A stretch of DNA of 64,000 nt. Source: Nocardioides sp. BP30 (GTDB taxonomy: Bacteria; Actinomycetota; Actinomycetes; Propionibacteriales; Nocardioidaceae). The stretch spans positions 4,092,001-4,156,000 of the forward strand of contig NZ_CP123620.1 in assembly GCF_029873215.1 (NCBI RefSeq). The letters are read 5' to 3'. The notes under the pieces are model-generated. The model was not told the origin of the DNA. It saw nothing but the letters and a program-made list of their open reading frames with translations, and did not search any database. Shown piece after piece: positions 1-64,000 of the stretch (within the stretch, counting starts at the first letter, position 1; each line of letters opens with the position of its first letter). Position numbers and translations under genes: made by a program.

Positions 1-1514
<1,514 letters not shown>

Positions 1515-1556
1515 TGCCCACCGTGGCCAGGAGGTCACTCTCAGCAGCACGAGGCG

Positions 1557-2018
1557 CTAGGGGATGGCGCTGAGCACCTGCTCCTTGCGGGGTGCTCCGG
1601 CCGCCCGCGCGACCTCGTTGCCGGTCGCGTCCAGAACCAGTGTGGTGGGCGTGCGGGCGATGCCGAGCCGGCGCACGACGTCGAGGTGGTGCTCGGCGTC
1701 GATCTCCACGTGCACCACGCCCGGCACGAGGTCGGCCACCTCGCTCAGCACGCGACGGGTCGCCCGGCACGGCGCGCAGAACGCACTGGAGAACTGCACC
1801 AGCGTGGCCCGCTCACCCGGCGCGAGGCTCGCCACCGCCTCGCCCAGGCTCCCCCACGCCGAACCGTCACGTTCGGCGGGTCGAGTGGTCACTTCCTGCT
1901 CCCCTCCCGCGCCTGGCAGCGCGCGCGTCCCACGAAAGCGGCCGTCGGTCAGCAGCCGGTAGCCGCCGAACCCGAGGGCGAGTACGACGGCGGCGAGCAC
2001 GATCCAGAGTCCGACCAC
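1557..2018 (-). CDS. Membrane-anchored thioredoxin-family protein
   Basis: A hydrophobic N-terminal segment ([18 protein letters not shown]) is followed by a thioredoxin fold with the redox motif CAPC (Cys81 and Cys84 from the chosen start) and the cis-Pro loop (RTPTTLVL). It is probably an envelope-facing thiol-disulfide exchanger. The open frame extends to a TTG at 2114, but that codon lies inside a terminator hairpin, so the GTG at 2018 is preferred; a GTG at 2000 with a weak GGA ribosome-binding site is also possible. A thioredoxin gene (thiX, Rv0816c) also sits close to glnR in Mycobacterium tuberculosis, so the context looks conserved. Function is by family; the partner is unknown. Confidence 0.75.
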
Positions 2019-2079
2019 ACCGGGTGCAACGCCGTACGTCGCCGACCAGATTCCCGCGACCGCGCCGGAACAGGACGGG

Positions 2080-2111
2080 CGGGGTCGCCCCTGCTGAGAG
2101 GGGCGACCCCG
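2080..2111 (-). terminator. Rho-independent-type hairpin after the first secreted paralogue gene
   Basis: The arms GGGGTCGCCCCT and AGGGGCGACCCC pair almost perfectly around a short loop, 33 nt downstream of the stop at 2144 on the minus strand. There is no long T tract, as is common in actinobacteria. Confidence 0.7.
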
Positions 2112-2143
2112 CAACGGTGGGTCTCAGGGTGCCGCGAGGGGGC

Positions 2144-3133
2144 TCACAGGCCGGGGACGCCGCCGAGCAGCGAGCCGAGCAGGCCGTCCAGCGCGGTGTC
2201 GAGCTGGGTCAGCACGCTGGGCACGACGGGCACGCCGGCCTCGTCGAGACCGTCGGAGAGGGTGTTCAGCAGCAGGTCGAGGATGCCCTGCGGCGTGGTC
2301 GGCGGGTTGGTCAGCGCGGCCTGGAAGGCGGCGAGCGCATTCTCCAGTGCCTGCTGGAACGCGGCCGGGTCGAGGCTGGAGGCCCCACCGGTGAGCGCAT
2401 CGACCAGCTGCTGGAACGCCGCGGTCGGGTCGCCCGCGCCGTTGAGCGCGTCCTCGAGCTGCGCGATGGCGTCGGTCAGCTGCGAGGGCGCTCCTGCCGC
2501 GATCAGCTGGTCGCGCAGATCATCGAGCACCGCGACGAGCTGTGCCGGGTCCAGCAGGCTGGTCAGCTGCTCGAGCAGCGCCGTCAGCGCGTCGGTGGGG
2601 TTGGCCGAGGAGCTGCCGGTCGGGCTCGAGCTCCCGGTCGGGCTGGAGCTCCCGGTCGGGCTGGAGCTCCCCGTCGGGCTGGAGCTCCCCGTCGGGCTGG
2701 AGCTCCCCGTCGGGTCGGAGCTCCCCGTCGGGCTGGAGCTCCCCGTCGGGTCGGAGCCGCCCGTCGGGCTGGTGCTGACCTGCGGCGTGCTGACCCCCTG
2801 CGGCTGGGAGGTGCTCTGGCAGTTGACCAGCTGCGAGTAGTACTGGGCGTGGGCGAGGCGCGCGTAGCGCAGGTCCAGCCGCGCGAACCGGACGGCCCGC
2901 TTGCGGTGGGAGATCGTCCTCTTCGACGCGTGGTGGTGACGGGCCTTCTTCAGTCGCTTCTTGGCGTGCTTGAGCTTGTACTCGGCCACGGCGAGGTGGC
3001 TGTTGGCGGCGCTGTAAGCGGAGGACTCCGTCGTGCACTTGGCCGCAGCCTGCGCGTCGTTGGAGAACATGAACGGCATGAGGGCGCCCACCATGAGGGA
3101 GGCACACGCGGTGATAGCTACGGGACGCTTCAT
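2144..3133 (-). CDS. Secreted protein with Lys-rich helical hairpin and PTG repeat linker
   Basis: The product is 329 aa and I recognise no named family. A Sec signal peptide (residues 1-30, cleavage near AQA-A) is followed by Cys33, a strongly basic helical segment rich in K, R and H (residues 50-100), then Cys105. The two cysteines could close a disulfide around a helical hairpin. Nine PTG-type repeats (S-x-P-T-G-S, residues about 122-172) form a flexible linker to a C-terminal, Leu/Ala-rich domain of predicted amphipathic helices. The next gene upstream, 3302-4210, is a paralogue with the same Cys-to-Cys spacing of 72 residues. A cell-wall or polyanion-binding role for the basic part is only a guess. 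Confidence 0.75.
2612..2772 (-). repeat. 18-nt tandem repeat encoding S-S-x-P-T-G linker
   Basis: About nine copies of an 18-nt unit resembling GAGCTCCCCGTCGGGCTG lie in frame within the secreted protein gene and encode the PTG repeats. Copies differ mainly at one codon (Ser or Asp before Pro). Perfect third-position identity between neighbours suggests recent expansion. Confidence 0.9.
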
Positions 3134-3244
3134 GCCATCACCAACGACGATGTAAGACAGCGGAAACGGTGGTCTGGACCAGCTGATGTCGGGGTGTCGT
3201 CGAGCGCCACGGAGGCGCGTGCTATAAGCCCCGGAAATGCGGCA

Positions 3245-3276
3245 CGGGGCCGTTCCTCGGGGGAGGAACGGCCCCG
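3245..3276 (-). terminator. Strong hairpin downstream of the second secreted paralogue gene
   Basis: The arms CGGGGCCGTTCCTC and GAGGAACGGCCCCG are perfectly complementary with a short G-rich loop. The hairpin begins 26 nt after the stop of the 3302-4210 gene on the minus strand, separating it from the downstream paralogue. Confidence 0.8.
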
Positions 3277-3301
3277 CGTCGGGGCTCGCGATTGAGCAGG
3301 A

Positions 3302-4210
3302 TCAGCCGAGGCCGCCCAGGCCGCCGCCCAGACCGCCACCGAGGCTACCGAGCAGCTGCGTCAGCGCCGAGGTGATCTCCGAGGAGCTGCCGCCGCCCGT
3401 CAGCGCGGCGACGACCCCGTCGATGACGTCGTTGAGCTGGCTGATCACGCCGGGCAGCGTGGGCACACCGGCCGTGGTGAGACCGTTCGCCAGGGAGCCG
3501 AGGATCAGGTCGACCAGACCGGCCGGGTTGGTGGTCAGCGAGCTGAAGTCGAAGTTCTGGAAGGTCGCCACCGCGTTCTCGAAGGCCTTCTCGATGGCCG
3601 TCGGGTCGAGGCCGAGCGCGCTGAGCTGGCTGAACAGCGAGGTCAGCTGACTCGGGTCGATCGAGTCGGCGCCGCTGGAGATGGCAGCGGAGAGCTGCTT
3701 GATGACGTCGGCGAGCTGGGCGGCGCCCGGAGCACCGGAGGCCGCGAGCTGCGTGGCCAGCGCGTCGAGAGCATCGGTGAGCTGAGCCGGGTCGAGCACA
3801 CCCTGCAGCTGACCGAGCAGCGAGGTCAGCGCGCCGGCGGTGCCGGTCGCTGCCTGGTTGGACGCCGTCGTGCAGTTGGTCTGCTGGGAGTAGTAGTTGT
3901 TCCGAGCGGCGCGGTCCGCGCGGACCATGGCACGCAGCTTCTTGACCTTCTTCTGCTGGTGCTTGATGACCCGGTGGGACCGGTGGTGCCTCTTGAGCTT
4001 CTTGAGCTTCTTCTTGGCCTTGTGCAGCTTGGCCTGGTCGCTGCCCAGCTTGGCGTTGGCCGTGGCGTAGTGCGATGACGCCGTGCTGCAGGAGGTGGCG
4101 GCAGACGCGCCCTCGATCCCGATGAACGGGGTGAGCACACCGATGGTGAGCACCGAGCTGAGACCGAGAGCGGCCAGGCGCATCCGCTTGGTGGCGGGGT
4201 TCGTGGTCAT
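3302..4210 (-). CDS. Secreted protein with Lys-rich helical hairpin (paralogue)
   Basis: The product is 302 aa of unrecognised family. Residues 1-38 form a signal peptide ending ASAA. Cys41 and Cys113 bracket a very basic segment (HKAKKKLKKLKRHHRSHR) predicted to be helical. The C-terminal 180 residues are Leu/Ala/Gln-rich amphipathic helices with the recurring phrase LDPAQLTDALD, also present in the neighbour ([11 protein letters not shown]). The repeat linker of the neighbour is absent, and the protein ends in a glycine-rich tail (GGGLGGGLGGLG). The pair most likely arose by tandem duplication. A hairpin terminator lies between the two genes, so each probably has its own promoter. Confidence 0.75.
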   Translation of the reverse strand: MTTNPATKRMRLAALGLSSVLTIGVLTPFIGIEGASAATSCSTASSHYATANAKLGSDQAKLHKAKKKLKKLKRHHRSHRVIKHQQKKVKKLRAMVRADRAARNNYYSQQTNCTTASNQAATGTAGALTSLLGQLQGVLDPAQLTDALDALATQLAASGAPGAAQLADVIKQLSAAISSGADSIDPSQLTSLFSQLSALGLDPTAIEKAFENAVATFQNFDFSSLTTNPAGLVDLILGSLANGLTTAGVPTLPGVISQLNDVIDGVVAALTGGGSSSEITSALTQLLGSLGGGLGGGLGGLG

Positions 4211-4300
4211 GGCGGGGACCTTTCGACGGTGGAAGGCCGACGGGGGTCGGCGGGTTCTGTGAGTCGTAACGACCTTGTGACCAAGACGACACGGAGTAAT

Positions 4301-4317
4301 CCTGAGAAATCCTCAGG
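4301..4317. repeat. Small inverted repeat upstream of the secreted paralogue gene
   Basis: CCTGAG and CTCAGG are separated by 5 nt in the 125-bp gap between 4210 and 4336. It could be an operator for the secreted gene or a weak terminator for the MoaD gene. The sequence alone does not decide. Confidence 0.35.
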
Positions 4318-4335
4318 TCTAGACCAGATGCGCTT

Positions 4336-4608
4336 TCAGCCCCCGGCGAACGGCGGCAGGAACTGCACCGACTGACCCGGCCGCACCGTCACCTCCGCCG
4401 CCTCCTCCGAGGCGGTCGGCCGGTCGTCGACCAGCGTGGCGCAGACGGCGAGTACGTCGCCCAGCCTGGTCCCGGGGTGCAGTGCCAGCACCCGCGCCGT
4501 GACCTCGGCGAGGGTGGTGGGCCCGGAGACCTCGAGGATGTCCTGCGCCGTACCGGCCGCGGCACGTGCGCCCGCCCAGTAGTGGACCGAGATGGACGTT
4601 TCAACCAC
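4336..4608 (-). CDS. MoaD/ThiS-family sulfur-carrier protein
   Basis: This 90-aa beta-grasp protein ends in PPFAGG. The C-terminal Gly-Gly is the site that MoaD and ThiS proteins use, after adenylation and thiocarboxylation, to carry sulfur for molybdopterin, thiamin or related pathways. The start is GTG at 4608, with AAAGGTGAG 7 nt upstream. It is divergent from glnR, an arrangement I recall from other actinobacteria. No MoaE, ThiG or adenylating enzyme is nearby, so the acceptor pathway cannot be told. Confidence 0.85.
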
Positions 4609-4702
4609 TGGCCGCTCACCTTTCGCTACGATGTCCCAACGGTTACGTCACCGAGGCTCAATGTTGCGGCTCGGTGCTCCTTACTCCGACGTGGAGGAAA
4701 TC
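4609..4702. promoter_or_regulatory. Divergent promoter region between the MoaD-like gene and glnR
   Basis: This 94-bp gap must carry promoters in both directions. It contains a GGAGG ribosome-binding site for glnR at about 4693-4697. A GTCAC-n6-type half site is present, but it is too weak to call a GlnR box. Confidence 0.4.
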
Positions 4703-5428
4703 ATGAGCACCCTTCTGCTTCTCACCGGCTCGCTCCAGCCCTCGGCCGAGGTCCTGCCCGGCCTCGCCCTCCTGGGTCACCAGGTGAAGGTGCTGCCGGC
4801 CGAGGGTAGCGCTCTACTCGATGCGCCCGGCGCCGACCTGCTGCTGGTCGACGGCCGCCAGGACCTCGCCCAGGCCCGCGACCTGTGCCGCCTCATCCGT
4901 GCCACCGGCGCCGAGATGCCGGTGCTGCTCATTGTCACCGAGGGCGGTCTGGCAGTGGTCGCGCACGACTGGGGCATGGACGACGTCCTGCTGCACACCT
5001 GCGGCCCCGCCGAGCTCGAGGCGCGCATCCGGCTGGCCATCGGCCGGCTCACCGCGGCCCGCGTCGCGGCGGACCCCGACGCCCACGTGATCCGCTCGGG
5101 CGAGGTGGTCGTGGACGACGCGACGTACACGGCGAAGGTGAGCGGACGACCGCTGGACCTGACGTTCAAGGAGTTCGAGCTGCTGAAGTTCCTGGCACAG
5201 CACCCGGGGCGGGTCTTCTCGCGCCAGCAGCTGCTGCAGGAGGTGTGGGGCTACGACTACTTCGGCGGCACCCGGACCGTCGACGTCCACATCCGCCGCC
5301 TGCGCGCGAAGCTCGGCCCGGAGAACGAGACGCTGATCGGCACCGTGCGCAACGTCGGCTACCGCTTCGTGGTGCCGACCAAGGAGAAGGAGCAGGCGGG
5401 CGACGTCGCCCAGCTCGCCAAGGCCTGA
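4703..5428 (+). CDS. glnR: GlnR, OmpR-type global nitrogen regulator
   Basis: The product is 241 aa, with an N-terminal receiver-like domain and a C-terminal winged helix (about residues 130-230; [20 protein letters not shown], the [18 protein letters not shown] helix and [10 protein letters not shown] wing). The N-terminus ([20 protein letters not shown]) and [11 protein letters not shown] with Asp50 closely match actinobacterial GlnR, an orphan regulator that works without a dedicated histidine kinase. GlnR controls ammonium assimilation genes such as glnA and amtB. The start is fixed by GGAGG 6-10 nt upstream; the longer open frame to 4592 has no support. mshD follows, the same order as Rv0818-Rv0819 in M. 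tuberculosis. Confidence 0.93.
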
Positions 5429-5462
5429 GGCTGTCGATGGGGCACGCCGCATCGACAGGGCC

Positions 5463-5483
5463 CGCGGTCACCTGGTGACCGCG
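5463..5483. repeat. Perfect 10-bp inverted repeat between glnR and mshD
   Basis: CGCGGTCACC and GGTGACCGCG flank a single T. The tiny centre is more typical of an operator than of an efficient terminator, but an RNA hairpin after glnR is also possible. It ends 30 nt before the mshD start. Confidence 0.6.
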
Positions 5484-5513
5484 TAGCCCTGCGAACACCC
5501 TAGGGTGAGTCGC

Positions 5514-6320
5514 ATGCTCGACATCCCCGCGCTCGCCCGCCTGACCGAGGCCGCCGACGGCGTCGCGCCGCTGGACGAGTCCACGCTGCTCGCCGTGCGC
5601 CACCGCCCGGACTCGGTGCGGGTCTGGGGGGACAACCGGGGGTTCGGGCTGCTGCACGGCGACGAGCTGTCGCTGGTGGTGCTCCCGCACGAGCGCGGCA
5701 CCGGTCTGGGCAGGCGGCTGCTGCTGCAGGCGCCCGACGGCGCCCGGCTGGCCTGGTCCCACGGCGACCACCCGGCCGCCCGGGCGCTCGCGGCGGCGTA
5801 CGGCTGGGACAGGGTGCGCGAGCTGTGGGTGATGCGCCGGCCGACCACCCTGCCGCTGCCGTCCTGGGAGGCGCCGGCCAACGTCACCGTCCGCGGCTTC
5901 GAGCCGGGCGACGAGGAGGAGGTGCTGCGGGTCAACGCGGCTGCCTTCGCCTCCCATCCCGAACAGGGCGCGCTCGACCTGGCCGGCCTGCGCGAGCGGA
6001 TGGCCGAGCCCTGGTTCTCCGCCGACGGGCTGATCACCGCGTGGGACGCATCGACCCGACGCCTGCTCGCCTTCCACTGGACCAAGCAGCACAGTCCCTC
6101 GCTCGGCGAGGTCTACGTCGTCGGCGTGGACCCCGCCGCCCAGGGACGCGGCCTCGGCAAGGTCGTCACCCTCGCCGGCCTGGCGCACCTGCGCGACCTC
6201 GGGGTCGACGAGATCCACCTGTACGTCGAGGGCGACAACACCCCCGCTCTCGGGCTCTACTCAGGCCTCGGGTTCTCGCACGCGGCCTCGGACACGCACG
6301 TGCAGTACCGGCGGGCCTGA
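5514..6320 (+). CDS. mshD: Mycothiol synthase (acetyl-CoA:Cys-GlcN-Ins acetyltransferase)
   Basis: MshD catalyses the last step of mycothiol synthesis, acetylating Cys-GlcN-Ins. The 268-aa protein has two tandem GNAT domains: a degenerate N-terminal one (VLPHERGTGLGRRLL) and an active C-terminal one with the acetyl-CoA loop VVGVDPAAQGRGLGKVV, followed by the typical LYVEGDNTPALGLYSGLGF ending. The ATG at 5514 is preferred over the GTG at 5505 because AGGGTGAG then forms the ribosome-binding site. The gene marks the organism as a mycothiol-making actinobacterium and adjoins glnR as in mycobacteria. Confidence 0.93.
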   Translation: MLDIPALARLTEAADGVAPLDESTLLAVRHRPDSVRVWGDNRGFGLLHGDELSLVVLPHERGTGLGRRLLLQAPDGARLAWSHGDHPAARALAAAYGWDRVRELWVMRRPTTLPLPSWEAPANVTVRGFEPGDEEEVLRVNAAAFASHPEQGALDLAGLRERMAEPWFSADGLITAWDASTRRLLAFHWTKQHSPSLGEVYVVGVDPAAQGRGLGKVVTLAGLAHLRDLGVDEIHLYVEGDNTPALGLYSGLGFSHAASDTHVQYRRA

Positions 6321-6378
6321 CCGCAGCGAGGCATCGCCGCGACGGTCCGCACCGCCCCGGCGGCACGAGGCCCACACG

Positions 6379-7323
6379 TCAGCGCAGCGGCCGCACGTGC
6401 AGCCCGACCTCCGGGTCGACCACCGTCTCCTGCGCCACCGGCATGCCGTCGACGCTCAGCGGCGCATCGACCGCGACCGAGCGCTTGACCAGGCCCAGCG
6501 CGATCGGGCCGAGCTCGAAGTGCCGGGCCGACGAGCCGACGAAGCCGACCTCGCGGCCGTCGGGCCCCGTCAGCGCCGTGCCGGCGGCCGGCAGCCTGTT
6601 CTCCGAGCCGTCGAGGTGCAGCAGCACCAGCCGACGCGGAGGCCGGCCGAGGGTATGCACCCGGGCGACCGTCTCCTGGCCGCGGTAGCAGCCCTTGTCC
6701 AGGTGCGTGCCGACCAGACCGATCTCGTTCGGGATCGTGCGGTGGTCGGTGTCGACGAAGATCCGCGGCTCGCCCCGCTCGATCCGCAGCGCCTCGTAGG
6801 CCCACAGCCCGCACGCCGGCCCGGCCGCGTCGACGTAGGCCGGCAGCGCCTCGCGCGGGATGAACGAGGTCCGACCGGACGCCTCCCCGGCCGCCGGTCG
6901 CCACACCACCGCCAGCGACGGGTCGGCGCTCACCTCCACCTCGGACCAGAACTTCATCCGCTCCAGGTAGGCCACCAGCGCCTCGCCATGGCCCGGCTCG
7001 GTCCACGCGGTGAACGCCGTACCGTCGTCGACACCGGCGAAGAAGTGCTCGAGGTGTCCCTGCGGCGAGAGGATCAGCGCCGAGGTCCACACGCCCGCCC
7101 CGAGGCCCTCGAAGGCCTGCGAGGTCAGCGAGTGCAGCCAGGTCAGCCGGTCCGGCCCGGCGATGCGCAGCACGTCGCGGTGGGACAGGTCGACGAACCC
7201 CTCCCCCGAGGCCAGCGTGCGCTGCTCCACGTTGAAGGACCCGTAGTGGGCGGCGACCGGCGCGTCCGCGCCCGATCCCGCGACCGCTCCGGGCAAGGAC
7301 ATCAGCGGCGACACGTCACTCAT
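6379..7323 (-). CDS. ygfZ: Folate-binding YgfZ/GcvT-like protein
   Basis: The product is 314 aa and resembles the T-protein of glycine cleavage. It carries the YgfZ signature KGCYRGQETVAR with its conserved cysteine. YgfZ proteins bind tetrahydrofolate and help in the assembly or repair of Fe-S enzymes. The start is ATG at 7323, overlapping the end of the upstream Fur-family gene by 8 bp; the longer open frame to 7437 lies wholly inside that gene and is rejected. Translational coupling suggests that the three genes from 8270 down to 6379 form one operon. The physiological Fe-S client is not visible from sequence. Confidence 0.9.
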   Translation of the reverse strand: MSDVSPLMSLPGAVAGSGADAPVAAHYGSFNVEQRTLASGEGFVDLSHRDVLRIAGPDRLTWLHSLTSQAFEGLGAGVWTSALILSPQGHLEHFFAGVDDGTAFTAWTEPGHGEALVAYLERMKFWSEVEVSADPSLAVVWRPAAGEASGRTSFIPREALPAYVDAAGPACGLWAYEALRIERGEPRIFVDTDHRTIPNEIGLVGTHLDKGCYRGQETVARVHTLGRPPRRLVLLHLDGSENRLPAAGTALTGPDGREVGFVGSSARHFELGPIALGLVKRSVAVDAPLSVDGMPVAQETVVDPEVGLHVRPLR

Positions 7324-7741
7324 CAACACTCCCACACTCCACACACTCACCGAACATGACCAGGTGACCGAGGTCGGGGACGAACCCCTGCTCCCGCTCC
7401 AACCGCGCGGCGAAGTCGCCGGCCACCTCAGGGTCAACAGAGATCACCCGCTGACACTTCCGGCAGACCAGGTGGAAGTGCTCGTGCTCGGTGGTGGAGT
7501 GGTAGGTCGCGACGCGCTCGGAGAGGTGGGCGTGCCGCACCAGGCCCAGCTCCTCCAGGACCTCCAGGTTGCGGTAGACGGTCGAGAGGTTGATCGCCGA
7601 GGACGACTCCCGCACGCAGGCGAGCACCTCCTCCGGCGTCGCGTGCTGCAGCCTCTCCACCGCGGCGAGGACGAGCTCGCGCTGCGGGGTCAGCCGGTAA
7701 CCGCTCCCCCGCAGCCGCTGACGCCAGTCCTCCTCGCTCAT
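7316..7741 (-). CDS. Fur-family metalloregulator, Nur-like
   Basis: The product is 141 aa. It has a winged helix (GYRLTPQRELVLAAVE, NLSTVYRNLEVLEELGL) and a dimerisation/metal domain with RHAHLSERVATYH, HEHFHLVC and two CxxC pairs (CRKC, CVEC) for structural zinc. The residue pattern, including HAHL and the GHLVMFGEC segment, is closer to Streptomyces Nur (nickel-responsive) than to Zur or FurA, but metal identity cannot be settled by reading. The ATG at 7741 has GAGGGT upstream; a GTG at 7768 overlapping the previous gene is the alternative. It sits between nitrobindin-like and ygfZ genes, which may be co-transcribed with it. Confidence 0.88.
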   Translation of the reverse strand: MSEEDWRQRLRGSGYRLTPQRELVLAAVERLQHATPEEVLACVRESSSAINLSTVYRNLEVLEELGLVRHAHLSERVATYHSTTEHEHFHLVCRKCQRVISVDPEVAGDFAARLEREQGFVPDLGHLVMFGECVECGSVDE

Positions 7742-7754
7742 CGCACCCTCGGCC

Positions 7755-8270
7755 TCACTGGTCGACACGGTTGAGCTGCGCCCACAGGTGCGGCTGCAGC
7801 TCGTGCCCCATCGCCTTCATGTCGTAGGCGTACATCAGCTGGCCCTGCACGTTGCCGTACAACCGGTGGCCGGCGGTCACGTCCTTGGCGGTCTCGGTCT
7901 GACCGATGCCGCGCGTGGCGAGCTCGATCTTGCCGTCGGCCGCCTCACCGAACCACACCGACGCCAGCCCGGTGTTGTGCGCCAGCACCATCTCCAGGCG
8001 CGCCTTCCCCGGCTCGAGCAGCTGGGAGCGCAGGAATCCGGTCTCCATCGCACCGGGCCGCAGCCGCTCCTTGGTCTCCGGGTCGACCACCCACGAGATC
8101 GCCGAGTAGGCCAGGAACGGACGCCCGTCCTGCTGGAAGACCAGCTCCTGCTCGAACTCGAACTTCTCGATGCTCGGGTAGTCGCCGTGCCCGTTGCCGT
8201 GCCAGGTGCCCAGCAGCCAGGCGATGGGCGCACAGTCGGGGTGGAGGTTCTCCGGGAGGTGGAAAGGCAC
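7755..8270 (-). CDS. Nitrobindin-like FABP-family heme protein
   Basis: The 171-aa protein has a lipocalin-like beta-barrel fold. The N-terminal signature GTWHGNGHGDYP (residues 21-32) and the C-terminal HLWAQL, with His161 at the position of the axial heme ligand, place it in the nitrobindin/DUF1794 family (THAP4 C-terminal-like). Characterised members bind ferric heme and isomerise peroxynitrite to nitrate. The start is GTG at 8270. The M. tuberculosis member Rv0813c lies a few genes from glnR, so this neighbour is syntenic. It is divergent from the DsrE gene across 44 bp. Confidence 0.88.
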   Translation of the reverse strand: MPFHLPENLHPDCAPIAWLLGTWHGNGHGDYPSIEKFEFEQELVFQQDGRPFLAYSAISWVVDPETKERLRPGAMETGFLRSQLLEPGKARLEMVLAHNTGLASVWFGEAADGKIELATRGIGQTETAKDVTAGHRLYGNVQGQLMYAYDMKAMGHELQPHLWAQLNRVDQ

Positions 8271-8314
8271 GTCGCCAGTCTAGGGGCGCCACCCGCTCTG
8301 GCTATCGTGACGCC

Positions 8315-8677
8315 ATGGTCAGGAAGCTCGTCGTGAAGGTCACCGCCGGCGCCGAGGACGCGGAGCGCTGCAACCAGGCGTTCACGGTGGCGGCCGCCGC
8401 CACCGCCGCCGGCGCCGAGGTCAGCCTCTGGCTGACGGGTGAGGCGGCCTGGTACGCCGTCCCCGGTCGCGCGCAGCAGTTCAGCCTGCCGATGGCCACC
8501 CCGCTGGTCGACCTGCTGGGGATCGTCCTCGCCGAGGGCAGCGTCACCGCCTGTACGCAGTGCGCCGCACGGCGCGGCATCACCGACGCGGACGTGATCC
8601 CGGGGGTGCAGATCAAGGGCGCCGCCGTCTTCGCCGAGGAGATCCTGGCCGACGGGGTGCAGGCGCTGGTCTACTGA
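8315..8677 (+). CDS. DsrE-family protein
   Basis: The 120-aa protein is of the DsrE/DsrF-like fold: KLVVKVTAGAEDAERCNQAF at the N-terminus, then LPMATPLVDLLG and the cysteine pair TACTQCAARRGI. Relatives take part in sulfur relay or are uncharacterised. The two cysteines spaced CxxC may be redox- or persulfide-active. It stands alone, divergent from the nitrobindin-like gene and 51 bp before the coiled-coil gene. A sulfur-transfer role together with the MoaD-like protein is possible but not shown. Confidence 0.8.
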   Translation: MVRKLVVKVTAGAEDAERCNQAFTVAAAATAAGAEVSLWLTGEAAWYAVPGRAQQFSLPMATPLVDLLGIVLAEGSVTACTQCAARRGITDADVIPGVQIKGAAVFAEEILADGVQALVY

Positions 8678-8728
8678 GCGCTGCTTCGGCCCCTCGAGCG
8701 GCCCGGACCCCGATAGCATCGGAGGCAA

Positions 8729-11623
8729 ATGGACACCCCCAACTCACCCGACCGCAAGTGGTTCCGTCGATCGGGTGGCGAGACCGCCGGCGCCGTACCT
8801 GCTGAGACCGTCGAGCAGGTGGCCGCCCGTGCCGCCGAACAGGCCGCCGCCGCCGAGCGGCACGCCGGCCTGCGCCGCGCCGCCGAGCAGGCCGCTGCCG
8901 AGCAGGCCGCCGAGCGCATCGTCGCCGAGGAGCAGGCGGCCGAGCACGCCCGGGCGCGGGCCGAGGCCGACCGCAAGGCCGCCGACCACGCCGACATGGC
9001 GGCCGCCGCCCACCAGGCCCGCGTCGCGGCCGAGGAGGCGGCTGTCACGGCCGAGACCGCCCGCCGTGCCGCCGAGGAGGCGGCCGAGGCGCGCGCCAAG
9101 GAGCGGGTCCTCGCCGAGCAGGCAGCGGCCGAGCAGGCCAAGCTGGCCGAGGAAGCGGTACGCCGCCACCGCGACGCCGCGCAGCAGGCCGCTGACATCG
9201 CCGCGGCACGGGCACGCGCCGAGGACACCGCGAAGGTCCGCTCCGACGAGGCGGCTGCGGCGCACCAGGCCCGTACCGCCGCCGAGCAAGCCGCCGCGGC
9301 CCGCGCCCAGGAGGCGGCCCAGGCCCACGAGGCCAGGACAGCCGCCGAGACAGCGGCGGCCGGCAAGGCGGACGAGGCGGCCGCCGCGCACGGCGCCCGG
9401 CAGTTCGCCGAGCGCGTCGCTACGAGCATGGCCGAGAAGGTCAAGAGCGCCGAGGAGGCGCGGGCGGCGGCCGAGTACGCCGTCGCCGCGGCAGCGGCCG
9501 CTCGCGAGGCCGCCGAGCAGGCAGCCGCCGCCCACGCCGCCGACCGCGGCGAGGCCGAGCGCAACGCGTCCCTGCAGGCACTGCGCGCCACCGAGGCGCA
9601 CGAGGGCCGCCGACGCGCCGAGGAGGCGGCGACCGAGCGAGCACGCGAGACCGAGCAGGCGCACGCCGACCGGATCGCCGCCGAGGAGGACGCCGCCCAC
9701 GCCCACGCCGCCCGCGAGGCGGCCGAGAGTGCCGCCGCCGAGCAGGCACGACAGGCCGCCGAGGCGCACGACCGGCACGCCGCCGCCGAGGCCGCCGCGA
9801 GCGCCGCGCAGGAGGCGCGCGAGGCCGCCGAGGCGCTGGCCGAGCGCGCGCACCAGGCCCGCGAGGCCGCCGACCAGGCCGCCGCCGAGCACGCGCGGCT
9901 CGCGAGCGAGGCCCACCAGGCGCGCGCCGACGCCGAGCGCGCCGCCGCCGAGCGGGCCCGGGAGACCGAGGCCGCTCACGCCGCACGGCTCGCGTCGGAG
10001 GAAGACGGCCGGGCCGCGGTCGAGTCCGCGCACGAGTCCGCGCAAGGTGCCCACACCGCCCGACAGGCCGCCGAGGAGAACGCCGCCGCGGCCCACGCCG
10101 CTCGCGAGGCCGCCGAGGGCGCCGCCGCCGAGCAGGCCCGCCTGGCCGGCGAGGCGCACGACCTGCGCACCGACGCCGAGCACGAGGCGGAGAAGGCACA
10201 CACCTCCCGTCGGGCCGCCGACCTGGCCGCGCACGAGCACGCCGAGCGTGCCGAGCAGGCCCACATCGGCCGCACCGAGGCCGAGACGGCGGCGGCCGAG
10301 CAGGCGCGCGCCGCCGAGGAGGCCCACGCAGCCCGGCGCGCGGCCGAACAGACCGCGCAGGACGCGACCGACGCGGCACACGCACAGGCGCAGGAGGCCC
10401 ACGCCCGGCGTACGGAGGCCGAGAACGTCGGGCACCAGCAGGCCCTCGCCGCCGGCCAGGCCGCCGCCGCCGAGCAGGCCGCCCTCGCCCGCGCCGCCGC
10501 CGCAGCCGAGGCGGAGCAGGCGGCCCACCGGGCCGCCGAGGAGCGCGCCCGCGACGCGGAGGCCGCCCACGCCCGCGCGAACGACCATGCCGCGCAGGCG
10601 GTTGCCGCGCACGAGGCCCGGAGCGCCGCCGAGCAGGCCGCCGAGGCAGCCGCCCGCTCGCGCGCCGAGGCCGAGGAGGCCGCCGCCGGGGCACACCGGC
10701 ACGCGGAGGGCTCCGCTGCCGAGCGCGCAGCCGCTGAAGCGCGTACGGCGGAGGTGCTCGCCGCCGCCGCCGCCGCCTCGGAGCTGGCACAGCGACAGGT
10801 CGAGGAGGCGTACGCCGCCCGCGTGGCCGCGGAGGAGGCGGCCGCCGAGGCCGCCCGGTTGCGGGCCGACGCCGAGGCCCGGGTCGACCAGCTGGTCATC
10901 GACCGCCAGGCGATCGAGTCGTCGATCCGGCACCACACCGAGCTGGTGGAGACGGCGCTGCAGGAGCGCCTCGCGGCCGAGCAGCGCGCGGGCGAGCTCG
11001 CCCGTGAGCTGGCCGACCTGCGGGCGAAGGTCGTCGCGACCATCAAGGACAAGGGCTCCAAGCGCAGCCTGCAGGCGCTGGAGCTGGCGGTCGCCGCCGC
11101 GCCGGCACCGGTCGAGCCCGCCGGACCCGCCCCCGCGGCCCCCGCCGAGCCCGAGTCGCGGGCGCAGACCAAGAGCGCCTGGGCGCTGGCCGCCGAGTTG
11201 GCGCAGACCGGTCAGATCCCGAAGCTGACGCCGGACGTGCTGCGCGCCATGGACGCCGCCGGCGGCACCCTGCCGGACCCGGCCGAGGCGCCCCCCGTCG
11301 CAGCGGGCGCGCCGGCCCCGGCCCCCGCTGCCGAGGAGGACATCCGCAGCTTCACGCCGGAGAGCAAGCTCGGCCTGCTCACGGCCGGCGAGGTGACCGT
11401 CAGCGACCAGGGCGTGCTGGAGGTCCGCAAGGGCAGCCGCACCTACCGCTTCGACCTCTACGACACCGCCACCGAGGTCCGGATGAACGCCCGCCCGAGC
11501 AGCCGCCGCTGGCGGGTGGAGTTCCGCGCCGGCGATCAGGCCGTGGCCGTCGACGGCAAGATGGTCGACGCCGAGGCGTTCACCCGGGAGCTGGCGCGGT
11601 GGCGCCCGGAGCTGGGTGGCTGA
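8729..11623 (+). CDS. Very long Ala/Glu-rich coiled-coil protein with C-terminal folded domain
   Basis: The product is 964 aa of unrecognised family. Residues about 15-780 are nearly pure helix-former (A, E, R, Q, H) in a recurring pattern like EQAR-AEEAH-AR-AAE-AA, with roughly 20-22-residue periodicity, consistent with an extended coiled-coil rod. A short Pro/Ala linker (about 795-815) leads to a C-terminal part with KSAWALAAELAQTGQIPKLT, a second Pro/Ala linker, and an ending of about 85 residues that reads as beta-rich (KGSRTYRFDLYDTATEVRM). There is no signal peptide or TM helix, so it should be cytosolic, perhaps a scaffold or filament like actinobacterial FilP/Scy. That is analogy only. 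The start has GGAGG at 8721-8725. Confidence 0.8.
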   Translation: MDTPNSPDRKWFRRSGGETAGAVPAETVEQVAARAAEQAAAAERHAGLRRAAEQAAAEQAAERIVAEEQAAEHARARAEADRKAADHADMAAAAHQARVAAEEAAVTAETARRAAEEAAEARAKERVLAEQAAAEQAKLAEEAVRRHRDAAQQAADIAAARARAEDTAKVRSDEAAAAHQARTAAEQAAAARAQEAAQAHEARTAAETAAAGKADEAAAAHGARQFAERVATSMAEKVKSAEEARAAAEYAVAAAAAAREAAEQAAAAHAADRGEAERNASLQALRATEAHEGRRRAEEAATERARETEQAHADRIAAEEDAAHAHAAREAAESAAAEQARQAAEAHDRHAAAEAAASAAQEAREAAEALAERAHQAREAADQAAAEHARLASEAHQARADAERAAAERARETEAAHAARLASEEDGRAAVESAHESAQGAHTARQAAEENAAAAHAAREAAEGAAAEQARLAGEAHDLRTDAEHEAEKAHTSRRAADLAAHEHAERAEQAHIGRTEAETAAAEQARAAEEAHAARRAAEQTAQDATDAAHAQAQEAHARRTEAENVGHQQALAAGQAAAAEQAALARAAAAAEAEQAAHRAAEERARDAEAAHARANDHAAQAVAAHEARSAAEQAAEAAARSRAEAEEAAAGAHRHAEGSAAERAAAEARTAEVLAAAAAASELAQRQVEEAYAARVAAEEAAAEAARLRADAEARVDQLVIDRQAIESSIRHHTELVETALQERLAAEQRAGELARELADLRAKVVATIKDKGSKRSLQALELAVAAAPAPVEPAGPAPAAPAEPESRAQTKSAWALAAELAQTGQIPKLTPDVLRAMDAAGGTLPDPAEAPPVAAGAPAPAPAAEEDIRSFTPESKLGLLTAGEVTVSDQGVLEVRKGSRTYRFDLYDTATEVRMNARPSSRRWRVEFRAGDQAVAVDGKMVDAEAFTRELARWRPELGG

Positions 11624-11634
11624 GCGGGTGGTTG

Positions 11635-11789
11635 TGACCCCTGAGGGTCAAAACCGAACGCTGGGGGGCGAAGCATTGCCCGATAACCTGCGGTTCTGAC
11701 CCCTGAGGGTCAAAACCCAACGTTGGAGGCCGAAACATCGCCCAACAACCTGCGGTTCTGACCCCTGAGGGTCAAAACCGCCGCCGCTA
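11635..11789. repeat. Three copies of a 62-bp repeat carrying a TGACCC/GGGTCA palindrome
   Basis: TGACCCCTGAGGGTCAAAAC begins at 11635, 11697 and 11759, a strict 62-bp period; the third unit is cut short by the esterase gene. Within each unit TGACCC and GGGTCA flank CTGA. The 42-bp segments between palindromes are similar but diverged. The array fills the gap between two convergent genes, so it could act as stacked terminators or as a cluster of protein sites. Confidence 0.85.
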
Positions 11790-12806
11790 CAGCCCCGCCC
11801 TCAACGCAGCCGCGATCTCGGTGACCGCAGCCTTGGCGCTGCGCCCTGCGCCGATCACGTTCAAGAAGCCGTGGATCTGGTCGGGGAAGCGCCGCATCTC
11901 CACCTTGACCCCTGCCTCCTCCAGCTTGCGCCCGTACGCCTCGCCCTCGTCGCGCAGCGGGTCGAAGCCGGCGGTGGCGACGTACGCCGGAGCGACTCCC
12001 TCGGGCACCTCGGCGAACAGCGGCGACAGCCGGGGATCGCGAGGGTCCGCGCCGTCGGGGATGTAGGAACTGCCGGCCAGCGAGATGAAGCTCGTGGTCA
12101 GGTAGAAGCCCTCGCCGAAGAGCCGGCGCGACTCGGTCTCGCCCTCCATGTCGACCACCGGGTAGACCAGCAGCTGGAAGGCGCACCGCTCGGTGGCGGC
12201 CAGCGCGACGCCGGCGGCCAGGTTGCCGCCCGCCGAGTCGCCGCCGACACCGATCCGGGCGGGGTCGGCACCGATCTCGGCCGCGTGCTCGAGCGCCCAG
12301 TCGAACGCGGCGAGAGCGTCGTCGTACGCCGCCGGGAACGGGTGCTCGGGGGCCAGTCGGTAGTCGATCGCCAGCAGCCGGACACCTGCCTGCTCGGCGA
12401 GGTAACGGCACGACGAGTCGTGCGAGGTGAGGTCACCGAAGACGAACCCGCCGCCGTGGAAGAAGACGAGCAGCGGGCCCACGGCCGGGGCGCCCGTCGG
12501 GATGTAGAGGCGGGCAGGAAGGCTGCCGACGCTGAGGGTGCGGACCGACCCGATCTTCTGGGTGCCGCCACCGATGACCGCCTGACGCAGCAGCGCCGCG
12601 CGACCCTCGGCCATCGGCCTTGTCGAGGGGTCCGGCTCCCCGGCGAGCGCTGTGAGGCGCAGCATCAGCTGGGTGTCCACCGCGAGCGTCTGGCCGTCGA
12701 CCACGACGGGACGGCCCGCCAGCCGGCGCTGGAGCGCGGCAGGCAGGTTCATGGCGGTCACGAAGGCGAACTTCTCCACCGGGTGGCGCAGCGACTCAAC
12801 ACTCAC
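11787..12806 (-). CDS. Alpha/beta-hydrolase, HSL-family esterase/lipase
   Basis: The product is 339 aa. It has the hormone-sensitive-lipase oxyanion motif HGGGFVFGD, the nucleophile elbow GGDSAGGNLA, an acidic residue in GFDPLRDEG and the catalytic histidine in QIHGF. It should hydrolyse short or medium acyl esters in the cytosol; no signal peptide is evident. The N-terminal 60 residues (VEKFAFVTAMNLPAALQRRL) form a cap typical of the family. It is divergent from ppk across 74 bp and convergent with the coiled-coil gene, whose downstream 62-bp repeats reach into its 3' end. Confidence 0.9.
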   Translation of the reverse strand: MSVESLRHPVEKFAFVTAMNLPAALQRRLAGRPVVVDGQTLAVDTQLMLRLTALAGEPDPSTRPMAEGRAALLRQAVIGGGTQKIGSVRTLSVGSLPARLYIPTGAPAVGPLLVFFHGGGFVFGDLTSHDSSCRYLAEQAGVRLLAIDYRLAPEHPFPAAYDDALAAFDWALEHAAEIGADPARIGVGGDSAGGNLAAGVALAATERCAFQLLVYPVVDMEGETESRRLFGEGFYLTTSFISLAGSSYIPDGADPRDPRLSPLFAEVPEGVAPAYVATAGFDPLRDEGEAYGRKLEEAGVKVEMRRFPDQIHGFLNVIGAGRSAKAAVTEIAAALRAGL

Positions 12807-12852
12807 GCCCCGAACCTACCGCCTGGTAGCACACCCTCGCGAGGGAGCCGCC

Positions 12853-12874
12853 GTTCACCTGGGGGTGCCAGACT
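12853..12874 (+). promoter_or_regulatory. Weak PHO-box-like half site upstream of ppk
   Basis: GTTCACCTGGG matches one 11-bp direct-repeat unit of the actinobacterial PHO box; the following 11 bp match poorly. It ends 6 bp before the ppk start. PhoP control of ppk is known in Streptomyces, so the site is plausible but not proven. Confidence 0.3.
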
Positions 12875-12880
12875 GACCGC

Positions 12881-15049
12881 ATGACCATCGAGAGCACCGA
12901 CCGGAGCCCGGAGTCACCCACGCTCGCCGAGGCTCCCGACCGGGAGTACGACCTCGATCCGGTCTACGTCCCCGATCATGACGCCCTGGCCGAGGTGGAG
13001 AAGTACGAGGACCGCTTCCTCGACCGCGAGCTGTCCTGGCTCCGGTTCAACCAGCGCGTCCTGGAGCTCGCCGAGGACGAGTCCCTGCCGCTGCTGGAGC
13101 GGGTCCGCTTCCTGGCGATCTTCACCAGCAACCTGGACGAGTTCTTCATGGTCCGGGTCGCCGGACTCAAGCGTCGCATCGCGGCCGGCCTCGCCGTCAA
13201 GGCGGCCAGCGGCCTGATGCCGCGCGAGGTGCTGGAGCTGATCTGGCGCAACACCCGCGAGCTCTCCGAGCGGCACGCCCGCGTCTTCGGCGAGAAGCTG
13301 ATGCCCGAGCTGGAGGCCGAGGGCATCCAGCTGGTCCGCTGGAGCGACCTGTCCGACAGCGAGGTCAAGCACTGCAAGAAGCTGTTCAAGGAGCGGGTCT
13401 TCCCGGTGCTCACGCCTCTCGCGGTCGACCCGGCACACCCGTTCCCCTACATCAGCGGGCTCTCGCTCAACCTCGCCGTACTCATCCGTGACCCGCACTC
13501 CGGCAAGGAGCACTTCGCCCGGGTCAAGGTCCCGCAGATCTTCACCCGGTTCGTGCCGCTGGGCGAGAACCGGTTCGTGCCGCTCGAGGACATCATGCGC
13601 GAGCGGCTCTCCAAGCTCTTCCCGGGGATGCAGATCCTGGAGGTGCACGCCTTCCGGGTGACCCGGAACGAGGACCTGGAGGTCGAGGAGGACGACGCCG
13701 AGAACCTCCTCGCCGCCCTGGAGAAGGAGCTGCTGCGCCGCCGGTTCGGGCCCCCGGTCCGCCTGGAGGTCGAGGAGTCGATCAGCGACTCGGTGCTGGA
13801 CCTGCTCGTCTCCGAGCTCGGCATCTCCGAGGAGGAGGTCTTCCGCCTCCCCGGGCCGCTGGACCTGCGCGGCCTGCACGGGATCGCCGATATCAACCGC
13901 GAGGACCTCAAGTTCGAGGCGTTCGTGCCCGCGACGCACCGCCAGCTCGCGCCGGTGGAGTCGGCGGCGCCGGTCGATGTGTTCAAGGCGGCGCGGCGCG
14001 GCGACATCCTCCTGCACCACCCGTACGACGCCTTCTCGACGTCGGTGCAGCGCTTCATCGAGCAGGCCGCCGCCGACCCGCACGTGCTGGCGATCAAGCA
14101 GACGCTGTACCGCACCTCCGGCGACTCCCCGATCATCGACGCCCTGATCGACGCCGCCGAGGCGGGCAAGCAGGTGCTGGTGCTGGTCGAAATCAAGGCC
14201 CGCTTCGACGAGCAGGCCAACATCCGCTGGGCGCGCAAGCTGGAGCAGGCCGGCTGCCACGTCGTCTACGGCCTGATCGGGCTCAAGACCCACTGCAAGC
14301 TGGCGATGGTGGTGCGCGACGAGGGTCAGTACGGGATCCGTCGCTACACCCACATCGGCACCGGCAACTACAACCCCAAGACCTCGCGGATCTACGAGGA
14401 CCTGGGCCTGATCACCGTCAACGAGGCGATCGGCGAGGACGTCGCCCACCTGTTCAACAACCTCTCGGGCTGGTCCTCGGCGCCGGAGTACGAGCAGCTG
14501 CTCGTCGCTCCCCAGACCGTGCGCAGCGGGCTCGTGGAGCAGATCCACCGCGAGGTCGACCACCACCACAACGGCCGCCCGGCGCGGATCCGGCTCAAGG
14601 CCAACTCCCTGGTCGACGAGGCGGTCATCGACGCGCTCTACCTCGCCTCCCAGGCGGGCGTGCCGGTGGAGCTGCTCGTGCGGGGCATCTGCGCGCTGCG
14701 CCCCGGCGTACCGGGCCTGTCGGAGACGATCGAGGCGCGGTCGGTGCTGGGCCGGTTCCTGGAGCACTCCCGGGTCTTCTGGTTCGACAACGGCGGCGAG
14801 CCGCGGGCTTGGATCGGCTCGGCCGACATGATGCACCGCAACCTCGACCGCCGCGTCGAGGTGCTGGTCGAGATGCCTACCGCCGAGCTCGTCACCGAGA
14901 TCGGCGACCTGCTCGACCTGGCCTTCGACCCGGACACCCGGGCATGGATCCTCGGCCCCGACGGCGAGTGGACCCTCAACGACGGCTCGGTGGACCTGCA
15001 GGCGGCGCTGATCGAGCGGCAGCGGCGCCGGCGCCGCCAGAAGGCGTGA
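12881..15049 (+). CDS. ppk: Polyphosphate kinase 1
   Basis: PPK1 reversibly polymerises the ATP gamma-phosphate into polyphosphate. The 722-aa length is standard for actinobacteria. The N-terminal domain begins [19 protein letters not shown]; the middle domain has [16 protein letters not shown]; the catalytic core contains [38 protein letters not shown] and the phospho-histidine segment [13 protein letters not shown], followed by [11 protein letters not shown]. All key blocks are intact. It opens a phosphate block with the DUF47/Pit pair downstream and the pst operon nearby. In M. tuberculosis, ppk neighbours mutT1, and a MutT1-type gene lies in this same block. Confidence 0.96.
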
Positions 15050-15195
15050 AACCGGCCACTGGAGACCGAACCCTCTCCCCTTCCGTCACGGCCGCGGCGG
15101 ACTTGCGCCTGCGCGAGACCACTCGCCGCTCACACCCTCACCCACGCGCTCGTCTAGCATGTGAGCGTTCGTCCACCCCACGCCAGGAGTTCCCC

Positions 15196-15813
15196 GTGCG
15201 TTTGCGTATCCGTCCGGTCGAGACATCGTTCTACGACCTCTTCACGGAATCGGCCCAGCACTTGGTCACCGGGGCGGCACTCCTAGCGGAGATGCTGAGC
15301 GAGACGGCCGACCACGCGAGCGTCGCGAAGCGGATGCGCAGCGCCGAGCACGCCGCCGACGAGACGACCCATGCGATCGTACGGCGGGTCAACTCCACCT
15401 TCGTGACACCGTTCGACCGCGAGGACATCTACTCCCTCGGCTCGGGCCTTGACGACGTGATGGACGCGATGGACGAGGTCGTCGACCAGATCCTGGTCTA
15501 CGAGGTCAAGGTGCTTCCACCCGAGCTGTCCGACCAGGTCGCGGTCCTGCAGCGCTGCGCCGAGCTGACGGCGGCGGCGATGCCGAAGCTGCAGTCGCTG
15601 CGCGACCTCGATGAGTACTGGATCGAGATCAACCGCCTGGAGAACCAGGGCGACAAGAACCACCGCCGCATCCTCGCCAAGCTCTTCTCCGGGGAGTTCA
15701 AGGCGATGGAGGTGCTCAAGCTCAAGGACATCGTGGAGTCGCTCGAGGAGTCGATCGACGCGTTCGAGAAGGTCGCGAACATCGTCGAGCAGATCGCCGT
15801 CAAGGAATCCTGA
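15196..15813 (+). CDS. DUF47 PhoU-like protein, Pit accessory
   Basis: This 205-aa all-helical protein is of the DUF47/PhoU-like family (FYDLFTESAQHLVTGAALL; AEHAADETTHAIVRRVNSTF; PFDREDIYSLGSGLDDVMD). The conserved E/DxxxD patterns in such proteins bind metal and are thought to gate Pit transporters. The start is GTG at 15196, with CAGGAG 6 nt upstream. Its TGA is immediately followed by the GTG of the Pit gene, so the two are coupled. A TAGCAT -10-like hexamer lies about 40 bp upstream. Regulation of low-affinity phosphate uptake is the likely role. Confidence 0.9.
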   Translation: MRLRIRPVETSFYDLFTESAQHLVTGAALLAEMLSETADHASVAKRMRSAEHAADETTHAIVRRVNSTFVTPFDREDIYSLGSGLDDVMDAMDEVVDQILVYEVKVLPPELSDQVAVLQRCAELTAAAMPKLQSLRDLDEYWIEINRLENQGDKNHRRILAKLFSGEFKAMEVLKLKDIVESLEESIDAFEKVANIVEQIAVKES

Positions 15814-16830
15814 GTGACGCTCGGGATCCTGATCGCGGTCGTCCTGATCGCGCTCGCCTTCGACTACACGAACGGCTTCCACGACGCCGCGAACGCCATC
15901 GCCACCTCGGTCTCCACCCGCGCCCTGACACCGCGGGTCGCGCTGATCCTGGCCGCGGTGATGAACTTCGTCGGCGCGCTGCTCGGCCAGGAGGTGGCGC
16001 ACACCGTCTCCGACGTGCTCCGGCTCAACGCCGCCGACGCCCACCACGCGCTCGTGATCGTGCTGGCGTCCCTGCTGGGCGCGATCGCGTGGAACCTCCT
16101 CACCTGGTACTTCGGGCTGCCCTCGTCCTCCTCGCACGCCCTCATCGGTGCACTCGTCGGGGCCGCACTGGCCGCCGGGTCGTCGTACGCGTCGGTGCAC
16201 TGGGACACGATCATCGACAAGGTGCTGCTGCCGATGGTGATCTCCCCGGTCGTCGGCTTCGTGCTCGCCTTCGCGGTGATGCTGGCGATCATGTGGATCT
16301 TCCGGCGGCGCAACCCGCACAAGGTCTACCGCGGCTTCCGGCTGCTGCAGACCGTCTCCGCGGCCGCCCTAGCCCTGGGCCACGGCCTGCAGGACGCGCA
16401 GAAGACGATGGGCGTCATCTTCCTGGCGCTCACCGTCGCCTACCCCGCCACCTACAGCGGCGAGAACCTGCCGGTGTGGGTGGTGCTCTGCGCCGCCTCC
16501 GCGATCTCGCTCGGCACCTACTCCGGAGGCTGGCGGGTCATGCGCACCCTGGGTCGCCGCATCATCCACCTCGACCCCGCCCGCGGCTTCTCCGCCGAGG
16601 TGGTCGGCGCCTCGGTCCTCTACGGGACCGCCTACTTCTTCCAGGCCCCGATCTCGACGACCCACACCATCACCTCGGCGATCATGGGGGCCGGCGCCAC
16701 CGAGCGGTTCAACGCGGTGCGGTGGGGCGTGGCGGGCAACATCGTGATCGGCTGGGTGCTCACCTTCCCCGCCGCCGGGCTCGTGGCCGCCGGGATGTAC
16801 GAGGTGCTGCGGGTGCTGTTCGGCGTCTGA
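15814..16830 (+). CDS. pitA: Low-affinity inorganic phosphate transporter (Pit family)
   Basis: The product is 338 aa and polytopic (about 8-10 TM helices). The PiT signature is duplicated: FDYTNGFHDAANAIATSVST near the N-terminus, and the inverted-repeat counterpart ALGHGLQDAQKTMGV with the later PISTTHTITSAIMG. PiT proteins import metal-phosphate complexes with protons. The start is GTG, directly abutting the DUF47 gene. A palindromic 53-nt element follows 8 bp after the stop. Together with PstSCAB this gives the cell both low- and high-affinity phosphate uptake within 6 kb. Confidence 0.93.
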   Translation: MTLGILIAVVLIALAFDYTNGFHDAANAIATSVSTRALTPRVALILAAVMNFVGALLGQEVAHTVSDVLRLNAADAHHALVIVLASLLGAIAWNLLTWYFGLPSSSSHALIGALVGAALAAGSSYASVHWDTIIDKVLLPMVISPVVGFVLAFAVMLAIMWIFRRRNPHKVYRGFRLLQTVSAAALALGHGLQDAQKTMGVIFLALTVAYPATYSGENLPVWVVLCAASAISLGTYSGGWRVMRTLGRRIIHLDPARGFSAEVVGASVLYGTAYFFQAPISTTHTITSAIMGAGATERFNAVRWGVAGNIVIGWVLTFPAAGLVAAGMYEVLRVLFGV

Positions 16831-16838
16831 GGGCCGCG

Positions 16839-16891
16839 CACCTGACCTTCTTCACCGAGACACGCCGACAGATGGTGATGAACGTCAGGTG
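16839..16891 (+). repeat. 53-nt palindromic element, copy A
   Basis: The arms CACCTGACCTTCTTCACC and GGTGATGAACGTCAGGTG are complementary at 16 of 18 positions around a 17-nt loop. The loop contains GACACGCCGAC, the reverse complement of the loop core in copy B at 17374. Copy A therefore lies inverted relative to copy B. It can also fold as a terminator for pitA. Confidence 0.75.
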
Positions 16892-17330
16892 TCACGCGGC
16901 GGGCAGCTGTCGTTTGAGCCAGACCCGGCGCTCACGATCGGTCAGCGCCCGCCGCTGGGCGACGGTGGACGTGTCGACCCACCAGTGCGGTTGGGCCAAG
17001 GTCCACAGCCCCGTACGCCGGCGCGCGGCCGCGCGCTGGTAGGCCGCGACCAGCCGACCCACGAAGCGCTCACGTCACCGCTCATCATGACGACCAGCTC
17101 GAGATCGAGACGTCGATAGAGTTCCTCACGATCAAGCTCGCGCTCGCGCGGCTCGAGGCCGTCGTGCGGTGCGCCGTTGTACTCGCCCACCACGCCGGCG
17201 ACAGGATCGATCAGGTCGGGCGTGACCAGGTGCCTGCCGTGGCCGCCGAAGAGCGGAGCGTTCACAAGCGGTCGCCCGCGGCGGGTCTCGAGCCAAGCCA
17301 TCCGCATGATCGACTGCGACCACCGGCCCA
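16892..17330 (-). pseudogene. Remnant of a DUF559-type (endonuclease-like) protein
   Basis: On the minus strand the N-terminal piece reads RRGRPLVNAP, then PDLIDPVAGVVGEYNGAPHDG and REELYRRLDLELVVMMSGD, the recognisable restriction-endonuclease-like core of DUF559 proteins. At about 17060-17070 the frame breaks; after restoring one missing base it continues ERFVGRLVAAYQRAAARRRTG and ends VWLKRQLPAA with a TGA at 16892. The N-terminal part expected for the family is missing; upstream is only low-complexity GTGCA/CCCAG repeats. This is a frameshifted, truncated relic, bounded by the two palindromic elements. Start position is approximate. Confidence 0.7.
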
Positions 17331-17373
17331 GTGCAGTGCAGTGCAGCCCAGCCCAGCCCGTGATCCCTCGGCG

Positions 17374-17426
17374 TACCTGACCTTTCTCACCAACCACCGG
17401 CGTGTCCCGGTGAGAAAGGTCAGGTG
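17374..17426 (-). repeat. 53-nt palindromic element, copy B
   Basis: The arms ACCTGACCTTTCTCACC and GGTGAGAAAGGTCAGGT are perfectly complementary over 17 bp, with a loop containing CGGCGTGTC. Aligned with the reverse complement of copy A (16839-16891), the length is equal and most bases agree. It also lies just downstream of pstB and could terminate the pst operon. Confidence 0.75.
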
Positions 17427-17459
17427 CCAGGGGCAGGTCAGGTGCCTGGGGCAGTCGGC

Positions 17460-18239
17460 TCAGCCGAAGCGACCGGAGATGTACGCCTCCGTGTCCGGGT
17501 TGTCCGGGGTGGTGAACATCGTCTTGGTCGGGTTGAACTCCACCAGGTGACCCGGCTGTCCGGCCGCCTTGAGGTTGAAGAAGCCGGTGTCGTCGGAGAC
17601 ACGGGCGGCCTGCTGCATGTTGTGGGTGACGATCACGATCGTGTAGTCGGACTTGAGGTCGTGGATCAGGTCCTCGATCGCGGCGGTCGAGATGGGGTCG
17701 AGCGCGGAGCAGGGCTCGTCCATCAGCAGGACCTCGGGCTCGACGGCGATCGCGCGCGCGATGCACAGCCGCTGCTGCTGGCCGCCGGAGAGGCCCATGC
17801 CCGGCTTGCCGAGGCGGTCCTTGACCTCGTTCCACAGGTTCGCGCCGCGCAGCGACTTCTCCACGATGGAGTCGGCCTCGGACTTCGGCATCCGCTTGGC
17901 GTTGAGCCGGTTGCCGGCCAGCACGTTCTCATAGATCGACATGGTCGGGAACGGGTTCGGCCGCTGGAAGACCATGCCGATGCGGCGGCGCACCTCGACC
18001 GGGTCGATGGCGGAGTCGTAGAGCGACTGCCCGTCCACCGTCACCTTGCCCTCGACGCGGGCACCGGGGATGACCTCGTGCATCCGGTTGAGCGAGCGCA
18101 GGAAGGTGGACTTGCCGCACCCCGAGGGGCCGATGAAGGCGGTGACCGCCTTCGCCTTGATGGTCATGTTGACGCCCTCGACGGCCTTGAAGTCGCCGTA
18201 GTAGATGTCGAGGTCGGTGACGTCGATGCTCTTGGCCAT
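17460..18239 (-). CDS. pstB: Phosphate ABC transporter ATP-binding protein
   Basis: The 259-aa ATPase powers high-affinity phosphate import with PstA and PstC. It has Walker [10 protein letters not shown] (about residues 33-41), the ABC signature LSGGQQQRL, Walker [14 protein letters not shown] and the switch histidine in [13 protein letters not shown]. PstB-specific features are [14 protein letters not shown] after Walker A and the ending [14 protein letters not shown]. It is the last gene of pstSCAB, 12 bp after pstA. The palindromic element at 17374-17426 follows its stop. Length and all motifs are standard. Confidence 0.96.
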
Positions 18240-18251
18240 GGGAGTTCCTTC

Positions 18252-19328
18252 TTATCGCCCGGTCTTGGGGGCGAAGATCTTGCCGATGATGCGGGCGATG
18301 AGGTTGAGGATCATGACGATCACGATGAGGACCAGCGCGGCGCCCCAGGCGCGGGCGTAGCCCGGCGGATCGGTGGCATGCGTGCCGAGGGCCGTCGCAC
18401 CGGGTGTCTTGTACTGGTTGAAGATGAAGACCGGCAGCGTCGTCATCCGGCCCGAGAACAGGTTGCCGTTCATCGAGTCGTTGTAACCGGCGGTGACCAG
18501 CAGCGGAGCTGTCTCCCCGATCACGCGCGAGATCGCGAGCACGACGCCGGTCACGATGCCGCCGATGGCGGTCGGCAGCACGACCCGCACGATCGTGCGC
18601 CACTTCGGCACGCCGAGCGCGTACGACGCCTCCCGCAGGTCGCTCGGAACCAGCCGCAGCATCTCCTCGGCCGAACGCACGACCGTCGGGATCATCAGCA
18701 GCGCCAGCGCTATCGCACCGCCGATGCCGGCGCGGAACGCCGGACCGAAGAACATCACCAGCAGTGCCAGCGCGAACAGACCCGCGACGATCGAGGGGAT
18801 CCCGGTCATCACGTCCACCAGGAAGGTGATCAGCCGGGCCAGGCGGCCGCCACGGCCGTACTCGATGAGGTAGATCGCTGTCATCAGGCCGATCGGCACC
18901 GAGATGATGGTGGCGGCGATGGTCACCACGATGGTGCCCTGCAGCGCGTGCAGGATGCCGCCCGGCATCGAGCCGAACACGCCGCGCATCGAGGTGGTCA
19001 GGAAGTGGCCGTTGATCTGCGGCGCGCCCTTCTGGACCACCATGATCAGCAGCCACAGCAGCGGCACGCAGACCACCACGAAGGCGGCCCAGACCAGGTT
19101 GGTCATCAACCGGTCGGTCGCGGCGCGCGGGCCCTCGAGGAAGCGCGACCACAGCGGCAGCGCGAAGACGTAGAGCAGGCCGGCCACGATCAGCAGCGCG
19201 ATCCAGCCCCAGCCGAGCAGCAGCGAGACCAGCCCGGCGACGGCCAGCGCGGCGATCGCCACGACGGCCGGCGCCCAGCGCGGGAGCCGCGGCCGAGCGA
19301 GCGTGGAGGGAGCGAGGAGGGCGGTCAT
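18252..19328 (-). CDS. pstA: Phosphate ABC transporter permease PstA
   Basis: The product is 358 aa. An N-terminal hydrophobic extension of about 90 residues with two TM helices precedes the usual permease core. The core carries the TM segments of a BPD-type permease and the EAA loop (EEMLRLVPSDLREASYALGVPKWRTI) that docks on PstB. The ATG overlaps the pstC stop by 4 bp (ATGA). The ending NLIARIIGKIFAPKTGR is typical. Together with PstC it forms the membrane channel for phosphate. Confidence 0.94.
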   Translation of the reverse strand: MTALLAPSTLARPRLPRWAPAVVAIAALAVAGLVSLLLGWGWIALLIVAGLLYVFALPLWSRFLEGPRAATDRLMTNLVWAAFVVVCVPLLWLLIMVVQKGAPQINGHFLTTSMRGVFGSMPGGILHALQGTIVVTIAATIISVPIGLMTAIYLIEYGRGGRLARLITFLVDVMTGIPSIVAGLFALALLVMFFGPAFRAGIGGAIALALLMIPTVVRSAEEMLRLVPSDLREASYALGVPKWRTIVRVVLPTAIGGIVTGVVLAISRVIGETAPLLVTAGYNDSMNGNLFSGRMTTLPVFIFNQYKTPGATALGTHATDPPGYARAWGAALVLIVIVMILNLIARIIGKIFAPKTGR

Positions 19329-20302
19329 CGGGCGAGCTTCCTCTCACCGCGGCTGATGGCCCATCGGGCGACGAAGTTGACCGCGAAGGTGAACGCGAAC
19401 AGCACCAGGCCGGCAGCGATCAGCACGTGCTGCTTGTCGGCCGTGGCTTCGGCGTAGTTGTTGGCGATGTTGGCCGCGATCGTCTGCGGGCTGGTGTCGC
19501 CGATGATGTCGAGCATGTACTTCGGCGAGGACGAGTAGACCATCGTCACCGCCATGGTCTCGCCGAGCGCGCGACCCAGGCCGAGCATGACGCCCGCGAT
19601 CACGCCGGACTTGGCGTAGGGGAACACCGCGAGCCGGATGACCTCCCAGCGGGTCGCGCCCAGGCCGATCGCCGCCTCCTCGTTGAGCCGCGGCGTCTGC
19701 GCGAAGACCTCGCGGCTGATGGCGGTGATGATCGGCAGGATCATCACGCCCAGCACGAGCGCCGCGGTGAGCGCGGTCTGCCCGTTCGGCGACGCCGGTC
19801 CCTTGAAGAGCGGGATCCAGTTCAGGTAGTCCCCCAGCCAGTTGATCACCGGCTTGAGCGCCTGCGAGAGCGCCCGCCCGCCCCACAGGCCGTAGACGAC
19901 CGAGGGTACGGCGGCCAGCAGGTCGATGACGTAGGCCACCGGCGTGGCCAGTCGGCGCGGGGCGTAGTGGCTGATGAACAGCGCCACCCCGAGAGCGAAC
20001 GGCACCGCCACGATCAGGGCGAGGATCGAGATGAAGACCGTGCCGAACAGCAGCGGACCGACGTACGACCAGAAGTTGGTGAACCCCTGGCCGTAGGTGC
20101 TCGGATCCACGCTCAGCCCGGGAACGCCCTGGATCAGCAGGAAGACGAAGACGCCGGCGAGGACGACGAGTATCAGCAGGCCGGCGCCGAGCGCCGCACC
20201 CGCGAAGATCCGGTCGCCGAGCGCCTGGGGACGCCGTCGGGTTCCGGAGTCTGATCCGGACGGCCCTGAAGGCGTCTGCTCGGGGGAGGCGGTGAGTGAC
20301 AC
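19325..20302 (-). CDS. pstC: Phosphate ABC transporter permease PstC
   Basis: The product is 325 aa with six predicted TM helices. The PstC-specific region AAVPSVVYGLWGGRALSQAL and the EAA loop EEAAIGLGATRWEVIRLAVFP are visible. The start is taken as GTG at 20302 because AGGA lies 6 nt upstream; the open frame extends to 20359, but that region is occupied by a strong hairpin. The N-terminal 30 residues are Pro/Ser/Gly-rich and cytosolic. The gene is second in pstSCAB. Confidence 0.93.
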   Translation of the reverse strand: MSLTASPEQTPSGPSGSDSGTRRRPQALGDRIFAGAALGAGLLILVVLAGVFVFLLIQGVPGLSVDPSTYGQGFTNFWSYVGPLLFGTVFISILALIVAVPFALGVALFISHYAPRRLATPVAYVIDLLAAVPSVVYGLWGGRALSQALKPVINWLGDYLNWIPLFKGPASPNGQTALTAALVLGVMILPIITAISREVFAQTPRLNEEAAIGLGATRWEVIRLAVFPYAKSGVIAGVMLGLGRALGETMAVTMVYSSSPKYMLDIIGDTSPQTIAANIANNYAEATADKQHVLIAAGLVLFAFTFAVNFVARWAISRGERKLAR

Positions 20303-20328
20303 GCAGTTCCTGAGGTCGAAGTGGGTGA

Positions 20329-20357
20329 GCGGCGGCCCGCATCTGGCGGGCCGCCGC
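20329..20357 (-). terminator. Intercistronic hairpin between pstS and pstC
   Basis: GCGGCGGCCCGC and GCGGGCCGCCGC are perfectly complementary with a 5-nt loop. The hairpin lies in the 106-bp gap between the pstS stop and the pstC start. Such a structure would lower read-through or protect pstS mRNA, giving more binding protein than permease, as is usual for binding-protein transporters. Confidence 0.75.
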
Positions 20358-20408
20358 ATCAGGTCTTGCCAGCCCGGGCTCGGCCGACGGCCTCACCCGG
20401 GCTCGGGA

Positions 20409-21524
20409 TCACTTGGCAGCGATCTTGGCGATGATCGCGGTGGCCTTGTCCGACACGTCGCTGCTCAGCGGGGCCGAGCCCGCAGCCGAGGCGCCGGCCT
20501 GCTGGCCGTCCTGGGAGACGATGTAGGACAAGTAGCCCTTGACCAGGTTCGCGGTGTTCGCGTCGCTGTAGGTCGGGCACGCGATCAGGTAGGACACCAG
20601 CAGCAGCGGGTAGGCGCCGTCGGCGCCGTCGGTGCGGTTGACGTCGTAGATCAGCTGGCTGTCGGTGGCCGAGGGGTCCAGGTCCGACTTGGCCACGACG
20701 GCGGCGGCACCCTCGGCCGACGGCGCGTTGTAGGACGAGCCGACCTTGATCGACACGACACCGAGGCCACCGGCCTGGGAGGCGTCGGCGTAGCCGATCG
20801 TGCCGTCACCGCCCTTGATCGCGGTGATGACGCCCGAGGTGCCGTTGCCCGACAGGCCGTCGGTCGAGGGCCAGGTCTGCGAGGGCGCCGAGGACCAGGC
20901 GCCCTCGCCGGCCTTGTTCAGGTACTCGGTGAAGTTCTGCGTGGTGCCGGAGTCGTCCGAGCGGTGCACGGTGTGGATCGCCGTGCTGGGCAGGTTCACG
21001 CCGCTGTTCTGCTGCGCGATCGCCGGGTCGTTCCACTTGGTGATCTTGCCGGCGAAGATCCCGGCGATCGTCTTCGCGTCGAGCTTGAGCGAGTCGACGC
21101 CCTTGAGGTTGAACACGACGGCGATCGGGCTGATGTAGTCCGGGACCTCGATTGGGTCCGCGCCGCACTGGCTCTTGGCCTTGGTGTACTCGTCGGACGG
21201 GTTGGCGATGAACGCGTCCGAGCCGGCGAACGGGTAGGCGCCCGACTCGAAGCTCGTGCGCCCGGCGCCGGAACCGACGGGGTCGTAGGTGATGGTCACG
21301 CCGGAGTTCTTCTGCTGGTAGGCAGCCATCCAGGCCTGCTGGGCGGAGCCCTGAGCGCTCGAACCACCAGCGGCGAGCTTGCCGCTGACGGAGCCGCCAG
21401 CGGCGGCCGAGTCGGACGAGTTGTCGCTGGCGTTGTTGTTGTCGTCGCCGCAGGCGGCGAGGGACGCCGCCAGCGCGAGAGCAGCAACACCCGGGACGAC
21501 GGCCCGGCGGAGGGAGGTCTTCAC
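20409..21524 (-). CDS. pstS: Phosphate-binding lipoprotein PstS
   Basis: The product is 371 aa. The signal peptide ends in the lipobox LAAC (Cys near residue 25), followed by an Asp/Asn/Ser-rich tether. Phosphate-binding segments typical of PstS are AGGSSAQGSAQQAW, DPVGSGAGRTSF, AGSDAF and VHRSDDSGTTQNFTEYL. GTG at 21524 is preferred as start, with AGGAG 8-12 nt upstream; the ATG at 21545 lacks a ribosome-binding site. It is first in the pst operon. A PHO-box-like direct repeat lies 74-95 bp upstream, so induction by phosphate limitation through PhoP is expected. Confidence 0.94.
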   Translation of the reverse strand: MKTSLRRAVVPGVAALALAASLAACGDDNNNASDNSSDSAAAGGSVSGKLAAGGSSAQGSAQQAWMAAYQQKNSGVTITYDPVGSGAGRTSFESGAYPFAGSDAFIANPSDEYTKAKSQCGADPIEVPDYISPIAVVFNLKGVDSLKLDAKTIAGIFAGKITKWNDPAIAQQNSGVNLPSTAIHTVHRSDDSGTTQNFTEYLNKAGEGAWSSAPSQTWPSTDGLSGNGTSGVITAIKGGDGTIGYADASQAGGLGVVSIKVGSSYNAPSAEGAAAVVAKSDLDPSATDSQLIYDVNRTDGADGAYPLLLVSYLIACPTYSDANTANLVKGYLSYIVSQDGQQAGASAAGSAPLSSDVSDKATAIIAKIAAK

Positions 21525-21597
21525 TTCAGTTTCTCCTGTGGTCATACGCAGGTTGACGTCAGCGAAGGTAGGCAGCCGAAGTGACCGGATCCGGGGC

Positions 21598-21619
21598 CGT
21601 CGGTGAACGGGGCGTGAAC
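21598..21619 (-). promoter_or_regulatory. PHO-box-like direct repeat upstream of pstS
   Basis: On the minus strand GTTCACGCCCC is followed directly by GTTCACCGACG: two 11-bp units of the form GTTCAC-n5, as in PhoP boxes of Streptomyces. A further GTTCACC occurs about 50 bp upstream (near 21668-21674). TACCTT downstream could be the -10 element. Confidence 0.75.
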
Positions 21620-21692
21620 GCAACCTGCCGTCTCGGAGACGAAATCGCGTGGAGGAGGCGGATAGTGGGTGAACTCGCCGTCCTGGGACTTG

Positions 21693-22583
21693 TCAGAGCG
21701 GTAGGTGCCGCTCTATAGCGACGACCTTTCCCTTGCGCAGGTGGAGCACCGCCATCTCCCCTTTCTCCAAGGCGAGCTTCCTCATGCCCAGGGCCGCGAA
21801 GATCATGGGCAGGACCGGGCGGTGGCTGCACACCACCAGCGGCCCACGCGCGGCCAGGTCACGCGCGAGCCCGAGGATCAGCGCACCCGTCGGCACCTCG
21901 GCCGCGCCCTCCTCGCTGAGCAGCGTGGTGGACTCCAGCCGTACGTCGGCGACGGCGGCGTACGGCTCGACCGTCTGCCGGCAGCGCTCGCTGGTGGAGG
22001 TGACGATCCGGGTGACCCCGTAGGCGGCGAGCACGCCGGGAAGCCGCGCCGCCTGGCGCTTGCCGGCCGCCAGCAGCGGCCGCTCCGGGTCCGCACCGCG
22101 CCAGGTGTCGCGAGCACGGGCCTCGCCGTGCCGCAGCACGATCAGGGGGTACGTCGTCTTGCGGGCGGCGATCGCCTCGCGCAGCGTGGCCCGGTCATGC
22201 GGGTAGGTCAGCATCCGGCTCGCGTCGGCGATCGGCACCCAGGCGGCCCGGTCGATCTCGCCGGGGCGCTGGTAGCCGCTGACGTCGTCGTCCCCACCCT
22301 CGCGCACCCGTCCCGTCCAGTAGCTCACCCGCTTCCAACCGCGGCCGACGCGGTAGCGCTGCGGCCGCAGCGGCCGGGCGAGCCGGATCGGGAGCCCTGT
22401 CTCCTCCTCGACCTCGCGGACGGCGGCAGCGGTGACGTGCTCGCCGCGGTCGAGCTTGCCCTTGGGGAAGGACCAGTCGTCGTACTTGGGCCGGTGCACC
22501 AGCAGGACCTCGCGGCACTCGCCCTTGCGCCGACGGAAGACGACGGCCCCCGCGGCCTCGATGTCCCGGGTGGGTGCACGCAT
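21693..22583 (-). CDS. mutT1: MutT1-type Nudix hydrolase fused to histidine phosphatase
   Basis: The product is 296 aa with two domains. Residues 1-135 form a Nudix hydrolase with the box GKLDRGEHVTAAAVREVEEE-TG. Residues about 145-296 form a histidine-phosphatase domain with LRHGEAR and a second histidine in SHRPVLPM. Mycobacterial MutT1 has the same architecture and cleans 8-oxo-guanine nucleotides (8-oxo-GTP/dGTP) and diadenosine polyphosphates. In M. tuberculosis mutT1 (Rv2985) adjoins ppk; here ppk is in the same phosphate block but 7 kb away. The gene is divergent from the membrane-anchored protein gene. Confidence 0.88.
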   Translation of the reverse strand: MRAPTRDIEAAGAVVFRRRKGECREVLLVHRPKYDDWSFPKGKLDRGEHVTAAAVREVEEETGLPIRLARPLRPQRYRVGRGWKRVSYWTGRVREGGDDDVSGYQRPGEIDRAAWVPIADASRMLTYPHDRATLREAIAARKTTYPLIVLRHGEARARDTWRGADPERPLLAAGKRQAARLPGVLAAYGVTRIVTSTSERCRQTVEPYAAVADVRLESTTLLSEEGAAEVPTGALILGLARDLAARGPLVVCSHRPVLPMIFAALGMRKLALEKGEMAVLHLRKGKVVAIERHLPL

Positions 22584-22658
22584 GGGGGTAGGTTATGCGG
22601 CTCCTCGCAGCGTCGGGCAGCAGGCGCACGCATGGGCCGGTGGCCTAGGTTGTCCACC

Positions 22659-23708
22659 GTGGCGTTGCGACGGATGCGGACCCGGACGATCGCGCTGGCG
22701 ACGGCGGTGGTGGTCCTCCTCGGTGTCGCCGTGGTGGTCGGGGTGAAGGCCTGGGACGCCGCACGCCGCAGCGACCTCCAGCGGGCGATGGCGCTGGCGC
22801 CGAAGGATGCGCAGCGCTACTCCTGGACGGACTGGGCGGCCGTGCGTGCCGCGCTCGGGACCTCCTCGGACAGCAAGCTCCTCGACGCCGGGTACGACGC
22901 AGACCTCACGCCGGCCTCCTCCCTGACCACGTCGGTGGACCTGATGCACTCGGCGTTCGGCTTCACCCCGGCGACCCTGTCCTGGGAGCTCCTCACCCAG
23001 TCGACCAGCGGCGCGACGCTGCTGCTGCGCGTCGCGGACTCGGTGTCCTTCGCCAGCATCCGCACGCACCTGAAAGCCGCCGGCTTCACCGCGCCCCAGG
23101 GCGCCGACGGGGTGTGGGACGGCAGTGCCGTGGACGGCACGGGCGGCGTACCGATCCTGTCCTACGTCTCCCTCGACGAGCATCGCCACCTGGTGGTCAC
23201 CAGCGACACCGACAGCTTCCTCGCCCAGGCGGTCGACAAGCTCGGCGCAGGGTCGGTGCCGCAGCCGATCGCGCGGGTGGTCGATGCCGTCGACGAGCCG
23301 CTGGCGGCCGAGATCTACGACGGCGACTACACCTGCGGCAAGCTCGCCATGGGCAACGCCGACCCGACCGACGAGGCGCAGGGCGTCCAGCTGATCAGCG
23401 AGGCGGGCAAGGTCAACCCCGTGCTCGGGTTCGCCATGGCGCGCGAGCCGGGGCCCGGGGGCAAGGCCGGCGACGTCCGCGTGGCCCTCGCCTTCGCCAA
23501 CCACGACCAGGCCGTCACCAACGCCACCACCCGGGCGAAGCTGGCCAGCGGCCAGGCACCCGGCCAGGGCGGCACGTTCCCCGACCGGTTCACGCTCGGC
23601 AAGGTGGCCGCCAGCGGCGCGGTGGTGACGATGGCGCTGCGGCCGAAGAACGATTCCCCGGTGCTCTCGGACCTGTCGACGGGTCCGTTGTTGTTCGCTA
23701 CGTGTTGA
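22659..23708 (+). CDS. Membrane-anchored extracytoplasmic protein of unknown function
   Basis: The product is 349 aa, of no family I recognise. One N-terminal TM helix (TIALATAVVVLLGVAVVVGV) follows a basic start, leaving about 310 residues outside. The exported part begins with SDLQRAMALAPKDAQRYSWTDWAAVRAALG and has alternating hydrophobic beta-strand patterns. GTG at 22659, with an AGG-type site upstream, is chosen; an ATG at 22632 in frame is the alternative. It is divergent from mutT1 and convergent with copA, where a 17-bp inverted repeat separates the two genes. A lipoprotein-like substrate-binding role is possible but unsupported. Confidence 0.7.
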   Translation: MALRRMRTRTIALATAVVVLLGVAVVVGVKAWDAARRSDLQRAMALAPKDAQRYSWTDWAAVRAALGTSSDSKLLDAGYDADLTPASSLTTSVDLMHSAFGFTPATLSWELLTQSTSGATLLLRVADSVSFASIRTHLKAAGFTAPQGADGVWDGSAVDGTGGVPILSYVSLDEHRHLVVTSDTDSFLAQAVDKLGAGSVPQPIARVVDAVDEPLAAEIYDGDYTCGKLAMGNADPTDEAQGVQLISEAGKVNPVLGFAMAREPGPGGKAGDVRVALAFANHDQAVTNATTRAKLASGQAPGQGGTFPDRFTLGKVAASGAVVTMALRPKNDSPVLSDLSTGPLLFATC

Positions 23709-23716
23709 GGCTTTGG

Positions 23717-23785
23717 CGGGGTAGTCCGGGGCGCAACGCAGGCCTAGCCGCCCGCAACCCCTGATTTCCGCCCCGGACTACCCCG
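23717..23785. repeat. 17-bp perfect inverted repeat at convergent gene ends
   Basis: CGGGGTAGTCCGGGGCG and CGCCCCGGACTACCCCG are separated by 35 nt. The right arm covers the last codons and stop of copA. It can act as a bidirectional terminator; the long loop is unusual for that and would also fit a small mobile palindrome. Confidence 0.75.
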
Positions 23786-25940
23786 AGAATCGCCGCAACC
23801 GCAGGCTGTTCCCCACCACACACAACGAGGAGAGCGCCATCGCGGCACCGGCCAGCATCGGCTCGAGGCGACCGGAGACCGCCAGCGGGATGAGCACCAC
23901 GTTGTAGCCGAAGGCCCAGGCCAGGTTGGCACGGATGGTGCCGAGGGTGGCACGCGCGAGCCGGACCGCCGTGGGGACCAGCCCCAGATCACCGCGGACC
24001 AGCGTCAGGTCACCGGCCGCGATGGCCGCATCGGCGCCGGTGCCCATGGCGATGCCCAGATCGGCGGTGGCGAGCGCCGCCGCGTCGTTGACCCCGTCAC
24101 CGACCATCGCCACGACCCGCCCCTCCCCCTGGAGGGCACGGACGTGCGCGGCCTTCTCCTCAGGCAGTACGCCGCTGATCACCGCGGTGATCCCCACCTC
24201 GCCCGCGACCGTGCGGGCGGCGCGCTCGTGGTCCCCGGTCAGCAGGACCGGCTCGAGGCCGAGCCGACGCAGCCCGGCGACGGCGTCGGCCGCGCCCTCC
24301 TTGAGGGTGTCGGCGACGACGAGGACACCTCGCGCCGAGCCGTCCCAGCCGACCGCCACAGCGGTGGCTCCGGCGGCCTCGGCCCGCTCCACGGCGTCCT
24401 GGAGGGCCTCGTCGAGCGGCAACCCGCGCGAGCGCAGCAGATCCGGCCGCCCGACGACCACCCGCCGGCCCTCGACCGTTCCCTCCGCACCCAGACCGGG
24501 GAGGGCGGCAAAGTCATCGACCGAGGGCGGGTTCGTCGAGTCGGCGCCCGCGATCGCCCGCGCGATCGGATGCTCGGAGGCTGACTCCACAGCGGCGGCG
24601 CGGCGCCGTACGTCCGGTTCGGAGGCCGACGCGCCCGCGACCACCTCGATCAGCCGCAGCTCGCCGCGGGTCACGGTGCCGGTCTTGTCCAGCACGACGG
24701 TGTCGACGCGGCGGGTGGACTCCAGGACCTCGGGCCCGCGCAGCAGCACGCCGAGCTGGGCGCCGCGACCGGTGCCCACGAGCAGCGCGGTGGGGGTGGC
24801 CAGACCCAGCGCGCAGGGACACGCGACGATGAGGACGGCGACGGCGGCGCTCATCGCCCCGGAGGCCGGCTGGCCGGCGACCAGCCAGCCGACGAAGGTC
24901 AGCAGGGCGATGACCAGGACCGTCGGCACGAAGTACGCCGAGACCCGGTCCGCGAGCCGCTGAGCCGCCGCCTTGCCGCTCTGCGCCTCCTCGACCAGCC
25001 GGGCGATCCGCGCCAGCTGGGTGTCGGCGCCGACGCCCGACGCGCGGACGACGAGGCGCCCGTGGGTGTTGAGCGTGCCGCCGGTGACCGGAACCCCGGC
25101 GCCCACCTCCACCGGCACCGGCTCGCCGGTGAGCAGCGAGGCATCGACGGCGGACGCTCCGGACTCCACGACGCCGTCCGTGGCGATCCGCTCCCCCGGC
25201 CGCACCACGAACAGCTCGCCCACGGCCAGCCGCCCGATCGGCACCGTGACCTCGACGCCGTCGCGCAGGACGTGCACCTGCTTGGCGCCCAGGGTCATCA
25301 GCGCGCGCAGCGCCTCCCCCGCGCTCCGCTTCGCCCGGTGCTCGAGCACGCGCCCGGCCAGCAGGAAGGTCGTCACCGTCGCGGCGACCTCGAGGTAGAC
25401 CTCGCCCGAGCCCAGCAACGCACCCAGCGACCAGAGATAGGAGACGACGACGCCCAGCGAGACCAGCGTGTCCATCGTGGTGGCGCCGTGCCGCAGGTTC
25501 GCCAGGGCAGCGCGGTGGAACGGCCAGGCCGCCCACGTCACCACCGGTGTGGCCAGGGCGAACGTCACCCAGGCCCATCCGGTGCCATGCCCGTCGGCGA
25601 GGGGCGCGAGCATCGCGATCGCCACGATCGGCACGCTGAGCACCGCGGCGACCACGAGCCGTCGGATCAGCGGATCGGGCGCCCCGCTCGGCTCCGCATC
25701 GGAGCCCGGGTCGACGTCCGGGACGGGCGCGGCGTCGTAGCCGGCGGCCACCACTGCCGCGACCAGGTCGTCGGCCCCGATGCCCTCGGCGTACTCGACC
25801 CGGGCCTTCTCGGTGGCGTAGTTCACGCTCGCGCTGACCCCGTCGAGCCTGTTGAGCTTGCGCTCGATCCGGTTGGCGCAGGAGGCGCACGTCATCCCCG
25901 TGATGGCGAGTTCGAGCTGGCGGCTGGGCGAGGCGGTCAT
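23778..25940 (-). CDS. copA: Copper-exporting P1B-type ATPase
   Basis: The product is 720 aa. An N-terminal metal-binding (HMA) domain carries GMTCASCANRIE; TM helices, the actuator motif LLTGEPVPV, the metal-site helix ACPCALGLATP, the phosphorylation site DKTGTVTRG, an HP motif (SEHPIARAIAG) and GDGVNDAAAL follow in order. CPC in the transport helix indicates Cu(I)/Ag(I) export to the outside. The ATG overlaps the copZ stop by 4 bp. With copZ and csoR it forms a copper-responsive operon. Length and motifs are complete. Confidence 0.95.
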   Translation of the reverse strand: MTASPSRQLELAITGMTCASCANRIERKLNRLDGVSASVNYATEKARVEYAEGIGADDLVAAVVAAGYDAAPVPDVDPGSDAEPSGAPDPLIRRLVVAAVLSVPIVAIAMLAPLADGHGTGWAWVTFALATPVVTWAAWPFHRAALANLRHGATTMDTLVSLGVVVSYLWSLGALLGSGEVYLEVAATVTTFLLAGRVLEHRAKRSAGEALRALMTLGAKQVHVLRDGVEVTVPIGRLAVGELFVVRPGERIATDGVVESGASAVDASLLTGEPVPVEVGAGVPVTGGTLNTHGRLVVRASGVGADTQLARIARLVEEAQSGKAAAQRLADRVSAYFVPTVLVIALLTFVGWLVAGQPASGAMSAAVAVLIVACPCALGLATPTALLVGTGRGAQLGVLLRGPEVLESTRRVDTVVLDKTGTVTRGELRLIEVVAGASASEPDVRRRAAAVESASEHPIARAIAGADSTNPPSVDDFAALPGLGAEGTVEGRRVVVGRPDLLRSRGLPLDEALQDAVERAEAAGATAVAVGWDGSARGVLVVADTLKEGAADAVAGLRRLGLEPVLLTGDHERAARTVAGEVGITAVISGVLPEEKAAHVRALQGEGRVVAMVGDGVNDAAALATADLGIAMGTGADAAIAAGDLTLVRGDLGLVPTAVRLARATLGTIRANLAWAFGYNVVLIPLAVSGRLEPMLAGAAMALSSLCVVGNSLRLRRFSG

Positions 25941-26140
25941 CGCAGCGCGTACCCCGCTTCCACCACGGCCCGGGCGACGTCCTCCCGCTCCAGCGGTACG
26001 TCGGAGGTCACGCGCAACCCGCCCGACGCCAGGTCGACCTCGACGGCGCTGACACCCGGCAGAGCCGAGACCTCCTCGCTCACCGAGGCGACGCAGTGCT
26101 GGCAGGTCATGCCCTCGACGGTGCCTTCGAAGGTGCTCAT
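25937..26140 (-). CDS. copZ: Copper chaperone, HMA domain protein
   Basis: The 67-aa ferredoxin-like HMA domain has the Cu(I) site GMTCQHC near its N-terminus (residues 10-16). It shuttles Cu(I) to CopA in the cytosol. It overlaps both neighbours by 4 bp (ATGA at each end), so csoR, copZ and copA are translationally coupled. Confidence 0.93.
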   Translation of the reverse strand: MSTFEGTVEGMTCQHCVASVSEEVSALPGVSAVEVDLASGGLRVTSDVPLEREDVARAVVEAGYALR

Positions 26141-26424
26141 GAGCGCACCAGCCGGGTGATCGCCTCGACGGCCTCGGTGACCTTCTCCTGCGCCTCCGCG
26201 TCGCTGCTGCGGGCGGCGTCGACCACGCAGTGGCTCATGTGCTCCTCCAGCAGGCCCAGCGAGACGGCGTGCAGCGCCTTCGTCATCGCCGAGATCTGCG
26301 TGAGGATGTCGATGCAGTACTGCTCCTCCTCGACCATCCGCGCGACGCCGCGCGCCTGGCCCTCGATGCGTCGCAGTCGTTTGAGGTAGTCGTCCTTGCG
26401 GTGGATGTAGCCGTGCTCGCTCAT
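26137..26424 (-). CDS. csoR: Copper-sensing repressor CsoR
   Basis: The product is 95 aa and all-helical, with no HTH. The Cu(I) ligands of CsoR are present as Cys in EEQYCIDIL and His/Cys in EEHMSHCVVD. Apo-CsoR represses and Cu(I) binding releases DNA. The start is ATG at 26424 (MSEHGYIHRKDDYL); the 12-residue upstream extension of the open frame overlaps the operator. The palindrome TACCCCCTAGGGGTA lies 18 bp upstream, so the operon is autoregulated. Confidence 0.94.
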   Translation of the reverse strand: MSEHGYIHRKDDYLKRLRRIEGQARGVARMVEEEQYCIDILTQISAMTKALHAVSLGLLEEHMSHCVVDAARSSDAEAQEKVTEAVEAITRLVRS

Positions 26425-26441
26425 GGAGTCGAACTTACCCC

Positions 26442-26456
26442 TACCCCCTAGGGGTA
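26442..26456. promoter_or_regulatory. CsoR operator palindrome
   Basis: TACCCCCTAGGGGTA matches the known CsoR operator core (TACCCC-TAGGGG-type GC-rich palindrome). It is placed directly upstream of csoR. Confidence 0.85.
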
Positions 26457-26493
26457 TCAAGGCTGCAGGCGGAATCGCCTCCGACTCCGGAAC

Positions 26494-26658
26494 TCAGGAC
26501 CCTCGGCGGGCGTGCGGAACCACCCCAAGGATCTCGTCGATCTCCTCGGTGCTGAGGTGCTCCTCGGACTCGCTCGCGGCGATGATCAGGTTGGTGGTCA
26601 GCTCGACCTCCCCGAGCAGGTCCGCGTCTTCGAGCGAGACGTCGAACTGGTCGTGCAC
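26494..26658 (-). CDS. 54-aa conserved acidic protein
   Basis: A GTG start at 26658, with AGGAGGACCAG directly upstream, opens a 54-aa acidic frame beginning MHDQFDVSLEDADLLGEVEL and ending VVPHARRGS. The middle contains TTNLIIAASESEEHLSTEEI, then DEILGV. Similar short proteins with a LLGEIELxxxLIIAA core occur widely in Streptomyces and relatives without a known function; this is from memory of the family. Excellent ribosome-binding site and codon usage support a real gene. It lies between csoR and the cold-shock gene, on the same strand as both. Confidence 0.8.
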   Translation of the reverse strand: MHDQFDVSLEDADLLGEVELTTNLIIAASESEEHLSTEEIDEILGVVPHARRGS

Positions 26659-26836
26659 CTGGTCCTCCTCATCACCGGGCCACCGAGGTCCTCACGACCC
26701 CGGGCGAAACCCCGATGTTTCCTTCCCTGTCAAGATTACGTCCAAACACCAACATGGCCGCCCCGACATGACCGGCGCGGAGCCAGGCTTTACCCAACCT
26801 GGATGACGCCTGATCGCGAGTCCCGGAAATGGCACG

Positions 26837-26864
26837 AGGCCCCGACCTCGCGGTCGGGGCCTCG
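26837..26864 (-). terminator. Terminator hairpin of the cold-shock gene
   Basis: GAGGCCCCGACC and GGTCGGGGCCTC pair perfectly over 12 bp with a 4-nt loop, starting 11 nt after the stop of the cold-shock gene. Confidence 0.88.
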
Positions 26865-26875
26865 TTCTGATCGGA

Positions 26876-27079
26876 TCAGAGAGGGCGGACGTTCTCCGCC
26901 TGCGGGCCCTTCGGACCCTGGGTGACGTCGAACTCGACCTTCTGGTTCTCGTCGAGCGACTTGTAGCCGTTGGTCTGAATCGCCGAGTAGTGCACGAAGA
27001 CGTCGTCGCCGCCGTCCTCCTGCGCGATGAAGCCGAAGCCCTTCTCAGCGTTGAACCACTTCACGGTGCCCTGAGCCAT
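26876..27079 (-). CDS. cspA: Cold-shock domain protein
   Basis: This 67-aa single cold-shock domain has the RNA-binding motifs KGFGFI (RNP1) and DVFVHYSAI (RNP2), beginning [14 protein letters not shown]. It acts as an RNA chaperone in the cytosol. The chosen ATG gives the standard length; the upstream open frame to 27277 is a 5' leader. The region upstream, about 300 bp without a gene, probably forms a long leader, as is usual for csp genes. It is a boundary marker for the contractile-injection cluster that begins just beyond. Confidence 0.95.
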
Positions 27080-27382
27080 TTGCTCTGTTTCTCCTTCGTC
27101 GGGGCGAGAAGCCGCCAGGATCGACGGCTCCACAACACATGCGGTGACACCGTCGCTCCGACCTGTGGAGTCCCCCGGATGAGCGGGCACAGAGCAGAAA
27201 CGCCGTTGGATCACAAACTCCGCGGGCGTCAGACCACTTGGAACTTGCACCTGTTGCAAGCAGCACAGTACCAACACCAGGGCGGAAGGAAACCCTCGAA
27301 GACAGGAATTCTCAACGTCTTCGATCCGGGTTCAGGAATCAGGTGCCCGCAGCACCCCGCAGCAAACCCCCCGGACGCCGGA
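27080..27382. other. Non-coding gap between cspA and the CIS gene cluster
   Basis: No convincing gene is seen. The part near 27080 should be the cspA leader and promoter (minus strand). It contains CTTGCA-n5-TGCAAG at 27244-27260 and, at 27296-27324, a hairpin that is likely the end of the CIS operon. Confidence 0.5.
27296..27324 (-). terminator. Hairpin downstream of the CIS operon
   Basis: TCGAAGAC and GTCTTCGA are perfect 8-bp arms around a 13-nt AT-rich loop, about 60 nt downstream of the last gene of the leftward CIS set. It is probably a terminator. Confidence 0.5.
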
Positions 27383-27844
27383 TCAGCGCGCGAGCACTAC
27401 CACGATCAGGGCGATCAGCGCTACCAGCGTCGCCCCACCGACCAGCCACCAGTACCAGTCGATCCCGGCCGGCTCGGGCACCGGCTCGGGGGCGGGTGGC
27501 GGTGGCGCGGCGACGACGGTGATCGGCTCGGGTGCCGTCACCAACACCATCGGACCTCCACAGCGCAGGCAGGTCTCGGCACCGACCGGGTTGGCCTCGG
27601 CGCAGGTCGGGCACGGGATCGAGGCGACGGTCACCCGGCCGGCGGTCCCGGGCAGGCGCCTCAGGTTCTCGCCGCTGCCCTGGCCACCGTCGCGGATGAC
27701 CTCCGACGGCGTCCAGAACAGCGGGAAGTCGCACTTCTCGCAGAAGTCGTGGGACTCGCGCCGGTTCAGCGCGACCTGCGCCGGCGTACCGCACTCGGGG
27801 CAGGCCACCGCCGCCCGCTGGTCCGCCTGCTGCTCGCTGGTCAT
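27383..27844 (-). CDS. Double zinc-ribbon, C-terminally anchored membrane protein
   Basis: The product is 153 aa with four CxxC pairs: C15/C18 with C35/C38, and C78/C81 with C92/C95, i.e. two zinc ribbons. A Pro-rich stretch (PPPPAPEPVPEP) leads to one TM helix at about residues 131-151 with almost nothing after it, so it is tail-anchored with the ribbons in the cytosol. The start overlaps the upstream tail-protein gene by 4 bp, making it the last member of the CIS operon. It could tether assembled CIS or its baseplate to the membrane; this is inference from topology and position only. Confidence 0.75.
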   Translation of the reverse strand: MTSEQQADQRAAVACPECGTPAQVALNRRESHDFCEKCDFPLFWTPSEVIRDGGQGSGENLRRLPGTAGRVTVASIPCPTCAEANPVGAETCLRCGGPMVLVTAPEPITVVAAPPPPAPEPVPEPAGIDWYWWLVGGATLVALIALIVVVLAR

Positions 27845-28452
27845 GCCTTCCTCCCGTACGCCGACCCGTGCGAGCCGGCATCCTCCCCTGATCGCCAGAC
27901 CAGCTCGTCGCCCACATAGAGCTCGGCGCGCGCGTGCGCCGGCACCTCGTCACGGATCCGCTCGACGAACTCGGCCACCGCGAGCTGGCCGGTGGAGGCC
28001 ACCCGCAGCCGGACCCAGGCGGTGTCGGCCGGTGCCTCACCGCTGCGCCAGATGCCGCCGCCGTCCTCGACCTCGGCCGGACCGTCGCTGAGCAGCTCGA
28101 GGAACTCGCGCAGGCCGTGCGCTGTGCCGCGCCAGGTCAGCGTGCGAGCGGCACTGCGCACCATCCGGCGCTGCAGTTCCTCGGGCAGCGCCTCGTCGAT
28201 CGGCGCGGCCGAGATCCACGATCCCAACCACCGCACCAGCTCCGGCGGAGCGACGGTGACGTCGAGGATGTGGTCGATGTTGTCGGCATCCTCCAGCAGC
28301 GTCGTACCGAGCTCCTGGAAGATCGAGACGAACCTGCGGAAGAAGTCGTGCGCGACCATCTGGACCGGCAGCTGGTGCACCATCCAGTCCGGGTCCCGGC
28401 GCGGCCGCAGCTGCCCGCTCGGCTGCTGTGGGATGTAGGGGGCGAGCGTCAT
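27841..28452 (-). CDS. CIS baseplate protein, phage tail protein I-like
   Basis: The product is 203 aa. The segment MVAHDFFRRFVSIFQELGTT, the PPELVRWLGSWI block and LPEELQRRMVRSAARTLTWR-GTAHGLREFLEL are typical of tail protein I (P2 gpI-like) proteins of contractile injection systems, which sit at the outer wedge of the baseplate. ATG at 28452 overlaps the baseplate J gene by 4 bp; the longer frame upstream lies inside that gene and is a shadow. It is followed by the zinc-ribbon gene. Function by family and operon position. Confidence 0.85.
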   Translation of the reverse strand: MTLAPYIPQQPSGQLRPRRDPDWMVHQLPVQMVAHDFFRRFVSIFQELGTTLLEDADNIDHILDVTVAPPELVRWLGSWISAAPIDEALPEELQRRMVRSAARTLTWRGTAHGLREFLELLSDGPAEVEDGGGIWRSGEAPADTAWVRLRVASTGQLAVAEFVERIRDEVPAHARAELYVGDELVWRSGEDAGSHGSAYGRKA

Positions 28453-30398
28453 CGCACGACCACCCGGTGCGCCGCGGAGAGGAACAGCGACTGCCGGTCG
28501 AGCCGGATGACGTCCCGGGCCGCCCCGAGCCGGCGACCGGTGCGCAGGTCGAACTCGTAGAGCAGCACCTCCTCGACGCGCTCGACCCCCTCGACCGACT
28601 CCAGCAGCTGGGTGACCGTCGCGGCGTTCACGTCGGCGTCGAAGGGCCAGCCGGTGCCGTCGGCACCGCCGATGAGCGGGTTCAGGTAGCGGTCCAGCGC
28701 GTCCACGGCGCGCTGCTGCACCAACGCCGGTGGGCGGCCGGGGTCGCCGTGCACCAGCGCCACGACCGAGACGCCCTGGTAGTACGGCGTGCTCACCTCG
28801 ATCGCCGTGCCCACGATCCGGTGCTGGTCCAGATGCGCGGTGATGGTCTCCATCAGCGACGGCGAGATCGCGTAGTCGTCGAGGTGATGCTCGCCGACCT
28901 CGCGCCGGACCTGCGGGACGACGAGGAGCTGGACGTGCGCGTTGCCGGGACCGGCCGCCTGGCACCGCGCTCGGGCGACCTCGGGCGATGCCTCGAGCGT
29001 CAGCCGCTCGAAGTCGCCCACCGTCACCGCGCGCTGCCCGGTGCGCAGGGTCAGCGGACCGCGCTCCTTGGCCTCGGCGACGGTCTCGGCGTCCACGCCG
29101 CCACTCGCCCGGCCGAGGTTGGAGACGGCGTTCACGAACGGCACGGTCGTGCGCATCAGGGTCAGGGTCCGGGCCCCGACGTTGCCACGCACGCCGCCAC
29201 CGTGCCGGTAGCCGCTGACCTCGATCCGAGCGCTGTCGCGCGGGATGGCGCCGTGCTGGCGCACGGTGCCGTCGGCGTAGCGCACCCGCGGCCCGAAGCG
29301 GACGATGCCCGACCCGCCGTCCCAGACATAGACCCGGTCGTCGGGACCGGCCAGCGAGAAGTCCTCCACCTCGCGCCAGATCGTCTCCTGGTCGCCGTCG
29401 CGGACGAGCACGTGCTCACCGGTACGACGCGGCAGCACGGGCGTGCGCGAGACCACGAAGCTCTGGCCCGGCGTACCGTCGCTGCGGCCGATGACCTCGC
29501 CGGGCAGCTGCTCGGCATGCTCGGCCAGCACGGTGCCACCCAGCGCCTCGACGCTGAGGCCGCGGACCCGCGGCGAGGCCTGGTACGTCGGCTGGCCCGG
29601 CAGCGGCGCGAGCAGCCGGGCACGCAGCCAGTACGCGGCCTGGTTGCCGACAGTGGACGGCGCGTGCTCCACCGGGACGAGCAGCACGATCTCGCCGGCC
29701 CGGTTGAGGCCGCCGGTGGAGTCCTGGTGGACGGTGCAGCCGATCCAGCCCCCGCCGTTCCAGACCTCCCAGGCCAGCGGCGGCCGGTTGGGGTCGACGC
29801 CGATGCCCTCGGCCTGGGCCTCGACCACCAGCCGGATCACCATCCCGGCCAGGCTGTCGTGGAAGCCGAGGCAGAGCGCGTCGCCGGGACTCAGCTGCGG
29901 CGAGGCGAACGCACGCACGCCCTCGGTGCCGAAGCGCAGGTCCTCCCACACGTTGTCGACGGTGCCGGCGACCTGGACGGTCTGCGCGGCCTCGAGCACC
30001 GGCGGGGCGATCACCAGCTCCTCGGTGGTGCTGAAGACCACCGCGTCGGCGCCGTCGGCGGCGCTCGCCGCCGTCATCACCTGGGTGTTGGCCGGCACGA
30101 CCACGGGAGCCTCGAGCACGGCGGAGAGCCAGAACGTCAGGTCCGCACGTGCGACCGACGGCGGGAACGGCTCGATCCCGACCATGTTGAGGAAGTGGGT
30201 GTAGAGCCGCTCGGGGACCTGGTTGACCCGATAGAGCACCATCTCGCTCATCCAGGCGAACAGCTCGATCAGCGCCACGCCGGGGTCGGAGACGTTGTGG
30301 TTGGTCCATTCCGGGGCGTAGCGCGGGATCAGCCGCTTCGCCTCGTCGACGATGCTCTGGAAGGTCCGGTCGTCGAGGCCGGGAGTGGGGAGAGGCAT
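28449..30398 (-). CDS. CIS baseplate assembly protein, gpJ/Afp11-like
   Basis: The product is 649 aa. It starts PLPTPGLDDRTFQSIVDEAK, then IPRYAPEWTNHNVSDPGVAL-IELFAWMSEMVLYRVNQVPE, the hallmark of the putative baseplate assembly family of Afp/PVC-type systems. The middle beta-rich part (ADGTVRQHGAIP) and C-terminal part (NAATVTQLLESVEGVERVEE) match gpJ-like wedge proteins. In the assembled particle such proteins form the wedge ring that links spike hub, sheath and fibres. It is separated from the gp25 gene by 4 bp and overlaps the tail protein I gene. Confidence 0.92.
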   Translation of the reverse strand: MPLPTPGLDDRTFQSIVDEAKRLIPRYAPEWTNHNVSDPGVALIELFAWMSEMVLYRVNQVPERLYTHFLNMVGIEPFPPSVARADLTFWLSAVLEAPVVVPANTQVMTAASAADGADAVVFSTTEELVIAPPVLEAAQTVQVAGTVDNVWEDLRFGTEGVRAFASPQLSPGDALCLGFHDSLAGMVIRLVVEAQAEGIGVDPNRPPLAWEVWNGGGWIGCTVHQDSTGGLNRAGEIVLLVPVEHAPSTVGNQAAYWLRARLLAPLPGQPTYQASPRVRGLSVEALGGTVLAEHAEQLPGEVIGRSDGTPGQSFVVSRTPVLPRRTGEHVLVRDGDQETIWREVEDFSLAGPDDRVYVWDGGSGIVRFGPRVRYADGTVRQHGAIPRDSARIEVSGYRHGGGVRGNVGARTLTLMRTTVPFVNAVSNLGRASGGVDAETVAEAKERGPLTLRTGQRAVTVGDFERLTLEASPEVARARCQAAGPGNAHVQLLVVPQVRREVGEHHLDDYAISPSLMETITAHLDQHRIVGTAIEVSTPYYQGVSVVALVHGDPGRPPALVQQRAVDALDRYLNPLIGGADGTGWPFDADVNAATVTQLLESVEGVERVEEVLLYEFDLRTGRRLGAARDVIRLDRQSLFLSAAHRVVVR

Positions 30399-30402
30399 CG
30401 GC

Positions 30403-30882
30403 TCACTCTTCGCTGTCGTGGGGGATCAGGTAGAACGGGTAGACCAGGTTGCGCCGGTCATTGGTGGCTCGGATCCGGTAGGCGATGCCGATCCGCACCA
30501 GGGCCGGTTCGTCCTGGTCGGGCACGGGCACTACCTCGTCCACCTCGACCCGGGGCTCCCACTGGGCGATCGCCTGGCGCACCGACACGGCGATCTGACC
30601 CAGCAGGTTCGGCGTCACCGGCTCGAAGAGCAGGTCCCAGATCCGGCAGCCGAACTGCGGGCGCATCAGCCGCTCCCCCGGTGCCGTCATCAGCACCAGC
30701 TCGATCGACCGGTCCAGGTCCGCGACCGGATCCGAGAGCCGGATCGAGCCGGTGTGGTCCACGCCGAGCGGCCAGGCGAAGCCGCTACCCAGGAAGGAGG
30801 GGTCGGTACCGGCCGGCACCCTCGGGTCGCGCTGGCCGGTGACACGGGCCGGCAGCCGGCCCTCGTGCGGTCCACTGGTCAA
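30403..30882 (-). CDS. CIS baseplate gp25/GPW-like protein
   Basis: The product is 159 aa. The core (SFLGSGFAWPLGVDHTGSIR, RDPxxD-like segment, SIELVLMTAPGERLMRPQFG, CRIWDLLFEPVTPN) is the gp25-like lysozyme-related fold found in all contractile tails; it binds the sheath's first ring. TTG at 30882 overlaps the stop of the VgrG gene (TTGA) and is the best available start; a GTG further in is possible. Family assignment is secure, the exact N-terminus is not. Confidence 0.88.
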   Translation of the reverse strand: MTSGPHEGRLPARVTGQRDPRVPAGTDPSFLGSGFAWPLGVDHTGSIRLSDPVADLDRSIELVLMTAPGERLMRPQFGCRIWDLLFEPVTPNLLGQIAVSVRQAIAQWEPRVEVDEVVPVPDQDEPALVRIGIAYRIRATNDRRNLVYPFYLIPHDSEE

Positions 30883-32642
30883 TTGATCATCACCACCGCA
30901 CCCTTGAGGGCGAGCTGGGCGCCGGCCTGGACCGTCGTGTTCGCCTGCCCGTCGATCTTGACCTCCGCGCCCTGCACGTCCACCCCGGTCTTGCCGGCCA
31001 CCGAGGCCTTGGTACCCGCCTGCGCGTCGAGCGTGGTGTCCGCCTTGAGCGTGATGCTCTTGCCCTGGATCGTGATGTCGCCCTGCTCGGAGAAGACGAT
31101 CTTGGCAGCGCCGTTGGTGATCGTGAGCTCCTTGTTGGCGATCGTCAGATCGGTCTTGTCCGCTCCGATCCGCAGCTGGTGCTGGCCGCCGGCCAGCTTG
31201 ACCAGCACGTACTTGCTGTCCTCGGAGGTGCCGTCGGCCAGCTCGATCACGTGGCCCAGCCGCGAGGTGATCCGGCGGTAGGCGATGCTGGAGCCGTCCA
31301 CGTTGCCCGCCTTGGGCGAGGTCGGCAGGGTGTTCTTCGCGCTGAAGAGTCCCCCGAGCACCAGCGGCCGCCGGGTGTCGCCCTGCTCGAAGGCGACCAG
31401 CACCTCGTCGTTGACCTCGGGCTGGAACTCCAGCCCACGGCCCTTGCCGGCGCCGATCGTGACGACCCTCGCCCACGGCGACTCCACGGTGCTGCCCTGG
31501 GTCGCGTAGGTGACCTTGACCTTGCCCGCGTTGTCCGGGTCGGCGACGTTGGTGACGACACCGGTGATCACGCCCGGAAGGGTGAAGCCACTCCCGTCGA
31601 CGGGGACGCCGAGGACGTCGACCAGGTGCCGCGGCCGGTGCGGGCCCGCGGTGAAGCGGGTGGTGAAGCCGCTGATGTCGTAGACGTGCTCGATCGCCGT
31701 GACCAGGTACTTGCCCGAAGCCGGACCGGCGTCGCTGACGTTGACGGTCGTCGCCAGGGCGATGGCCGGGTTGAAGTCGCCCGTGCCCCGTGCCACGACA
31801 CCGTCGGAGGCGGCGGCCGCGAAGATCGAGGAGGCCATCGCGGTCGCCTCGTCGGCGTCCATCGGCGCCGCGTCGCGGACCACCAACGTCTTCGCTCCGC
31901 CGTTGAGGTCACTGAGGAAGGGGTCCACCAGGTCGCCCTTCGACTTCGTCGACGGGGTGGCGGAGTCACCGGTGATCATCTGCTGTTGCGCCGGGTCCCA
32001 GCCCACGACCTGGACCTTGTCCGGCCGCAGGCTGGTGGCCTTGACCGAGAACCCGTCCAGGTCCTTGCCGAAGACGAGCGCGACGGTGGTGTCCGACGTA
32101 CCGGCCTTCTCGAAGCGGAGCGTGCTCGCGCCCTCGACCCACCAGACCCGGCCGGTGCGCGCGCAGATCTCGTTGAGGAAGTCCAGGTCGGTGCCCGACT
32201 GCAGCAGGTAGGGATGGGTGGCGCTCTCCGGCTGGGCGCTGCTGGCCGAGAGGCCGTGCGCGCGCAGGACGTCGCCGACGACGGTGCTCACGCTGCTGTT
32301 GAGGTAGGTCTTGGTGGTGGTGCCGTGGGCCAGCTTGTGTGCGGCGTCGTCGACGGTCACCACGAGCTCGGGCTGGCGGCTCTCCCCCTGGTCGAGCGAG
32401 ATGCCCACCACGGTGCCGGTGAAGACAGGGCTCGCGGCCCCGGCCCTGCCCACCGTGACCGACTTCTCGAGCGTGAACAGCGACGCCTGCGCCAGGGCCG
32501 CTCCGAAGTCGCGGAAGCGCAGCGTGGCCCGGCCGACCAGGCCTACCTGCAGGTCGATGCGGACGCCGACCAGCCGGTCCAGCCAGACGGCTGCGAGGTC
32601 CTGTCCACCGACCTTGATCTCGGGGGCGAGGGTGATGGTCAT
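30879..32642 (-). CDS. VgrG-like spike/hub protein of the CIS
   Basis: The product is 587 aa. N-terminal gp27-like hub (HYPYLLQSG-type segment THPYLLQSGTDLDFLNEICA with RTGRVWWVEG), a central gp5-type OB-fold (GVITGVVTNVADPDNAGKVK; ESPWARVVTIGAGKGRGLEF-QPEVNDEVLVAFEQGDTRRP), then a beta-helix needle of repeated strands (ADKTDLTIANKELTITNGAA; DITIQGKSITLKADTTLDAQ). It trimerises as the puncturing spike under the tube. It overlaps genes on both sides by 4 bp. No extra effector domain is fused at the C-terminus, which ends KGAVVMIN. Confidence 0.93.
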   Translation of the reverse strand: MTITLAPEIKVGGQDLAAVWLDRLVGVRIDLQVGLVGRATLRFRDFGAALAQASLFTLEKSVTVGRAGAASPVFTGTVVGISLDQGESRQPELVVTVDDAAHKLAHGTTTKTYLNSSVSTVVGDVLRAHGLSASSAQPESATHPYLLQSGTDLDFLNEICARTGRVWWVEGASTLRFEKAGTSDTTVALVFGKDLDGFSVKATSLRPDKVQVVGWDPAQQQMITGDSATPSTKSKGDLVDPFLSDLNGGAKTLVVRDAAPMDADEATAMASSIFAAAASDGVVARGTGDFNPAIALATTVNVSDAGPASGKYLVTAIEHVYDISGFTTRFTAGPHRPRHLVDVLGVPVDGSGFTLPGVITGVVTNVADPDNAGKVKVTYATQGSTVESPWARVVTIGAGKGRGLEFQPEVNDEVLVAFEQGDTRRPLVLGGLFSAKNTLPTSPKAGNVDGSSIAYRRITSRLGHVIELADGTSEDSKYVLVKLAGGQHQLRIGADKTDLTIANKELTITNGAAKIVFSEQGDITIQGKSITLKADTTLDAQAGTKASVAGKTGVDVQGAEVKIDGQANTTVQAGAQLALKGAVVMIN

Positions 32643-33295
32643 GCCGAGCCCAGCCGCGGGATGGAGAGGACGGTGCCCGGCCGTACGGCGAGGGGGTCCT
32701 CGAGGCCGTTGGCCGAGGCCAGCGCCCGCCACTTGGTGGCGTCGCCGTAGTAGCGCGCGCTGATCCGGTCGAGGGTCTCCCCCGGCTGGACGCGGTGCAC
32801 CCGGTGCGGCCGAGGCGTGCCGGAGGTGGGGTTCTGCGGCCCGAAGGCGTCCGACTGCTGGTACTGCATGAGGGTCAGGCTCATGTCGGCACGCAGCGGC
32901 GTACCGCTCTCGGAGAAGTAGGTGAACGTGAGGCTGAGCGAGGTGATGACCGACTCGAAGCTCTGCAGGTTGCCCCAGCCGAAGGTGACGGTCCGCGGGC
33001 GGGCGTTGTTGCTGGTCTCGTCCGACCCGGCCAGGCTCGGGTCCGGCTCCATCAGCGCCAGGATCTTGCCGGTGTAGTTGGTGACCGGCACGCCCTCCAG
33101 CGTGGTGTCGAACTTCAGCTCCAGCGACATCGACGCGGACTCGGTGCCGTTGAACTGCGCCGTCGAGACGCCCTTGCCCGGCATCGAGGGCGCGCTCCAG
33201 CTGTTGCGGCGGCTCAGCGAGAGCTGCTCGGGGTTGTAGAGGCACGGGATCTGGGTGCCGCCCTCGATCTGCAGGTAGGCCTTGGCGAGACTCAT
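32639..33295 (-). CDS. CIS hub/tube-baseplate protein with C-terminal LysM domain
   Basis: The product is 218 aa. Residues 1-150 match the Afp7/gp53-like CIS family (KAYLQIEGGTQIPCLYNPEQ; SMSLELKFDTT; PRTVTFGWGNLQSFESVITS), and residues about 165-215 form a LysM module (HRVQPGETLDRISARYYGDA-TKWRALA). In contractile systems this type of protein connects the hub to the baseplate. It overlaps the VgrG gene. The name LysM here does not mean that it binds peptidoglycan. Confidence 0.9.
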   Translation of the reverse strand: MSLAKAYLQIEGGTQIPCLYNPEQLSLSRRNSWSAPSMPGKGVSTAQFNGTESASMSLELKFDTTLEGVPVTNYTGKILALMEPDPSLAGSDETSNNARPRTVTFGWGNLQSFESVITSLSLTFTYFSESGTPLRADMSLTLMQYQQSDAFGPQNPTSGTPRPHRVHRVQPGETLDRISARYYGDATKWRALASANGLEDPLAVRPGTVLSIPRLGSA

Positions 33296-33365
33296 CGGCG
33301 TACTCGCTTCGCTCCGCGCACCGATGAGGGGTCACCGAGGCTGTGTCGACTGGTTCGCTCGCTCA

Positions 33366-33854
33366 CTAGAAACCGCCCCTTCCGGAGCGGCGACCGCGCC
33401 GCTCGAGTTCGTCGACGACACGCTGCTCGATCCGGTCGACCACGGCGGCGATCACCTCGTCGAGCTGCTGGGGATCCAGCGAGCCGGAGGCGGGTACGGC
33501 GGGTCCGGCCTGCCCGGCCGCCGCCTGCGCCGGGTAGATGACCGACGCCAGCGCCGCGGCGTCCACCGCGCCGCCAGCAGCGGAGAAGCCGCCTGCCGCG
33601 CCGGCGGCGCCACCGGCGGGTCGGGTGGCGGCGGGCGAGCTGAACAGGTGCGCTGTCCGCTCGAGGAACGAACCCCCGGTCGGCTTCTGCGCCGTCCCGG
33701 ACTGCGTCGCGTTCGGCTCCTGGCGCTGGCCCTTCCCGCCGCGGAACGGGAAACGCCGTACCGGCTCGGGGAGGTTGCCGTCCTGCGAGGCCGAGGCAGG
33801 CGGCAGCGGCATCACCGGTGGCCGGGGCCGACCCTCCGGAACGTGACTCGACAT
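33366..33854 (-). CDS. Possible internal start: C-terminal 162-aa product of the disordered gene
   Basis: ATG at 33854 (MSSHVPEGRPRPPVMPLPPA) is preceded by CAGGAGGGAGGGCGCC, a far better ribosome-binding site than that of the long frame at 36704. No stop separates it from the upstream coding sequence, so it is either an in-frame internal start or the trace of two once-separate genes now fused. The 162-aa product would carry one (V/L)RR island, an Ala/Gly linker and the terminal amphipathic helix. Confidence 0.45.
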   Translation of the reverse strand: MSSHVPEGRPRPPVMPLPPASASQDGNLPEPVRRFPFRGGKGQRQEPNATQSGTAQKPTGGSFLERTAHLFSSPAATRPAGGAAGAAGGFSAAGGAVDAAALASVIYPAQAAAGQAGPAVPASGSLDPQQLDEVIAAVVDRIEQRVVDELERRGRRSGRGGF

Positions 33855-36704
33855 GGCGCCCTCCCTCCTGCTCTGGTCCGATCTCTGGTCCGGTTCGATC
33901 CACGGCTCCAGCCATGACGCAACACGGCCTGGCTGGTTCTGCCCGCCGCTGCGGGCGGCGCCGCGGCGGCTGCTCGACGAGGTGTCGGCGGCGGCGCCGC
34001 GCGGGGTGCCGGTCCTGCGGCGGACGGGGGCGGCGGAGGACGCGCTCGACGGCGCGGCGCTGGCGGCTCCGTTCGCCGCCGCGGCGCTGTCGAGGTGCGC
34101 GCCGGGGTGCGTGCTCGCATGCAGGAACGCCCGAAGGGCGGCGGCGTCTCCGCCGGCGGGCATGGCCGGTACCGGCGGGGCCTGGGTCGCGTGGGGGCTC
34201 GGCTGGGCGGCCGGGGCGGCGGGCGACGCCGAGGTCGGGGCTGAAGACGGGGCCGACGGCGGGGCCGAGGACGGCTCGGCTCCGGTGTGGTCGATCCCGC
34301 TCCGCCGGCCGGGCTCAGCGACGCGGCCGGACGCGGCCGGCCGGGCGAGCGACCGCGTGGCGGGTGCCCGGCGCAGCGGCGGCGCAGCGGGGTCCGACAG
34401 GCCGGCGCGGCCGGCCGGCGCGCCGGTTCCAGGCGTGGTGCCATCCCGTGTGCCGGCCTCATGCATGCGCGGGAGTCGATCGCCGGATGGCGTGGGGCCG
34501 GCGTCGCCCGAGGCGGCGGGCTGCGGCCGGGTCAGCCGGGGCGTCAGCAGTCCGAGACCACCGCCGGCGTGCGTGCGTCGGCTGGTGGACTGTCGCCGTA
34601 CCGGCGCGGCCGGGTCGTCGCCGGAGCGAGCCTCGCGCGCAGCGGTGGGCCGCAGGGCAGGCGCGGTGGGCAGGGCGCCCGTGCCGAGGCCGGCCGTCGC
34701 GGGCCGGATCTGGGCGGAGCCGCCGAACCCGCTCGGCAGGCCGCCGGAGCTCTCCGCCGCGCGGCCGGCGCGCGGCCCGAGGGTCAGCAGGTCGGGCATC
34801 GCCAGGCCGAGGCCGGGCGTCACCGAGCGCAGTGCACTCAGCGAGGCGCGCGACCAGTCGCCGCTGTCGTGGGCGAGGGCGCCGGGGTGGGCGTCACGGG
34901 TCTCGACCTGACGGCGGACCGGGGCCGTCGCCGGTGTCGTCGCCGGTGTCGTCGCCGGTGTTGTCGCCGGTGTTGCCGCCGGTCGTCCGACGTTCGCCGG
35001 CGCGGTGGGCGCGGTGGGCTCCGGAGCCGCCGCCTGTGCGGTGGTGGCCGAGGCCGCGGAGCGTCCGGCAGTGCCGGGCGCTCCGGCCGACGACGTGGCC
35101 GACGTGGCCGACGTGGCCGACGACGTGGCCGACGAACCGGCCGACGAACCGGCCGACAAACCGGCCGACGTGCCGCCGCCGGCCCTGGAAGCGGTGGGTG
35201 CAGCCGGTCCGGCGCCGGCCGAGGCAGCGGCCTGGTTCCGCTCGAGCGTCCGGCGGCGCACGACAGCCGACGTGCCGGCCCAGGACTCGCGCCGGCTCGG
35301 CCGTGCGGCCGGGGCCGCCGAAGGCTGGTCCGCCAGCAGGGCGGCCGTCGCCGTCCTGACGTGCTCGACCGTGCCGACGCTCCGGCGCAACACCCGGTCC
35401 TCGCCGCGCAGACCGGCCGCCTGGTGGTGCCGGGCACGGCTCCAGAGCTGCGCTCCGGGGCGTGCGGCGTCGTCCGACCGGACGGCGAGCGCCGTCCCGC
35501 CGGCAGCACCCGCGACCAGCGAACGCCGCACGGCAGCGTCCCCGGGCTGTCCGGGCTCTCCGGGCTCTCCGGCGGCGGTGAGCTCGGCGCTGTCGCGGCG
35601 CGCCCTGGCCGCGGCGAGCCTCGACGCGAGCGGGCGGAGCTGGAAGGGGGCCCGGCGCAGCGTCGGTGCGGCGGCGGGCGACGGTGCACCGGCCGGGTCG
35701 CTCCCCGCGGGGGCGCCCCCCGGAGCCGCCCCGAGGGCTGTCACGGCGGCCGTCGGGGTCACCGGCGCCGTCGTCGACGCCGAGCCGGATGCCTCTGAGG
35801 TGGCGGGCACCGTCCCGCCGGAAGGCGGCGGCGTGGACCCGACCGACGCGGAGCTCGAGCCCGGTACAGCCGGCGAGTCGGGCGCAGCAGGGATGGACGC
35901 GGCGGGCGCCGCGCCGCGCGTGGAGGCGCCGCTCGTGGACCCCGCGCTCGTGGGCCCGCCGCTCGGAGCCGGAGCCGAGCCGGCGACGGAACCGGAGGCG
36001 GGGGCCGCCGCATGCCCGGCCAACCCCTGCGCCGGCGGCGCCGTCGCGGGCGCAGCCTGACCAGGACCAGGAGCAGGAGCAGCAGCAGCGGGCACCCTCC
36101 GGGCGGGCGCCGGCGCGGAGGCGGCCGCCGACCGGGCGGACTCCATCCGCCGGCGCACCGTCGCAGCGCCGAGCCGCGCGGTGTCGCCTGACGTCAGCAT
36201 CGGACCGGCGGCGCTCACCTCGTCGTGGCGGCGCACCCGCACGACCTGGCCCTGAAGGCCGTCCAGGATCCCCCCGGGCGTGTAGGACTCCTCGTTCTGC
36301 ACCGCGCGGGCGGCACGCGGCAGACCACGCGTCGGCAGCTCCTGCTCGGACAGCTGGGACCGAGCCCCGGTCAGCCACGGCGGGGCACCTCCCGGACGCC
36401 GCGGCGCCACCGGCGCGGCACCGGCGGAGGAAGCCGAGGTCGCATCGGCATCGGTGCCGCCGGTCCACCAGCGCGGCGGCCGGACGGAGTCGTCCTGCGA
36501 GCCGGGGCCGCGAAGCGCCCGGCGTACCTCCACCGGACGCGACAGCGAGGAGGAGAACCGCTCCACCGAGGAGGCCAGCGAGCCGATCCGGGTCGGCAGT
36601 GGCCGCCCGGCCGGCGGGCCGGGCAGGCGCATGCGCCCGACGACCTCGCGGCCGAGTCGGGTGCTGTCCTGGTACGGGACCTGCTCGCTGGTCATCTCAC
36701 TCAT
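33366..36704 (-). CDS. Large disordered Pro/Ala/Ser-rich CIS-cluster protein with repeated (V/L)RR motifs
   Basis: The product is 1112 aa from ATG 36704. It is mostly low-complexity A, P, S, T and G, with about twelve short islands around a (V/L)RR core, such as ATVRRRME, PTLRRAPF, AAVRRSLV, AVVRRRTL, APVRRQVE, APVRRQST, PPLRRAPA, APVRRRTG and EPVRRFPF. The N-terminus (PYQDSTRLGREVVGRMRLPG) and the C-terminal helix (LDPQQLDEVIAAVVDRIEQR-VVDELERRGRR) look more structured. There is no signal peptide or TM helix. An internal ATG at 33854 with GGAGGGAGG upstream may also make the C-terminal 162 aa separately. It is not recognised as a named CIS part; scaffold, length control or cargo handling are all open. 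Confidence 0.7.
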   Translation of the reverse strand: MSEMTSEQVPYQDSTRLGREVVGRMRLPGPPAGRPLPTRIGSLASSVERFSSSLSRPVEVRRALRGPGSQDDSVRPPRWWTGGTDADATSASSAGAAPVAPRRPGGAPPWLTGARSQLSEQELPTRGLPRAARAVQNEESYTPGGILDGLQGQVVRVRRHDEVSAAGPMLTSGDTARLGAATVRRRMESARSAAASAPAPARRVPAAAAPAPGPGQAAPATAPPAQGLAGHAAAPASGSVAGSAPAPSGGPTSAGSTSGASTRGAAPAASIPAAPDSPAVPGSSSASVGSTPPPSGGTVPATSEASGSASTTAPVTPTAAVTALGAAPGGAPAGSDPAGAPSPAAAPTLRRAPFQLRPLASRLAAARARRDSAELTAAGEPGEPGQPGDAAVRRSLVAGAAGGTALAVRSDDAARPGAQLWSRARHHQAAGLRGEDRVLRRSVGTVEHVRTATAALLADQPSAAPAARPSRRESWAGTSAVVRRRTLERNQAAASAGAGPAAPTASRAGGGTSAGLSAGSSAGSSATSSATSATSATSSAGAPGTAGRSAASATTAQAAAPEPTAPTAPANVGRPAATPATTPATTPATTPATAPVRRQVETRDAHPGALAHDSGDWSRASLSALRSVTPGLGLAMPDLLTLGPRAGRAAESSGGLPSGFGGSAQIRPATAGLGTGALPTAPALRPTAAREARSGDDPAAPVRRQSTSRRTHAGGGLGLLTPRLTRPQPAASGDAGPTPSGDRLPRMHEAGTRDGTTPGTGAPAGRAGLSDPAAPPLRRAPATRSLARPAASGRVAEPGRRSGIDHTGAEPSSAPPSAPSSAPTSASPAAPAAQPSPHATQAPPVPAMPAGGDAAALRAFLHASTHPGAHLDSAAAANGAASAAPSSASSAAPVRRRTGTPRGAAADTSSSSRRGAARSGGQNQPGRVASWLEPWIEPDQRSDQSRREGAMSSHVPEGRPRPPVMPLPPASASQDGNLPEPVRRFPFRGGKGQRQEPNATQSGTAQKPTGGSFLERTAHLFSSPAATRPAGGAAGAAGGFSAAGGAVDAAALASVIYPAQAAAGQAGPAVPASGSLDPQQLDEVIAAVVDRIEQRVVDELERRGRRSGRGGF
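34918..34977 (-). repeat. Short tandem repeat encoding ATPATTPATTP
   Basis: A 15-nt unit like GTCGCCGGTGTCGTC is repeated about four times in frame inside the disordered CIS gene. Confidence 0.8.
35094..35162 (-). repeat. Short tandem repeats encoding Ser/Ala/Thr tract
   Basis: Units GACGTGGCC and GACGAACCGGCC are each repeated three to four times in frame, encoding SAGSSAGSS and SATSATSATSS-type sequence in the disordered CIS protein. Confidence 0.8.
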
Positions 36705-36744
36705 CGGGGATCGGACGGAAGAGGCGGTGGCTCGGGGGCGGTGA

Positions 36745-37251
36745 CTAGGCGGTGGCGGGCTTGGCGGAGACGAAGCCGTGGTGGGCGATCTCGAGCTCCT
36801 CCTGGAGCGGGTCGTCCCGGCTGACATCGAAGTCCGGGCCCTTCCAGCGCACCGGCCACACGTCGTTGAAGTTCCACGAGCGCAGCCGGCTGCCGTCCAG
36901 ACCTATCACCGTCACGGCCCCGGTCGACTTCGTCAGCTTGTTGCCCGACGCGGCGAACCCCTCGCCGGAGCTCTTCTGCAGCCAGGCGAACAGGGCGTCA
37001 CTGTCGGTGACGCCGCGCCGGAAGATCAGGTTCGGCCACGTCACCCGGCCGGGCAGCTTGTGGCTGAAGCCGTTCTGGCCGCCCTCGAGGATCTGATAGG
37101 TCTCCACCGTCATCTCCAGGCCGGAGACGGAGGAGAAGACGCCGATCTCGGCGCCGTCGAGCTCGAACAGGAAGCGGCTGGCCGTGGCCAGGTCCGAGCC
37201 CAGCAGGTTCTGTGCGGCCGGCGACGCGGCCGACGAGGGGGTGATGCTCAT
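36745..37251 (-). CDS. CIS tube-type protein (gp19 family), second copy
   Basis: The product is 168 aa of the T4 gp19-like tail tube family: ATASRFLFELDGAEIGVFSS-VSGLEM, LPGRVTWPNLIFRRGVTDSD, LFAWLQKS and a final beta-strand pair (PLQEELEIAHHGFVSA). It differs from the main tube protein at 37951, being longer by 10 residues with different surface loops. In Afp/PVC systems such extra tube proteins form the first tube rings above the spike. Position 40 bp before the disordered gene and after the DUF6760 gene fits an initiator role. Confidence 0.9.
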   Translation of the reverse strand: MSITPSSAASPAAQNLLGSDLATASRFLFELDGAEIGVFSSVSGLEMTVETYQILEGGQNGFSHKLPGRVTWPNLIFRRGVTDSDALFAWLQKSSGEGFAASGNKLTKSTGAVTVIGLDGSRLRSWNFNDVWPVRWKGPDFDVSRDDPLQEELEIAHHGFVSAKPATA

Positions 37252-37262
37252 CGGATCTCCTC

Positions 37263-37439
37263 TCAGGCACCGAACTCACGGACCGACTGCCAGGCCCGCT
37301 CGTTGAGGTTCACCACGGCGCGCACCATCCGCACCCGGTCCATGTGCTCGAGGTCGAGCAGGTCGTCCATGGACCAGTGCAGGTGGTAGGCGAGGAAGGC
37401 GATCTCCTGCCACAGCGCGTCGGTGGGGTAGCGCAGCAT
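37263..37439 (-). CDS. DUF6760-type small CIS protein
   Basis: This 58-aa frame starts at ATG 37439: MLRYPTDALWQEIAFLAYHL, then HWSMDDLLDLEHMDRVRMV and a C-terminal NERAWQSVREFGA. It matches the small conserved protein found beside tube genes in CIS and phage-tail-like loci. It starts 3 nt below the stop of the tail assembly gene and ends 11 nt before the second tube gene. It resembles a gpG/gpGT-type assembly partner in size and position; that is inference. The 4-gene spacing and codon usage make it a real gene. Confidence 0.85.
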   Translation of the reverse strand: MLRYPTDALWQEIAFLAYHLHWSMDDLLDLEHMDRVRMVRAVVNLNERAWQSVREFGA

Positions 37440-37442
37440 GAC

Positions 37443-37943
37443 CTAGAGCGACCGCCGCGGCAGTTCCTCGATGGCGCTGCGCATCCCGGTGCGAGGCACC
37501 GGCGTCTCCGCCGGCGGTCCCGCGGACCCGTCCCCGGGCGTCTCCGGCGCGGCGGCGGGTGCCACCGGGCCGGAGGCGGATGCGGGCGCGGGGGACCCGA
37601 GCAGGTCGGACTCCTCCTGGGCCCGCATCAGGGCGTCGTACTCGGCCTGGTTGCCGAAGTTGATCACTCCGTAGAAGTCCTGGAGGAATGCCAGGTCGAC
37701 AGCGAAGAGCCCCTCGATCTCGTAGGGGGTGACCATCTCCAGGGTGCCCAGCTTCTCGATGACCCGCGTCAGCACGAGGATCGTCAGCCGCGGGTCGTCC
37801 GGGCCGCTGACCATGGGGTCGCGCAGCGGCTCGAGCTCGTCGCGGGCGGTGGCCAGCCGCATCGTCCCGGTGCGATGCAGCTGGCCACTCCCGTCGACGT
37901 ACCCCCGCGGAAGCGTGAACTCGTAAGAAGTACGCAGCGTCAC
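37443..37943 (-). CDS. CIS/phage tail assembly protein
   Basis: The product is 166 aa. The N-terminus (TLRTSYEFTLPRGYVDGSGQ, then RTGTMRLATARDELEPLRDP) and the PRLTILVLTRVIEKLG / YEIEGLFAVDLAFLQDFYGV-IN blocks match a tail assembly protein family that follows the tube gene in actinobacterial CIS loci. The C-terminal 55 residues are a Pro/Ala/Gly-rich disordered tail. It is probably an assembly chaperone of the tube or hub and not part of the particle. It lies 7 bp below the main tube gene. Confidence 0.8.
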   Translation of the reverse strand: MTLRTSYEFTLPRGYVDGSGQLHRTGTMRLATARDELEPLRDPMVSGPDDPRLTILVLTRVIEKLGTLEMVTPYEIEGLFAVDLAFLQDFYGVINFGNQAEYDALMRAQEESDLLGSPAPASASGPVAPAAAPETPGDGSAGPPAETPVPRTGMRSAIEELPRRSL

Positions 37944-37950
37944 GAACGAC

Positions 37951-38427
37951 TCACTTGACTCGCTGGAGGCGCTCGATCACCAAGGTGATGTTCTCCTTGA
38001 CCGGCTCGTTGGAGTCCGAGCTCATCTGGTCGGTGGAGATCTTGCTCGGCCAGCCGTTGAAGAAGTTGTACCGGCCGATCTCCGCCTGCGAGGAGTCGTA
38101 GAGGACGACCGAGCCGTTCTTGCGGTTGTTGGTCCGGTCGCCGATCACGAAGCCCTTGTCGTGGATCGTGTAGAACCACTTCCAGATCGGGTCGTTCATC
38201 GCGTCCTTGGGCGCCATCCGGGTGATGGTGAGGTCGGAGACCTTGAGGACCGAGCCGCGGGTCTTGACCTGCTGCTTGATCCCGCCGGGGCCGGCCTGGG
38301 ACATGGTGACGACGTCGAACTCGAGGTCGAGTCCGCCGACGCTGGAGAGGACGATCGAGACGCCGTCGAGCTCCAGGTAGAAGTTCTGCGCGACGATCGG
38401 GTCGGTGGAGATGAGGTCATTGGGCAT
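37951..38427 (-). CDS. CIS major inner tube protein (gp19 family)
   Basis: The product is 158 aa: PIVAQNFYLELDGVSIVLSS-VGGLDLEFDVV, KTRGSVLKVSDLTITRMAPK, IWKWFYTIHDKG and VKENITLVIERLQRVK. It is of the Hcp/gp19 fold and stacks as hexamers to form the inner tube through which cargo leaves. It directly follows the sheath gene, the usual place of the major tube gene. There are 50 bp between them with no terminator seen. Confidence 0.93.
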   Translation of the reverse strand: MPNDLISTDPIVAQNFYLELDGVSIVLSSVGGLDLEFDVVTMSQAGPGGIKQQVKTRGSVLKVSDLTITRMAPKDAMNDPIWKWFYTIHDKGFVIGDRTNNRKNGSVVLYDSSQAEIGRYNFFNGWPSKISTDQMSSDSNEPVKENITLVIERLQRVK

Positions 38428-38477
38428 GGTGCGCTCCCTGTCTGTCTACGTCTGAGGTGGGGGTGACGGCGCGCCGG

Positions 38478-40052
38478 TCAGGCAGCGCTCTGCTTCTTCT
38501 GGCTGATCCGGAAGACCACGAACTCGGCAGGCTTGACCGGCGCGATGCCGACCTCGACCACCAGCATGCCAGCGTCGATCGACTCCGGCGGGTTCGTCTC
38601 GGCGTCGCACTTGACGTAGAACGCCTCGTCAGCGCTGGCGCCGAACAGGGCGCCGGCGCTCCACAGGCCTCGCAGGAAGCCGCTCACGGTCCGCTTGACG
38701 CCCTCCCACAGGGTGACGTCGTTGGGCTCGAAGACGGCGTACTGCGTGCCGGTGAGGATCGCTGTCTCGATCATGTTGAACAGACGACGGACGTTGATGT
38801 AGGTCCAGTCGGTGTCCGAGGAGAGGGTGCGGGCACCCCAGATCCGGATGCCGCGGGTGCCGAACGGGCGGATGCAGTTGATCCCGATCGGGTTGAGCAG
38901 GGACTGCTCGTTCTGGGACACGGTGCGCTCCAGGTCGAGCACGCCGCGGATGGTGTCGTTGGCCGGGGCCTTCCACACGCCGCGGGTGTCGTCGGTGCGG
39001 GCCCAGACGCCGGCGATGTGACCCGACGGCGGGATCAGGATCTCGCTGTCGCCGTTGACGCCGATCGGGTTCTCGACCTTGATCCAGGGGTAGTAGAGGG
39101 CGGCGTACGCCGAGTCGTACATCGCGACCTCGGAGCGCCACTCCTTGATCTGCTGGGGGTTCATGCCCGGAGGAGCGTCGAGGACGGCCATCCGGTTGCC
39201 GTTCTGCTCGCAGTGGCTGATCAGCGCGGTCTGGACCGCCTTCCACAGCCCGAGGTCGACGGTGCCGTCCTCCTTCGTGGCGGCGGTGACCAGGTCGGGA
39301 ACGACCACCATGGTGACGTCCTCGGCCACGGCGAGACCGCCGATGCCCGCACGGGCCGACTCCGAGCCGGCGAACTTGCGACCGTTGACAGCGACCGGGA
39401 CCGGCGCGGCCTTCTCCAGGTCGTACACGCCCGGCTTGAGCAGCTCGAGCTGGCTGGCGACGTCCGCGTCCTCGGCCAGGTCGAAGTCGATCTTGATCTT
39501 GGTGGAGGTGGCGTTCACCTTGGTGGCGACGTTGGCGTCACCCTTGGCGAAGCTGAGGCCGGAGAAGGACTCGACCGGCTCGCCGCCCTCCAGGACCGTG
39601 AGCGTGAAGGTGGCGGGGCCGTCGTCGTCGGCCTCGCCCGGGTCGTCGGTGCTGACGGCCACGGCGATGTCGGCGTCGGGCTCGAGGCTCTCGACAGCCA
39701 CCGGCAGGCCGAGGGCGCGGTCCGCTGCCGGCAGCGCCAGGCGGGCCGGCTCACCGGCGGGCTCGGTGTTGGGCACGCGGCAGATGTAGGCGATGGAGCC
39801 GCCGTTGGCGAAGTAGCCGTAGACGGACAGCGGCAGCATGCAACCCGGTGCGAAGCCGCCGTAGAGGCTCTCGAACTGGGTCCAGCTGGTGACCAGGCGC
39901 GGGGCCAGACCCTGCGGGTCGTTGGGGTCGTCGGTCGGGGCGGTGGCGGTGAAGCCGACGAAGGCGGCGATCGCCGTGGGCGCGGCGGTCAGCACCTTCT
40001 GCGAGGAGGTGACCTCTTCGACGTAGACGCCCGGGGCGGTGTAGGTAGGCAT
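38478..40052 (-). CDS. CIS contractile sheath protein
   Basis: The product is 524 aa. It begins PTYTAPGVYVEEVTSSQKVL-TAAPTAIAAFVGFTATAP, the universal sheath N-terminus. The C-terminal core has SPPSGHIAGVWARTDDTRGV-WKAPAN-like sequence, then NPIGINCIRPFGTRGIRIWG-ARTL and LFNMIETAILTGTQYAVFEP, which form the helical contractile lattice. The variable middle insertion (about residues 90-230) would face outward. One sheath gene only is present. It is an essential component and the best evidence for a real CIS. Confidence 0.96.
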   Translation of the reverse strand: MPTYTAPGVYVEEVTSSQKVLTAAPTAIAAFVGFTATAPTDDPNDPQGLAPRLVTSWTQFESLYGGFAPGCMLPLSVYGYFANGGSIAYICRVPNTEPAGEPARLALPAADRALGLPVAVESLEPDADIAVAVSTDDPGEADDDGPATFTLTVLEGGEPVESFSGLSFAKGDANVATKVNATSTKIKIDFDLAEDADVASQLELLKPGVYDLEKAAPVPVAVNGRKFAGSESARAGIGGLAVAEDVTMVVVPDLVTAATKEDGTVDLGLWKAVQTALISHCEQNGNRMAVLDAPPGMNPQQIKEWRSEVAMYDSAYAALYYPWIKVENPIGVNGDSEILIPPSGHIAGVWARTDDTRGVWKAPANDTIRGVLDLERTVSQNEQSLLNPIGINCIRPFGTRGIRIWGARTLSSDTDWTYINVRRLFNMIETAILTGTQYAVFEPNDVTLWEGVKRTVSGFLRGLWSAGALFGASADEAFYVKCDAETNPPESIDAGMLVVEVGIAPVKPAEFVVFRISQKKQSAA

Positions 40053-40191
40053 GCAGTTGCTCCCAGAGGTAAGACGTGACTGATCAGGGTGGGGTGATGC
40101 ATTCAGGTCGTACGACGGCGCCGAGCCCGCAGTCGTCCAGGCCGGAGCGGCCGGTATCGCTTGTTACTCAGGTTGTGGATCGGGTCGTGAC

Positions 40192-40584
40192 TCAGTTCGT
40201 GATGGTCTTCACCGCCCCCGGCATCGTGACGGTGATGACTCCACCCCAGGCGCAGTTGCAGGTGGCCGGGTTGGTCAGTGCGGGCTTGCCGCCGATCATC
40301 GTGGTCGACGAGCCCGGGGCCCACGGGGCCGGCAGCATCGGCACACAGGGCATCGGGGTGAGCACGCCGAGCGCGGCTGCGGTGGCCGCGGCGACGGTGG
40401 GGTTGGACATGCTCGAGCACATCCCGAAGGGCGGGATGTTGACCAGCGGCAGGTTGTCCATGATCGTCGCGGCCGGCTGGCCCTCGATCATCACCCGCGC
40501 GGTCGGCAGCACCGTCATGGTCGACGGGGCCGCCCCCCAGATACAGGTCAGCGTCGCTGTGCCGACCACGTTCGGACCGCCCAT
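40192..40584 (-). CDS. DUF4280/PAAR-like spike-tip protein
   Basis: The product is 130 aa. It starts GGPNVVGTATLTCIWGAAPS and carries the duplicated PAAR-like layout (ATIMDNLPLVNIPPFGMCSS; PMPCVPMLPAPWAPGS; IGGKPALTNPATCNCAWGGV). Cys residues in the pattern C...C...C may bind metal at the spike tip. Such proteins sharpen the VgrG spike. The gene lies first in the leftward CIS set, 139 bp above the sheath gene. Confidence 0.85.
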   Translation of the reverse strand: MGGPNVVGTATLTCIWGAAPSTMTVLPTARVMIEGQPAATIMDNLPLVNIPPFGMCSSMSNPTVAAATAAALGVLTPMPCVPMLPAPWAPGSSTTMIGGKPALTNPATCNCAWGGVITVTMPGAVKTITN

Positions 40585-40612
40585 CAGCGTCCTCCTCCGG
40601 TGCGTGCGCGGC

Positions 40613-41119
40613 TCACAGCTTGCTGCCCTTCACCGAGGTGGTCAGCGGCCTGCCGTCGGTGGTGATGAAGCACAGCACGGTGCGGTCGTCGTCCTGCCAG
40701 CTGCGCGCCGAGGGCGCCAGATAGGTGAAGAACAGCGAGGAGTCGAGGTAGCTCACCCCGACGTAGGCGGTGAACCGCTGGGCGCAGGCCCCCTGGGCGA
40801 AGGAGGCGAGCGCGTCGTTGCCCGGGAAGTCGCTGCTGGCCTTGCCGTCGGCACCGGCGGCCGGGGTGTAGACGGCCGCGGCGTACGCCTCCTTGCCGTG
40901 CGGCTTGGTGCAGGGCACCTGGTCGACGTCGCTGATCTGGGCCTTGACCGAGGTCGGCGCCGTGAAGCACTCGCCGACCTTGACCTTGAAGACCGAGGTC
41001 CCGCCGCCGTCGTGACCGAAGCCGCAGGCGGCCACGAGCGGGGACAGCGCGACCAGGGCCGCACCACGTGCGGCCCGGCGCCGGCCGGCCTCCCTCAACA
41101 ACACGACGTGGATCATCAC
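40613..41119 (-). CDS. Lipoprotein, septum-formation-like domain
   Basis: The product is 168 aa. A signal sequence with lipobox LSPLVAAC is followed by KVKVGECFTAPTSVKAQISD-VDQVPCTKPHGKEAYA, resembling the Septum_form family of actinobacterial secreted proteins (conserved Cys pairs, GxCF and VPCxxPH). The role of the family is poorly defined. It lies at the head of the leftward set, 28 bp above the DUF4280 gene, so it is probably co-transcribed with the CIS. It may be an outside-facing partner of the machine; that is inference. Confidence 0.7.
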   Translation of the reverse strand: MMIHVVLLREAGRRRAARGAALVALSPLVAACGFGHDGGGTSVFKVKVGECFTAPTSVKAQISDVDQVPCTKPHGKEAYAAAVYTPAAGADGKASSDFPGNDALASFAQGACAQRFTAYVGVSYLDSSLFFTYLAPSARSWQDDDRTVLCFITTDGRPLTTSVKGSKL

Positions 41120-41282
41120 CCGCCCCTGCGGCGCGGCGCAGCCGATTCGCGATATTCATCTGATTCTCAGCGATCGAAAATCACTGTTTCCCTGCGCCTA
41201 CCGACCGGGCTCCGTACGCTCTTTCGCGTTGCGGCCCACGAGAGACGGGTCGCGGGAGGTCTGTCGTGTTCCGAGCGCTTGC
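41120..41282. promoter_or_regulatory. Divergent promoter region of the CIS locus
   Basis: This 163-bp gap separates the leftward CIS genes from the rightward giant-protein genes. Bases about 41147-41192 are markedly AT-richer than the surroundings (CGATATTCATCTGATTCTCA, then CGAAAATCACTGTTT), as expected for a promoter or a regulator-binding island. No clear operator was identified. Confidence 0.5.
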
Positions 41283-43667
41283 ATGCGCGTAGCCACCGAG
41301 CACCGCACCCTCATCGCCGACCCCGGCGCCAGCGTCGACGTCGTCGTCGACGTGGTGAACACCGGCGACCTCATCGACGGGGTCACCGCGCGGCTGGTCG
41401 GGCTCGAGGCCGCCGTGGTGCGCGCCGAGCCCGAGGTGCTTCCGCTGTTCCCGGGCGCGAGCGGCCAGATCACCCTGACCATCCAGCTGCCTGCGAGCCA
41501 GCCGGCCGGCCTGCACCCGGTCACGGTCGAGGTCGTCTCGCACGTCTCCGGTACGACGCGCCGCCACCTCGACCTCGAGCTCTCCGTGGCCGCCCAACCC
41601 GGTCTGCGACTGTCCCGCCAGCCCACGCTCGTGCGCGCGCGACGCGGCGCCCGCTACGTCCTGGCCGTGGAGAACACCGGCAACGTGGCGCTCGACGTGC
41701 TGCTCGCCGCCAACTCGCCCGACCGCTGCGCCACCCGCTTCAACCCGACCAACCTGCGCACCGCCCCGGGGACCGTCACGCCGGTGATGCTCGCCGTCAA
41801 GGGACCGCGGATGATCACCGGGACCGAGGTCGATCGGGTCGTCACGGTCGATCTGGTCGGCCGCCGCGCCGACACCATCCCGGCGATGGAGGAGACGGAG
41901 ACAGAGCCGGAGCTGACCGACCAGACGACGGTCGTGCTCAAGCAGCGGCCGCTGATCAGCCGCGGCCTCCTGACGGCGCTGATCCTGCTGGCGATCATCG
42001 CGCTGTGGGCAGGGGTCTTCCTCCTCGGCCTCACCCAGGTCTTCTCCGGTGACCCGGTCACCAAGACCGCGCCCGCGTCGTACTTCCCGGTCTCGGCGGC
42101 CACCGGCAACGGCGGCGGCGCGAGTGCCGCGAAGGGCGGGGGTGCCGGCGCCGCCCCGGCCGGTGCCACACCGAAGACCGGCCTGGTCTCGCCGAGCGTC
42201 GGCGGCACCATCTCGGGCACGGTGACGGCGAAGAGCAACAGCGCCGCGGTCGGCCGGATCCTGGTGCAGGCCTACCGGATGGGCCGCAAGGGTCCGGTGC
42301 TGGTCAGCTCCGCGGCGACCCAGAGCGACGGCTCCTACACGCTGGCAGGGCTGTTCCCGACGACGTACTGGCTGAAGTTCAGCGCCGACGGCTTCACCAC
42401 GACCTGGGTGCCGTCGGACCCCGGCGGGTCCGGCACCAGCAATGCCGTCGCGAGCGGCACCGGCACGACCAGCACCGGCACGGCCGGCACCAAGGTCACC
42501 CTCACGGCCGGTTCGGCCGGCATCCAGGTGGTCGCCCAGGGCAAGGTCGACGGCACGAACGCGGTGGTCCGCGGAGCCCAGGCGCAGATCTCCGGAGACG
42601 TCGACCGCGGCGACGCGCTCGACGCCGTCACCACGACCGTGACCGCCCGGATGCTCGACGGTGGCAAGGCGACCGGCAAGCCGATCACCGACACCACCGA
42701 CGCCGCCGGCGGCTACACGCTCTCCGGCCTCAAGGCACCGGGGACCTACGAGCTCAGCTTCACCACGCCGGGCTACCAGGTCACCACCCAGACCGAGACC
42801 GTCACCGGTGGCGAGCAGCGGCTCGAGCCGACAGTGCTGCTGAGCGCGCACACCGGCCATCTGAGCGGCACCGTCACCACCGGTACGTCGAAGACCGGCC
42901 TCGGCGGTGTCACCGTCAGCACGACCGTCGACGGGCAGGACGTCTCGGTCATCACCCCGACCGTCGGCTCGGTGGGCACCTACACGTTCGACGACCTGCC
43001 CACCCCCGGGACCTACGTGCTCACCTTCACCGCTCCCGGCCACGGCACCGCCACCCGGATCGTCGACCTGGGCGCCGGCGAGAACGGCGTCGCCAACGTG
43101 GCGCTGACCGCCGGCACCGGCTCGGTGAGCGGCACGCTGCTGGGCCCGAACGGCAAGGGCATCGGCGGTGCGACGGTCACCGTCGGCGGCACCAGCACGA
43201 ACGACGGGGCCACGGCGACGCCCTCGACGACGACCCTGACCAGCGGATCGGTCGGCGCCTTCACGCTCAGCGGCCTGGTCGCGCCGGGCTCCTACACCCT
43301 GACCTTCACCATCGACGGCTACCGTCCCGAGACCGTCCCGATCACGTTGTCGGCGGACAAGGCGCCGGCCGCCGTGACCGCCCAGCTCAAGACCCAGCTG
43401 GTGAAGCTGTGGGGCACCGTCACCGCTCCCAACGGCAAGACGTACGCGGGCGCCACGGTGACCGTCACCGACGGCACCCACACCTTCCAGACCGCCTCCA
43501 GCGACCCCGACACCACCCTGTCCCAGGGCGGCTATCTGTTCCCCTCGCTCGAGCCCGGCACCTACAGCGTCACCGTCCGCGCGGCCGGCTACGGCCAGCA
43601 GACAGCGCTGGTCACCCTCACCAGCGGCACCGTACGGCGCGACCTCGTCCTCCAGGCGGGTGAGTGA
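41283..43667 (+). CDS. Bitopic Ig-like/carboxypeptidase-regulatory-like repeat protein 1
   Basis: The product is 794 aa. Two N-terminal Ig-like domains (residues 1-210; VDVVVDVVNTGDLIDGVTAR; RYVLAVENTGNVALDVLL) have no signal peptide. At about 220 comes QRPLISRG, then one TM helix (LLTALILLAIIALWAGVFLL). The remaining 540 residues are a Gly/Ala linker and about six beta-sandwich repeats of the CarboxypepD_reg/Cna-B type (SGTV...GSYTLAGL, GGYTLSGL, GTYTFDDL). The topology is N-in, repeats out. It is the first of three overlapping genes divergent from the CIS. Proteins of this type are often called hydrolytic, but no catalytic domain is visible. Confidence 0.82.
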   Translation: MRVATEHRTLIADPGASVDVVVDVVNTGDLIDGVTARLVGLEAAVVRAEPEVLPLFPGASGQITLTIQLPASQPAGLHPVTVEVVSHVSGTTRRHLDLELSVAAQPGLRLSRQPTLVRARRGARYVLAVENTGNVALDVLLAANSPDRCATRFNPTNLRTAPGTVTPVMLAVKGPRMITGTEVDRVVTVDLVGRRADTIPAMEETETEPELTDQTTVVLKQRPLISRGLLTALILLAIIALWAGVFLLGLTQVFSGDPVTKTAPASYFPVSAATGNGGGASAAKGGGAGAAPAGATPKTGLVSPSVGGTISGTVTAKSNSAAVGRILVQAYRMGRKGPVLVSSAATQSDGSYTLAGLFPTTYWLKFSADGFTTTWVPSDPGGSGTSNAVASGTGTTSTGTAGTKVTLTAGSAGIQVVAQGKVDGTNAVVRGAQAQISGDVDRGDALDAVTTTVTARMLDGGKATGKPITDTTDAAGGYTLSGLKAPGTYELSFTTPGYQVTTQTETVTGGEQRLEPTVLLSAHTGHLSGTVTTGTSKTGLGGVTVSTTVDGQDVSVITPTVGSVGTYTFDDLPTPGTYVLTFTAPGHGTATRIVDLGAGENGVANVALTAGTGSVSGTLLGPNGKGIGGATVTVGGTSTNDGATATPSTTTLTSGSVGAFTLSGLVAPGSYTLTFTIDGYRPETVPITLSADKAPAAVTAQLKTQLVKLWGTVTAPNGKTYAGATVTVTDGTHTFQTASSDPDTTLSQGGYLFPSLEPGTYSVTVRAAGYGQQTALVTLTSGTVRRDLVLQAGE

Positions 43668-46510
43668 GCGTGATCGTCGACGTCTCGCCGCGCCGGTTCA
43701 CCGTCATGCCCGGCGTGCCCCAGCAGATCCAGGTCACCGTCACCAACACCGGTGACGTGATCGGTGGCTATGCCCTGCGCATCCTGGGCGCCGACCCCGG
43801 CTGGGTGGAGACGACCGACCAGACGTTCTCGCTCTTCCCCGAGGAGTCCCGCACGCTGAGCGTCGCGGTGACGGTCCCGCAGGGCATCCCGGCCGGCGAG
43901 CGTCGGATCGCGGTGCAGCTGCGCGAGCTGACACCGCCGGAGCACAGCAGCATCGACGAGGTCGTCCTCGTCGTACCCGATGCACCGGCGCTGCAGGTCC
44001 GGGCCGACCCGATGGCGCAGCAGACCGGCCGCTCGGCCCGGTTCAGCCTGCTGGTCGACAACACCGGCAACACCCTGGTGCGCGGCCGGCTCGCCGGCAC
44101 CGATGCGGAGGGCAAGGTGAGGTTCGCCTTCTCCCCCGCCGACCTCACCCTCGCGCCCGGCGAGCACGCGGTGGTCGACCTGAAGGCCAGGGCCCGCCAG
44201 CCGTTCTTCGGCCAGCCGGCGGTGCGCTCGCTCTCGTTCTTCCTCGACCCGCCCGAGGGCAGCCGGGTGGTAGTGGTGCCGGCGCCGGTGGCGAAGCCGG
44301 GTACAGCGGGGACCCCGGCCGGCGGTGAGCCGGATCCCGGCAGGCGCAAGCGACGCCGCGGACGCGCCAAGCAGCTCTCGCTCACCCCCGAGCGCGACAC
44401 CCCGGCGCTGGCGAACGCCACCCTGATCCAGCGGCCGCTGGTCGGTCGCGGCTCGCTGTCGCTCCTCGGCCTCCTGGTGGCCGTGACCGTCTTCGCCGTC
44501 GTGATCACGCTCGCGCTGTCGAAGATCGTCGGGCAGTCGGCCGCCGACCGCGACCTCGCGCTGCAGATCGCCTCCGCGGGCGACGGCTCCAGCACCAGCG
44601 GAACCTCCAGCATGGCCGGAACGGTGCGGCTGCTCACCTCGGGGACGCCTGTCCCCGGGGTGGCCGTCACGGTGTACGGCGCGGCCGATACCAACACCCC
44701 GCTGGCCACGACGGCGACCGGTGACAACGGCACCTACACCGTGGGCGACCTTCCGGCGGGCGACTACAAGCTGACCTTCCGCGGCGCCGGCTTCGTGCAA
44801 CTGTGGTACCCGCAGGCGCTCGAGGCCTCCAACGCCACCACCGTCACGCTCACCGCCAACCAACAGCACGGCGGCCTCGATGTCTCGCTGGGCGGTGTGC
44901 CGGCGACCGTCTCCGGGACTGTCAAGGGCGACGACGTCTCCAACGCCACGCTCACCCTGCGGACCCCGGGCGGAAGCACCGGCACAGCGGCGACCGGCAC
45001 CGGCTCCACGGGGACGACCGGGACCAGCGCGGCCGGCTCCACGGGGACGACCGGGACCAGCGCGGCCAGGCGTGCCACGCACCCGACGTACGCCGCCGCA
45101 CGCACCGGCGTGACCGCCGCCGACGCCACCCTCGCCCCGCCGCCCGGCACGGGTACCGGCACGGGTAGCAATACGGCCAGCACCGGCGGCAGCACGGATC
45201 CCTATGCCGGCGCGATCGTGACCACCGTGCCGATCGGCGCCGACGGCACCTTCACGCTGGCGAACGTGCCCTCGCCGAGCGTCTACGAGGTCGAGGTCAG
45301 CAAGCCCGGCTACGCCACCTCCACCCAGCTCATCGACGTGTCGGCGGGCGAGACCCGCACCGACCTCGACATCACCCTGCGCAAGGGCGACGGGCTCATC
45401 TCGGGGACCGTCAACTCGACCGCCGGCCCGCTGGGCGACGTCACCCTGACCGCCACCTCCGGGCAGACCACCGTCACCACCATCTCGCTGGACAAGGCCG
45501 ACGGCACCAACGCCAAGGGCAGCTTCGTGCTGCGCAGCCTGCCCACGCCGGCACAGTTCACGATCGTCGCGACCGCCGACGGCTACGCCTCGCAGACCAT
45601 GAGCGTCAGCCTGGCGGCGGGCCAGTCCCTGACCGGCGTCTCGCTGACGCTGGGCAGATCCTCGGGTTCGCTGTCGGGGACCGTCACCCTCAGCCCGAGC
45701 GGTGACCCGGCGGCCGGCGTCGGTGTGCTGGTCACCGACGGCAGCCAGACCATCCAGACCGCCACCCAGTCCTCGGGCAAGGCGGTCGGCACCTGGCGCG
45801 TCGACGGCCTGGCGCTGCCCGGCACCTACACGCTCACCTTCGCGCGCAGTGACCTGGCCAGCCACACGCTGTCGGTCTCGCTGGACGCCGACGGCAACAT
45901 CACCCCGGCGTCGATCGGGCCAGGCATCACCACCAGCGGTATCAGCGTCGCGCTGCACCCCTCGACGGCAGTGCTCTACGGCGTGGTCAAGCAGAAGGGC
46001 AGCACCGGAGCCTCCGCGATCGGCGAGGCCACTGTCCAGCTCTCCTCCGGCACCTCGAGCTACACGGTGACCACGGCCTCGGTGCCGGCGAGCTCGGCCG
46101 GCGCCTACCGCATCGAGGACATCCCACCGGGCACCTACACCGTCAGCGTCAGCCTCGGCGGCGTCACGCCGACCTCCTCGATCGTCAAGCTCGCCGCGGG
46201 CGACGTGACGGCGTACAACCCCAAGCTCGAGCCCGCCGCCTCCATCACCGGCACCGTGGTCAACGCCTCCGGCGCCACCCTCGGCCCCGGGTACGTCGTC
46301 GAGCTCTACCAGGCCGACGCCTACCCGAACACTGTCTACCGCAGCACCACGACGCGCAGCGACGGCACGTTCAGCTTCACCAACGTGGACGCGCCGCAGA
46401 CCTACGTGATCCAGGTCCGTCCCACGTCGGGCAGCGCGCCCACCGGAACCACCACGCTTCAGCTGGCCGCCAGCCAAGCGCTCAATGTGAAGGTCAAGAC
46501 CGTTGGCTGA
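43664..46510 (+). CDS. Bitopic Ig-like/carboxypeptidase-regulatory-like repeat protein 2
   Basis: The product is 948 aa, with the same plan as its neighbour: Ig-like domains (VTNTGDVIGGYALRILGADP; VDNTGNTLVRGRLAGTDAEG), a Pro/Gly and RKRRRGRAK basic stretch, QRPLVGRG at about 255, a TM helix (LLGLLVAVTVFAVVITLAL), then about seven exported beta-sandwich repeats with low-complexity Thr/Gly/Ser insertions. GTG at 43664 overlaps the previous stop by 4 bp (GTGA). A perfect 33-nt duplication lies at 45001-45066. It is probably co-translated with genes 1 and 3; the three may form one envelope complex. Confidence 0.82.
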   Translation: MSVIVDVSPRRFTVMPGVPQQIQVTVTNTGDVIGGYALRILGADPGWVETTDQTFSLFPEESRTLSVAVTVPQGIPAGERRIAVQLRELTPPEHSSIDEVVLVVPDAPALQVRADPMAQQTGRSARFSLLVDNTGNTLVRGRLAGTDAEGKVRFAFSPADLTLAPGEHAVVDLKARARQPFFGQPAVRSLSFFLDPPEGSRVVVVPAPVAKPGTAGTPAGGEPDPGRRKRRRGRAKQLSLTPERDTPALANATLIQRPLVGRGSLSLLGLLVAVTVFAVVITLALSKIVGQSAADRDLALQIASAGDGSSTSGTSSMAGTVRLLTSGTPVPGVAVTVYGAADTNTPLATTATGDNGTYTVGDLPAGDYKLTFRGAGFVQLWYPQALEASNATTVTLTANQQHGGLDVSLGGVPATVSGTVKGDDVSNATLTLRTPGGSTGTAATGTGSTGTTGTSAAGSTGTTGTSAARRATHPTYAAARTGVTAADATLAPPPGTGTGTGSNTASTGGSTDPYAGAIVTTVPIGADGTFTLANVPSPSVYEVEVSKPGYATSTQLIDVSAGETRTDLDITLRKGDGLISGTVNSTAGPLGDVTLTATSGQTTVTTISLDKADGTNAKGSFVLRSLPTPAQFTIVATADGYASQTMSVSLAAGQSLTGVSLTLGRSSGSLSGTVTLSPSGDPAAGVGVLVTDGSQTIQTATQSSGKAVGTWRVDGLALPGTYTLTFARSDLASHTLSVSLDADGNITPASIGPGITTSGISVALHPSTAVLYGVVKQKGSTGASAIGEATVQLSSGTSSYTVTTASVPASSAGAYRIEDIPPGTYTVSVSLGGVTPTSSIVKLAAGDVTAYNPKLEPAASITGTVVNASGATLGPGYVVELYQADAYPNTVYRSTTTRSDGTFSFTNVDAPQTYVIQVRPTSGSAPTGTTTLQLAASQALNVKVKTVG
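45001..45066 (+). repeat. Perfect 33-nt tandem duplication
   Basis: Two identical 33-nt units encode GSTGTTGTSAA twice inside giant gene 2. Perfect identity indicates a recent event. Confidence 0.9.
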
Positions 46511-49500
46511 GTCGCAGCGTCCCACCGAGTCGGCCCCCGGCGTCGCCGTCGCACCTGTGGTGCGCACCGGTGCCGGGGTGCCGCTGGCGGTCGAGGTGAC
46601 GGTCGCCAACACCGCCGCCTCCGCACGCCAGCTGACGGTGATGGCGCTCGGCGTCGACTCCGCCTGGCTGCCCGCTCCGGTGACGACGCCGCTGCTCGCA
46701 CCGGGAGCGACGTACGTCGTCCAGCTGACCCTGATCCCCGCGGCCGGGACCCTGCCGGCGCAGTACCCCCTCGCGATCAGCGTGCAGGCACTCGGCCCCG
46801 GCGGGGCGGCGAGCTCCGCTCCGCTCGGGATCGCCGACACCGTCCTGGTGGTCAACCCGCGTGCCCAGCTCACCTTGGAGATGGACCCGCCGGCGCTGAC
46901 CGCGTGGCGCTCGCGGCGGTTCGCGGTGGTGCTGCGCAACAGCGGCGGCGCCCTCGCACGGGTGCGGCTGACACCGCAGACGACGGGCTCGGTCCGGCTG
47001 AGCCTGCAGCAGGAGGACGTCGAGGTCGCACCCGGCGCGGTGGTCCGCGTCCGCGGGCGGGCGACGGCACGGCACCCGCAGCTGATGGGCATGCGGATGC
47101 GCCACGTCCTGCGGATCGGCGCCACCGGCACGGAGGCGGCCCGGTACGCCGAGGGCGAGCTGACCCAGCGTCCGCTGGTGCCGCCGTTCTGGCTGAAGTT
47201 CATCGCCGTGGTCGGCATCCTGGCGATCTGGATCGCCGCCGGCATCACCTTCCTGCCCAAGCTCACCGACCACTTCGGCTCGAAGTCCGACGTGGTGAGC
47301 ACCCAGGCCGACCCCGCCTCCGGTGGCTCGGGCTCGGGCGGCTCGGGCTCGGGTGGCTCCGGCTCGGGCGGCTCCGGCGGCTCGGGTTCCGGCGGCTCGG
47401 GCGGCTCGGGCGGCTCGGGCTCGGGCGGCTCGGGCTCGGGCGGATCCGCCACCCAGGCCACCGGCGGCACGACTGCCTCCGCCGGCTCCGGCGTCCAGCT
47501 CAACGGCACCATCAAGGCCGAGAACCCCTCCGGCGTGCACGTCTCGCTGCGCCCGACCTCGCTCGTCGACGAGGACGCCGAGCTCGGCGGCACCAAGTCC
47601 GTCGGCGTACCGGTGTCCCTGACGGCGTCGGTCGGCAAGGTCTCCTCCGAGACGATCACGCTCAGCAAGGCCACCAAGATCCCGCAGCAGCGTGGGACGG
47701 TGACCGGCACCGACGGCGTCTGGTCCTTCCCCAAGGTCAGCTCGCCGGGCTACTACCTGCTCGTCTTCAGCAAGCCGGGCTACCAGAGCCGCAGCTACGT
47801 CGTGGACGCGTCCTCGGCCACCGCCCAGAAGCCCCTCGACGTCGAGCTCGAGCCCGGGGAGGGCAAGCTGTCGGGGGTCGTCACGGGCCCGGACGGCAAG
47901 GCGGTCGGCGGCGCTGCGATCAGCATCAGCGACGGCACCAGCACGATCACCGCGAGCAGCAACACCAAGGGCCACGTCGGCGCCTGGTCGGTCAACGGTC
48001 TCTCCACCCCCGGTAGCTACATCGTCTCGGCCTCGGCCGACGGCGACAGCACCGAGGCCCGCGACGTCACCCTGGCGGCCGGCGGCACCGCCACCGCGAA
48101 CCTGCGCCTGCGCAACGGCGTCGCCACCCTGAGTGGCAAGGTCTCCGCGACCGGCTCCGACGGTGTGATCAAGGGCGTGGGCGGCGCCACCGTCACCGTG
48201 ACGGACGGCGCCGGCACCGTGCGCACGGCCACCACCGTGACCCAGGACCAGCTCGCCGGGACCTACCACGTGCCGGCGCTCCCGGCACCGGGCGACTACA
48301 CCGTCACCCTGACCGGTCCGGACCTGCAGACCCAGACCAGCCGGCTGCATCTGAAGGGCGGTCAGGGCTCGGCCACGCTCGACGCCACGCTGCCCTCGGC
48401 GAGCGGCATCGTGCAGGGCATCGTCACCGACAGCGCCGGCGGCGCGCTGACCAGCGCCGGCCTGGTCCTCTCCAACGCCGACCACACCTACAAGACGACC
48501 AGCACCAGCGGCACGACGACCGACCAGGCCGGGTCGTTCCAGATCACCGGCGTCACGCCGGGCACCTACACCCTGACCACCCAGCTGTTCGCCTACCAGG
48601 GCAGCACGCTGACGGTGGGCGTCACCGCCGGCGGCGTCACCTCGGTCTCGCCGTCGCTGACCAAGCAGGCCGGCGGCGTCCTGCCGACGACCGGTGTCAT
48701 CCTCGGCTCGGCCGTCGACGCCGCGACCGGCAAGTCGATCGGCACGTGCCCCGCGGCGGCAGCGCCCGGCACCGCGACCACGAGCACCTCGACGACGACC
48801 TCGAGCAGCGGCGACACCAGCACCGTCACCACCTCGACCGACCCGGCCCTGTGCCTGACGGCCACCGTCACCGAGGATGCGGCGGCCGACCAGGGCAGCG
48901 GCACCTCCACCTACACCGTGCCGTTCGGCGCCGACGAGCAGTACCGGCTGCCCGGCAAGGCCGCCGACGGCACCACGCTGGGCCTGCGGCCGGGCCTCTA
49001 CACCGTCCGGATCAGTGCGCCGGGCTATGAGTTCACCTCCGTCACCGTCCAGGTGCCGATGGGCACGACGGTGACCGCGCCGGTCGCCCAGCTGCTGCGC
49101 GCCCCGACCGTGCAGGGCACCGTCGGCACCAGCGCGACGACGAACCCGAAGGGCGAGACGTGCGTCTTCGCCGTACCCGACGGGTCCTCCCTCACCCAGA
49201 CGTGTGCGGCAGCGATCGGCAACACCTGCAAGGCCACGCCCGTGGGCTACAGCGGCTCGGCGGCGCTCGGCACCGTCTGCGCGTACGTCGACGGCACCGG
49301 CTCCTACAGCCTGCAGCTGCCCAAGCACGGCGTCTACACCGTGTACGTCGTCCCGAAGGACCCGGAGTTCCTGACCACCTCGGCGACCTTCTCGATGGAC
49401 GCCGGGACGACGCAGGTCTACGACCCGCACCTCGACCGGCTCGGCCACCTCGACGTGACGGTGCTCAAGCCGGGCACGAACGGCGACCTGGTCGCGGCCA

Positions 49501-52500
49501 GCAGCGGTACCCAGATCACCATCACCCCGCTCAACGCCGACGGCAGCCCCGACAGCGCCGACGCGGTGACGGCGATCGTCGACGACACCGGTCAGGCCCA
49601 CCGGACCAAGCTCGCCGCCGGCTCCTACGAGGTCGAGGCGACCGACGCGGTCGATCATCAGTACACGAACTCGCTGCCGACCTCCGTCTCGCTCAACCAC
49701 GACACCTCGCTGACCCTGCCGCTGACCAACCCGGTCGGCTCGGTGGTCGGGAAGGTGAGCGCGGCGTACGACGGCTCCTCGCAGCCGGTCAAGAACGCGA
49801 AGGTCTCGATCAGCGCACCGGTCAGCTACAACGGCACCACGGCGGTGCGCGGTGTAGCCGAGCCGGTGACGGGCGGCGACGGCTGCTTCGGCATCCAGTC
49901 CGGGGCGACAGTGCCGACCTCGCCGTGCGGGGGGACGACCTGGGCCTCGGGAGCGCTCGTCGACAAGTCGTTCGTCTCCACCTCGGCCAACATCACCATC
50001 ACCGCGCCCGGCTACCAGAGCCAGACGCTGTCCAACCAGGCCCTGCTCACCGGAGGCTCCAGCAACACCTTCACGCTGGTACCGAACCCGGTCCGGTTCG
50101 CCGCCACCATGACGGTGCTGCCGACCTCGGCCAACCCGTGGAACTCGGTGTCCTTCCAGGTCAGTGCCACCGGTGCCAGCACGAGCGGCATCAGCGTCTC
50201 GGCCAGCGCCGGCGGCACCGCGGGCACCGGCGTGCTGGCCTGGACCGACACCACGCTGAACTCCGGCGGCGTCTCGACCCCCGGCCTCATCCGGCCCGGC
50301 ACCTACACGATCACCGCGACGGCTCCCGGGTACCAGACAGCCACCGGCACGCTGAAGTGCGTCGTCGACGACGGCACCGACTCCGCGACGAACTGCAGCT
50401 GGGCCACCCCGCTGCAGCTCAAGCAGAACGCCGCCCTGACCATCGGCGCGGTGCAGGCCGACGGCACAGCGATCGCGGGGGCGACGTACACGCTCAGGGA
50501 CAGCGTCGCCGGGACCTCCAGCACGGTGACTCCCGCCAGCACCACCGCGAGCTTCTCCGGGCTCTCCCCCGACCCCGACGGAGGCCGCTACACGGTGACC
50601 ATCAAGGCCGCCGGGTACCACTTCGGCACCGCCGGCACGGCCTCCGGCCTGCCCCTGACGTGCTCGAGCGACGCGGCAGTGCCCGCCACGCTGCTCCTGC
50701 CCGCCGGGGCGGCGTCGTCCTGCAAGGCGACGCTCACCGCGGCGCCGACCATCGCCGGCACCGCCATGGGCTTCACCACCGCCGACACCACCCCGACAGG
50801 TGACAAGATCTCGCTGACCGGTGCGACGGTGCATGCCGTGCACTGCACCGGCACCGGCAGCGACCAGAAGGTCGCCTGCCAGAGCACCGACGCGGACCTG
50901 ACCGGCACCGTGAGCTCCGCCGGGGCGTACACGATCACGGGCTCGGCCACCGCCGAGCTGGCCACCGGCCTGTACAAGGTCAGCGTCGCGGTGCCCGGCT
51001 GGACCGGCAACGGCGGCGTCGCCTACGTCACCGTCAGCGGCGACACCGAGACCGACGCCGATCTCACGCTCACCCAGATCCCCGTCACCGTCACCGTCAC
51101 CCTGCCCGACCAGGTGGGCGACAACATCGCCGACGCGACGCTGGTGCTGACCAACAGCGCAGGCGACGCGCTGCCGACCCCGACGGTCTCGGCGGGCGGC
51201 ACCTACACCTTCACGAACGTGCTGCCGGGGACCTACACCTACGACGTGACCGGCGAGTCCATCCTGCACGGGTTCGGCACGCTGCCGTCGGTGGTGCTCA
51301 ACACCAACGCGGCGTCCGCCAGCCAGGCCTTCAAGATCCCCGTCACCCTCGGCGCGAGCTCGCTGGGCGGCACCGTGGTGGACCGCAACGGCGCCAAGAT
51401 CGCCAACGCCGCCGTCGTGCTCTGCCCGAGCGATGCCACCGCTGTCTGCACGCCCGGCAACGGGACCGACAAGAAGCCGCTGAGCGCGACCGCGGACGGC
51501 AACGGCGCCTACGCCCTCCGGAACGTCCCCAACGGGACCTACACCGTCTGGGCGTCGGCGTACGGCTTCACCACCGCCAGCGCGTCCTCGACCTACTCGG
51601 TGGACTACCGCAACGTCGCCTACACGATCCCGATCACCCTGCCCGTGATCACCCAGGCGGTCTCGCTGACCCTGAAGCCGAGCGCCGGCGCGAGCGACAG
51701 CCTCACCGGGACCAGCGTCACCCTCACCGGCGCGGGCCGCAACGCCGGCCAGACCCTCACACCCACCTCCGCGACCGGAGGGACCGCCTCGTTCGACCAG
51801 GTGCCGTTCGGCTGCTGGACGGCGAGCTGGACGTTGCCGTCGTACCACTTCGGCACGATCGCCACCCCGACCACCACCGGCGGCGACAGCACGCTGGGGT
51901 GCACGACCGGCACCGTCTCGGTCTCGGGGGCGGCGACGAACACGCCCGCCTCCGCGACCTACAACCTGACCGAGACCGGCACGGCCGTGAGTGCGAGGCT
52001 GGGCAGCTACTGGACCGGCACCTCGCACCCGTCGACGGCCCTGGTCACCCTGACCCAGAGCGGTACGTCGAAGACGACCTTCGACCTCACCCTCGGCAGC
52101 GGCTCCACCACGGTGTGGGTGCCGAGCGGGTCCTGGTCGGTCAGCGCCGCGGGCGACGACGTCGACAGCGGCTGGTGGCCCGCGGTCTCGAAGGCCGTCA
52201 CCGGCAGCAGCCTCAGCCTCACGCTGACCCAGGCGCGCAAGCCGGTCGACCTCTCGGTCACCAATGGCACGACGCACACCACCATCACGATCACCGACGG
52301 CGCCGGCCTGACGCTGGACACCGATGTCTCGCTCGACAGCGACGGCACGGCCTCCTTCAGCCTGCCGCCGGGCACCTGGACGATCGCGGCATCGCGCAGC
52401 GGCTACGACGACGACAGCACGACCGTCACCTTCGACGACGACAGCGACCCGTCGACCACCGCCTCGGTCGACCTGACGCTGACCAAGACCGCTCCCCCGC

Positions 52501-52607
52501 CCTCGACCTCGCCCAGCGCCTCCGCGGATCCCTCCTCCGCCCCCTCCACCGACCCGTCCGCAGGAACCTCGAACGCCTCTGACCCGAGCGACACCACCAC
52601 CCCCTGA
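46503..52607 (+). CDS. Giant bitopic Ig-like/carboxypeptidase-regulatory-like repeat protein 3
   Basis: The product is 2034 aa. TTG at 46503 overlaps the previous stop. Layout: cytosolic Ig-like domains (VTVANTAASARQLTVMALGV; RFAVVLRNSGGALARVRL), QRPLVPPFW at about 221, a TM helix (FIAVVGILAIWIAAGITFL), a (GGSGSG)n tether of about 45 residues, then some 1650 residues of exported beta-sandwich repeats with endings such as GTYTLTTQLFAY, GSYIVSASADG and GTWTIAASRSG. The C-terminus is a Ser/Pro/Thr-rich tail without LPxTG anchor. If stacked, the repeats could span the cell wall. Third gene of the divergent CIS-linked operon. Function unknown. Confidence 0.82.
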   Translation: MAESQRPTESAPGVAVAPVVRTGAGVPLAVEVTVANTAASARQLTVMALGVDSAWLPAPVTTPLLAPGATYVVQLTLIPAAGTLPAQYPLAISVQALGPGGAASSAPLGIADTVLVVNPRAQLTLEMDPPALTAWRSRRFAVVLRNSGGALARVRLTPQTTGSVRLSLQQEDVEVAPGAVVRVRGRATARHPQLMGMRMRHVLRIGATGTEAARYAEGELTQRPLVPPFWLKFIAVVGILAIWIAAGITFLPKLTDHFGSKSDVVSTQADPASGGSGSGGSGSGGSGSGGSGGSGSGGSGGSGGSGSGGSGSGGSATQATGGTTASAGSGVQLNGTIKAENPSGVHVSLRPTSLVDEDAELGGTKSVGVPVSLTASVGKVSSETITLSKATKIPQQRGTVTGTDGVWSFPKVSSPGYYLLVFSKPGYQSRSYVVDASSATAQKPLDVELEPGEGKLSGVVTGPDGKAVGGAAISISDGTSTITASSNTKGHVGAWSVNGLSTPGSYIVSASADGDSTEARDVTLAAGGTATANLRLRNGVATLSGKVSATGSDGVIKGVGGATVTVTDGAGTVRTATTVTQDQLAGTYHVPALPAPGDYTVTLTGPDLQTQTSRLHLKGGQGSATLDATLPSASGIVQGIVTDSAGGALTSAGLVLSNADHTYKTTSTSGTTTDQAGSFQITGVTPGTYTLTTQLFAYQGSTLTVGVTAGGVTSVSPSLTKQAGGVLPTTGVILGSAVDAATGKSIGTCPAAAAPGTATTSTSTTTSSSGDTSTVTTSTDPALCLTATVTEDAAADQGSGTSTYTVPFGADEQYRLPGKAADGTTLGLRPGLYTVRISAPGYEFTSVTVQVPMGTTVTAPVAQLLRAPTVQGTVGTSATTNPKGETCVFAVPDGSSLTQTCAAAIGNTCKATPVGYSGSAALGTVCAYVDGTGSYSLQLPKHGVYTVYVVPKDPEFLTTSATFSMDAGTTQVYDPHLDRLGHLDVTVLKPGTNGDLVAASSGTQITITPLNADGSPDSADAVTAIVDDTGQAHRTKLAAGSYEVEATDAVDHQYTNSLPTSVSLNHDTSLTLPLTNPVGSVVGKVSAAYDGSSQPVKNAKVSISAPVSYNGTTAVRGVAEPVTGGDGCFGIQSGATVPTSPCGGTTWASGALVDKSFVSTSANITITAPGYQSQTLSNQALLTGGSSNTFTLVPNPVRFAATMTVLPTSANPWNSVSFQVSATGASTSGISVSASAGGTAGTGVLAWTDTTLNSGGVSTPGLIRPGTYTITATAPGYQTATGTLKCVVDDGTDSATNCSWATPLQLKQNAALTIGAVQADGTAIAGATYTLRDSVAGTSSTVTPASTTASFSGLSPDPDGGRYTVTIKAAGYHFGTAGTASGLPLTCSSDAAVPATLLLPAGAASSCKATLTAAPTIAGTAMGFTTADTTPTGDKISLTGATVHAVHCTGTGSDQKVACQSTDADLTGTVSSAGAYTITGSATAELATGLYKVSVAVPGWTGNGGVAYVTVSGDTETDADLTLTQIPVTVTVTLPDQVGDNIADATLVLTNSAGDALPTPTVSAGGTYTFTNVLPGTYTYDVTGESILHGFGTLPSVVLNTNAASASQAFKIPVTLGASSLGGTVVDRNGAKIANAAVVLCPSDATAVCTPGNGTDKKPLSATADGNGAYALRNVPNGTYTVWASAYGFTTASASSTYSVDYRNVAYTIPITLPVITQAVSLTLKPSAGASDSLTGTSVTLTGAGRNAGQTLTPTSATGGTASFDQVPFGCWTASWTLPSYHFGTIATPTTTGGDSTLGCTTGTVSVSGAATNTPASATYNLTETGTAVSARLGSYWTGTSHPSTALVTLTQSGTSKTTFDLTLGSGSTTVWVPSGSWSVSAAGDDVDSGWWPAVSKAVTGSSLSLTLTQARKPVDLSVTNGTTHTTITITDGAGLTLDTDVSLDSDGTASFSLPPGTWTIAASRSGYDDDSTTVTFDDDSDPSTTASVDLTLTKTAPPPSTSPSASADPSSAPSTDPSAGTSNASDPSDTTTP
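47323..47452 (+). repeat. Gly-Ser tether repeat
   Basis: In-frame repeats of GGCTCGGGC / GGCGGCTCC encode a (GGSGSG)n linker of about 45 residues directly outside the TM helix of giant gene 3. Confidence 0.9.
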
Positions 52608-52612
52608 CGCGT

Positions 52613-52713
52613 TCAGTCGGGCCTGCGTCCGGGTTGAGTCGGGCCTGCGTCCGGGTTGAGTCGGGCCTGCGTCCGGGTTGAGTCGGGCCTGCGTCCGGGT
52701 TGAGTCGGGCCTC
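52613..52713. repeat. 22-bp tandem repeat array, about 4.6 copies
   Basis: The unit TGAGTCGGGCCTGCGTCCGG plus GT repeats with period 22 at 52613, 52635, 52657, 52679 and 52701 (last partial). Units are identical apart from the first and last. There are no spacers, so it is not CRISPR. Confidence 0.92.
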
Positions 52714-52916
52714 CGGCGTGACTTGGTGTTCGGGGTCGGCGCAAAGAAAAACGAGAAGCGTGGGCCAGTACCAGCGTGGCCCGGTGTCTTGGCCGGGTCG
52801 GGAGCCTTCCCTACGGTTGCGTCGGGCCACCATGGCTGTGATCCAGTACGACGAGATCTCCGCCCTGGTCTGGTTGTTGAAAGAAGGTTGACCACACACA
52901 TCCGACCACCTAGGCT

Positions 52917-52932
52917 TCGAACATGCGTTCGA
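52917..52932. promoter_or_regulatory. LexA (SOS) box
   Basis: TCGAACATGCGTTCGA is a perfect match to the actinobacterial LexA consensus TCGAAC-n4-GTTCGA. It ends 26 bp before the ATG of the DUF222/HNH gene, so expression should be induced by DNA damage. Confidence 0.88.
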
Positions 52933-52958
52933 ACTGATCTCTCTCGGTGGTGGTCTCC

Positions 52959-54188
52959 ATGCATCAGATCCAGGCGGCACTCGCCACGATCGCTGCTGCC
53001 CTCGATGACGCCACGGACGCGGACCCGGTCTTCCTCGCGACGGCGGACAAGGCAGACGTGCTCGCACGACTGGAGCAGATCACCGCACGTGTGGCCGAGC
53101 TACGACTCCGCGTGATCGCCTCCGCACAGGACGTGGCCGAGGAGGTCAGTGCCCGCGATGTCGCAGCCTGGCTGGTTGCCCAGCACCGGGTCGAGAGTCC
53201 CGCCGCGTACGCCACCCTTCGGTTGGCCCGGGAGTTGGAGGGTCGGCCGGTGGTCCGGGCCGGGCTCGCGCGCGGTGCGTTCAGTCTCGAGCACGCCCGC
53301 GTGATCCTCCGTGGGCTCGACGACCTGCCCGACGACCTACCCGCCGAGGTGTTGGCGCGGGCGGAGGTCACGCTGTGCGACCTCGCGAGTGAGCACCGGC
53401 CCAAGGACCTGCGCCGCCTCGCCAGCCACCTGTTGGAGGTCGTCGCACCCGAGGTCGCCGAAGCCGCCGAGGCCGCAGCCATCCGTCGGCTCGAGGAGAC
53501 CGCGAACGCGAAAGCGTGCCTCTCGATCACCGACCAAGGCGACGGGACGACCCGCATCCACGGCATCGTCCCCGAAACGGTCGGTCACCGGTTGCGGACC
53601 TACCTGCAGGCCTACACCCAACCCCGCATCGCCGCCCTGGAATCCGACGGCAGGGTCCAGCCCCGCAGCCGGCTCCTCGCCCACGCCTTCGCCCAACTCC
53701 TGGAGAACACCGACCCCACCCGCCTCCCCGCCCACGGGGGTGATGCCACCACCGTCATCGTCACCATGACGCTGGACCAGCTGCGGGCCGGTCTCGGTGT
53801 CGCATGGCTCGACGACGGCACCCCCATCAGCACCGGGGAAACCCGACGCCTCGCGTGCACCGCGGGGATCATCCCCGCCGTCCTCGGCGGCAACTCCGAA
53901 CCCCTCGATCTGGGCCGCACCCGACGACTCTTCACCCCATCCCAGCGCAAGGCACTTGCGCTACGGGACAAGCACTGCCGCACCGAAGGCTGCACCGTCC
54001 CCACCGCCTGGTGCGACGCCCACCACGACCAACCCTGGTCAACCGGCGGCCACACCGACCTGAATCACGGCTCCCTCCTCTGCGGCCACCACCACAGACG
54101 CGCCCACGACCCCACCTACCAAACCACCCGACTACCCGACGGCCGCTACCGCTTCCATCACCGAACCCGAGACGTCCTGCGCCGGTGA
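52959..54188 (+). CDS. DUF222 domain HNH endonuclease (13E12 family)
   Basis: The product is 409 aa. The N-terminal DUF222 helical domain (ARLEQITARVAELRLRVIAS; ARELEGRPVVRAGLARGAFS-LEHARVI) is followed by an HNH nuclease motif: CRTEGCTVPTAWCDAHH with W..GG-TDLNHGSLLCGHHHRRAH. These genes, including the 13E12 repeats of M. tuberculosis, are multicopy and probably mobile or self-propagating. ATG 52959 is chosen; a GTG at 52947 is in frame. A LexA box directly upstream implies SOS control. It interrupts the CIS locus, between the giant genes and the DUF4255 gene, to which it runs convergently. Confidence 0.92.
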   Translation: MHQIQAALATIAAALDDATDADPVFLATADKADVLARLEQITARVAELRLRVIASAQDVAEEVSARDVAAWLVAQHRVESPAAYATLRLARELEGRPVVRAGLARGAFSLEHARVILRGLDDLPDDLPAEVLARAEVTLCDLASEHRPKDLRRLASHLLEVVAPEVAEAAEAAAIRRLEETANAKACLSITDQGDGTTRIHGIVPETVGHRLRTYLQAYTQPRIAALESDGRVQPRSRLLAHAFAQLLENTDPTRLPAHGGDATTVIVTMTLDQLRAGLGVAWLDDGTPISTGETRRLACTAGIIPAVLGGNSEPLDLGRTRRLFTPSQRKALALRDKHCRTEGCTVPTAWCDAHHDQPWSTGGHTDLNHGSLLCGHHHRRAHDPTYQTTRLPDGRYRFHHRTRDVLRR

Positions 54189-54199
54189 GACACCGCCGA

Positions 54200-54769
54200 T
54201 CAGCCGCGCGGCGGCGGGATCGGCGAGGGGTTGCTGAGCACCGAGATCTGCTCGACCGCGGGCGCCTGCAGCTCCCAGTCCCAGGTGTCGGTGGCCACGG
54301 TCGCGGTGATGAGCAGGCAGGGCCGCAGCTTGCCCCCGAGGCCCTGCCAGATGTCGCGCGGGCCGAGCTGCCCTCCGAGGGAGAGACTCACGGTGGAGTT
54401 CAGCCCCTCGGGTGCCACGCGCTCGGGCAGCGTCGGCGTACCCGCCAGGAGGCTGACCACGCTGCTCAGCAGCTGGTGCTCGTCGCGAGGGCTGCCGGCC
54501 CAGGCGCTGACCAGGTATCCGAGGTCGATCATCGGCTGCGGGCGTCGCTGGTAGGCGGGGCCGCCCTCGCTGCTGCGGACCACCGGAGCACGGCCGGGCT
54601 GGCTGCTGCGCTCGACCTGGTACAGGAAGAGGTTGACGGTCAAGCGCGAGAGGGTCGCGGCCCACGAGTCGTTGGGCGTCTCGAAGCTGATGTCGCCCAC
54701 GTGCTCCGGGAAGGGCAGCCCCTCCCGCAGGAGTCGCTCGAGACCCTGGTCGACCTCACTGATGAACAT
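54200..54769 (-). CDS. DUF4255 (Pvc16-type) CIS sheath/tube terminator
   Basis: The product is 189 aa. The N-terminus (ISEVDQGLERLLREGLPFPE; PNDSWAATLSRLTVNLFLYQ-VERSSQ) and the DLGYLVSAWAGSPRDEHQLL-SSVVSLL block are the Pvc16_N/DUF4255 family, which caps the distal end of tube and sheath in Afp/PVC-type particles. ATG 54769 has GGAGGTGCC upstream; the longer frame to 55153 is a shadow. It lies 13 kb from the rest of the CIS genes, beyond the giant genes and the HNH gene, yet belongs to the same machine. Confidence 0.9.
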   Translation of the reverse strand: MFISEVDQGLERLLREGLPFPEHVGDISFETPNDSWAATLSRLTVNLFLYQVERSSQPGRAPVVRSSEGGPAYQRRPQPMIDLGYLVSAWAGSPRDEHQLLSSVVSLLAGTPTLPERVAPEGLNSTVSLSLGGQLGPRDIWQGLGGKLRPCLLITATVATDTWDWELQAPAVEQISVLSNPSPIPPPRG

Positions 54770-54878
54770 GGCACCTCCGCGGTCGCACTCTAGGGCGCAC
54801 GCAACGGAGGCCGCGGGGGTTTGGTCAAACTCGCCGTCGACTCGGGCTGACGGGTTCATCCCCGTACCATTGCCGACC

Positions 54879-55928
54879 GTGGGTGCCGCACCAGTCGAGA
54901 GTCTGCCGTCGGCGACGACCCCCTCCTCGCAGGCCTCGCTGCCCCGGCTCGCACCGGCGGTGTGGACGATGTGGGGCGTGGTCGTCGCCTTCGGCCTCGT
55001 CGCCCTCTTCTGGTCCCACCACGTCGACGTCCCGATGCGCGATCCGCACGGCAAGATGTTCGCCAAGAAGCTGCTCGGCGCCGTCTGGTTCTTCGCGATC
55101 CTGGCGGTGGTCGACCTCGTCATCCGGTGGTGGCGCGCCGGACGCACCCGCACAGCGGCGCGCGACGTCGTACGCCGCCGGCTCGCGCCGACCCGGCTGG
55201 CACTGGTGGCCTCCGCCCTGCTGGCCTACCACCTGGTCTACCTCTTCTACCGCAACCTGAAGAACTGGGTCGCCTTCCAGACGCCGCACGACGACTGGAT
55301 GCTGCGCTTCGACCGCGACCTCTTCGGCGGCCACAGCCCGGCCGTGCTGTTGCACGACCTCCTCGGCACCGACGTCGCCGCCCATCCGCTCGCCTTCTTC
55401 TACAGGATCTTCACCTACGTCTGCACCCTGGCCGTCGTCGGCTGCCTGGCGTTCCTCAGCGACCTGCGCCGCGCCCACGTCATGGTGATCGCGGGCATGT
55501 GGACCTGGATCCTCGGCACCGCCTCCTACTACCTGGTGCCGACGCTGGGGCCGGTGTTCTCCGCCCCGCAGGAGTTCGCCGGGCTGACCCACACCTCCGT
55601 GACCACGATGGTGCTCGGCAACATCAGGGACCGCCAGCTCTTCCTCGCCCACCCTGACGACCCCCGGGCGTTCGTCGGCATCTCCGCGTTCGCCAGCCTG
55701 CACGTCGGCTTCACCACGACCGTGCTCCTGGTGATGATCTACCTACGCAAGCGGCTGCTCGCCTGGCTTGTCGGCCTCTACCTCATCCCCGTGGTCATCG
55801 CGACGATCTACTTCGGCTGGCACTTCACCCTGGACCTCGTCGGTGGCGTCGCCATCGCCGTGCTCTCGGTCTGGATCGCTCACCTGACCGTCTATCGACG
55901 CCTCGGGCGGAGCCGGGTGCACCAGTGA
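54879..55928 (+). CDS. PAP2-superfamily integral membrane phosphatase
   Basis: The product is 349 aa with six or more TM helices. The catalytic motifs are ISAFASLHVGFTT (histidine general acid) and FGWHFTLDLVGG (nucleophile His with Asp), as in the PAP2_3 / inositol-phosphorylceramide-synthase-like branch. It would dephosphorylate or transfer lipid headgroups at the outer face of the membrane. The start is taken as GTG at 54879. The gene overlaps the next by 4 bp (GTGA). The substrate is unknown; a link with envelope lipid or glycolipid turnover is inferred. Confidence 0.85.
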   Translation: MGAAPVESLPSATTPSSQASLPRLAPAVWTMWGVVVAFGLVALFWSHHVDVPMRDPHGKMFAKKLLGAVWFFAILAVVDLVIRWWRAGRTRTAARDVVRRRLAPTRLALVASALLAYHLVYLFYRNLKNWVAFQTPHDDWMLRFDRDLFGGHSPAVLLHDLLGTDVAAHPLAFFYRIFTYVCTLAVVGCLAFLSDLRRAHVMVIAGMWTWILGTASYYLVPTLGPVFSAPQEFAGLTHTSVTTMVLGNIRDRQLFLAHPDDPRAFVGISAFASLHVGFTTTVLLVMIYLRKRLLAWLVGLYLIPVVIATIYFGWHFTLDLVGGVAIAVLSVWIAHLTVYRRLGRSRVHQ

Positions 55929-57712
55929 GCAGCGTGGAGGTCGGCTTCCCCCGCGTCGGGCCGAGGGCTCGATGGCCGCACGACGCCCGCCTGCGCGCCG
56001 TCGGCATCACCTTCCTGGCCTCCACCGTCATGCTGCTGGCCTGGCGCTTCGGCCTCTCGACCACCGGCGGCGACATCGCCGCCCAGGACGCGTGGGCCGA
56101 GTTCGCCCGGCTGCACCCCGGCAGCGCCTACAACCTGAGCTGGTACGGCGGGATGCACCCCGTCTCCTACAGCGTCATCTCGCCCTACCTGATGGCCCTG
56201 ATCGGCGTCCGTACGACGCTGGTACTCGCGAGCATCGGCGCCGCCACGCTGACGGCGCTGCTGCTGATCCAGCTGCCGATGGTGAAGCACCCGCTGTGGC
56301 CCTCGTTGGCCGCCGCCGTCGCGATGACCGGCAACGCGATCTCCGGGCGGGTGACCTTCGCGCTCGGCATCATGTTCGCCCTGGCCGCGCTCGGCGCCGT
56401 GGTGGCCTGGCCCGACTCCTGGCAGCTCGACCACCGCCGGCGCCGGCTGGTCCAGGGCGTGGTCGCCGTCGTGATGGCGACACTGTCCACCTTCGGCAGC
56501 CCGGTGGCAGGCTTCTTCCTCGGCCTGGTCGCGGCCGCGCTGTGGCTGTGCCGCCACCGGCGCGCGGCCTACGTTCTCGGCGTACCACCGGTCCTGGTCG
56601 TCATCCTCTCCGCAGTGGTCTTCCCGTTCGGCGGCAAGCAGCCGATGCACTGGTCCTCGGCGATCCTTCCGATCCTGCTGGCCGTCTTCGTGTGGCTGGT
56701 CACGCCGCCCGCGTGGCGGGTCGTGCGGCTGACCGCCCTGATCTACATCGTCGCAGTGCTCTTCGCCTGGCTGGTGCCCAGCCCCATCGGCACCAACGTG
56801 GTGCGGCTCTCGCTGGTCTTCGGCACCTCCGCGCTGCTGGTGCCGCTGTGCGCGGGAGTGGATCGCAACCCGTTCGCCTTCCTGCGGTGGGTGCCGCGAC
56901 GCTTCTTCATCGTGTGCGCCATCCTGACCAGCCTGATCTGGCAGGGCGCCGTCGCCTCGGTCGACTACGTCCACGAACGGCCGGACGCGGCCTGGCGCTA
57001 CGACATCAACGCCCTCCTGCACCAGTTCGCCATCCGCGGCGCCAAGCTCGGTCGCGTCGAGGTCGTGCCCTCGCGCTCACACCGGGAGTCTTCGGCGCTG
57101 GCGCCGTACGCGAACCTGGCGCGCGGCTGGAACCGGCAGGCCGACCTGGAGCGCAACCCGGTCTTCTACGACACGAAGAACCCGCTCGACGCCGACAGCT
57201 ACCGCGCCTGGCTCGACCGGTGGGCGGTGCACTACGTGGTGCTGCCGCCGGGCGAGCCGGATACCGCCGCGAAGTCCGAGGACGCCCTGGTCCGCGGCGG
57301 ACTCCCCTACCTCAAGCTGGTCTGGTCCAACCAGGACTGGAAGCTCTACCGGGTGCAGGACCCGACGCCGTTGGTCGAGCCGCCGGCGATCGTCACCTCC
57401 TTCACCGCGACCGAGATCGTGGTGACGGTGCCGAGCAAGACCACGGTGATGCTGCGCGTTCCTGCCTCGCCCTGGCTCTCGGTGGTGGACCTGCGCGGCC
57501 ACGCCGTCCCGGCCCCGCAGAGCAAGGGCGATGACCAGGCCCCGGTCAACGTCTACGGCTGCCTGACCGCCCTGCACGAGCCGGTCGTGGAGGGCCAGCC
57601 CACCGACGTATGGACGGTGTTGCACGCCCCGAGTGCCGGCACCTACCGGATCGCTGCGCCGTACAAGCTTCCGCGCGGCACGACCTGCCCCGACGACCTG
57701 GCCAACCCCTAA
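55925..57712 (+). CDS. Polytopic membrane protein, GT-C-like architecture
   Basis: The product is 595 aa with about ten TM helices in the first 420 residues and an exported C-terminal domain of about 170 residues (LRGHAVPAPQSKGDDQAP at its end). The first loop contains DIAAQDAWAEFARLHPGSAY and SWYGGMHP, where an acidic pair after TM1 is reminiscent of GT-C glycosyltransferases that use polyprenyl-sugar donors. I do not recognise a named family. It overlaps the PAP2 gene and is probably co-transcribed, suggesting a shared role in lipid-linked sugar or envelope metabolism. Confidence 0.65.
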   Translation: MSSVEVGFPRVGPRARWPHDARLRAVGITFLASTVMLLAWRFGLSTTGGDIAAQDAWAEFARLHPGSAYNLSWYGGMHPVSYSVISPYLMALIGVRTTLVLASIGAATLTALLLIQLPMVKHPLWPSLAAAVAMTGNAISGRVTFALGIMFALAALGAVVAWPDSWQLDHRRRRLVQGVVAVVMATLSTFGSPVAGFFLGLVAAALWLCRHRRAAYVLGVPPVLVVILSAVVFPFGGKQPMHWSSAILPILLAVFVWLVTPPAWRVVRLTALIYIVAVLFAWLVPSPIGTNVVRLSLVFGTSALLVPLCAGVDRNPFAFLRWVPRRFFIVCAILTSLIWQGAVASVDYVHERPDAAWRYDINALLHQFAIRGAKLGRVEVVPSRSHRESSALAPYANLARGWNRQADLERNPVFYDTKNPLDADSYRAWLDRWAVHYVVLPPGEPDTAAKSEDALVRGGLPYLKLVWSNQDWKLYRVQDPTPLVEPPAIVTSFTATEIVVTVPSKTTVMLRVPASPWLSVVDLRGHAVPAPQSKGDDQAPVNVYGCLTALHEPVVEGQPTDVWTVLHAPSAGTYRIAAPYKLPRGTTCPDDLANP

Positions 57713-57752
57713 CCGGGCGCACAGCCGGGCGCCGGTCGGGCGTACGGCGCGG

Positions 57753-59216
57753 TCAGACCGGGACGCGGCTGTTGAGCGCGGCCAGGATCTCCTCGACCTT
57801 GCTCTTGGCGTCGCCGAAGAGCATCTGGCTGTTGTCGCGGAAGAACAGCGGGTTCTGCACGCCTGCGTACCCGGCTGCCATCGAGCGCTTGAACACGATC
57901 ACCTCGCGCGCCTCCCACACCCGCAGCACCGGCATGCCCGCGATCGGCGAGGACGGGTCCTCGGCGGCGGCGGGGTTGACGGTGTCGTTGGCGCCGATCA
58001 CCAGCACCACGTCGGCGGCGGCGAGGTCGTCGTTGATCTCGTCCATCTCCAGCACGATGTCGTAGGGCACCTTGGCCTCGGCCAGCAGCACGTTCATGTG
58101 TCCGGGCAGGCGGCCCGCGACCGGGTGGATGCCGAACTTCACGTCGACTCCGCGGGCCTGCAGCGAGCGGACGAGCTCGGCGACCGGGTACTGCGCCTGC
58201 GCGACCGCCATGCCGTAGCCCGGCGTGATCACCACGTTGGAGGCGGCGGCGAGCAGGTCGGCGGCGGCCTCGGCGTTGATCTCGCGGTGCTCGCCGTAGT
58301 CGGTGTCGCTGCCGGCGGGGGCCTCGATACCGAAGCCGCCGGCGATGACGGAGAGGAACGAGCGGTTCATCGCCTGGCACATGATGTAGGACAGGTAGGC
58401 ACCCGAGGAACCCACCAGCGCGCCGGTGACGATCAGGAGGTCGTTGTCCAGCAGGAAGCCCGAGGCCGCGGCGGCCCAGCCGGAGTAGCTGTTGAGCATC
58501 GAGACGACGACCGGCATGTCACCGCCGCCGATGGAGGCGACCAGGTGCAGGCCCAGCGCCAGCGCGACCAGGGTGAGCAGGGCGAGCACGAACGTCCCAC
58601 CACCGGTGGTGTCGTTGCGGTCCACGACCAGGTAGACGACCGTCAGGATCGCGAAGACGACCAGCGCGCCGACGTTGATCAGGTTCTTGCCCGGCAGCAT
58701 CAGGGGCGAGGACTTGATCCGGGCCGACAGCTTCAGGTTGGCCACGATCGAGCCGGTGAAGGTGACCGCACCGATGAAGATGCCGACCGCGATCTCGGCG
58801 TTGTGGATGTTCCACAGCGACTGCGGGTAGCCGACGCCGAGGTGGGTGACGACGCCCTCGCGGTGGCCGACCCACCCGATCAGCACCGCTGCGAGCCCCA
58901 CGAAGGAGTGCAGCAGCGCGATCAGCTCGGGCATGCCGGTCATCTGCACGATCCGGGCACGCCACAGCCCGATCACCCCGCCGACGACGACGGCGATGAC
59001 CATCAGGGTGATCGCGAGCCCGCCACCGGAGCCGATGCCGTCGGTGGCGTCGTGGATGACCAGGATCGCCGTGGCGATGATGGCCACCGCCATCCCGATG
59101 ACGCCGTAGGTCCAGCCCCGCTGGGCGGACTCGTGCTTGGACAGGCCGGCCAGGGAGAGGATGAAGAGCAGCGCGGCGATCACGTAGGCAGCAGTGGCCA
59201 GGGCGGTCACGGTCAT
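57753..59216 (-). CDS. pntB: NAD(P) transhydrogenase subunit beta
   Basis: The product is 487 aa. The N-terminal nine or so TM helices ([48 protein letters not shown]) form the proton channel, and the C-terminal domain III binds NADP(H) ([53 protein letters not shown]). With PntA it couples proton flow to NADPH formation from NADH. AAGGGGAAC lies before ATG 59216. It begins 2 bp after the pntA stop. Full length and motifs are standard. Confidence 0.95.
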
Positions 59217-59218
59217 GG

Positions 59219-60808
59219 TCAGTTCCCCTTCGAGGCGGTGCTGGAGCCGAACATGGCGAGCATCCTGCGGGTGACGGCGAAGCCACCGAAGACGTTGATC
59301 GAGGCGAGCAGTACGGCCAGGCCCGCGAGCAGCTGGATCGTCCGATCGCCGGTGACGGTCGGCAGCTGCAGCAGCGCGCCGACCACCACGACGCCCGAGA
59401 TGGCGTTGGTGACGCTCATCAGCGGGGTGTGCAGGGCGTGGGCGACCTTGCCGATGACGTAGTAGCCGATGACGATCGAGAGCATCAGGACGGTGAAGTG
59501 CTGCGGCAGCGGCTCGGGGGCGAAGGCCACGATCAGCCCGAAGATCGCGATCCCGACCAGGCTCCAGCCGAAGCGAGCCGCTGCCGAGGCCGGCCTCGTC
59601 GCGGGCTTCGCCTCGACAGGCTCGGCGGGCGTGGCCGCCGGTGCCGCGCTGACCTGCACCGGCGGCGGTGGCCACAGCACCTCGCCGCCGTTCGCGCCGC
59701 CGTGCGTGACCGTCAGACCGCGCTGGACGACGTCGTCGAAGTCCAGCACGAGACGGCCGTCCTTGGCCGGCGTGAGCAGCTTCATCAGGTTCACCAGATT
59801 GGTGCCGTACAGCTGCGAGGCCTGCGCCGGCAGCCTGCCGGCGAGATCGGTGTAGCCGATGATCGTCACACCGTGATCGGTGGTGACCACCTCGCCCGCG
59901 ACGGAGCCCTCCACGTTGCCGCCCTGACCTCCTTCCCCACGGCCGGCGGCCATGTCCACCACCACCGAGCCCGGCTTCATCGCCGCCACGTCGGCGGCGG
60001 TGATCAGCCGCGGCGCGGGACGCCCGGGGATGAGCGCGGTGGTGATGAGGATGTCGACGTCAGCGGCCTGCTCGGAGTAGAGCCGCGCGGCGGCAGCGTT
60101 GTAGGCCTCGGAGGTGGCCTTCGCGTACCCGTCGGAGGAGACCTGCTGTTCCTCGGCCGGCACGACTACCGGCAGGTACTCCCCACCCAGCGACTTGACC
60201 TGGTCGGCGACCTCGGGCCGCGGGTCGGTGGCCCGCACGATGGCGCCCAGCGAGGAGGCGGCGCCGATCGCGGCCAGCCCCGCCACCCCGGCACCGGCGA
60301 CCAGCACCTTCGCCGGCGGCACCTTGCCCGCCGCGGTGACCTGGCCGGTGAAGAACCGGCCGAAGTGGTGGGCGGCCTCGATGACCGCGCGGTAGCCCGC
60401 GATGTTCGCCATCGAGGAGAGCACGTCCAGGGACTGCGCTCGCGAGATCCGCGGCACCGCGTCCATCGCCAGCGCTGTCACGTTGCGCGCGGCCAGGGCG
60501 GCCAACAGGTCCGGCGACTGCGCGGGCGCCAGCAGCGCCACCACCGTCGTGCCCGACCGCAGCAGGCCGACCTCCTCGAGCGTCGGCCCGTTCACCCGGA
60601 ACACCACGTCGGCGCCCCACGCGTCGGCGACCGAGCCGATCCGCGCGCCGGCCTCGACGTACGCCTCGTCGGCGAAGGAGGAGAGCTCGCCCGCGCCCGT
60701 CTCGACCAGCACCTCGTAGCCGAGCTTGACCAGCTGGCCCACCGTCGTCGGTGTCGCCGCCACGCGGGTCTCCCCGGGGCGGGTCTCACGAGTCACTCCG
60801 ATCAGCAT
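59219..60808 (-). CDS. pntA: NAD(P) transhydrogenase subunit alpha (fused type)
   Basis: The product is 529 aa: a domain I NAD-binding part (residues 1-380; [53 protein letters not shown]) and a C-terminal three- to four-TM alpha2 part ([40 protein letters not shown]), i.e. the full E. coli-like fused subunit. The start [13 protein letters not shown] is typical. A Crp/GlxR-like palindrome lies 112-127 bp upstream. It forms an operon with pntB. Confidence 0.95.
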
Positions 60809-60919
60809 GCGCGGCTCCTTCGCCGTTGTCGTCCTTGCGGGCGTCGTCCCCGGATCATGTCGTACTTCCGAGAACCGTCCCCGTGGTCTCAGTCACTGGT
60901 GAGACAGCACGACAGCAAC

Positions 60920-60935
60920 AGTGACGCGTGTCACA
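60920..60935. promoter_or_regulatory. Crp/GlxR-like palindrome upstream of pntA
   Basis: AGTGACGCGTGTCACA matches the Crp-family consensus TGTGA-n6-TCACA at nine of ten half-site bases. It lies 112 bp upstream of the pntA start. Confidence 0.5.
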
Positions 60936-60992
60936 CGGCAAGCCAAATGGAGCCGCCGACGACGCGCGTCGGCACGCGATCAGGGCACGCGA

Positions 60993-62036
60993 TCAGGGCA
61001 CGCGGTGCAACCACTCAGCGGTCGCATACTTCGTGCGGACCAGCGCCTCGGCCTCGGCGCGGGTGGCCTCGTCCAGCGCGACCCGGGTCAGACCGTAGCT
61101 GCCCTCGAACTCCGCCAGCAGCGCCGCAACCACCGCCTCCCGGGTCATGCCGGTCTGCGATCGCACCGGGTCGACCCGCTTGCCGGCGCTCTTGGTGCCC
61201 TTGTCGGAGAGCTTCTCGCGACCGATCCGCAGCACCTCGAGCATCTTGTCGGCGTCCATGTCGTAGGCCATCGTCGCGTGGTGGATCACGCCGCCCGGGA
61301 TCCGCTTCTGGGCCGAGCCACCGATCTTGCCCTGCGGCGAGGCGATGTCGTTGAGCCCGGAGTAGAAGGCATCGACGCCGAGGCCCTGGTAGCCCCGCAG
61401 CACCCACGCGTCCAGGAACGCATAGGACTCCTGGAAGCTGAGGCCGGCGACCAGCGTCTCGGGCACGTACAACGAGTAGGTGATGGTGTTGCCGGGCTCG
61501 ACGAACATGGCGCCCCCACCGGAGGAACGCCGTACGACCGTCACGTCGTGGCGCCGGGCTCCGTCGAGGTCGACCTCGTTGCGGACCGACTGGTAGGACC
61601 CGATGATCACCGCGTTAGAGGCCCAGTCCCAGATCCGCAGCGCCGGCTTGCGACGCCCCTGCGCCACCTGGCGGCCGAGCACCTCGTCGAGGGCCAGTTG
61701 CAGGTTGGGCTCCAGGGGGCCGGTCTCGATCAGCTCGAAGTCGTGGTCGAACCAGGAGCTCGCGCGGCCCAGCGCACGCAGCACCGTCAGGGCGATGTCG
61801 TGCGGCGCGAACCCGAGCAGCACCGCACCCTCGCTTGCCGCTGTCAGTCGGGAGGTCAGCTCGTCGAGCCCGATGTCGACCGGCAGGTCCTGCAGCACCT
61901 CGGTCAGCGCCCCGAGGGCCTCGTCCGGCTCGAGGAAGAAGTCGCCCGACAGCACGGTCTCGCGCAGCCGCCCGTCCTCCACCTCGCCGTCGATGACGAC
62001 CAGCTTGCCGCCGGGGACCTTGAACTCGCCGTGCAC
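60993..62036 (-). CDS. Lipoate-protein ligase-like protein with N-terminal accessory domain
   Basis: The product is 347 aa. Residues 1-90 (HGEFKVPGGKLVVIDGEVED; SGDFFLEPDEALGALTEVLQ) resemble the lipoate-ligase accessory domain, here at the N-terminus instead of the usual C-terminus. Residues about 100-347 form the biotin/lipoyl ligase fold with VVRRSSGGGAMFVEPGN and the lysine segment IGGSAQKRIPGGVIHHATM. GTG at 62036 is taken as start with AGAGGAG 7 nt upstream; GTG 62042 is too close to that site. It would attach lipoate or octanoate to 2-oxoacid dehydrogenase E2 or GcvH proteins. Confidence 0.85.
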   Translation of the reverse strand: MHGEFKVPGGKLVVIDGEVEDGRLRETVLSGDFFLEPDEALGALTEVLQDLPVDIGLDELTSRLTAASEGAVLLGFAPHDIALTVLRALGRASSWFDHDFELIETGPLEPNLQLALDEVLGRQVAQGRRKPALRIWDWASNAVIIGSYQSVRNEVDLDGARRHDVTVVRRSSGGGAMFVEPGNTITYSLYVPETLVAGLSFQESYAFLDAWVLRGYQGLGVDAFYSGLNDIASPQGKIGGSAQKRIPGGVIHHATMAYDMDADKMLEVLRIGREKLSDKGTKSAGKRVDPVRSQTGMTREAVVAALLAEFEGSYGLTRVALDEATRAEAEALVRTKYATAEWLHRVP

Positions 62037-62089
62037 GCTCACGCTCCTCTCAAGGCGCGATCGGAGGCGTTTATGCCCGGTGGTGCTCC

Positions 62090-62683
62090 TCAGCGCAGCG
62101 GAACGAAGCGGTAGCTGCCGTGGTGGCTGACGGCGTCGTACGCCTGCTCGCGGACGACCAGCGTCATTGTGCCCGCCACCGGGATCACGAGCCGGCCGGG
62201 GTCGGCCAGCTGGTCGAGCAGGGCCCGCGGCAGCTCGCCAGCGTCGGCCGAGACCAGGATCCGGTCGTACGGCGCTCGCTCGGGTACGCCCAGCTCGCCC
62301 TTCCTCGCCAGCCGGATCGTCGCCCACCGCCGACCCGTCGCCGCGAGGTTGGCTCCGCCCCAGCGGACCAGGTCGGGCTCGAGCTCGACGCCGACCACCT
62401 CCCCCTCCGGCCCGGTCAGGTGCGCGAGCAGGGCCGTCGTCCAGCCGGAGCCGGCGCCGACGTCGAGCACCCGCTGACCGGCCACGACCTCGAGCAGGCG
62501 CAGCATCGCCGCGACCGTGCGGGGCTGGGAGTTGGTCTGTCGATGGCCGATCGGCAGCGGGGCGTCGTCCCCCGCGCGGGCGCGTTCGGCCCGCGGCAGG
62601 AAGCCCGCGCGGGGAACGGCGGCGAACGCCGCGTCGACCCGGTCCATGACTCCCGGTATCCCCTCGACGACGGCGCGCTCCAC
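62090..62683 (-). CDS. Protein-L-isoaspartate O-methyltransferase-like protein
   Basis: The product is 197 aa. SAM-binding motif I VLDVGAGSGWTTALLA, motif post-I VVGVELEPDLV and the N-terminal AFAAVPRAGFLP / IGHRQTNSQPRTVAAML blocks are characteristic of Pcm, which repairs isoaspartyl residues. It is shorter than E. coli Pcm (208 aa). GTG 62683 with AGAGG upstream is chosen; ATG 62647 (MDRVDAAFAAVP) would give 185 aa. The long upstream open frame is a shadow of the next gene. It lies 53 bp below the lipoate-ligase-like gene and is probably an independent transcript. Confidence 0.85.
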   Translation of the reverse strand: MERAVVEGIPGVMDRVDAAFAAVPRAGFLPRAERARAGDDAPLPIGHRQTNSQPRTVAAMLRLLEVVAGQRVLDVGAGSGWTTALLAHLTGPEGEVVGVELEPDLVRWGGANLAATGRRWATIRLARKGELGVPERAPYDRILVSADAGELPRALLDQLADPGRLVIPVAGTMTLVVREQAYDAVSHHGSYRFVPLR

Positions 62684-62728
62684 GCCGGGCCTCTGGCCCC
62701 GCTTGGCCCGATCCGGTAGGCAGGAGGC

Positions 62729-63580
62729 ATGAAGATCCTCCTGACCGGTGGAACCGGCTACATCGGCTCGCGCGTCCTGCAGCGGCTCTCCGCCGCGGGA
62801 CACGACGTGACGGCGATCGTCCGCTCCGAGGAGTCGGCCGCGCGCCTGGACCCGGCGGCGGGAGCGCACCCGCTCGTCGCCGACCTCTTCGACGACCAGC
62901 TGCTCACCGGCGTCTTCGGCGACCACGACGCGGTGATCCATACCGCCGCTGGCAGCGACGCCGACGACGAAGCGATGAACACGGCTGTCATCGAGGCGGC
63001 CGAGCGCGCCTTCTCGGGCAGCGGCAAGCACCTGATCCTCACCGGCGGCATCTGGACCTACGGCTCCTCGCCCACCGTCGACGAGCAGACGCCGCCCGCT
63101 CCCCCGCAGGTCACCGCCTGGCGCCTCGCGGGCGAGAGCGCCGTGCTCGCCGGCGACTACCACGGCAACGTCATCCAACCCGCCATCGTCTACGGCTACG
63201 GCACCGGCCTGCCGAGCCTGGTCGTCGCCGCGGCCCAGAACGGCACCAGCATCGGCGAGGGGACGCAGCACTGGACGACCGTCCACGTCGACGACCTGGC
63301 CGACCTCTACCTGCTGGTGCTGGAGAAGGCGCCGGCGCACGAGGCGTACGTCGCGGCGTCCGGCGACAACCCGACCACCCTCGAGCTGGCTCGGGCCGTC
63401 AACGCCGAGGCCGGGCCCGGCACTGCCGAGGCCGCCATCGAGCAGGTCGGGCCGCTGCTGGCCGAAGCTCTGCTGCTCGACCAGCAGGCCGACGCCGCCA
63501 AGGCGAAGGCGCTGGGGTGGCGGCCGCAGCGGCCCACCCTGACAAAGCTGCTGGCCGCTGGCTACCCCGAGGACCGCTGA
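62729..63580 (+). CDS. Atypical NAD-dependent epimerase/dehydratase (SDR)
   Basis: The product is 283 aa with the extended SDR fold. The N-terminal GGTGYIGSRVL binds NAD(P). The catalytic YxxxK is replaced: the segment at the expected position reads TAWRLAGESAVL, so Tyr and Lys are absent, as in atypical SDRs that act as binding or regulatory proteins or use other residues. Later blocks (VIQPAIVYGYGTGLPSLVV; HWTTVHVDDLADLYLLVLEK) are NmrA/epimerase-like. It is divergent from the Pcm-like gene across 45 bp. The substrate is unknown. Confidence 0.85.
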   Translation: MKILLTGGTGYIGSRVLQRLSAAGHDVTAIVRSEESAARLDPAAGAHPLVADLFDDQLLTGVFGDHDAVIHTAAGSDADDEAMNTAVIEAAERAFSGSGKHLILTGGIWTYGSSPTVDEQTPPAPPQVTAWRLAGESAVLAGDYHGNVIQPAIVYGYGTGLPSLVVAAAQNGTSIGEGTQHWTTVHVDDLADLYLLVLEKAPAHEAYVAASGDNPTTLELARAVNAEAGPGTAEAAIEQVGPLLAEALLLDQQADAAKAKALGWRPQRPTLTKLLAAGYPEDR

Positions 63581-63587
63581 GCCGGCG

Positions 63588-64000
63588 TCACACCCCTGCC
63601 GGGGTCTGCTGCTCCTGCGCCCTCTCATCACCCTCGGCGGCGATCTCGGCGACCCGCGCCGAGCGCTTGAACAGCTGGATCAGCAGGGCTGCAGCGGCCA
63701 TCACGATCACCAGCACCGCGTAGCCGAGCACCACCTCCCGCAGCCCGAGGGACGGCGTGAGGAACCCGGCCGCCAGGGCCGGCAGGCAGAAGGCGCAGTA
63801 GCACACGACGTACACGCTGGAGAGCACGCCGGCGCGATCGTCCTCCTCCACCTCGGCCAGCACCAGGCGCAGCCCTCCCTGGAAGCCGGCACCGAAGCCG
63901 GTGCCGCTGATGACGCTGGCGACGAAGAACAACCACGAGGTCTCGGTGGCGACAGCGACGATCATCAACGCCGGGCCGAGCACCAGCGCGGTGCTGCCCC
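63588..64000 (-). CDS. MFS transporter, C-terminal part (5' truncated by window)
   Basis: The frame is open to the window end and covers the last four or five TM helices of a 12-TM major facilitator (VASVISGTGFGAGFQGGLRL; VLSSVYVVCYCAFCLPALAA-GFLTP; VVLGYAVLVIVMAAAALLIQ), then a short cytosolic tail. The substrate cannot be read from this half. It is convergent with the SDR gene, with 7 bp between stops. Confidence 0.8.
   Translation of the reverse strand, partial: GSTALVLGPALMIVAVATETSWLFFVASVISGTGFGAGFQGGLRLVLAEVEEDDRAGVLSSVYVVCYCAFCLPALAAGFLTPSLGLREVVLGYAVLVIVMAAAALLIQLFKRSARVAEIAAEGDERAQEQQTPAGV

Follow-up and report, generated by a model that had tools for sequence, protein, structure and literature searches.

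The window, a stretch of 64,000 nucleotides from the soil actinobacterium Nocardioides sp. BP30, harbors an apparently intact contractile injection system (CIS), and five conserved membrane-associated partners (SeptLP, MP1-3, and ZnRTM) accompany this launcher. The newest point is a clade-matched motif common to the disordered protein resident in the locus and to eCIS_core proteins. Judged from sequence, we are cautiously inclined to regard the locus as the launching part of a cytoplasmic-type CIS whose genes are split between distant sites, and which would work by the full mechanism proposed below.

Gene content and relatives of the launcher locus

The components of the CIS were confirmed by Pfam. 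The minus strand encodes two baseplate wedges, Tail_P2_I (Afp12/Cis12-like, 27841..28452) and Baseplate_J (Afp11/Cis11-like, 28449..30398), a gp25-like baseplate protein (30403..30819; Pfam GPW_gp25), a VgrG-like spike (30879..32642; Pfam Phage_base_V and Phage_GPD), and an Afp7-like hub (32639..33295; Pfam CIS_tube and LysM). For Tail_P2_I, the gp25-like protein, and the spike, the Pfam matches were obtained on longer ORFs (27841-28965, 30403-31476, and 30879-33335, respectively), and the starts given here are those of the gene caller. Also on the minus strand are a second tube protein (tube initiator, Afp5/Cis1b-like, 36745..37251; Pfam Phage_T4_gp19), a DUF6760 protein of 58 aa (37263..37439; 40 bits), a conserved protein of 166 aa (37443..37943) that matched no Pfam family over the cut-off and had tblastn homologues in most loci, the main tube protein (37951..38427; Pfam Phage_T4_gp19), the sheath (38478..40052; Pfam Phage_sheath_1 and 1C), a DUF4280/PAAR-like tip (40192..40584; 111 bits), and the Pvc16_N cap or tail terminator (54200..54769; 99 bits). 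In the whole genome, the sheath gene was the sole match to PF04984 (E up to 0.001) and the cap gene the sole match to PF14065 (E up to 1). The locus thus comprises an operon-like block of 14 kb and a divergent block of 11 kb, on the far side of which the displaced cap gene lies.

Pfam families were scanned in ORFs from 23.8 to 60.8 kb, in batches of 28, 6, and 5, the last partly overlapping. No integrase, terminase, head, holin, lysis, fiber, AAA+, or tape-measure family was matched in these ORFs. Every CIS component named in the earlier note was present, cap included, and its statements that phage head, lysis, integrase, and packaging genes were absent and that no holin, fiber, or tape measure was found were borne out for the ORFs scanned. 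The flanking genes are ordinary chromosomal genes, encoding a metal P-type ATPase and a repressor, a cold-shock protein, and PntAB.

In a midpoint-rooted sheath tree, in which the subtype references were of the Streptomyces type only, the window sheath fell into a separate, fully supported clade (support 1.0) comprising 26 of the 81 tips, beside the Streptomyces-type cytoplasmic CIS. Its identity to the sheath of the latter was about 45-51%. Disruption of sheath or tube genes in close relatives, which the earlier note had named, together with a lack of particles, as a refuting observation, was not seen in the nearest relative (96% for the sheath). Its sheath and tubes are intact, and its operon only looks interrupted because the scaffold has a gap at the GC-rich gene for the disordered protein, the remainder lying on another contig. 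At the level of sequence, these results support the domesticated machine resembling actinobacterial cytoplasmic CIS that was put forward in that note, a machine apparently intact and equipped with conserved membrane partners.

Membrane-associated partners

ZnRTM (27383..27844, minus strand) is a zinc-ribbon protein (Pfam DZR) with a C-terminal transmembrane segment (TM) at residue 134, and its gene directly follows the wedge genes, as does that of CisA. The window copy contains four CxxC. Two zinc ribbons, LRRLPGT, and the C-terminal TM were kept in eight of eight aligned Nocardioides copies, all of which end at the TM and lack the outer C-terminal domain of CisA. In contrast to these copies, the clade B proteins of genomes G093 and G091 continue beyond the TM as a long tail. 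SeptLP (40613..41116, minus strand; Pfam Septum_form) is a lipoprotein with a lipobox-like VAAC, and such a pattern was present in 10 of the 12 copies checked.

MP1 (41283..43667), MP2 (43664..46510; 948 aa), and MP3 (46503..52607; up to 2034 aa) occupy the plus strand (41283-52607), divergent from the minus-strand CIS operon. The claim that the membrane and disordered proteins are co-oriented with the launcher was therefore correct for the disordered protein, ZnRTM, and SeptLP and incorrect for MP1-3. These bitopic proteins of 794-2034 aa consist of two tandem PapD/ASH-like Ig domains, one TM, and CarboxypepD_reg repeats. Their sole strong hydropathy peak follows 215-267 residues and is preceded by basic residues, a topology that looks like that of a plain N-in membrane protein with cytosolic Ig domains. 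A structure model of residues 1-299 of MP2 (pLDDT 88) contained two Ig domains followed by a TM helix; the nearest structures were CEP192 SPD-2, ciliary central-apparatus chains, and PapD-type chaperones. The DUF222 protein (52947..54188, plus strand; Pfam DUF222) is probably not part of the system. A DUF222 fragment was also observed downstream of MP3 in genome G049.

Full-length matches to an MP profile occurred in 12 of 147 genomes of the genus, with at most 17 candidates scored per genome. These were exactly the genomes with a full-length sheath match of at least 47%, the match being to a sheath of clade A or B in all 12; the other 12 genus genomes with some sheath match yielded no full-length MP match. 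The profile also matched 17 of 17 further CIS genomes, and this co-occurrence is partly circular because 5 genomes of the first set and 7 of the second contributed profile rows; matches were likewise obtained in the 7 and 10 genomes that gave no rows. In each of the 10 clade A loci inspected in Nocardioides, MP1 lies beside the sheath. Two Cellulomonas and one Phytoactinopolyspora have MP1-3 next to the launcher, so that the MP genes stay beside the CIS across three genera despite rearranged gene order. Surface adhesins located beside the CIS by chance would account for the long repeat stalks and the divergent strand, but hardly for the exact coincidence with full-length clade A or B sheaths or for the retained neighborhood in three genera, and we consider this explanation highly improbable.

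A weightier alternative, possible although we think it rather unlikely, is that MP1-3 are effectors packed in the tube and delivered, as Sco4256-4258, the Ig domains serving for loading and the C-terminal repeats as payload. MP1-3 share the architecture of the published effectors as given in passages of PMC10066040 and PMC10020575, namely three proteins with a similar N-terminus, one TM, and a variable C-terminus, and the PapD-like first domain was seen in the MP2 model too. In the passages of PMC10066040, Casu et al. (2023) called Sco4256-4258 effectors and described most tubes as empty after their removal, the proteins as toxic in E. coli, and the mutant as behaving like a CIS deletion; MP1-3, if homologues, may therefore be cargo and not anchors. 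However, the MP C-termini (about 500-1800 aa) are mostly CarboxypepD_reg repeats, and on the outer side of relatives there is PASTA (L034) or a CBM_4_9 match below Pfam's cut-off (L047) rather than a catalytic domain. The apparently plain N-in topology and the separate eCIS_core cargo system, present in every CIS genome searched (sets of 8 and 17), also speak against effectors.

The carboxypeptidase-regulatory domains reported in eCIS tail fibers (excerpts of PMC12923769) could in addition point to an eCIS like PVC/Afp, released by lysis to act on other cells, with a fiber encoded at another site or with the MP stalks in its place. The two also share core genes and eCIS_core cargo. Nevertheless, no fiber, tape-measure, or lysis family was matched in the scanned ORFs, and MP1-3, which are conserved with the launcher, are predicted to be membrane proteins, making release quite improbable.

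Unlinked cargo module and a clade-matched motif

In the window genome, an Afp15-type AAA+ gene adjoins the gene for an eCIS_core (DUF4157) protein near 1.10 Mb, more than 1 million bases from the CIS locus; a large cargo candidate (1110 aa) is also part of the unlinked set. The AAA+ is likely the loading motor of the window CIS. Cargo loading by the AAA+ protein Pvc15 and co-elution of an eCIS_core protein with the tube initiator are described in parts of PMC11495950 and PMC13277306, respectively. AAA+/eCIS_core modules were present in eight of eight sampled clade genomes. Of 18 eCIS_core genes in 8 genomes, 16 were distant from the launcher or located on a different contig; for the five genomes in which only one sheath match was present, the figure was 5 of 7. 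Looking for effectors within CIS operons alone would therefore overlook most of this clade's cargo. Three of eight clade A genomes have a second, distant sheath match, which some of their eCIS_core genes may serve. The earlier report of neither AAA+ nor toxin holds at the locus and fails genome-wide. Nor does this absence distinguish the window system from other CIS, because the genome encodes the module at another site, and certain other clade species have it adjoining the CIS.

The disordered protein (33366..36704, minus strand; 1112 aa, net charge +40), encoded between tube 2 and hub, matched no Pfam family at E up to 1; its disorder was judged from composition, the gene being A/P/G/S/R-rich. 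Its 12 [VLI]RR motifs were matched by 0 of 2000 composition shuffles. Disordered operon proteins carry about 4-22 copies. The motif reads [VLI]RR in the clade to which the window sheath belongs and [VLI]QR in that of the Streptomyces type, and the eCIS_core proteins show the form matching their clade. In the window genome, the eCIS_core protein contains just two [VLI]RR, of which one falls within the core domain, and the 1110-aa cargo candidate has two versus 0.4 expected, which is not significant.

The repeats might be mere low-complexity drift in a GC-rich disordered gene. The residue composition agrees with drift, and so does the letter change, which follows one split in the sheath tree and hence one evolutionary event. 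Ten AAA-like control proteins also showed an excess of [VLI]QR (12 versus 2.4). The excess seems to reflect an LLQR stretch conserved in the ATPase fold and means that short motif counts can rise for other reasons. Drift is nonetheless unlikely in our estimation: 139 of 207 RR runs follow V, L, or I versus 27.6 expected, block shuffles likewise fall short of the observed count, with a weaker effect in the clade A proteins L005 and L006 (5 copies each, missing the Bonferroni cut), and the matching letter recurs in eCIS_core proteins.

As the disordered and eCIS_core proteins carry the same motif, both probably dock at one common site in the lumen or hub, and we read the motif as a putative docking tag. 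A more tentative generalization is that actinobacterial CIS use a [VLI]-[Q or R]-R docking tag on a disordered scaffold and length ruler and on eCIS_core cargo, each lineage reading its own letter (R in Nocardioides/Cellulomonas, Q in the Streptomyces type), and that an R-clade launcher may serve several unlinked AAA+/cargo modules while being membrane-tied by zinc-ribbon and Ig-domain proteins.

In the proposed mechanism, the AAA+ would feed eCIS_core-tagged cargo into the growing tube, and the disordered protein would act, via the common motif, as a multivalent cargo scaffold and possibly also as the length ruler absent from this CIS type. Finished particles would be free in the cytoplasm. 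ZnRTM, corresponding to the CisA core of zinc ribbon and TM, and the cytosolic Ig domains of MP1-3 would recruit the baseplate to the cell's own inner membrane face, with the MP stalks extending into the wall or even across it. Firing of the particle through the cell's own envelope would then be triggered by a signal from the wall or from stress; for firing in situ, CisA is required according to passages of PMC12237407.

Comparison with known systems

PVC/Afp, AlgoCIS, and the window system have the launcher core in common. In clade A, the gene for the disordered protein lies between those for the tube initiator and the hub, which we take to be, by gene numbering, the place of the Afp6/Alg6 plug. 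Compared by this position, the window protein has about 1100 aa, whereas Alg6 is a small plug (excerpts of PMC8894135). The fiber, tape measure, adjacent AAA+, and toxin of PVC/Afp eCIS were all absent from the scanned ORFs at the locus, as was a lysis gene; AAA+ and cargo are unlinked.

The partners, to which the earlier note had assigned an unknown role, fit what has been published on Sco4256-4258 and, in part, on CisA (Sco4242) from Streptomyces. CisA and ZnRTM both follow the last wedge gene and carry a Cys-rich zinc-ribbon stretch ahead of a single TM, but ZnRTM lacks the outer domain. MP1-3 and the CIS-associated S. coelicolor proteins Sco4256-4258, likened by published description, are sets of three with a PapD-like N-terminus, and the trait "with CIS, rarely without" is shared, all 12 genomes with full-length MP matches having a CIS. 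MP1-3 are, however, much longer, with CarboxypepD_reg stalks of up to about 1800 aa, and divergent from the operon.

According to parts of PMC12237407 and PMC10066040, the Streptomyces work left open how a fiberless CIS reaches the membrane, how cargo is chosen, and how length is set without a tape measure. The membrane set, the unlinked loader/cargo module, and the clade-matched motif provide three directly testable points on those questions. The window system differs from the Streptomyces cytoplasmic CIS (CISSc/SLP, subtype IId) in its separate sheath clade, its DUF4280 tip plus lipoprotein, and its basic disordered protein between tube 2 and hub with [VLI]RR in place of [VLI]QR. The AAA+ in the gene cluster that characterizes IId was absent from the scanned ORFs and lies unlinked at about 1.10 Mb. 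The remaining IId core, comprising sheath, two tubes, hub, spike, wedges, gp25, and Pvc16 cap, was found in the window, and both systems share the lack of a fiber or tape-measure match, a disordered protein near the second tube, and eCIS_core cargo.

Launcher operon and its relatives

The window genome consists of a single contig of 4.28 Mb, and GC content across the window ranged from 67 to 81% in 2-kb blocks. Genes were called with a purpose-made caller that may skip genes or mis-set starts; it overlooked the window cap and several genes for disordered proteins. The launcher, i.e. the sheath/tube/baseplate operon of the contractile injection system (CIS) at 27-41 kb, lies on the minus strand. 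Its transcription order runs from a Septum_form lipoprotein through the DUF4280 tip, the sheath, a tube, a conserved 166-aa protein and DUF6760 to a second tube, a 1112-aa disordered protein (33366..36704), the LysM hub, the VgrG spike, gp25, Baseplate_J, Tail_P2_I and ZnRTM, a zinc-ribbon/TM protein (27383..27844). The parts are numbered after their presumed Afp, Pvc and Cis counterparts; in Afp, the gene order is Afp5-6-7. The Pvc16_N cap, also on the minus strand, is located 13 kb upstream of the operon, past the plus-strand membrane genes. It has probably moved in the window, because in nine of the ten Nocardioides clade A loci read the cap is flanked by the lipoprotein gene and the first membrane gene.

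All structural parts listed in the earlier note (sheath, tubes, gp25, Baseplate_J, Tail_P2_I, VgrG, DUF4280, LysM hub and Pvc16 cap) were found at the locus, and no head, packaging or integrase family was detected among the scanned ORFs, on which ground a prophage or phage remnant was rejected. The co-orientation claimed for the membrane and disordered proteins held for the lipoprotein, the disordered protein and ZnRTM but not for the three large bitopic membrane proteins MP1-3 (41283-52607), which are encoded on the plus strand. Minus-strand coding at 41-53 kb was rejected: the long antisense ORFs tried had no Pfam match, and the plus frames matched CarboxypepD_reg strongly.

Among the best 80 of 209 sheath matches, Nocardioides sp. 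Iso805N was the closest named relative (96% identity), followed by nine other Nocardioides loci (84-89%) and Cellulomonas (74-75%); the Streptomyces-type sheaths were 45-51% identical to that of the window. In a midpoint-rooted tree of 81 tips, the window and 25 other loci formed clade A with a support of 1.0, locus L028 adjoined this clade, and the remaining 54 tips constituted the Streptomyces-type clade B, a system of which was found in one Nocardioides, N. caldifontis (L034). Disruption of sheath or tube genes in close relatives, which the earlier note had regarded as a refutation if particles were absent as well, was not seen in the nearest relative; the seeming break in its operon is a scaffold gap, and the remaining operon is intact on a separate contig. 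The gap itself (L003 15047-15102, Iso805N scaffold) comprises 55 N at the GC-rich disordered gene, where unrelated sequence is joined, and looks like an assembly mis-join.

Reverse genes of 329-365 aa between tip and sheath (L004, L007, L008, L009, L017, L020 and L027) were rejected as effectors. The one in L008 was identified as helix-turn-helix by family scan, four others looked alike by eye, and those of L009 and L027 were judged from their first residues only. By eye, we take this gene to resemble a transposase; seven relatives have it in front of the sheath and the window lacks it, and it is a possible domesticated regulator. A DUF222-family gene (52947-54188) is situated between MP3 and the displaced cap, and after MP3 of the nearest relative (L120) there is likewise a DUF222 fragment. 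Directly downstream of the operon (23778-27277) are genes for a heavy-metal P-type ATPase, a small neighbour, a metal-sensitive repressor and a cold-shock protein, an arrangement retained in locus L169.

Membrane proteins beside the launcher

ZnRTM directly follows Tail_P2_I in the window, in seven other Nocardioides copies read and in two Cellulomonas. All eight Nocardioides proteins end in a TM and contain two zinc ribbons as well as an invariant LRRLPGT. In Phytoactinopolyspora, ZnRTM was uncalled in L223, and a fragment starting at the same place was visible in L021. According to PMC10020575 and PMC12237407, CisA (Sco4242) has a Cys-rich stretch preceding its TM and a further domain after it. 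By its sequence, ZnRTM thus looks like the zinc-ribbon and TM core of CisA, but the domain after the TM is missing and ZnRTM falls short of the full CisA definition. A longer protein of this CisA type occupies the ZnRTM place in both clade B genomes of Nocardioides that were read.

MP1-3 share a layout of a conserved N-terminal region of ~200 residues, a basic stretch, one TM and CarboxypepD_reg repeats; by hydropathy scan and by eye, the N-terminal region lacks an early hydrophobic stretch. A structure model of MP2 residues 1-299, built on a 23-row alignment, had a mean pLDDT of 88 and contained two Ig domains plus the TM helix. Foldseek searches with this model returned CEP192 SPD-2, ciliary central-apparatus chains and PapD-type pilus chaperones with low TM-scores (0.21-0.42 in the rows listed), presumably due to flexible joining of the two modeled domains and the helix. 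The PapD-like Ig fold of the model is consistent with the description of domain 1 of Sco4256 in PMC10020575. Of ten family members scanned, one carried PASTA behind its TM and another had a weak match to a carbohydrate-binding domain; these matches point to the cell wall.

Searched with an MP N-terminal profile, 12 of the 147 genomes of the genus gave full-length matches (≥150 bits over ≥250 of 267 positions, with up to 17 candidates scored per genome): eight from clade A with three copies apiece and four from clade B with a single copy. The same 12 genomes, and no others, have a full-length match to the sheath at ≥47% identity; another 12, whose sheath matches were partial or of another kind, lacked a full-length MP match. 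The profile rows were drawn from 5 of the 12 matching genomes, making recall partly circular, while absence elsewhere is not. A further 29 genomes with weak, partial matches of at most 46 bits were left out of the count. The profile also matched all of 17 additional CIS genomes, 7 of them having supplied profile rows. In two Cellulomonas and one Phytoactinopolyspora, the MP genes adjoin the launcher, and the third member is ~1880-2030 aa long according to the purpose-made gene calls. All five Cellulomonas (G147:C1, G148:C2, G149:C1, G150:C1, G151:C2) possess a fourth MP-like gene ~17-22 kb from an eCIS_core (DUF4157, a cargo-type domain) gene and away from the clade A launcher, which may mark a second CIS.

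The main rival explanation is that MP1-3 are themselves effectors, the role that was concluded for Sco4256-4258. We favor docking, a function that MP1-3 and ZnRTM would share.

Unlinked modules and a clade-matched motif

The window genome encodes one eCIS_core protein above the Pfam cut-off and one strong match to an Afp15-type ATPase (AAA+), adjoining each other near 1.10 Mb. By contig coordinate, the launcher is 3.0 Mb away; on a circular contig, the shorter arc would measure ~1.25 Mb. Besides the AAA+ (649 aa) and the eCIS_core protein (190 aa), this module contains two small proteins and a cargo candidate of 1110 aa that matches no Pfam family. The earlier statement that AAA+ and toxin genes are missing therefore stands at the launcher but not genome-wide. 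The same module is present in the genome of the Iso805N contig (70-92% identity). In the window genome, it lies (L119 1-4843) downstream of a run reading like ribosomal proteins, secY, adk and map; secY/adk-like neighbours are retained in L164.

In the genus sample, eight genomes belong to clade A and together contain 18 eCIS_core genes, 1-5 per genome. Two are within 15 kb of the launcher (genomes G077 and G014), and 16 are far off or on another contig. An AAA+ is directly beside 12 of the 18, a thirteenth shares a region with one, and all eight genomes have at least one AAA+/eCIS_core pair. G038, G065 and G098 have a second, distant sheath match, with two eCIS_core genes of G065 within ~30 kb of it, and some of their modules may serve another machine; among the 7 eCIS_core genes of the five single-sheath genomes, 5 are unlinked. 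Because Pvc15, the AAA+ of PVC, loads cargo (PMC11495950), we infer that the pairs are loader/cargo modules. In Phytoactinopolyspora (L223 12599-18125), cap, AAA+ and eCIS_core protein adjoin, possibly an older arrangement. Small YbjN-like proteins follow eCIS_core genes at L017 1762-2247, L125 2228-2758, L161 10520-11020 and L163 6301-6705 (two assigned by Pfam, two by similarity to those). They are possible cargo chaperones, YbjN presumably being comparable to T3S chaperones.

The disordered protein of the window contains 12 [VLI]RR, a count reached by none of 2000 composition shuffles. Eight further Nocardioides copies contain 5-21 versus 0.7-1.6 expected, those of L003 and L009 being left uncounted as fragmentary or mis-called. 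In ten clade A proteins, V, L or I preceded 139 of 207 RR runs versus 27.6 expected. Shuffling of 20-residue blocks gave the same outcome, but weakly in L005 (14/1000) and L006 (13/1000). At the corresponding place in clade B (55 loci, L028-L082, 45 with a suitable interval), [VLI]QR exceeded all 300 shuffles in 43 of 45 loci. The exceptions were L069, which has no [VLI]QR, and L032, which was read in the wrong frame and whose called protein was significant in the all-protein scan. [VLI]RR beat all 300 shuffles in none of these intervals (lowest 11 of 300, L070 and L082).

A scan of every called protein of these loci, made without preselection, showed [VLI]RR enrichment in clade A for 7 of 272 Nocardioides proteins and 2 of 153 others, each of them at the position of the disordered protein; no clade A protein was enriched for [VLI]QR. 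Clade B, with which L028 was grouped here though the sheath tree sets it beside clade A, had 23 of 805 proteins enriched for [VLI]QR (18 disordered and 5 with the eCIS_core AHExxH pattern) and none enriched for [VLI]RR. On the sheath tree, the change from one letter to the other counts as one event only. The net charge of the disordered protein differs between the clades: it is positive in clade A, with +40 in the window and +22 to +55 in nine relatives, and negative in twelve clade B proteins (-2 to -34).

Pooled eCIS_core proteins carry the motif version of their own clade, in counts inflated by near-identical pairs. In 19 clade A proteins, [VLI]RR occurred 46 times versus 10.4 expected (33 versus 7.7 with the core domain masked) and [VLI]QR 4 times versus 5.8. 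In 14 clade B eCIS_core-like proteins, chosen, as in the all-protein scan, by the AHExxH pattern, [VLI]QR occurred 52 times versus 2.1 and [VLI]RR 0 times versus 3.1. The seven proteins of single-sheath genomes gave 14 [VLI]RR versus 3.6 and 0 [VLI]QR versus 2.1. Observed/expected ratios for 173 neighbouring control proteins were 1.35 and 1.44; ten AAA-like controls among them had an RR ratio of 1.79 and a QR ratio of 5.06 (12 versus 2.4), the latter apparently due to a conserved LLQR stretch of the ATPase. A second set, which agreed with the first, consisted of 30 of 60 eCIS_core matches, one without the HExxH pattern, with upstream residues added by stop-to-stop reading. Its clade B members, partly overlapping with the earlier pool, had 35 [VLI]QR versus 2.9 and 14 [VLI]RR versus 10.1. 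[VLI]RR counts were 27 versus 6.1 in clade A Nocardioides, 27 versus 11.1 in Cellulomonas ([VLI]QR 6 versus 2.7), 5 versus 1.2 in Kineosporia and 4 versus 1.6 in one Phytoactinopolyspora protein.

A search for a motif receptor by clade-specific charge columns singled out no candidate, as many columns differ in most proteins. In clade A, tube 1 has lost several lysines and tube 2 is more acidic, but as the sheath also shifts to the acidic side, the tube changes are only suggestive of a receptor.

Comparison with known systems

Composition, co-occurrence, topology signals, unlinked modules and motif statistics were observed directly for the window system. By analogy, we read it as a CIS of the cytoplasmic type that is directed at the envelope of its own cell and has separate loader/cargo modules. 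The AAA+ would load cargo, and the disordered protein would act as a scaffold or ruler.

In the open-access literature consulted, no report was found of long CarboxypepD_reg stalks on CIS membrane proteins, a CisA-like protein without the outer domain, unlinked AAA+/cargo modules, or the clade-matched motif and the disordered protein; a lipoprotein partner did not come up in these papers either. No open-access paper joining Nocardioides with contractile injection was found. Carboxypeptidase-regulatory domains are known from eCIS tail fibres, according to PMC12923769. The machine and both membrane families are already known in kind, and the Streptomyces cytoplasmic CIS (CISSc) is likewise aimed at its own envelope.
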